This document shows positions 1 to 21,536 of a stretch of 21,536 nucleotides of DNA, piece after piece. Both the position numbers and the translations under genes were made by a program. The first letter of the stretch is position 1. The number at the start of each line of letters is the position of its first letter. The notes beneath the pieces are model-generated. The model saw only the letters and a list, made by a program, of their open reading frames with translations, did not search any database and had not been told where the DNA came from. The DNA is taken from positions 1 through 21,536 of IMG/VR virus record IMGVR_UViG_3300033146_002655; one strand, written 5' to 3'. The stretch comes from a virus.

Positions 1-114
1 ATCAGAAAACATAACACCAACTTGTGAAAGCAGGTAGTTATGCAGTGTTGTATGATGAAAATCTTTATTATAACCCTGTGCATCTGAATTCAGAAAAGCG
101 GTTCTTTGTGCCAT
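1..114 (-). CDS. Start of an unidentified phage protein (runs off the window)
   Basis: This is the first 38 codons of a gene that continues past base 1. It opens with MAQRTAFLNSDAQG, and all 38 codons are open with no TGA. A promoter-like TTGCAA/TATTAT pair lies 34 bases upstream, so it probably begins its own transcript after the fibre block. No Shine-Dalgarno site is visible. The N-terminus is too short to assign a family. By position it could be another virion or adhesin protein or the first gene of the next module. The start is fairly secure because the upstream bases in this frame are AT-rich and carry stops. Confidence 0.6.
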   Translation of the reverse strand, partial: MAQRTAFLNSDAQGYNKDFHHTTLHNYLLSQVGVMFSD

Positions 115-147
115 TTGTTATATTTATAGATAAATAATTATTATTTG

Positions 148-175
148 ATAATACTCACAAATGTTTTTTTTGCAA
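148..175 (-). promoter_or_regulatory. Sigma70-like promoter upstream of the last gene
   Basis: On the minus strand TTGCAA (170-175) is followed after 16 bases by TATTAT (148-153). The same -35 word occurs at the other promoter-like sites in this window. It lies in the gap between the broken adhesin gene and the gene starting at 114. Confidence 0.55.
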
Positions 176-664
176 GTTTTTATTATGTTATAGTAAGATA
201 CACAACTCAAGGTTCTGTATTTCATCACGATACAGATGATGTAACAGAATAAGTAACTCATCAATATACTTCTGATGCAGTTCATCATCAGCTATATGTT
301 CATGCTGTATTTCACAGTCAATTTGTTGCAAAATCGTAATATCGATATTGATGAGTGCTAGAATTATTAGACCCCCTGAATTTTACCTTTCATAAAGCAT
401 CGTCTACTGTTATTCAAACTCAATAAAATCAAGCTCATGATAATCCATTCTCATTGTAAAAAATCTTAGATTCTCATGTATTCTTATTTATAGAAAATAC
501 TGCGTATCTTAACAAATCGCTGTCAGACGAATACATTATAGCACAAGCAAATAGATAATTAGTTCCATTAAATACATAGCTGCTTCTTCTTTCTGCTCTG
601 CTGTCTCATCATGTTAGCACCATCTTGTTTATCTTAGATGAAAAATCTAAAGACATACTACCGC

Positions 665-735
665 TTACTCCGAAAATATCTACTCTATCTTTTATATTAA
701 TTGGGATTAGGTCTTGGGATTAGGTCAGCGTCGTT
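665..735 (-). repeat. Copy A of a diverged direct repeat shared by two adjacent genes
   Basis: Apart from the extra 13 bp, this stretch matches 1307-1365 closely, including an unbroken core from the TATAAAAGAT region through GACCTAATCCCAA on the minus strand. It encodes the NDADLIP...FGVSG motif near the N-terminus of the broken gene. The pair looks like the footprint of a gene duplication. Confidence 0.85.
701..726. repeat. Perfect 13-bp tandem duplication
   Basis: Two adjacent identical copies of TTGGGATTAGGTC (plus strand) occupy 701-713 and 714-726. The paralogous stretch at 1340-1355 has only one copy. Thirteen is not a multiple of three, so the duplication shifts the frame of the gene it lies in. 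Confidence 0.97.
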
Positions 736-789
736 GTAGTTTGATGCTATTCATTTGTATCACATGATGGTTTTTTGTTACTGGTTAAA

Positions 790-1389
790 TTAAGTTATTT
801 CTATTTTACATAAGAAATACGATGCTTCTGCTGTTCAGCTAGTTGCTACAACATATAAAGAATATGTTAATCAATTATCAGCATCCTTACTTGTTCATCA
901 TGTTGTTATCTCCGTTCAGGTTGTGACATGTCAATTAGCTCTAGCACCCAATATTTTTGTTTCTGGATTGTAGTCTCGATGGGATGCTATCCATCATGAA
1001 CTATAATACTGTCAGTTTATATGTATTATATTATCTGATTCTTTATACACACTATTCACTTCTTGAAATGTGTGTCAATTCATAGTCAATCATCACGTTT
1101 TTGATATATTATTCATTTGAAAATTACCTCAATATAGGTGCGAATATTTATCTGATATAAATATAATTCAAAATTTCGTATCTACAATATATTCTGCATT
1201 TATTGATGTAATAATTCAACCAGACGACCCCCAGAAAGCATCATATCTTTTTCAATCGGTTATGTATGTTATTTCTCAGTCATTTCATAATCACTCATAA
1301 TCTCATTCCACCCCGAAAACATCCACCCCATCTTTTATATTAGTTGGGATTAGGTCTGCGTCGTTTCTGTTTCCTGCACATCAAAGCAT
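790..1389 (-). CDS. Small tail/adhesin-like protein with an NDADLIP repeat motif
   Basis: The predicted protein has 199 residues with TGA read as Gly and ends at TAA 790-792. It begins with MLGCAG and has the NDADLIPTNIKDGVDVFGV block at about residues 9-27. The body is rich in Gly, Ser, Thr, Asn and Tyr with alternating hydrophobic residues, as in beta-rich adhesins. The C-terminus (GGTSKDADNGLTYS...KIEIT) resembles that of the downstream paralogue. It follows the propeller fibre gene by only 18 bases, with TAG at 1408-1410 and TAA at 1399-1401 between them. Context suggests a tail-tip or receptor-binding accessory. No catalytic motif is visible and I cannot name a family. A fusion to the fibre upstream is possible only if two frame errors are assumed. 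Confidence 0.75.
1307..1365 (-). repeat. Copy B of the diverged direct repeat
   Basis: This is the intact counterpart of 665-735. It encodes NDADLIPTNIKDGVDVFGV in the gene at 790-1389 and carries a single copy of the 13-bp element that is doubled in copy A. Confidence 0.85.
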
Positions 1390-1407
1390 ATTTATTTATG
1401 TTATAAG

Positions 1408-3240
1408 CTAAATCTTTGTATATATTCTCATTGTCACATATATACATATCAATTTGATGTTTATCCAGTCACGTGTTATTCAAACACACAAATCTGATGT
1501 AGTGTCTATTTTCGCTAGGTTGTATTCTCATATATTTACTACGTATAGGTATCAGTTATGATAATCCATATATCAAGTTTGGTCGTATACCTCATATCAT
1601 ATATCCACATCTGTTGTAGTAGCTACAGCAGAGAATGTACTTATTGTAAAGTAAGCTAATATATCACTTCAAGAGCAATACAATTTATCTCATACAACTT
1701 TGAATTGGTGTACGTTAGCTTGGTTTGGGTTACTTATATCAGCATTCAATGTGCTTGTTGGTGCACTTACTATATTCGTACCACATCTTACAAAAACTCT
1801 GGTATCTCACTCATCAACGGCTATCACTCACGCTCAAGTATATGCTCATAGTCAATCTTTTGTGATTAAGAATGTTGTATGGCTTATCTGTTTTATAGTA
1901 TTACTAGAGCTAATAGATATGTAGATATTATCTCAACTATGACAAATTCAACTACATTGATTTGGTAAAGATAATCCCGTAGACACACCTGTTGTTGTGT
2001 GTGTTCTATATAAAGTTGGTCACGTATCTCTTTGTCGGTATAAATATTCTCATACAAGATACAGAAATCACGAACATTGTGATACGATACTAAAAGTATC
2101 AACTACTTCCATAGTTGTTTTCTCTATTTTTACTATTTTACTTTGCCCTACTATTGAAGCATATACAAAGTTAGCATCTGCTTGTATATATTTAGTAACA
2201 TACCCCAGACTTTTTACTGTTCCTGCTATCTTTAACCAAGAGGTAATAGTATTTACTCCTTGTCATATACTCTCTATCTTATCATACACTGCATTTCTAC
2301 TTGGTGCGTTTGTTGTATCTCAATCCCAAGAACTATCATATGCTCAGTCTAATATTGAACCAATACTCAATTCAGTAAACGCTATATATTTAACTTCAAG
2401 ATTAGTTTCTGTAGCCGTACTTGTTATCACTACTTGTCCTGCTTGTGCTTCTATTGTTAAATACCCTGCTGGTGTATCTATAGGGAACAAGTTTACTGGA
2501 GTATCTACTGTTATATTTCAGTCTACTATAGTTCGTGGTCATGCTCAGTCTAGTGTATGTACATCAGAAGTAATATAGGTATCAGTTCACATATTGAACG
2601 CTACTATTCTGAAATCCATTGTATCACTAGCATCGTCTGATGCTATTGTTATGCTTCAAATATGTGCTTCTTTAGTTATATTCCCTACTGGCTCTGACTC
2701 AAAATATACATTGAATGGAGTCTCTTCGTCTATCCTGCTATCGTTTATTGTCACAGTAGTTGTTCAATTCATTGTTGAGTCAAATATAGCGTATCAAGCG
2801 TTGTTTGTTATCTTTTCGTATCCTATTCCTGTTGCTCGGTTATCAATTATAGCTATTCTTAAATTAGTACCACCGCCATTTAAATGTACTATATTAGCTT
2901 CTCGATTTACTCATTGGACACCAGATGGGGTTGTGTCAGCCCATTCAGGTTGTTGTGTGTATCCATTACTTGTATGATTTGCAAATATATTTCAGACACA
3001 TTCATCTTGTGAATCATTAAACATAAATTTTACTTCATATCTTCCTGCTTCTACATCAGCCTGTGTTACTCATAAATTATGTGTTATTGAGGGATTGTTA
3101 GCTGATGGAATATTATCACTCAAAAATATTGTCTGGCTACTAGCTCATCAACCAGCATCATCAACATATTTTTTTGTTGCAACATCATTGTCTTCTGTAG
3201 GTGCAGTATAATTTTTCCCTACTTTAAATTTTTCACTCAT
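1408..3240 (-). CDS. Tail fibre with a C-terminal beta-propeller-like domain
   Basis: This is a 610-residue protein with 32 TGA codons. Residues about 14-28 (PTEDNDVATKKYVDDAGG) match the common N-terminal motif of phage tail-fibre proteins. At about residues 304-322, WDGDTTNAPSRNAVYDK matches another widespread fibre motif, with TGA at the Gly of WDG. From about residue 345 there are recurring units of roughly 40 residues ending in GDxLY or GDNIY-like turns, at least five or six in number. They resemble blades of a YncE/NHL-type propeller, which would suit glycan or protein binding at the host surface. The last unit degrades before the TAG at 1408. In the -1 frame a more blade-like sequence continues, so a small indel near 1485-1490 is possible. 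The start follows the hairpin at 3309-3333. No Shine-Dalgarno site is seen. Confidence 0.85.
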
Positions 3241-3308
3241 AGTTCATTTATGGTTGCTATATGTATTCATTCAAAGATGTTAGTTATAAAAATGATACAA
3301 TATTTATC

Positions 3309-3333
3309 GGACACACGAACATTCCGTGTGTCC
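3309..3333 (-). terminator. Perfect 9-bp hairpin between two fibre genes
   Basis: GGACACACG pairs with CGTGTGTCC around a 7-base loop, eight bases past the stop of the 271-aa fibre gene. The bases that follow on the minus strand (GATAAATATTG) are AT-rich but not a T run. It may be a weak terminator or an mRNA-processing or stability element. Confidence 0.55.
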
Positions 3334-3340
3334 TAAAATA

Positions 3341-4156
3341 CTATATAATAGAGTATTCAAGTGTTATTTCAGCAGCTCAAGTTGTAGCAGAGTCTTGTAC
3401 ATAAGTACCAGTAACTTGTGTAGAAGAACCATATAAGTGATATGTATCAATAACATATACTCAAGGTACAGCTAAATTAATTTCAGAAGATGCAGCCAAT
3501 CTGTCTGTATCTCATGAGTCACCGATTTCTAATGTACTTTCAGAAGCACCATCAAAAGCCGAACTAACATTAATAACAACTTTTGTAACTATTGCATTAG
3601 ATGGAAGTTGTGCCCCAATATTTAATGGAGAAGAACTACCAAATGCCAATGTTGCTCTTTCAGCTTTCATAACTTTTGTTATAGCTGTAGACGCACCAAG
3701 GTCAACCCAAGTTGAACCATCTTCGTCTCGTAGGTATCTGTGGTCAGCTTCGTATTCATCCGTACCACCAGTTAAAGCATCAGTAACTGATATAACCATT
3801 CCTTCAATAATAGTTATTTCGTTCCAAGTAGAACCGTCACTTTTATAGACTTCATTTAGTAAAAATCCATTTCCAGCTGTAGTAACTAAAGCAAATGTTC
3901 AATCTGCTGCGGCAGGTGTAGGTACTGACCCATCTATTTGAGCAGATACATATACACTAGCTCTTTCGTCTAGGAACTTTTTTGTAACTAAATCATTATC
4001 TCCTACTGGAGTTGCACCTCTTGCAATAACGTAAGCATCATCAGCTGCATTACGATGCTCAATTGCACCACCTGATTCTTTAATTCTTGAATTTCCTTTT
4101 CCTAGTTCCAGTTCCGAACTAACTCCAGATATTCCATAGTTTTTTGTCTCTGCCAT
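3341..4156 (-). CDS. Tail fibre / adhesin protein (271 aa)
   Basis: The frame opens at MAETKNYGISG and closes at TAG 3341-3343, with only four TGA codons (3377, 3461, 3512 and 3899). Residues near 65-75 read DNDLVTKKFLDE, the same kind of N-terminal fibre motif as in the downstream gene. A middle section has repeated DGSTW elements. The last 100 residues (NAIVTKVVINVSSAFDG, LEIGDSGDTDRLA, GAAEITLEY) have the look of a beta-sandwich domain found at the ends of many phage fibres. Most glycines use GGA or GGT, unlike the neighbouring 218-aa fibre, which writes three quarters of them as TGA. That could mean high expression or a separate origin. Its role in host attachment is inferred from the motifs and position. 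Confidence 0.85.
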
Positions 4157-4181
4157 TTTATAATAAAAAAATAAATTAAAA

Positions 4182-4838
4182 TTAAACTGCTAGTTTTATA
4201 GTTTTTTTTGTGTACCTAAACTTTAGACTTCATCATACAGCTACGGACTGTAATTGTACAATTATATTCCCACCAACAATCATAAACGAATAAAGAACTT
4301 CATCAACAATATTAGGTTGTCATGTATACTGATGGTCTGCATCAGCAGATATTCAATCATGAACTATTCTCATAAATCATTCTTGATAATTTCACCCTCA
4401 TTCTAATGAGTATGATATTTCGACTACTCTATCTGTGGATATAGTTCCTACATTTATTTGTTCTGTTGAGTTATCTCAAAAGTTTACCTGTGTTTCCGTT
4501 TCTGCCTCACCTGTGTTTTTTATTGTGATTTCTGTGGCTGTTCCAGTTATTTCTATTCAAGCTCAGGCTATTAACGATTTGAAATCAAGTGCATCTCATG
4601 TTTTTGAACTATAAACTCATATTCAACTTCATATATTGCTTCAATAATTTGCCTCTCATCATCATCACATCGTGTAGACGGTTTCGAATAGACTAGTAAA
4701 TCCTTCCACTAATCGCTCTCAAATAGTATCGTCACATGGGAATGTACTTCAGTCATTAACAGTTATTTCTCATATATCTGGTAAGCCAGTATCAACTCAA
4801 ATTTGTGTTTCTCATGATATGTTTCTTAATCGCCTCAT
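4182..4838 (-). CDS. Gly-rich tail fibre / tail-tip protein (218 aa)
   Basis: This protein has 218 residues, and 24 of its 32 glycines are TGA, including a run of four in a row (4669-4680). LIAGAGIEITGTATEITI at about residues 90-107 matches the AGxGI(T)I...ITI motif of phage fibre and spike proteins, with TGA exactly at the motif glycines. This is one of the clearest proofs of the Gly reading. It starts 38 bases downstream of a strong promoter-like site and heads the fibre block, which the 271-aa and 610-aa fibres follow. It probably links the tail tip to, or forms part of, the receptor-binding apparatus. No enzymatic motif is seen. The region just after its stop is T-rich but has only a 5-bp stem, too weak to call a terminator. 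Confidence 0.85.
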
Positions 4839-4874
4839 ATAAACTAATTATATATAAAAAAATCTGTTATTTGT

Positions 4875-4903
4875 ATTATAACTATATAGCTAATATTTTG
4901 CAA
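4875..4903 (-). promoter_or_regulatory. Consensus sigma70-like promoter for the fibre block
   Basis: On the minus strand TTGCAA (4898-4903) is separated by exactly 17 bases from a perfect TATAAT (4875-4880). The first gene starts at 4838, leaving a short AT-rich leader with no Shine-Dalgarno site. It sits in the 109-base gap after the hub gene, the widest gap in the tail region apart from 12411-12523. Confidence 0.75.
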
Positions 4904-4947
4904 AGTATTTCGCAAATTGCATTAAGTAATTAATTATAATTTTCTGC

Positions 4948-5988
4948 CTAATCAACCCTGAGCTTATCTATCTTTGTATTCATACTTTCTATTAATGAAG
5001 ACAATGTGGATTCTGTCGATACTGCCTCTCATACCTCTACGACCTCATACGCTTTTCAGAATTTATATGTAAGTGTTTTTTTGATAACAAAAACATCTCA
5101 TGTATAGTCAGATATATTCACAAGTCATTCTATTTTGAGTTTTACCTTATCTCAAATATTTAAATGGAAGCCATTTGATTCATCTAACACGACCTTTATA
5201 GTTCTCTTATTTACGTTTTCTTTTTCCAATAATGCCGCTGTCTTGATTCACAAATCTCATACTTTAAAGTTTTCCACCTTTAATCAATACGGATAATCAG
5301 TTACCTCTTGAGCCAAGGTTCTGCTTCCATCAGGATTAACTCATATCACCACGTTTGACCTATTGTCTGACTGAACCTCACTCACCTCCTTTACATTTGA
5401 GGCGGATGTCGTATCAAAAAATATTTCAACCTCTCAACTTCAATAAGTTTTGTCCTCTCAAATCAACGGGGATATCACTATTTTATTATCTCTGACAGTC
5501 CAATATGCGTCCAGCTGGTCGGCTATCTCTTGGATTATTCAAGAACAAGAAGCTCAAAGTTGGTATGACATATTTATTCATCAAGAATAATCAATCTGAT
5601 ATTCTCGCAAATCCCCTAGAGTATTTCGTCTATCCATCATCCTTGAAACAATCAATCACACATCTGTTCAAATTTCTTCTTCTCCCACTAAAGCTCCCCT
5701 ATCTTGGAGTAATCATTTTGCACTTCGGCAAACAACATCAACCCTCTCGTTCAATATTGTTGCTATTTTGTTTACAGTTTTTACAAATCATTTAAATTTT
5801 AATACATCAGGGTTTCATGCTTCATATATTTCAACCTTATTATATTTTGATATATCATATCATTCTATCTGGAATTTTGCTTCTCAAAAAGATGCTAAGT
5901 CATCCGAGATTAGCACTTCTTGTTTTAGGTACTGTTGGTGTTTCACTTCAGTAGACCAATAATGTTCGTATACCTTTACTATTATCAT
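4948..5988 (-). CDS. Baseplate / tail-hub-like protein
   Basis: The open frame encodes 346 residues with 23 TGA codons and ends at TAG 4948-4950. In the siphovirus gene order the protein after the distal tail protein is the hub or tail-associated protein that closes the tube. The visible features fit a hub built on a tail-tube-like fold. An N-terminal segment reads FGEAKFQIEGYDISKY and then YEAG...KFKGFVKTV. A central domain includes YWTVRDNKIVISPL. The C-terminal part has IGDKVKLKIEGL followed by a short helix (SLIESMNTKIDKL). It is short compared with hubs that carry lysin or peptidase modules, and no such motif is seen. It starts 27 bases after the preceding stop with no Shine-Dalgarno site. 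The name is mainly from position and general pattern. Confidence 0.75.
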
Positions 5989-6015
5989 AGTATCTTTTTA
6001 TAAAACCAAATAAAA

Positions 6016-6858
6016 CTAAATAGTATTCCAAGTGTCATATCGTTGCACAATAAAACTACTCGTAGCTCCAACATCATCAGTAATCATTATACTGTTATCT
6101 CATGGTGTTAAATATATTGGCACTCATGATTCTCTCTTATACATTATATCCACACCCTCATCTTTTACAGTCCATTTTCATAGTAAAGAATTTAGCTCAA
6201 GATTGGTCGTTGTTCAATCTATTTTAAACTCCTGTCCGTTGGTTAAGTTTTTGATTCTAGGGTTCACTAAAGTTCCCACTGCAGTGATTGCACACCCAGC
6301 CTTAAAATTCCCAGCATTGTTACATAGCGAGCTACCAGAACTAGCTCCTCGTGAATTTCAAAACTTGTTTGCGAAATTTGTTCAACCAAATATACTTGCA
6401 CTTCACGATGCACTGTGCAATGTTGTTCAATATAGCTCATTTGTTTCTGCGTACAGCTCAAATCAGAATACTATTCTTGGGTCGTTTACACCATTAGAAC
6501 CTTTTGGTTTTTTATTGACTTTTGCCATTACCCACAAATCTACACCTAAGTCAGATTGGAATTCTAATTTTTTATATGGGTCTACATTCACATATGGCTC
6601 AATATTTACTTTAGATGTCAACAATGCCCAGGCTGTACCCTTCTCTACCTTTGTGATTGCAGATATATATCAATCAAAACTAAACAACCTTCAACCCTCT
6701 AGTGTGTTAGAAGCTGTGCTACCATGGTCATTTACATTATCAACAATATTGGTTCTTTGTGAAGTGACCCCCTCTACGTTACTCAACGCTATTTTTGTTG
6801 AGTAAACGTTTGCGGGAGACATATCCAATCAGTTGTACTTGAAATTCTTTCCTATCAT
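6016..6858 (-). CDS. Distal tail protein (Dit-like)
   Basis: This 280-residue protein lies directly after the tape measure, the usual place of the Dit ring that joins tube to tail tip. The N-terminus (FKYNGLDMSPANVYSTKIAL, then DNVNDHGS and EGGRLFSFDG) follows the pattern of siphovirus tail-component family proteins: an early short beta segment, a central RxxF/G-S block, then a galectin-like C-terminal part. The C-terminal segment contains AITAVGTLVNPRIKNLTNG and IDGTTTNLELNS, a typical jelly-roll strand pattern. Many glycines are TGA. ATG 6856-6858 starts 45 bases past the tape-measure stop, and the frame ends at TAG 6016-6018. Confidence is good for Dit by synteny and pattern, without a database search. 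Confidence 0.82.
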
Positions 6859-6903
6859 GATTTATGTTATATGGAGTAAATTAGAATATTCTTTGGCTAG
6901 AGA

Positions 6904-9900
6904 CTAAATCTTTACAGACTGTCTCAGCATTCTTTCAAGGGACTCTAGGTCTAGTCAATTATTCACAGTTATTTTGTTTGATTGGTTTATGGTTTTCAGT
7001 GTTTGTGCATCCATTGTCTGCCCCAAGTTTGCATCTGCTCTAAGTCCAACAACAACTTTTAACATTTTTAAGATATCACTTCAATCTGATTTATCTTTTT
7101 TCAAAAACTCCGTCAACATTGATGAGACATTGCTAAGCTTATCAAGTGCTTCTTTTTGCTCTTTAAGGTCAGCTCTATACTCAGATGAGACATCTTCATC
7201 AAAACTTCACATATCAACTCAAGATAAATTATCTCTAACATTAGAGCTTTGGAAATCTTCAAATGTAAATCACTCTCAATACATACCTTTACTTTGCATA
7301 TACATATTCGCGGCTTGAATGTAATAATCTTTTAGCTCTTCAAGTTTTAATTTGTTTGCGTCTTTTAAGTCCTGAAGTTCTGTTTGTTTAGCTTTCAAAT
7401 CCATATCACGAGCATCTAATATTCATTGTGTCTTTGTTGTCAACTCATTATTCAGTGCGTCTCTTATCTCACTTGTAGACAACTCATTCTCAGCCACAGA
7501 TTTCTCTTGGATTAGCGATGCTCTAGTATCATAATAATCCTGTAATTGTTTTTCTAGTTTCTCTAGCTTAATTCTTTGTGCTTCTTCTTCCTGTACATCA
7601 AGCTGTGCTCTTAGTGACGCCTCTTCTGTTGCAGCAGTAACCATTAATGCTTGTTCGTCTGCTAGTTTTGTTTGCAAGTCTGTCAGCTCTAGGTTGTATG
7701 CGTTTAATTTTTCGTCACGCTCTCTTATAATCTTCTCAGCAGGTGTTTCTGTGGTCTTTGTCTCTGCTGCCGAAATATCCGCTGCTGAAACCTCTCATGC
7801 TGCAAGTGCTTGTTCTGCTAATGCTGATGTTATATCGTTCTCAAGCTTTAGTTTTTCCTCTGCTTCAGCTGTAGATATAAACGCCATTCAATTCAAAACA
7901 TCAAGCCTTTTTTGATTTTTCTCTATCTCATCTCAAAGCTCTACATACCTATCTGCTAGTGAAACTTTAGAGTCGCCTTCTAGTTTAGACATACTTTCGT
8001 TTATCTTATCTATACTTTTAAGATAATCCTCTATGTTTCAGTTTCATTCCTTGATTTGGTCTGTTACTATTTTCCAATCCTCAGATAGGGTAGATGTTTC
8101 TTCGCCAGCCTGAGCTATTGCTAATTGTTGTTCCTGTATCTGTATATTAACTTCTTCAAGTTCCGACACGATATCAACATACCTTTCCTGTAGTTCTTCG
8201 GTTGCATCCGTTTTTATTTTATCCATCTCATCGTTCACCCTCTTCATTTCGTCTGCCAAATCAGCAAGAGCCTTTGCAGTTTCTTCTATTCAACCTCAGA
8301 TACCGTTGTATGCGTTCTGTCCAGCTTCTTTGATTTCTTTTCGCTTTGCTATAACTTCTTCTGCATTTTCCAAAATAGTTTCATGGGTTTTTCATTCTAA
8401 CTCTCTTACTTTTGTTTCATATTTTTCTTTTGCTTTCATTATTGCCTCAGCTTTTTTTCTCTCATCGTCATATGTCTTTTCTATATGCTGGAGTCTTGTA
8501 ATATATCTATTCTCTTCTAGCACTATCTCTGCTTGTATAATAGCGTTTCTGGCTTCTGCAGAACTTAATCAAGCTCACATAGCTGCGTTTTCTGCCTCTT
8601 TTAATTCTACCAATTTTGTTGATAACTCAAGTTGCTCATCCATAAGACGTTTTTTTGTTTCCTCAGATAATCAACCTGCAGCCAAAAGTTCTCATATTCA
8701 TTTAAGTTTATCTTCTGCGTCTCATGATGTTTCAACTATTTGTCATAAAACATTTTCAATCTCACCAAGTTTTTCTTTTGTATTGGTTATATTTGGGGTT
8801 TTCCACGGAGTGATGTCATCTAAAGATATTGCGTTTATGGCGTTTAACCTATCTGCTAAATCTCAAAGAGCCGTGACCTCGTTGTTTATCTCCTTTGTGA
8901 TACTTATATTAAAAATATCTCACAATAATGATTTATCGAATTTCTTTTCTATTCGGCTAAGGTCATCGTACTCATCCTGCAATGAAGCAATTTTTGCTTG
9001 TTGAACTTTTATTAAGTCTAATAATGTTTGCCTAGAATCAGCAGACACACCCCTTAATATCTCCCTTATTTTATTTAATCAAGACGCTGTTCAATCCATA
9101 TTAAGCTCAATACCGTTTAGTATTTTTGTTTGTTCTTCAACACCATATCATCATTCCGAAACTAATTTTAATACCTCGGCGTGAGAATTTAGCGCTTTGT
9201 CTGCTTTTGAAAAAGTTTCACTCGCTTTTTTTACCTCTTTTTCCATTTCGAAATACGCAGTATCGACCTCCCCTATTTTTTTAGAAAAAATATCATATGC
9301 TTCAGCCTCACCTAGAATATTGACATTATCATAATATTCTTTCTCTATTTTATTCTTTTTTTCTTTAAGGTCTAATAGTTTTTTTATTGCATCGGTTTCT
9401 TTGTTAGCTAACTCTTGCTTTGTTTTATTGTTTTCACTTATTTTTCTTTCAATAATAGCCTGTGCTTCAATTTGAGATAATGTAAGTTTCTTTTCTTTCG
9501 CCAACATTCTTTCTGCAGCTATTAATTTATCTAACTGCTCCGTATATTGTTCTATACTTATTTTTCAAGACAAATATTTTTGCATCAATTCATCCTGTGA
9601 GTCAGTATTTTTTTCAATTTCATTATTTAATTCTCATAATTTGTTTTTTAATATATCTGTTTTTGTAGCCATAACATCAACGCCACCTCACCATATAGCA
9701 AATACCGTTCACAATGCTCATGCTGCTGTAAGTAGCACCATCAATGGAATTCATAATCAACTAAGTGCTAATACCGCCGCTGCTAGTGCAGCAGTAAAAA
9801 TTATTAACGTAGTTCCAAATCATTTAAACTTTTCAGATATATTATTAAAAGCAGTTACTAACTTTATCTTTATTTTTAATAAAGTTTTATATGCTGGAAT

Positions 9901-11859
9901 TATACCCTTTCATAACCTCTCTTGTTGCTCTGCGTATTGATTATTCAATAATTGTATTTTACTTTCTTCAGTACCATATCTAAGTATAGCTTCATCTGTT
10001 AGTGCTATATTTTGTGCATAAGCTTCATTACCTTTCTCTATAGCTCTTGCCAACAAGTCTCCAGCTCAAGCTAAATTAAGGAACGATTGTTTTGTCCTAA
10101 CGTTATTTCATAATAATTCTGTGATTATTCAATCTGCCGAATCTCACGCATTACCAATTCCTTCAACGAATTTTGTGAAAGCACCAGCAGCATCATTTTC
10201 TCGCATAGCTTTGAATTCATCAGCAGTCAATCAAGACACTTTAGCAAATTTATTTAATGCGTCACCAGAATCAATAACCGCACTATTCATTTTAAGCATA
10301 GCCTTACTCATTGAACTTCCTCACATCTCTGCTTTTATTCATACAGACGTTAGTGCAGTAGAAAGTCCTGCAAGCTCTCATGCAGACATTCAAATAACCT
10401 TTCAACTACCAGCTACTCTTAAAGTAAAGTTCAATATCTCATCCTCTTGTGCTGCAAAATTATTACCAAGGTCGACCACTGCACTTGCAGTTCTGTCAAT
10501 ACTATCTAATGGTAACTGTAAAATATTATGTAATCTCGCAAATTGTGTCGCCGCTTGTTCTATTGATAAATTTGTTGTTGTTGCAATCTGAGCTACAGCC
10601 TTTGTAAATTCTTTTATTTGTCCAATAGGAACGCCCATCTGTCATCAAAGCTCAGCTATCTTTGCTATTTCCTCAAATGTTGAGGGTATTTCTCTTGTCA
10701 AATCTACAAGTTCTTTTCTTAATTGTTTGAATTCTGCATTTGTTCCTTCTGTTGTTTTCTCAACCCCAGTGAACGCACTTTCTCGCTTTAATGCTATTTG
10801 AGTCGCCTCTTTTAATCATTGTATTAACTGTCTAACTGCCATGCCTATTGCCACTAACGCCGCGGCAACTCACAATCTAGCTCTAATAGAATTTCACAAC
10901 CTACTAAAATGAGCTCATAGACGGCTTGTTGCTTTCACTCAAGTGTTTTCTATGTTCTTCATCTGCCTGTTTGCCTCTGTCAAGCCAGCGTTTAGACTCT
11001 TCGTATTCGCATCTATTTTCATGGTGGCTTTTTCTGCTACCTCCCTTTTCTTTCTTTTCAATTCGTCCAATTGTTTTAATACACGCTTTTCATTGATTAA
11101 CTCAACCTGAAGTTGTACTGGGTCATCAATAATATCTATTTTTTTTCTAATACTTTCCAAATCAGCCAGAGCTCTTTGCTCTCTAACCTCTACATCAATA
11201 ACTTTAGCAGATGTAGATTCTCTTATTTTAGCTTTGACCATATTAAGGTCTTGTGTTAGTTTGTTTCTGTCGATTCAAATTTTTATATATTTCTCAACCA
11301 TAGCCTGCTCCACCTTTTTTCAGGTATCACGAGCCACGAGCCCCACCTTTCTTATATCTGCTGCCCAAGCCTTCATCTGTGCTTTATTTTTTGTTGTATC
11401 TAATTTGAACGCGCTGTTTATTTGTTGTATATCTCTTTTCACATTCTGTTTATACTTAGCAAGCTCAGCAGAGTTCATCTCAAATGTTTTCTTACTTTCC
11501 TTCCTTGCAGTAGCCTCAGCCTTTGCTTTTGCAGCAGTGACCTTTCCCTCTGCTTTGATTTTGGCTACAGCTATCCTATCAGCGCTCTTTTTATTTTCAA
11601 TCTCTAGTTTAGTGTTTGCCCTAATCTCTTCCTGCATTCTTTTATCAGCACTCTTCCTAGCGAGAGCCTCAGATTTTGCATATGCAGCTTGCTCAGCTTT
11701 TATTTTCTTATTTAAGCTGGCTGTCATTGCAGCGGCATCTATCTCTGGAGTCATCTTGATAGATTTTGATTTAGAATTTATTTCATCCCTAAATCTTTCT
11801 AAATCTTGTCTAGCTTTTGTTAAATCTATTTTCACCTCCACATTTAACTTATCTGTCAT
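6904..11859 (-). CDS. Tail tape-measure protein (TP901-type core)
   Basis: This single frame of 1651 residues has no TAA or TAG from ATG 11857-11859 to TAG 6904-6906. It sets tail length and helps DNA ejection. The N-terminal 350 residues and most of the C-terminal half are Lys/Glu/Ala-rich coiled coil. Residues about 370-560 hold the TP901-type tape-measure core, including EEIAKIAELGGQMGVP and SVGIKAEMGGSSMSKAM, where TGA falls on conserved glycines. Near residues 678-722 two hydrophobic stretches (LIIFTAALAAAVLAL and PLMVLLTAAGALG) look like membrane helices, as expected for a protein that enters the host membrane. TGA is common in the core and sparser in the coiled coils, which contain little glycine. 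The start lies two bases past the stop of the chaperone-like gene, so translation is probably coupled. At roughly 10 residues per 15 Å of helix it would imply a tail of about 200-250 nm. Confidence 0.95.
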
Positions 11860-11861
11860 AT

Positions 11862-12410
11862 CTAACTGATTAATTTTAAAAGGTCTTCGTCTTTATTGTT
11901 TTTGCTGAACTGATTTTTGTCATTTATTGCCTGTCACTCCTCAGTCTGCGATTGTGCATTATATATTAATCATTCCATTAGATAATTCATCTGTTCTACC
12001 GTATATTTCTCTTGAAACCCCATAGGGTCGATGGATAATTTCTCACACAGCATCATAAGTATCGCACTGTAAGGTTGTGAGGGTTCACTATCTGAAGTCC
12101 CCTTAGAATTTCAGAATGTTCATTTAAATCTAGTATTTTTTATAGTGTCGAACACTTTTTGTGATAAATTTTTATCAAGCCTCATAAGTCATGAAGTGGT
12201 CTTGTTTATATCACTATTTTCTGTAAGAAAGTCAGCCATCCAATCTCAAACCCCTCATTTTTCAACAAGCATCAAGAAATCTATAGTTTCCATAATTGTT
12301 GCTTGCTTAAATTTCATGGTTATTTTATTTTCGGTGTTCTTTCAATCTAATAATAGAGATATGTTAAACGATATATCAAAGTCTCTTTTTTTTGGATAAT
12401 CGTACCACAT
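11862..12410 (-). CDS. Tail assembly chaperone-like protein
   Basis: This 182-residue protein sits between the tail tube and the tape measure, the conserved place of tail assembly chaperones such as lambda gpG/GT. Its acidic, helical middle (ILMMLCEKLSIDPMGFQ, then EQMNYLMEGLIYNAQSQ) fits that family's style. The last 25 residues are hydrophilic and disordered-looking. The start MWYDYPKKRDFDISF follows the terminator at 12441-12478. Many such loci make a longer product by -1 frameshifting. Here the -1 frame closes within a few codons and the tape measure begins at once, so I see no frameshift extension. It carries about eight TGA codons. The role is inferred mainly from synteny. Confidence 0.7.
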
Positions 12411-12440
12411 AATGATTTGTAAGGATTAAAAACAAGAATT

Positions 12441-12478
12441 AAAAAAGGGAATAGGAATAGTTTTTCCTATCCCCCTTT
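12441..12478 (-). terminator. Rho-independent terminator after the tail-tube gene
   Basis: On the minus strand AAAGGGGGATAGGAA pairs with TTCCTATTCCCTTT around an AAACTA-type loop, and six T follow. It would stop transcription after the abundant head and tail-tube genes and lower expression of the tape measure. A second small perfect stem (GTAGAG-TTG-CTCTAC, 12493-12507) lies just upstream of it in the message. Confidence 0.85.
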
Positions 12479-12523
12479 AATAGAGCTTCCTAGTAGAGTT
12501 GCTCTACGCAGTTATTTTATATA

Positions 12524-13387
12524 CTACAATTCTTTTTTGAAGTATTTGTCTCCTCCGATACCTCCTTTCATAGTAATACTTGATAGTGGTACTTCTCCTT
12601 TTGAGATGAAGTTTGTATCAAGAGCACCAGATAGTGAAGCTTTTGTTATATAGTAGTAGTGAACTTTTCCGTTTTCGTCTGGACAAGTTTCAATTTTTAC
12701 TATCATATATGGTTGTACAATACTACCGAATTCGAAACCTCCGAAGTCAGCTGTTACTGTAAGATGAGTGTATGTTAATACAATTTCATCTGTAGTAGCA
12801 ACAGTGCTATACAATTCTAAACCATATTCTCCAAATGAGTTTTTAACAACTCTGAAGTCTGTGTCTTCTGTTATTCCAGAACCTCCAGCTGTAGCTGTTA
12901 TTGCAGTAGGTTTTATGATATTACCGTTTGTATCATGGTTTTGGAAAGGCAGTCTATAGAATGTATCTTGTGTCCAAGAATCAGCTGTAAGAGTGAATGT
13001 GTCATCTGTAATAGTTGCTCCTGTTTTAGATGAGAACCCATATCCTAGCAAAATCTCTATAACATTCAAATCCAATGTTGTTAGCCAATCACCAGTAAAT
13101 GTTGTCAAAATTTCAGCAGTTTTTTGTCGTTCTCCGATATCACAATCATCAACTTCATCCATAATTTCGTTTTCAAAAGCATCTGATATTTTTACATTCT
13201 TGAACCCCGCCATTCTTTGGAATGAGAAGTTTGTATCAAGATATGCGATAACATTATCAACGTTATCATTCTCTGTAGTAATAGTTCTTGCTGGGATATT
13301 TGCTACCGCAGCACTTTCTGGGTCGAATTTAGCAACAAATACTTTTGCAGCTTTATACGACACATTTTGTTTTGTAAATGCAGACAT
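12524..13387 (-). CDS. Major tail (tube) protein
   Basis: This 287-residue protein is the only long gene here that is intact even under the standard code, because it has no TGA at all and all its glycines use GGN codons. It begins MSAFTKQNVSYKAAKVFVA and is rich in Thr, Asp and beta-strand patterns throughout (for example ITDDTFTLTAD and LYSTVATTDEIVLTYTHL). KIETCPDENGKVHYYY precedes a C-terminal strand-rich section ending in KKEL. Position between the tail-terminator-like gene and the chaperone plus tape measure, size and composition fit a siphovirus tail-tube subunit. The middle section around TAITATAGGSG may be an inserted surface domain. A strong terminator follows, consistent with a highly expressed gene. 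Avoidance of TGA fits the same idea. Confidence 0.85.
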   Translation of the reverse strand: MSAFTKQNVSYKAAKVFVAKFDPESAAVANIPARTITTENDNVDNVIAYLDTNFSFQRMAGFKNVKISDAFENEIMDEVDDCDIGERQKTAEILTTFTGDWLTTLDLNVIEILLGYGFSSKTGATITDDTFTLTADSWTQDTFYRLPFQNHDTNGNIIKPTAITATAGGSGITEDTDFRVVKNSFGEYGLELYSTVATTDEIVLTYTHLTVTADFGGFEFGSIVQPYMIVKIETCPDENGKVHYYYITKASLSGALDTNFISKGEVPLSSITMKGGIGGDKYFKKEL

Positions 13388-13406
13388 GTTTTATGTATAT
13401 AATAAT

Positions 13407-13589
13407 CTAAAAGCGAACAATCCCAGTTCTTTTTTCAACCGTTTTGTTCATTATTTTGTTCAAAATAACAACTTTTTCTGTTTTCTTTTTACTAGTTTTT
13501 CTCTTAGTAGTTTTTTTACTAGCTTCTTTCTTAACAGCGTTAGCTATTATTCTAGTATTTTTTTCCTCTAAGCAATCTCAACATCACAT
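13407..13589 (-). CDS. Tiny Lys-rich protein with a CGxC N-terminus
   Basis: This short open frame of 60 residues fits the gap between the tail-terminator-like gene and the tail-tube gene. Its start lies one base after the upstream stop, and it ends at TAG 13407-13409. It begins MGCGDCLEEKNTR, with both early glycines as TGA, and then has a block of Lys, Thr, Ser and Arg (KKEASKKTTKRKTSKKKTEK). The two cysteines could bind a metal or form a disulphide, and the basic block could bind nucleic acid or an acidic partner protein. It was missed by standard-code prediction because two TGA codons fall in the first five. I do not recognise a family. Confidence 0.6.
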
Positions 13590-13590
13590 A

Positions 13591-14019
13591 TTAATTTTGT
13601 GTTATGTATATAAAATCATACGTTTTCCTCATAATTATATTTTCCTTAGCATCCCTCATAGCCTTGCTCATACTTCACTGGATAATATCGGTTATAGTTG
13701 CGTTTCATAGCTTCTTTATCTGAAAACATCAGTCTGTATCAGGAAGCAACTCATTATCAATCACTATAAACATATCCTCTAGCTCGTCTGCCACCATGTC
13801 TGGTCATCAGAGTATACTCACTTCTATATGGGCACGCTTAGTAAAGTTATTGTCTCATCAGAACTCAAATTTAGTCACATACATCCACGGCTTTACAGCC
13901 ACTTGATTTAAGCGCTTTAAAGGTTTTTCATTCGTAATACCTCATGGGAACATATCAGCTATTGCTGGTATATTTGATAATGCCTCACTTACATCATATA
14001 TCTTTAAGTTCGTTATCAT
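13591..14019 (-). CDS. Tail terminator / tail-completion-like protein
   Basis: This 142-residue protein starts inside the end of the gp10-like gene (overlap 14013-14019), so the two are probably translationally coupled. It has a Phe/Tyr-containing strand pattern (VKPWMYVTKFEF, AHIEVSILGGPDMV) and a helix (DELEDMFIVIDNELL). It ends with a strand (YDFIYITQN), the layout of small tail-terminator proteins that cap the tail tube before joining to the head. About eight TGA codons are read as Gly, including the GG pairs of FEFGGD and LGGPD. Assignment rests on order (after the gp10-like gene, before the tube) and size. Alternatively it could be another neck protein. Confidence 0.65.
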
Positions 14020-14387
14020 CCCCTAAGTTTTTTAAATAAATCATCTTTTGCTTCCTTAAATCAATCCTCAAACATATGTGCTCCCTCTTGTTTTCATCCG
14101 AATATAGATACCCTCTTTCACGCGCTAGTGTATTTGTGATATGTCATGTCTACTCACATTCAATCTTCGACCTTATGCTCATAGCTTCACAAATCATTAT
14201 ATACACCTCAAACCACATTTCAGGAAATAAGATTAGCCTCTTCTATCTTATTGTGTTCTATTAAATCCATGGTAAGCTCAGGAGTAAGTTCGTCTATTTT
14301 CTTCTTAACCTCGTATAATCATAAGTTTAACCTCCTTAAATACATCCCCTGTAACTTGTTCATCATGCTATTAACATTTAAACTCAT
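14013..14387 (-). CDS. HK97 gp10-like neck protein
   Basis: This 124-residue protein overlaps the upstream gene by 10 bases and the downstream one by 7, an overlapping cassette typical of phage neck genes. It starts with a helix (NVNSMMNKLQGMYLRRLN), and the middle reads ANLISGNVVGGVYNDLGSYE...VDMTYHKY. This is the pattern of HK97 gp10-type proteins, which have a helix and then a G-x-Y-x-x-x-V region and act at the head-tail or tail-completion stage. It contains about 12 TGA codons, read as Gly, several in that conserved middle section. The frame ends GGATGATAA, so the final residues are Gly-Gly before TAA. Family call is by pattern and order. Confidence 0.72.
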
Positions 14388-14734
14388 TTTTGGTTAAGTC
14401 TTATATAAATACATTCTAATGTTCAATCTGGCATCTTATAATAATCCAAACTATCTATAATATATAAATCAATTCAAATTTTCACATAATATCCTTGTAA
14501 AATTGGTTTAGATTCATTGTATTGAGATGGTGGAATTACTAAATCCATTCTGTCTAGGTCTTGTTGCCTATTACCCAAATCAGGTTGATAATTCACAACA
14601 TGACCCCTAGTTGCTATATAGTAATCACATTTTACATTTTCATATAACAATGTTTTTACTTTAACGTCAGTTCATTTTTTTCTAATGACCTCCGACTTAT
14701 ATATACTAGCTATCTTGTCATAAAATATCTCCAT
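14378..14734 (-). CDS. Head-closure / head-tail joining-like protein
   Basis: This small protein has 118 residues, ends at TAA 14378-14380 and has four TGA codons. After an N-terminal helix (MEIFYDKIASIYKSEVI) it alternates hydrophobic residues in short strands (VKVKTLLYENVKCDYY, RMDLVIPPSQY, YVKIGIDLYIIDSLDYY). This is the compact beta-barrel layout of head-closure (stopper) proteins, where a late strand typically reads IxxxxYxVxSV. It follows the gp6-like connector, as expected for a protein that seals the portal after packaging. It overlaps the next gene by 10 bases. No Shine-Dalgarno site is visible. Confidence 0.65.
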
Positions 14735-14743
14735 TAGTTTGTT

Positions 14744-15280
14744 TTATATTCTTAAAAGCCTATACCTATTTAATATCTTCTCAGCCTTATTTTTGTACGT
14801 CTCCGATGCTCAAGCAGCGTACTCAACACTCCTTGGTCACATTTTATATTTAGCTATTTGCTTTCATCCCCCTTCGAGCATGGCACTAACTAACAAAGCG
14901 TGTGCAAGTATTAAGTCTTCTGGCACAGACACAAATCAAGATAAGTATTTTATCCTGAAAGTGCTTCTATCTAAAGACATATCAACATTTTTCGACAAAT
15001 CTTCAAATACAACTTTTCTGTTTTGTGGAGACAGTATCTCATATCATAACGTATATTGCTTTTCATCAACTTCAAGAATTTCTTTTATCTCTATATTATT
15101 AAAAAGAACACTATTATCATATATTTTGCACAAACTAATATCTTCATATTTCACAGAGTAAGATATGTCCCCTACCACATCAGTTATGTCATTCTCAAGA
15201 TAAGACAACATACTTTCTATTTTCGAGTCAGAGTATTCTGTTCATACAAAATTTCTAACATCATCTATGGTTGCATACAT
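14744..15280 (-). CDS. gp6-like head-tail connector
   Basis: This 178-residue protein starts MYATIDDVRNFVGTEYSDSK, the typical opening of gp6-type head-tail connectors, which form a ring under the portal. A helix-rich C-terminal part (SVPEDLILAHALLVSAML, then SVEYAAGASETYKNKAEKIL) also fits that family, in which the last helix packs on the portal. About seven glycines use TGA, including one in the EYAAGA turn. ATG 15278-15280 is the first in-frame start after the stop of the acidic gene. The frame stays open upstream into that gene's last codons, but no better start is seen. It ends at TAA 14744-14746. Confidence 0.78.
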
Positions 15281-15303
15281 ATCATTTTCTGTAAAGTAAA
15301 ATA

Positions 15304-15966
15304 TTATTTATTTTTAGCTTCTGCTATTTTTGCTTTGATAGTCTCTACTTTCCAGTTTGACATAGCGTTTATCCCAAACTCTTTAGCTTCAGCTATTAAC
15401 GCATCAATATCGTCCGCATCTTCTTCTTCTTCGTCCTCTTCGTCCTCGTCTTCTTCTTCGTCCTCTTCGTCCTCGTCTTCTTCTTCGTCCTCTTCGTCCT
15501 CGTCTTCTTCTTCGTCCTCTTCTTCACCAGAAGATACTTCGACTTCTCCGAGGTCTTTTAAAGCAGCTTTAGCAGCAGAAACAACGTCTTTATCATCGTC
15601 TTTAGCAAGTTCTGTTAATTTCAAGAATACTTCTTCTCTTCTAGTCAACATCCCAGATTCCAATGAAGCTATTTCGTCAGCACTGTTTTCTTTAACCTCA
15701 AGAATACTTTCTTTAAGGTTTGCAACAGTTGTTTTCAAAACCTCTTTTGTTTGAGAAACTTTTTCTATATCTCTTTCTAAAAGAGTGTTGTAGTTTGTCA
15801 TCATAACCTCTACCTCTTCTCAAACCAACACAAACTGATTACTTAACATGAACTTCATGCTTAGTTCAGATTTTATTGTTTCTCCAGAGTTTACTTTATG
15901 AGACGGTCACCCTTCTACTTTAGATACGTTTGTGTATTCTCTACCTATATATCTATATTTTTTCAT
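15304..15966 (-). CDS. Acidic-repeat head protein with a HeH/LEM-like C-terminus
   Basis: This 220-residue protein lies directly after the capsid gene. Its first 54 codons are found only if two TGA (15820 and 15907) are read as Gly. The start at 15966 is supported by a weak TTGAGGT just upstream. The N-terminal 55 residues look beta-rich (MKKYRYIGREYTNV, MKFMLSNQFVLVGEE). Residues about 56-140 are helical and coiled, and residues about 147-182 are almost pure Glu/Asp, built from a 27-bp tandem repeat. The last 37 residues (LIAEAKEFGINAMSNWK, ETIKAKIAEA) match the short helix-extended-helix pattern of HeH/LEM-type domains that cap many phage head proteins. A role in head completion or capsid decoration is inferred from the position. 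Confidence 0.75.
15421..15528 (-). repeat. 27-bp tandem repeat encoding an acidic tract
   Basis: About four head-to-tail units of 27 bp start at 15421, 15448, 15475 and 15502. The second and third are identical, and the first and last differ at the edges. Nine codons per unit keep the frame, giving repeats of EEEDEDEED in the protein. The unit number could change by slippage without breaking the gene. Confidence 0.92.
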
Positions 15967-15984
15967 ACCTCAACATAATTTAAA

Positions 15985-16015
15985 TAAAATAAAGGGATGG
16001 AGCTATCCACCCCCT
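15985..16015 (-). terminator. Rho-independent terminator after the major capsid gene
   Basis: On the minus strand AGGGGGTGGA pairs with TCCATCCCT (one small bulge) around a four-base loop, followed by the T-rich run TTATTTTATTT. It starts about 20 bases past the capsid stop and would reduce read-through into the acidic-repeat gene. Confidence 0.7.
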
Positions 16016-16036
16016 ATGTGTTATATTATAATGTTA

Positions 16037-17182
16037 TTACAATGTTACATTTATTCCCATAACAATTCGTGGGTCTATAGTTCCAGCTTCTTTGTTTACA
16101 ACAGCAAATCAAAAATCCATAGCAGCAACAATTGAGATACCTTGTCCCAAAATTTTGTATGTTTCCATATCTAATGGTGCTCCAAATCCAAATTGTAACG
16201 CTTGTTTTTTCATATACATGAATCCACCTTTGTCATTATTTGCCCCTGTAGCAGACATTTTACCATCAGCTTCTGTTTTAGGGAAAGCTCTTGGTACGTA
16301 TACATCATTTCCAGATATTCTAGTTATCGCTCCAGTAGCAATAGTAGATTTTTCTCCGTTTTTAGAAGCATCTGCAAATTCTGTAATAGTGATAGCTTTA
16401 TTATAAGTAGCACCATTCATCAAAAGTAATAAGTCTTGCAAATCGAAAGACCAATCTCCCAAAAGAGCTCTAGTATCCATTATGTTTGCCCAAGTCATCG
16501 CTCCGATAGATTTGTAGTCAACATCAACGGCTCATCCTAGAACAGTTTTTCTAAGACCATTGTCGTATCCCAATCTGTGGTCTTTTATTCCGTCAGGGAA
16601 AGTCACAGATGGTTGTGCATCGTCACAGTTAATATTTCCAGTAGCTGTGTCAGTAGAATCAGCATTTAACATTGCAGACTCCATAGTTTTAGCGAAAGAT
16701 GCAGCCAAACCTTTTTTAACAACCTCTTCTAATTTTACAACAGAGTATCTTAATTCTTCAGCTGATATATCAACTTGTGCAATTATAGATTCTTGTGTTA
16801 TTGTAACTTTAGCAGTAGGAAGTTTTCTATTAGCTTGTTGATGTGCTAATGCAGCAGATGTTCTTTCTGAACCCATAACAGCAAAACCAACCTCACCTAT
16901 AATAGGTACACTAACAGATTTACCCATACTATTACCGTGAAAACCCGGCAAAGCGTTAATAAATGTTCCGTAAGTAGGTATAATACTAATCACTTGGTTA
17001 GTAAGAATATCATCTGGGATTAATTCTTTACCAAACCCAACATTACCAGTATGCTCAACTTCGTTGGCATTGTCTTTAGTTTTTTGTAGTTCTTCATAGT
17101 CGTTTACTTGAGCTTCAATAAGCGCGTTTTCCAATCCACCCACTTCTTTTAACTCTTTCATTTGTTTTAAAATAGAATCCAT
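16037..17182 (-). CDS. Major capsid protein (HK97 fold)
   Basis: This is a 381-residue protein, ending at TAA 16037-16039. It sits directly after the protease-scaffold gene, the canonical place of the capsid subunit. The N-terminus is a helical segment, partly coiled (LKQMKELKEVGGLENALIEA), probably a cleaved delta-like region. Then follows the P-domain style section with TFINALPGFHGNSMGKSVSV and GFAVMGSERTSA. After it come KVTITQESIIAQVDISAEEL, the helix VKLEEVVKKGLAASFAKTME, and a C-terminal part with GNDVYVPRAF and MYMKKQALQFGFG. These are typical of HK97-type capsids such as phage phi1026b-like subunits. Only two TGA codons occur (16109 and 16532), in LGGAVDVDY and AMDFGFAV, where Gly fits well and Trp does not. 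Trp elsewhere uses TGG. Low TGA use fits a very abundant product. Confidence 0.92.
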
Positions 17183-17211
17183 TTGTCTATAAAATAATTT
17201 AAATAAAATGC

Positions 17212-18606
17212 TTATCTTTTAAGACCTGTTAATAAATTAGTTAATCTATTATCAGACTCTGTAGTGCTCTTCTCAGTATAAGCAGAAACACCATTAGTTA
17301 CAATCTTTTTAAGAGAACCTTTAACTTCTATAAGATTTTCTAGGGCTAGTTGTAACCCCTCCTTCAATTCAACTGCACCATTTTCAGCTGCAATCAACTT
17401 GTCTTCTAATACTTTAATTTTGTCATCACGTAGTGACAACGCTTCATTAAAGTCAACTTTGCTTTTAGCAAAATTTTCACTCAATTCTTTCATATCATTT
17501 TCAGATACAACAGTCTCATCATTTTCAGATGTTTCCTCTTTTTCTTCCTCTGAATTTTCATCAGCATCAGTATTTGATTCATCATTTTCAGATGTGTTAT
17601 CAACTTCCTCTTTTTCATCTTCTTCTTTTTCTTTTTCTTCCCCCTCCCCATCTTCTTCTTCTTCATCCTTAGTTTCTTCCCTTTTTTCTTCCTCTTCAAC
17701 TTCTTCTTCTTTTTCTTTTTCTTCTTCCTTAGTTTCCTCTTTAGTTTCCTCTTCCTCCTTAGCTTCTTCCTTAGTTTCTTCCTTAGTCTCTTCCTTAGTT
17801 TCTTCTTTCTCCTCCTCTTTAGTTTCCTCTTCTACAACTTCCATCTCATTTATCTTTGCTTTCAAATCAGGCGTAAGCCCTTGAGCCAATAGCTCATCTT
17901 TTTGTGTTTGTGTGATTTTCATATCTTCCATATATTTATTAGTAAAATAACTTCATACACTATTATGTGAAACAATTGCATCAGCGTTACTACCTATAGT
18001 AACAAGGCTATTTTCTATCATTTCAGCCTTCGTAACAACCATTGTATAATCATCACTCATTCCCCATGCAACTTTCCATACACTTATCCCTGCTTCGTGA
18101 GCTTCTTCGATTGTATATCTTTTTCCTGTTTTATTGTCTTCAATCATATCCTCTTTAGATATGTGTGATGTGCTAACAGCTGTGATATATCAATTTTCCA
18201 CTTGGTATCTTGTTTTTTCATCCAACGTATTCAAATCAACATAAAACATATTTACAAGATTCCCGTCTTTATCAAGAGACAATCTAACAGAATGTCCAAT
18301 ACCTCCATAACCATGGTTATGCTGTAGTAACATTAATGGATTATTTTTGTAATTTTTGAAATCCCAACCCTTTTGGTCAATTTTATATCAGTTCCTGTTT
18401 TTCTCTCATAACCCATAGTTTTGTGAAGCTATCCCTTCGAAAACCAATATATTATCGCCTTTTGGCAACTTTTTCATTAGCTTTCATCAGTTCTCAGATG
18501 TGTCTATTTCATCTTTATTGAGTTGTGTTGCGTTAAAATTAACAAAAAATCAATTAGCATTAATATACTCCTTGAATTCCTTCTTAGACATAGACGTAAA
18601 ATCCAT
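17212..18606 (-). CDS. Prohead protease fused to an acidic scaffold-like domain
   Basis: One open frame of 464 residues has seven TGA codons. Residues about 54-210 form an HK97-type prohead protease. VFEGIAS is followed by NNPLMLLQHNH, with the likely catalytic His at 96 or 98. GGIGHSV and AVSTSH follow, with a candidate catalytic Ser at 145, and then AEMIENSLVTIGSNADA, the usual C-terminal motif. Residues about 227-464 are a highly acidic Glu/Lys coiled segment, ending in a helix (LQLALENLIEVKGSLKKIV), as expected for scaffolding. An internal ATG at 17929-17931 could give the scaffold alone, as in phages that use a nested start, but no ribosome site is seen. The fusion of protease and scaffold in one frame is confirmed because the only break, at 17953, is a TGA. 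The capsid gene follows after 29 bases. Confidence 0.88.
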
Positions 18607-18651
18607 AATTTGTAATAAATGTGTAAAAATATTAATCACTATATTATATGT

Positions 18652-18680
18652 ATAATAACTACATTATGTGCTTTTTGCAA
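18652..18680 (-). promoter_or_regulatory. Promoter upstream of the protease-scaffold and capsid genes
   Basis: On the minus strand TTGCAA (18675-18680) is separated by 17 bases from TATTAT (18652-18657). The -35 word begins two bases past the portal stop. It would drive protease, scaffold and capsid separately from the portal. Confidence 0.62.
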
Positions 18681-18681
18681 A

Positions 18682-20043
18682 CTATTTTTCGTTTTTATCC
18701 TTGGTTTTACCTTCATCCTTATCCTCTTTTTCGGTAGTTTTTACCTCTTTCCCAACCTCTTTTGTCTCTTTTTTGGTCTTCTTTTGGTCTAAATCTGCCT
18801 TTTTGAATATATTGTCTATAGAATTCCACTGTGTGTTGATAACATAGGTATCCATATACTCAGGCAACCCCTTAGTCGTATATCAAAGCTCAAATATACC
18901 TTGTTTTAAAGTACATAACCCCTTTTCTACTTTTTTCAAAATTAATTCTTGTTTTGTTTCGATATCCACAAATTGGTCATTGATTAGCTCTATCTTAGAA
19001 TATGGAAACGCTTTGAATGCCATCAATGTAGCTTTCATCATAAACTCCTCCAATATATCAGCAAAATCTGTCATAGACTTATCACTTTGACTTGCCATTA
19101 ATTTATATTCAGCATGAGACCCATTTGCATCATCCTTGTATCCTAAAAATCTTGGGTCAAATCAAAAAATAACTCACATTTTCTTTACTGCGAATTTCTT
19201 TAATTCTAATAATTCAATATCCTTATTACTTATATCTATTGTTCTTACTTCTTTAATTCCTCAGGTTGCCAATACTCAGTTAGATTTCTCTGAACCTTTG
19301 AACTTCTCCTCGAATTGTTTTATGGCGTTCTCCATTTCCTCAGCATTCTCTATCTCGTCATCCAAAGTAAGAATAACCGATGGCATTGCATTATTTTTGA
19401 AGAAGTAGAAATTCCTTTTACTAGCCTCCCTATCAGACATTGCGTCATAAACAATACTCTCATACGATGACATACCTATTCATGGAGAGTCTGGGTCATA
19501 CTGAGTTATTTGTTTTACAACCCTACTCAAATCTAATTCAGTAGAATTATATCGCATCTGTTTCACATTTCACATTTTATCAAAAGACTGCCTTATCCCT
19601 CTCGAATCAAGAATTTGCAGTATTGGCTCTCATAATCAATTATTCGCTAAGTATCAAATAATCATTCCTGAACCGAAATGATTTGTATAGTATTTATCTT
19701 TGAAGCTACGGAACGAACCTGTGTGGGGGTCAGAGAACAACGTTGTCAAACTATTAACCCATGACGCGTCTTCTATATACTCTTTACCCATCTTGAAGTG
19801 CATACCTAATTTTCATACCATTTTAGCTATTAGGTTTTTACTTTGCTGCGCCTCAGTATTTAATCTTTGAATTTCATACATTAAAGAATAGTCAAACCTA
19901 ACATCTCAACAATCAGAAAATTTGTTTCAAGCGTAAGTATATCAAGACTTAAATGCCTTTGCCATTATATCGTTCTTCTTTAGTTTTGTGTTGAATGTAT
20001 TTGACACAACCTTATTAACGGTTTTTTTTAATGTTTCAAACAT
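18682..20043 (-). CDS. Portal protein (HK97-type)
   Basis: This is a 453-residue protein with about fifteen TGA codons, reaching TAG 18682-18684. It forms the ring at one vertex through which DNA is packed. The N-terminal third is helical. ASWVNSLTTLFSDPHTGSFRSF and YYTNHFGSGMIIGYLANNGL follow the wing region pattern. The section near residues 258-300 (EVRTIDISNKDIELLE, FAVKKMGVIFGFDPRFLGY) matches the clip and stem core of portal families. The last 60 residues are a Lys/Glu-rich tail (KKTKKETKEVGKEVKTTEK), unusual and probably disordered. The start is firm: ATG 20041-20043 follows AAGGAG at a five-base spacing, the best Shine-Dalgarno site in the window. It follows the terminase and precedes the protease, as usual. 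Confidence 0.9.
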
Positions 20044-20048
20044 ATAGT

Positions 20049-20054
20049 CTCCTT
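20049..20054 (-). promoter_or_regulatory. Strong Shine-Dalgarno site of the portal gene
   Basis: AAGGAG on the minus strand lies five bases before the portal ATG. Few other genes here have a recognisable site, so it decides the portal start and stands out. Confidence 0.8.
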
Positions 20055-20100
20055 AAAAAAAGTAAACACTTTTCATATGATTTTAGTATAACTAAATCCT

Positions 20101-20129
20101 AGTATAATTGTATACCCCCATAAATGCAA
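20101..20129 (-). promoter_or_regulatory. Promoter upstream of the portal gene
   Basis: On the minus strand TTGCAT (20124-20129) is separated by 17 bases from TATACT (20101-20106). It lies in the 188-base gap between terminase and portal and would start a transcript 60-70 bases before the portal ATG. Confidence 0.55.
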
Positions 20130-20156
20130 ACTATTGTCATAATATTTGTGAAGAGT

Positions 20157-20184
20157 TTGCAATATCAATAAATATAGCTATACT
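20157..20184 (+). promoter_or_regulatory. Plus-strand promoter candidate pointing toward the terminase gene
   Basis: TTGCAA (20157-20162) is separated by 16 bases from TATACT (20179-20184) on the plus strand. It is the only promoter-like pair seen on this strand. It faces opposite to every gene and is followed within about 15 bases by a terminator-like hairpin. Confidence 0.45.
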
Positions 20185-20196
20185 ACATATAACAAT

Positions 20197-20233
20197 ATTC
20201 ACCGAGGAGCAATCCTGACTGGTGAATTTTTTT
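20197..20233 (+). terminator. Plus-strand rho-independent terminator at the terminase 3' end
   Basis: ATTCACC (20197-20203) pairs with GGTGAAT (20221-20227). Inside the loop AGGA pairs with TCCT around a GCAA tetraloop, and seven T follow on the plus strand (20227-20233). Read on the minus strand it lacks a T run. It ends over the terminase stop codon and could stop antisense transcription into that gene, or end a tiny RNA from the promoter just before it. Confidence 0.65.
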
Positions 20234-21536
20234 ATCATCACGAATTATACACAAAGACTTTCTTAGGTCTTTTGACCTCCCAAAACATCCTCATCATAAA
20301 AACGTCTCAGAAATCTGGACTACGACCTATTTTTGCTTTCATATCTTTTTTCTTGATAACCTTTTTGGGTCAATCGACATCTATATCTATCTCGACAACA
20401 GCGTCTATCTCCTCTATTATCCTCTTCTTTACGTCCTCTGCTGTTAATTGTTCAGGTCTTTTACCCTTAGCCAAAGACTCGGCATTCATGGTCTGACCAA
20501 ATACATATATCTTATCTGTGGTCACAGATATTTCGTTTATTTTATTAGCTAACTCAAAATAGCATTGGTCTTTAATCGTCTGGTAATTTAATCTATCCAA
20601 TGGACTTTTCTTAGCTTTCTTCGGCTGTATCGGTGCTGACCTATTGATAAATCATCTACACTTTAAGTGGTCAACAATTCAACCCCCCAAACCATCATCA
20701 TCCACCATTGTCTCTAGTGGTCATATATTATATTTATCCCACAGAACAGTAATCCTCTCCTCCAGCTCAGTAGTGTCACTATAATGATAAACGTATATCT
20801 CCTCTACACTGAGTCAGTTCCAGACTGTTATTACAGCTAAGTCCCTACCATGTCTCGCAGGGTCACACACTATCCTATACTCGTATCAAGTCTGATAACA
20901 TTTCCCCAAATTATCTACCTCTACCTTATAATCAGGGTCAGTTTTATATTTATTTTTCAGCTCAACACTTTTAAGTTGCCTCTCAAATATTTCTATAACC
21001 TCCTCATACTCAAATAACCTTCATGGACTATTATCGTAATCAAAATTTCCATACAAAAGCCTCTCCTTCGAAACCTTATCTTTCATCCTCCTCAAATTCG
21101 CGATATACGCTTTCGGTATAAATTCGTTATCTGTAACCAACGCAGGTATAAATTTCACATTACCCAACTGTTTCCCCTCAGAAAACGGTCTGTAAAACTT
21201 AATAAACACCCATCCCTTATCAGGATTAAAGGTTGATAATATTTTAGGAGATAAACCACTACCCTTCATTCAGCAACTTGGACACATATATACGTTATGT
21301 TCCAACCACTCATCATCTGAACCAGTCGGGTCTGGATTTTTAACTCTATCTTCTCAAATCTTATCCTCCAAATTAACTTCACCAGCACAATGCGGACAAA
21401 AATTCTCAAGCTTATACCTTATTCTAGTTTGCAAAATCTCGTATCCTTTCGCAGGACACTCATTCGCCTCATCTATAAATCATCCTGTAAACTCCATTGA
21501 ACCAAACCTTGTGAACATCGGGTCAGACGGCTCATC
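20232..21536 (-). CDS. terL: Terminase large subunit, C-terminal part (partial)
   Basis: The gene enters from beyond base 21536; 434 residues are visible up to TAA 20232-20234. The enzyme cuts and pumps DNA into the prohead. Visible are the Walker B region (FTGGFIDEANE, residues 17-27), the coupling motif STFNP (101-105), and the RNase H-like nuclease. The nuclease acidic sites are in CDPARHGRD (224-232), VDDDGLGGG (278-286) and SPDFGD (406-411). TGA falls on glycines in FTGG, LGGG and DFGD. Between Walker B and the coupling motif lies a CPHC/CPSC pair (residues 47-50 and 85-88), a probable zinc ribbon inserted in the ATPase. Walker A lies outside the window. The last 30 residues are Lys-rich. 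Confidence 0.95.

What the first reader, a model, noticed from the sequence alone, without database searches (positions are those of the whole stretch)
1..21536. Phage genome in which TGA means glycine (code 25)
Reading minus-strand TGA as sense joins dozens of fragments into complete phage genes with canonical order. TGA falls at conserved glycines: LGGG of the terminase nuclease, GI..EMGG of the tape-measure core, AGAGI of a fibre, WDG of another fibre. Trp is encoded by TGG at its usual places, so TGA is not Trp. Code 25 is known in Gracilibacteria and Absconditabacteria, which makes this a phage or prophage of those ultra-small bacteria. No tRNA-Gly(UCA) is present in the window, so the host tRNA is presumably used.
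Basis: partly seen in the sequence, partly recalled or inferred. Interest (0 to 1): 0.82.

Follow-up and report, generated by a model that had tools for sequence, protein, structure and literature searches.

The report
Phage with three reassigned codons

Summary
The 21.5-kb window is a tailed-phage structural module (terL to tail fibres, all minus strand). TGA is sense at 267 in-frame positions in 20 genes, and every gene ends in TAA or TAG. TGA is glycine, not tryptophan: glycine beats tryptophan by 262 nats in the window, and TGA sits on glycines of cultured code-11 phages. The label "code 25" is incomplete. CGA, and CGG in relatives, encodes tryptophan: the window's 12 scorable CGA codons favour Trp over Arg by 34 nats (0 of 200,000 random draws match). 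Standard-code relatives give Arg with the same method, and CGT and AGG stay Arg. A codon-by-codon scan found no other change. This three-codon code is the one published for Absconditabacteria, so the host is most likely of that lineage. No CRISPR spacer or prophage ties the window itself to a host. Code-25 phages are published; a phage using CGA/CGG=Trp was not found in the literature I could search. The family also shows that TGA-glycine is avoided in the major capsid gene (52 of 53 phages), as in host EF-Tu (23 of 24 genomes), so UGA-Gly looks like a costly codon.

The parts
20232..21536 (-). terL, large terminase subunit, N-terminus cut by window end; 13 TGA (Gly)
   Evidence: PHROG 979 7e-8; 68% identical to G001 terL; tblastn 28-34% to Flavobacterium/Cellulophaga/Bacteroides phages
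18682..20043 (-). portal protein; 14 TGA, 1 CGA at 19552-19554
   Evidence: PF04860 8e-17, PHROG 12 5e-15
17212..18639 (-). putative prohead protease/scaffold (inferred from position); 7 TGA
   Evidence: PHROG 11321 1e-7, unknown function; conserved and syntenic in relatives
16037..17182 (-). major capsid protein; only 2 TGA of 36 Gly codons; CGA at 16067-16069 is the Trp of DPW
   Evidence: PF05065 1.1e-5, above cut-off; TGG in G001, G002 (L003) and G005 at the CGA column
15304..15966 (-). acid-repeat protein of unknown function; 2 TGA
   Evidence: conserved start in G001, G004
14744..15280 (-). head-tail adaptor; 6 TGA
   Evidence: PHROG 442 1.8e-8
14378..14734 (-). connector-region protein, unknown; 4 TGA
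   Evidence: conserved in relatives
14013..14387 (-). connector-region protein, unknown; 10 TGA
   Evidence: conserved in relatives
13591..14019 (-). connector-region protein, unknown; 8 TGA
   Evidence: conserved in relatives
13407..13589 (-). small Lys-rich ORF; 2 TGA
   Evidence: only; not found in relatives
12524..13387 (-). putative major tail (tube) protein (inferred from position and conservation); 0 TGA of 22 Gly codons; CGA at 13127-13129
   Evidence: 76% identical to G001; CGA = TGG in G004, G005
11862..12410 (-). tail-assembly-chaperone-position protein, unknown; 8 TGA
   Evidence: conserved in relatives
6904..11859 (-). tape measure protein; 56 TGA, 4 CGA; CGA at 10201-10203 is the Trp of 'AMWENDAAGAF'
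   Evidence: PHROG 13339 7e-84; PF10145 7e-22; a conserved CGA column reads F,W,W,W,W,F in code-11 phages
6016..6858 (-). distal tail protein (Dit-like); 12 TGA, 2 CGA
   Evidence: PHROG 5577 / 33 1e-7
4948..5988 (-). tail/baseplate protein, unknown; 23 TGA of 28 Gly codons, 3 CGA
   Evidence: 33-35% to G001, G004, G005
4182..4838 (-). fibre-type protein; 24 TGA, 2 CGA
   Evidence: 50-63% to G005, G001
3341..4156 (-). fibre-type protein; 4 TGA, 1 CGA
   Evidence: PHROG 4042 6.5e-12, unknown function; 68% to G005
1408..3270 (-). fibre-type protein; 33 TGA, 4 CGA
   Evidence: N-terminus 58% to G005
790..1389 (-). tail/fibre-region protein; 20 TGA, 1 CGA
   Evidence: 32% to G005
183..656 (-). tail/fibre-region protein; 19 TGA of 22 Gly codons, 1 CGA
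   Evidence: only

Best explanation
The window is the structural module of a tailed phage that infects an Absconditabacteria-type ultra-small bacterium and shares its three-codon reassignment: UGA = glycine, CGA = tryptophan, CGG = tryptophan, with UAA and UAG as the only stops. Shown here from sequence: the meanings of these codons in the phage family, their standard meaning in standard-code relatives, and the existence of class-related bacterial genomes with the same code. Inferred: that the host decodes UGA with tRNA-Gly(UCA) and CGA/CGG with Trp-charged tRNAs UCG and CCG, and that the phage uses this host machinery. Also inferred: UGA-Gly is slower or more error-prone than GGA/GGU, so the most abundant virion proteins (capsid, putative tail tube) are largely purged of it.
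For: TGA=Gly. CGA/CGG=Trp: in the close family all 6 CGG columns have TGG (Trp) as majority and Trp is the commonest residue at CGA columns. The window's CGA codons score W +22.5 and R -11.3, with 0 of 200,000 random draws as high. Standard-code relatives L033, L041 and L075 give Arg with the same pipeline (W minus R -39, -50, -39). In terL the Trp that is WWWW in four cultured code-11 phages is TGG, CGG, CGA, CGA in window, G001, G004, G005; a window TMP CGA faces F,W,W,W,W,F. The codon scan in the clade of 8 finds no other change; the few non-first ranks are codons with no or few informative synonyms. rpoB of seven class genomes has CGA or CGG at conserved Trp columns. One of these, G035, carries tRNA-Gly(UCA) with U73, tRNA(UCG) with A1:U72 and G73, and tRNA(CCG) with G73 and an anticodon arm nearly identical to its tRNA-Trp(CCA). 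The window lies in a fully supported clade of 8 phages, all CGR=Trp. Costly UGA. Published host code: PMC8629427.
Against: No spacer, prophage or tRNA links the window itself to a named host. One window CGA faces Arg codons (AGG, AGG, AGA) in three relatives. CGG does not occur in the window's genes; its meaning rests on relatives. Everything is sequence inference: no peptide was observed.
Confidence: 0.88

Rival explanations
1. Plain code 25: TGA=Gly only, CGA/CGG=Arg, host a Gracilibacteria (BD1-5) member.
For: TGA=Gly fits. Related recoded phages L035, L036 and L037 do read CGA as Arg (W minus R -21, -21, -16), and the nearest genome-bin relative L021 is in a Gracilibacteria bin.
Against: Window CGA favours Trp over Arg by 34 nats; none of 200,000 draws of Arg codons scores as badly for Arg; CGA/CGG swap with TGG across the family.
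Confidence: 0.06
2. Code 4: TGA=Trp (Mycoplasma-type host or phage-encoded suppressor).
For: TGA is open; code-4 phages are known (cited in PMC10746230).
Against: G minus W +262 nats in the window; Trp would be 4.5% of residues overall and 11-12% in three tail genes; no suppressor tRNA in the window.
Confidence: 0.005
3. C-to-U RNA editing rather than reassignment explains CGG at Trp sites (as first misread in plant mitochondria; own knowledge).
For: Editing CGG to UGG would give Trp.
Against: CGA is the commoner codon at Trp sites, and editing it gives UGA, which is Gly here; Trp-type tRNAs with UCG and CCG anticodons exist in a genome of the same code.
Confidence: 0.01
4. Standard-code phage with programmed readthrough or a phage-borne suppressor of TGA.
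For: Some recoded phages carry suppressor tRNAs (cited in PMC10746230).
Against: 267 in-frame TGA in 20 genes and no gene ending in TGA; no UCA tRNA in the window or in any recoded relative scanned; CGR=Trp stays unexplained.
Confidence: 0.02

Closest known systems
Code-25 phages of Absconditabacteria and Gracilibacteria (Liu et al. 2023, PMC10746230)
   Same: Dense in-frame TGA read as Gly; same host group
   Different: That paper compares codes 11 and 25 only; its text holds no CGA, CGG or arginine. Here CGA/CGG=Trp is shown in addition
Absconditabacteria genetic code, UGA=Gly with CGA and CGG=Trp (Shulgina and Eddy 2021, PMC8629427)
   Same: Identical three-codon reassignment, inferred there for bacterial genomes
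   Different: Reported for cells, not phages. The phages that paper reports as sense-recoded use AGG=Met
Standard-code relatives; Flavobacterium phage 11b and Cellulophaga phi10:1 (terL) and Firmicutes phages (tape measure)
   Same: Homologous terL and tape-measure core; terL-portal order
   Different: 28-39% identity; TGA is a stop, and the standard-code relatives read CGA as Arg
Avoidance of reassigned stop codons in highly expressed genes of Blastocrithidia (PMC12153298)
   Same: Reassigned codons depleted in highly expressed genes
   Different: Protist nuclear code; here the same is seen in a bacterial UGA=Gly code and its viruses

Membership tests
Genetic code 25 (TGA=Gly) | TGA is sense and falls at conserved Gly | tested here: met
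Genetic code 25 (TGA=Gly) | All other codons standard, including CGA and CGG = Arg | tested here: not met
   CGA and CGG = Trp
Absconditabacteria code of PMC8629427 (UGA=Gly, CGA/CGG=Trp) | CGA = Trp | tested here: met
   window n=12, W minus R +33.8; clade of 8 n=57, W 127, next F -11
Absconditabacteria code of PMC8629427 (UGA=Gly, CGA/CGG=Trp) | CGG = Trp | tested here: met
   not used in the window's genes; relatives 6 of 6 columns Trp, clade of 8 n=11 W 32
Absconditabacteria code of PMC8629427 (UGA=Gly, CGA/CGG=Trp) | No further reassigned codon | tested here: met
   codons without an informative synonym (ATG, TGG, some A- and T-ending ones, CGC) cannot be judged this way
Phage of Absconditabacteria | CRISPR spacer or prophage link to a host genome | tested here: inconclusive
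   window 1-15290 against 353 genomes of the class: no convincing spacer; capsid relatives only in three other genomes
Phage of Absconditabacteria | A host with the same code and decoding tRNAs exists | tested here: met
Tailed phage, HK97-type structural module | terL, portal, capsid, connector, tape measure, Dit in order | tested here: met

The most novel reading that the evidence does not exclude
Related phages have crossed between hosts whose codes differ at sense codons: the family holds members with CGA/CGG=Trp, members with TGA=Gly but CGA/CGG=Arg, members with almost no CGA/CGG (a possible neutral bridge), and standard-code members. Code differences would then not be a lasting barrier, and crossing may run through codon-free intermediates. 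Some relatives also carry their own tRNA-Trp(CCA), possibly to stop host tRNA-Gly(UCA) from misreading UGG.
Probability: 0.4. Interest if true: 0.75.

Novelty: new variant of a known kind. Interest (0 to 1): 0.62.

Why it matters
A viral lineage that uses CGA/CGG as Trp is independent evidence that this bacterial sense-codon reassignment is real and old enough for parasites to adopt it. It gives a sequence-only test of host lineage (Absconditabacteria-type against Gracilibacteria-type) for orphan phage contigs. It also means that 'code 25' gene calls put Arg for Trp at about a third of Trp sites in such phages. The capsid and EF-Tu results make the cost of a reassigned stop codon measurable, and point the opposite way from the idea that recoded stops favour late structural genes.

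Tried and rejected
DNA search of the class with most of the window was swamped by acidic repeats (about 15400-15530 and 17600-17850); repeated without them it gave no convincing spacer, but only two candidates per genome were scored, so this negative is weak. HMM-emission scoring made K/Q win for TGA and even for the GGA/GGT controls, because low-information columns dominate; it was replaced by weighted column counts with controls. A hint that TAA was sense in L004 was an AT-richness artefact. Code 4, readthrough and RNA editing were rejected as stated. Searches of GenBank phages with portal and capsid found nothing; no PDB relative of the capsid by sequence. The bin of L022 (G009) was not used as host evidence because its identity was not checked.

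Full report
What is there. The window is a whole 21,536-base IMG/VR virus record. Under the standard code only 36% lies in non-overlapping ORFs of at least 100 codons; with TGA as sense it is 92%. Twenty minus-strand genes appear in canonical order. They hold 267 TGA and 257 GGN codons; eleven end in TAA, nine in TAG, none in TGA.

TGA is glycine. I fetched relatives and aligned codons with TGA, CGA and CGG masked. In the first comparison 27 columns of sense-coded relatives opposite a window TGA are unanimous for Gly; the next residue, Ala, has 3. With weighted column counts from about 60 phages, TGA in the window scores G +36.9, next S -59.5, and G minus W +262 nats. Against cultured standard-code phages (Flavobacterium 11b, Polaribacter P12002L, Cellulophaga phi10:1, Bacteroides Versailles for terL; six Firmicutes phages for the tape measure) TGA codons of the window and three relatives face conserved Gly 64 times, next Pro 6.

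The code is not plain table 25. CGA and CGG swap with TGG in this family: opposite window TGG codons relatives have TGG 53, CGA 16 and CGG 6 times, and all six CGG columns have Trp as majority. In the window CGA scores W +22.5 against R -11.3 (n=12); 0 of 200,000 random sets of non-Trp codons score as high for Trp, and 0 of 200,000 sets of AGA/AGG/CGT score as low for Arg. The controls behave: CGT, AGG and CGC are Arg, GGN are Gly, and in standard-code relatives CGA is Arg (W minus R -39, -50, -39 in L033, L041, L075). Some sites can be checked by eye. The terL Trp that is W in all four cultured phages is TGG in the window, CGG in G001, CGA in G004 and G005. A tape-measure CGA faces F,W,W,W,W,F in six Firmicutes phages; I take it to be 10201-10203, read AMWENDAAGAF. 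The capsid CGA at 16067-16069 gives DPWIVMGINVTL; the same column is TGG in three relatives. One CGA faces Arg codons. A codon-by-codon scan in the clade of eight found no further change. RNA editing cannot explain this, because edited CGA would be UGA, which is Gly.

Host. UGA=Gly with CGA and CGG=Trp is the code inferred for Absconditabacteria; for Gracilibacteria the paper reports CGG=Trp in some members only (PMC8629427). In rpoB of 30 genomes from the class of the Gracilibacteria bin that holds a relative (G008), seven genomes have CGA or CGG at conserved Trp columns, while G074 and G103 have CGA at Arg columns. G035, of the first kind, carries a UCA tRNA with Gly identity (G1:C72, C2:G71, U73), a UCG tRNA with A1:U72 and G73, and a CCG tRNA with G73 whose anticodon arm nearly equals its tRNA-Trp(CCA) (identity rules as quoted in PMC8629427). 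So hosts with exactly this code exist. No direct link to the window was found: capsid relatives occur in only three class genomes, none of these seven, and no convincing spacer matches window 1-15290.

Family picture. On a capsid-portal-adaptor tree the window sits in a fully supported clade of eight phages, all CGR=Trp. The wider family mixes CGR=Trp, CGR=Arg with TGA=Gly, members with almost no CGA/CGG, and standard-code members; the state needs at least five changes, though several labels rest on one or two codons and long branches meet. Relatives L007 and L008 carry a tRNA-Trp(CCA) upstream of terL; the window is cut before that stretch, so absence of tRNA genes there says little.

UGA-Gly looks costly. 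TGA is 21% of Gly codons in the capsid gene and 26% in the putative tail tube gene, against 67% in the tape measure; the capsid share is below the rest of the same phage in 52 of 53 recoded phages (p about 3e-10). The capsid gene also prefers C-ending codons (48 of 53) and avoids AGG (7 AGG to 415 AGA, against 555 to 1733 elsewhere), the usual marks of translational selection. In the cells EF-Tu uses TGA for 17% of Gly against 44% in rpoB, lower in 23 of 24 genomes (p about 2e-7). CGA-Trp is not avoided in the capsid gene (27 of 118 against 134 of 543). The phages, and the genomes, are related, so the p-values overstate independence. A parallel is known in Blastocrithidia (PMC12153298).

Prior work. 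Code-25 phages of these hosts are published (PMC10746230) without mention of CGA or CGG. Sense-codon reassignment in phages is published for AGG=Met (PMC8629427). I found no report of CGR=Trp phages in the open-access library, which lacks most subscription journals and preprints.

Verdict. A real recoded phage; TGA=Gly confirmed; code label and host claim sharpened. New variant of a known kind.

Noticed in passing
L003:1216-4956: The terL of relative L003 is one 1246-codon frame that appears to hold two intein-like insertions, one at the Walker A GGGK/S site and one at the nuclease DDGVG/GGL site, both ending in HN and both written in the same code.
   Followed up: partly
L007:3266-3338, L008:516-588: tRNA-Trp(CCA) gene with A1:U72 and G73 about 1.4-1.9 kb upstream of terL; it could compete with host tRNA-Gly(UCA) at UGG.
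   Followed up: partly
L002:188-257 and about 285-357: A tRNA-like element with a 6-base anticodon loop, followed by what may be a D-arm-less tRNA-like element (GGAATAT...GTATTCCT); possibly decayed phage tRNAs.
   Followed up: no
L007:1808-2008 and 2456-2788: Two paralogous ORFs sharing MEELEDFKEASGYG, made of hexamer repeats with 26 and 47 TGA codons (Gly at every second residue); either a Gly-rich protein or a non-coding repeat.
   Followed up: no
L061, L062, L063, L072: A well-supported subclade nested among recoded phages in which TGA is rare or a stop; candidates for phages compatible with both codes, or a reversal.
   Followed up: no
L035, L036, L037: Relatives with TGA=Gly but CGA=Arg, so true code 25 phages, probably of Gracilibacteria-type hosts.
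   Followed up: partly
window 15400-15530 and 17600-17850: Long acidic repeats in the gene after the capsid gene and in the putative prohead protease; they swamp DNA searches.
   Followed up: no
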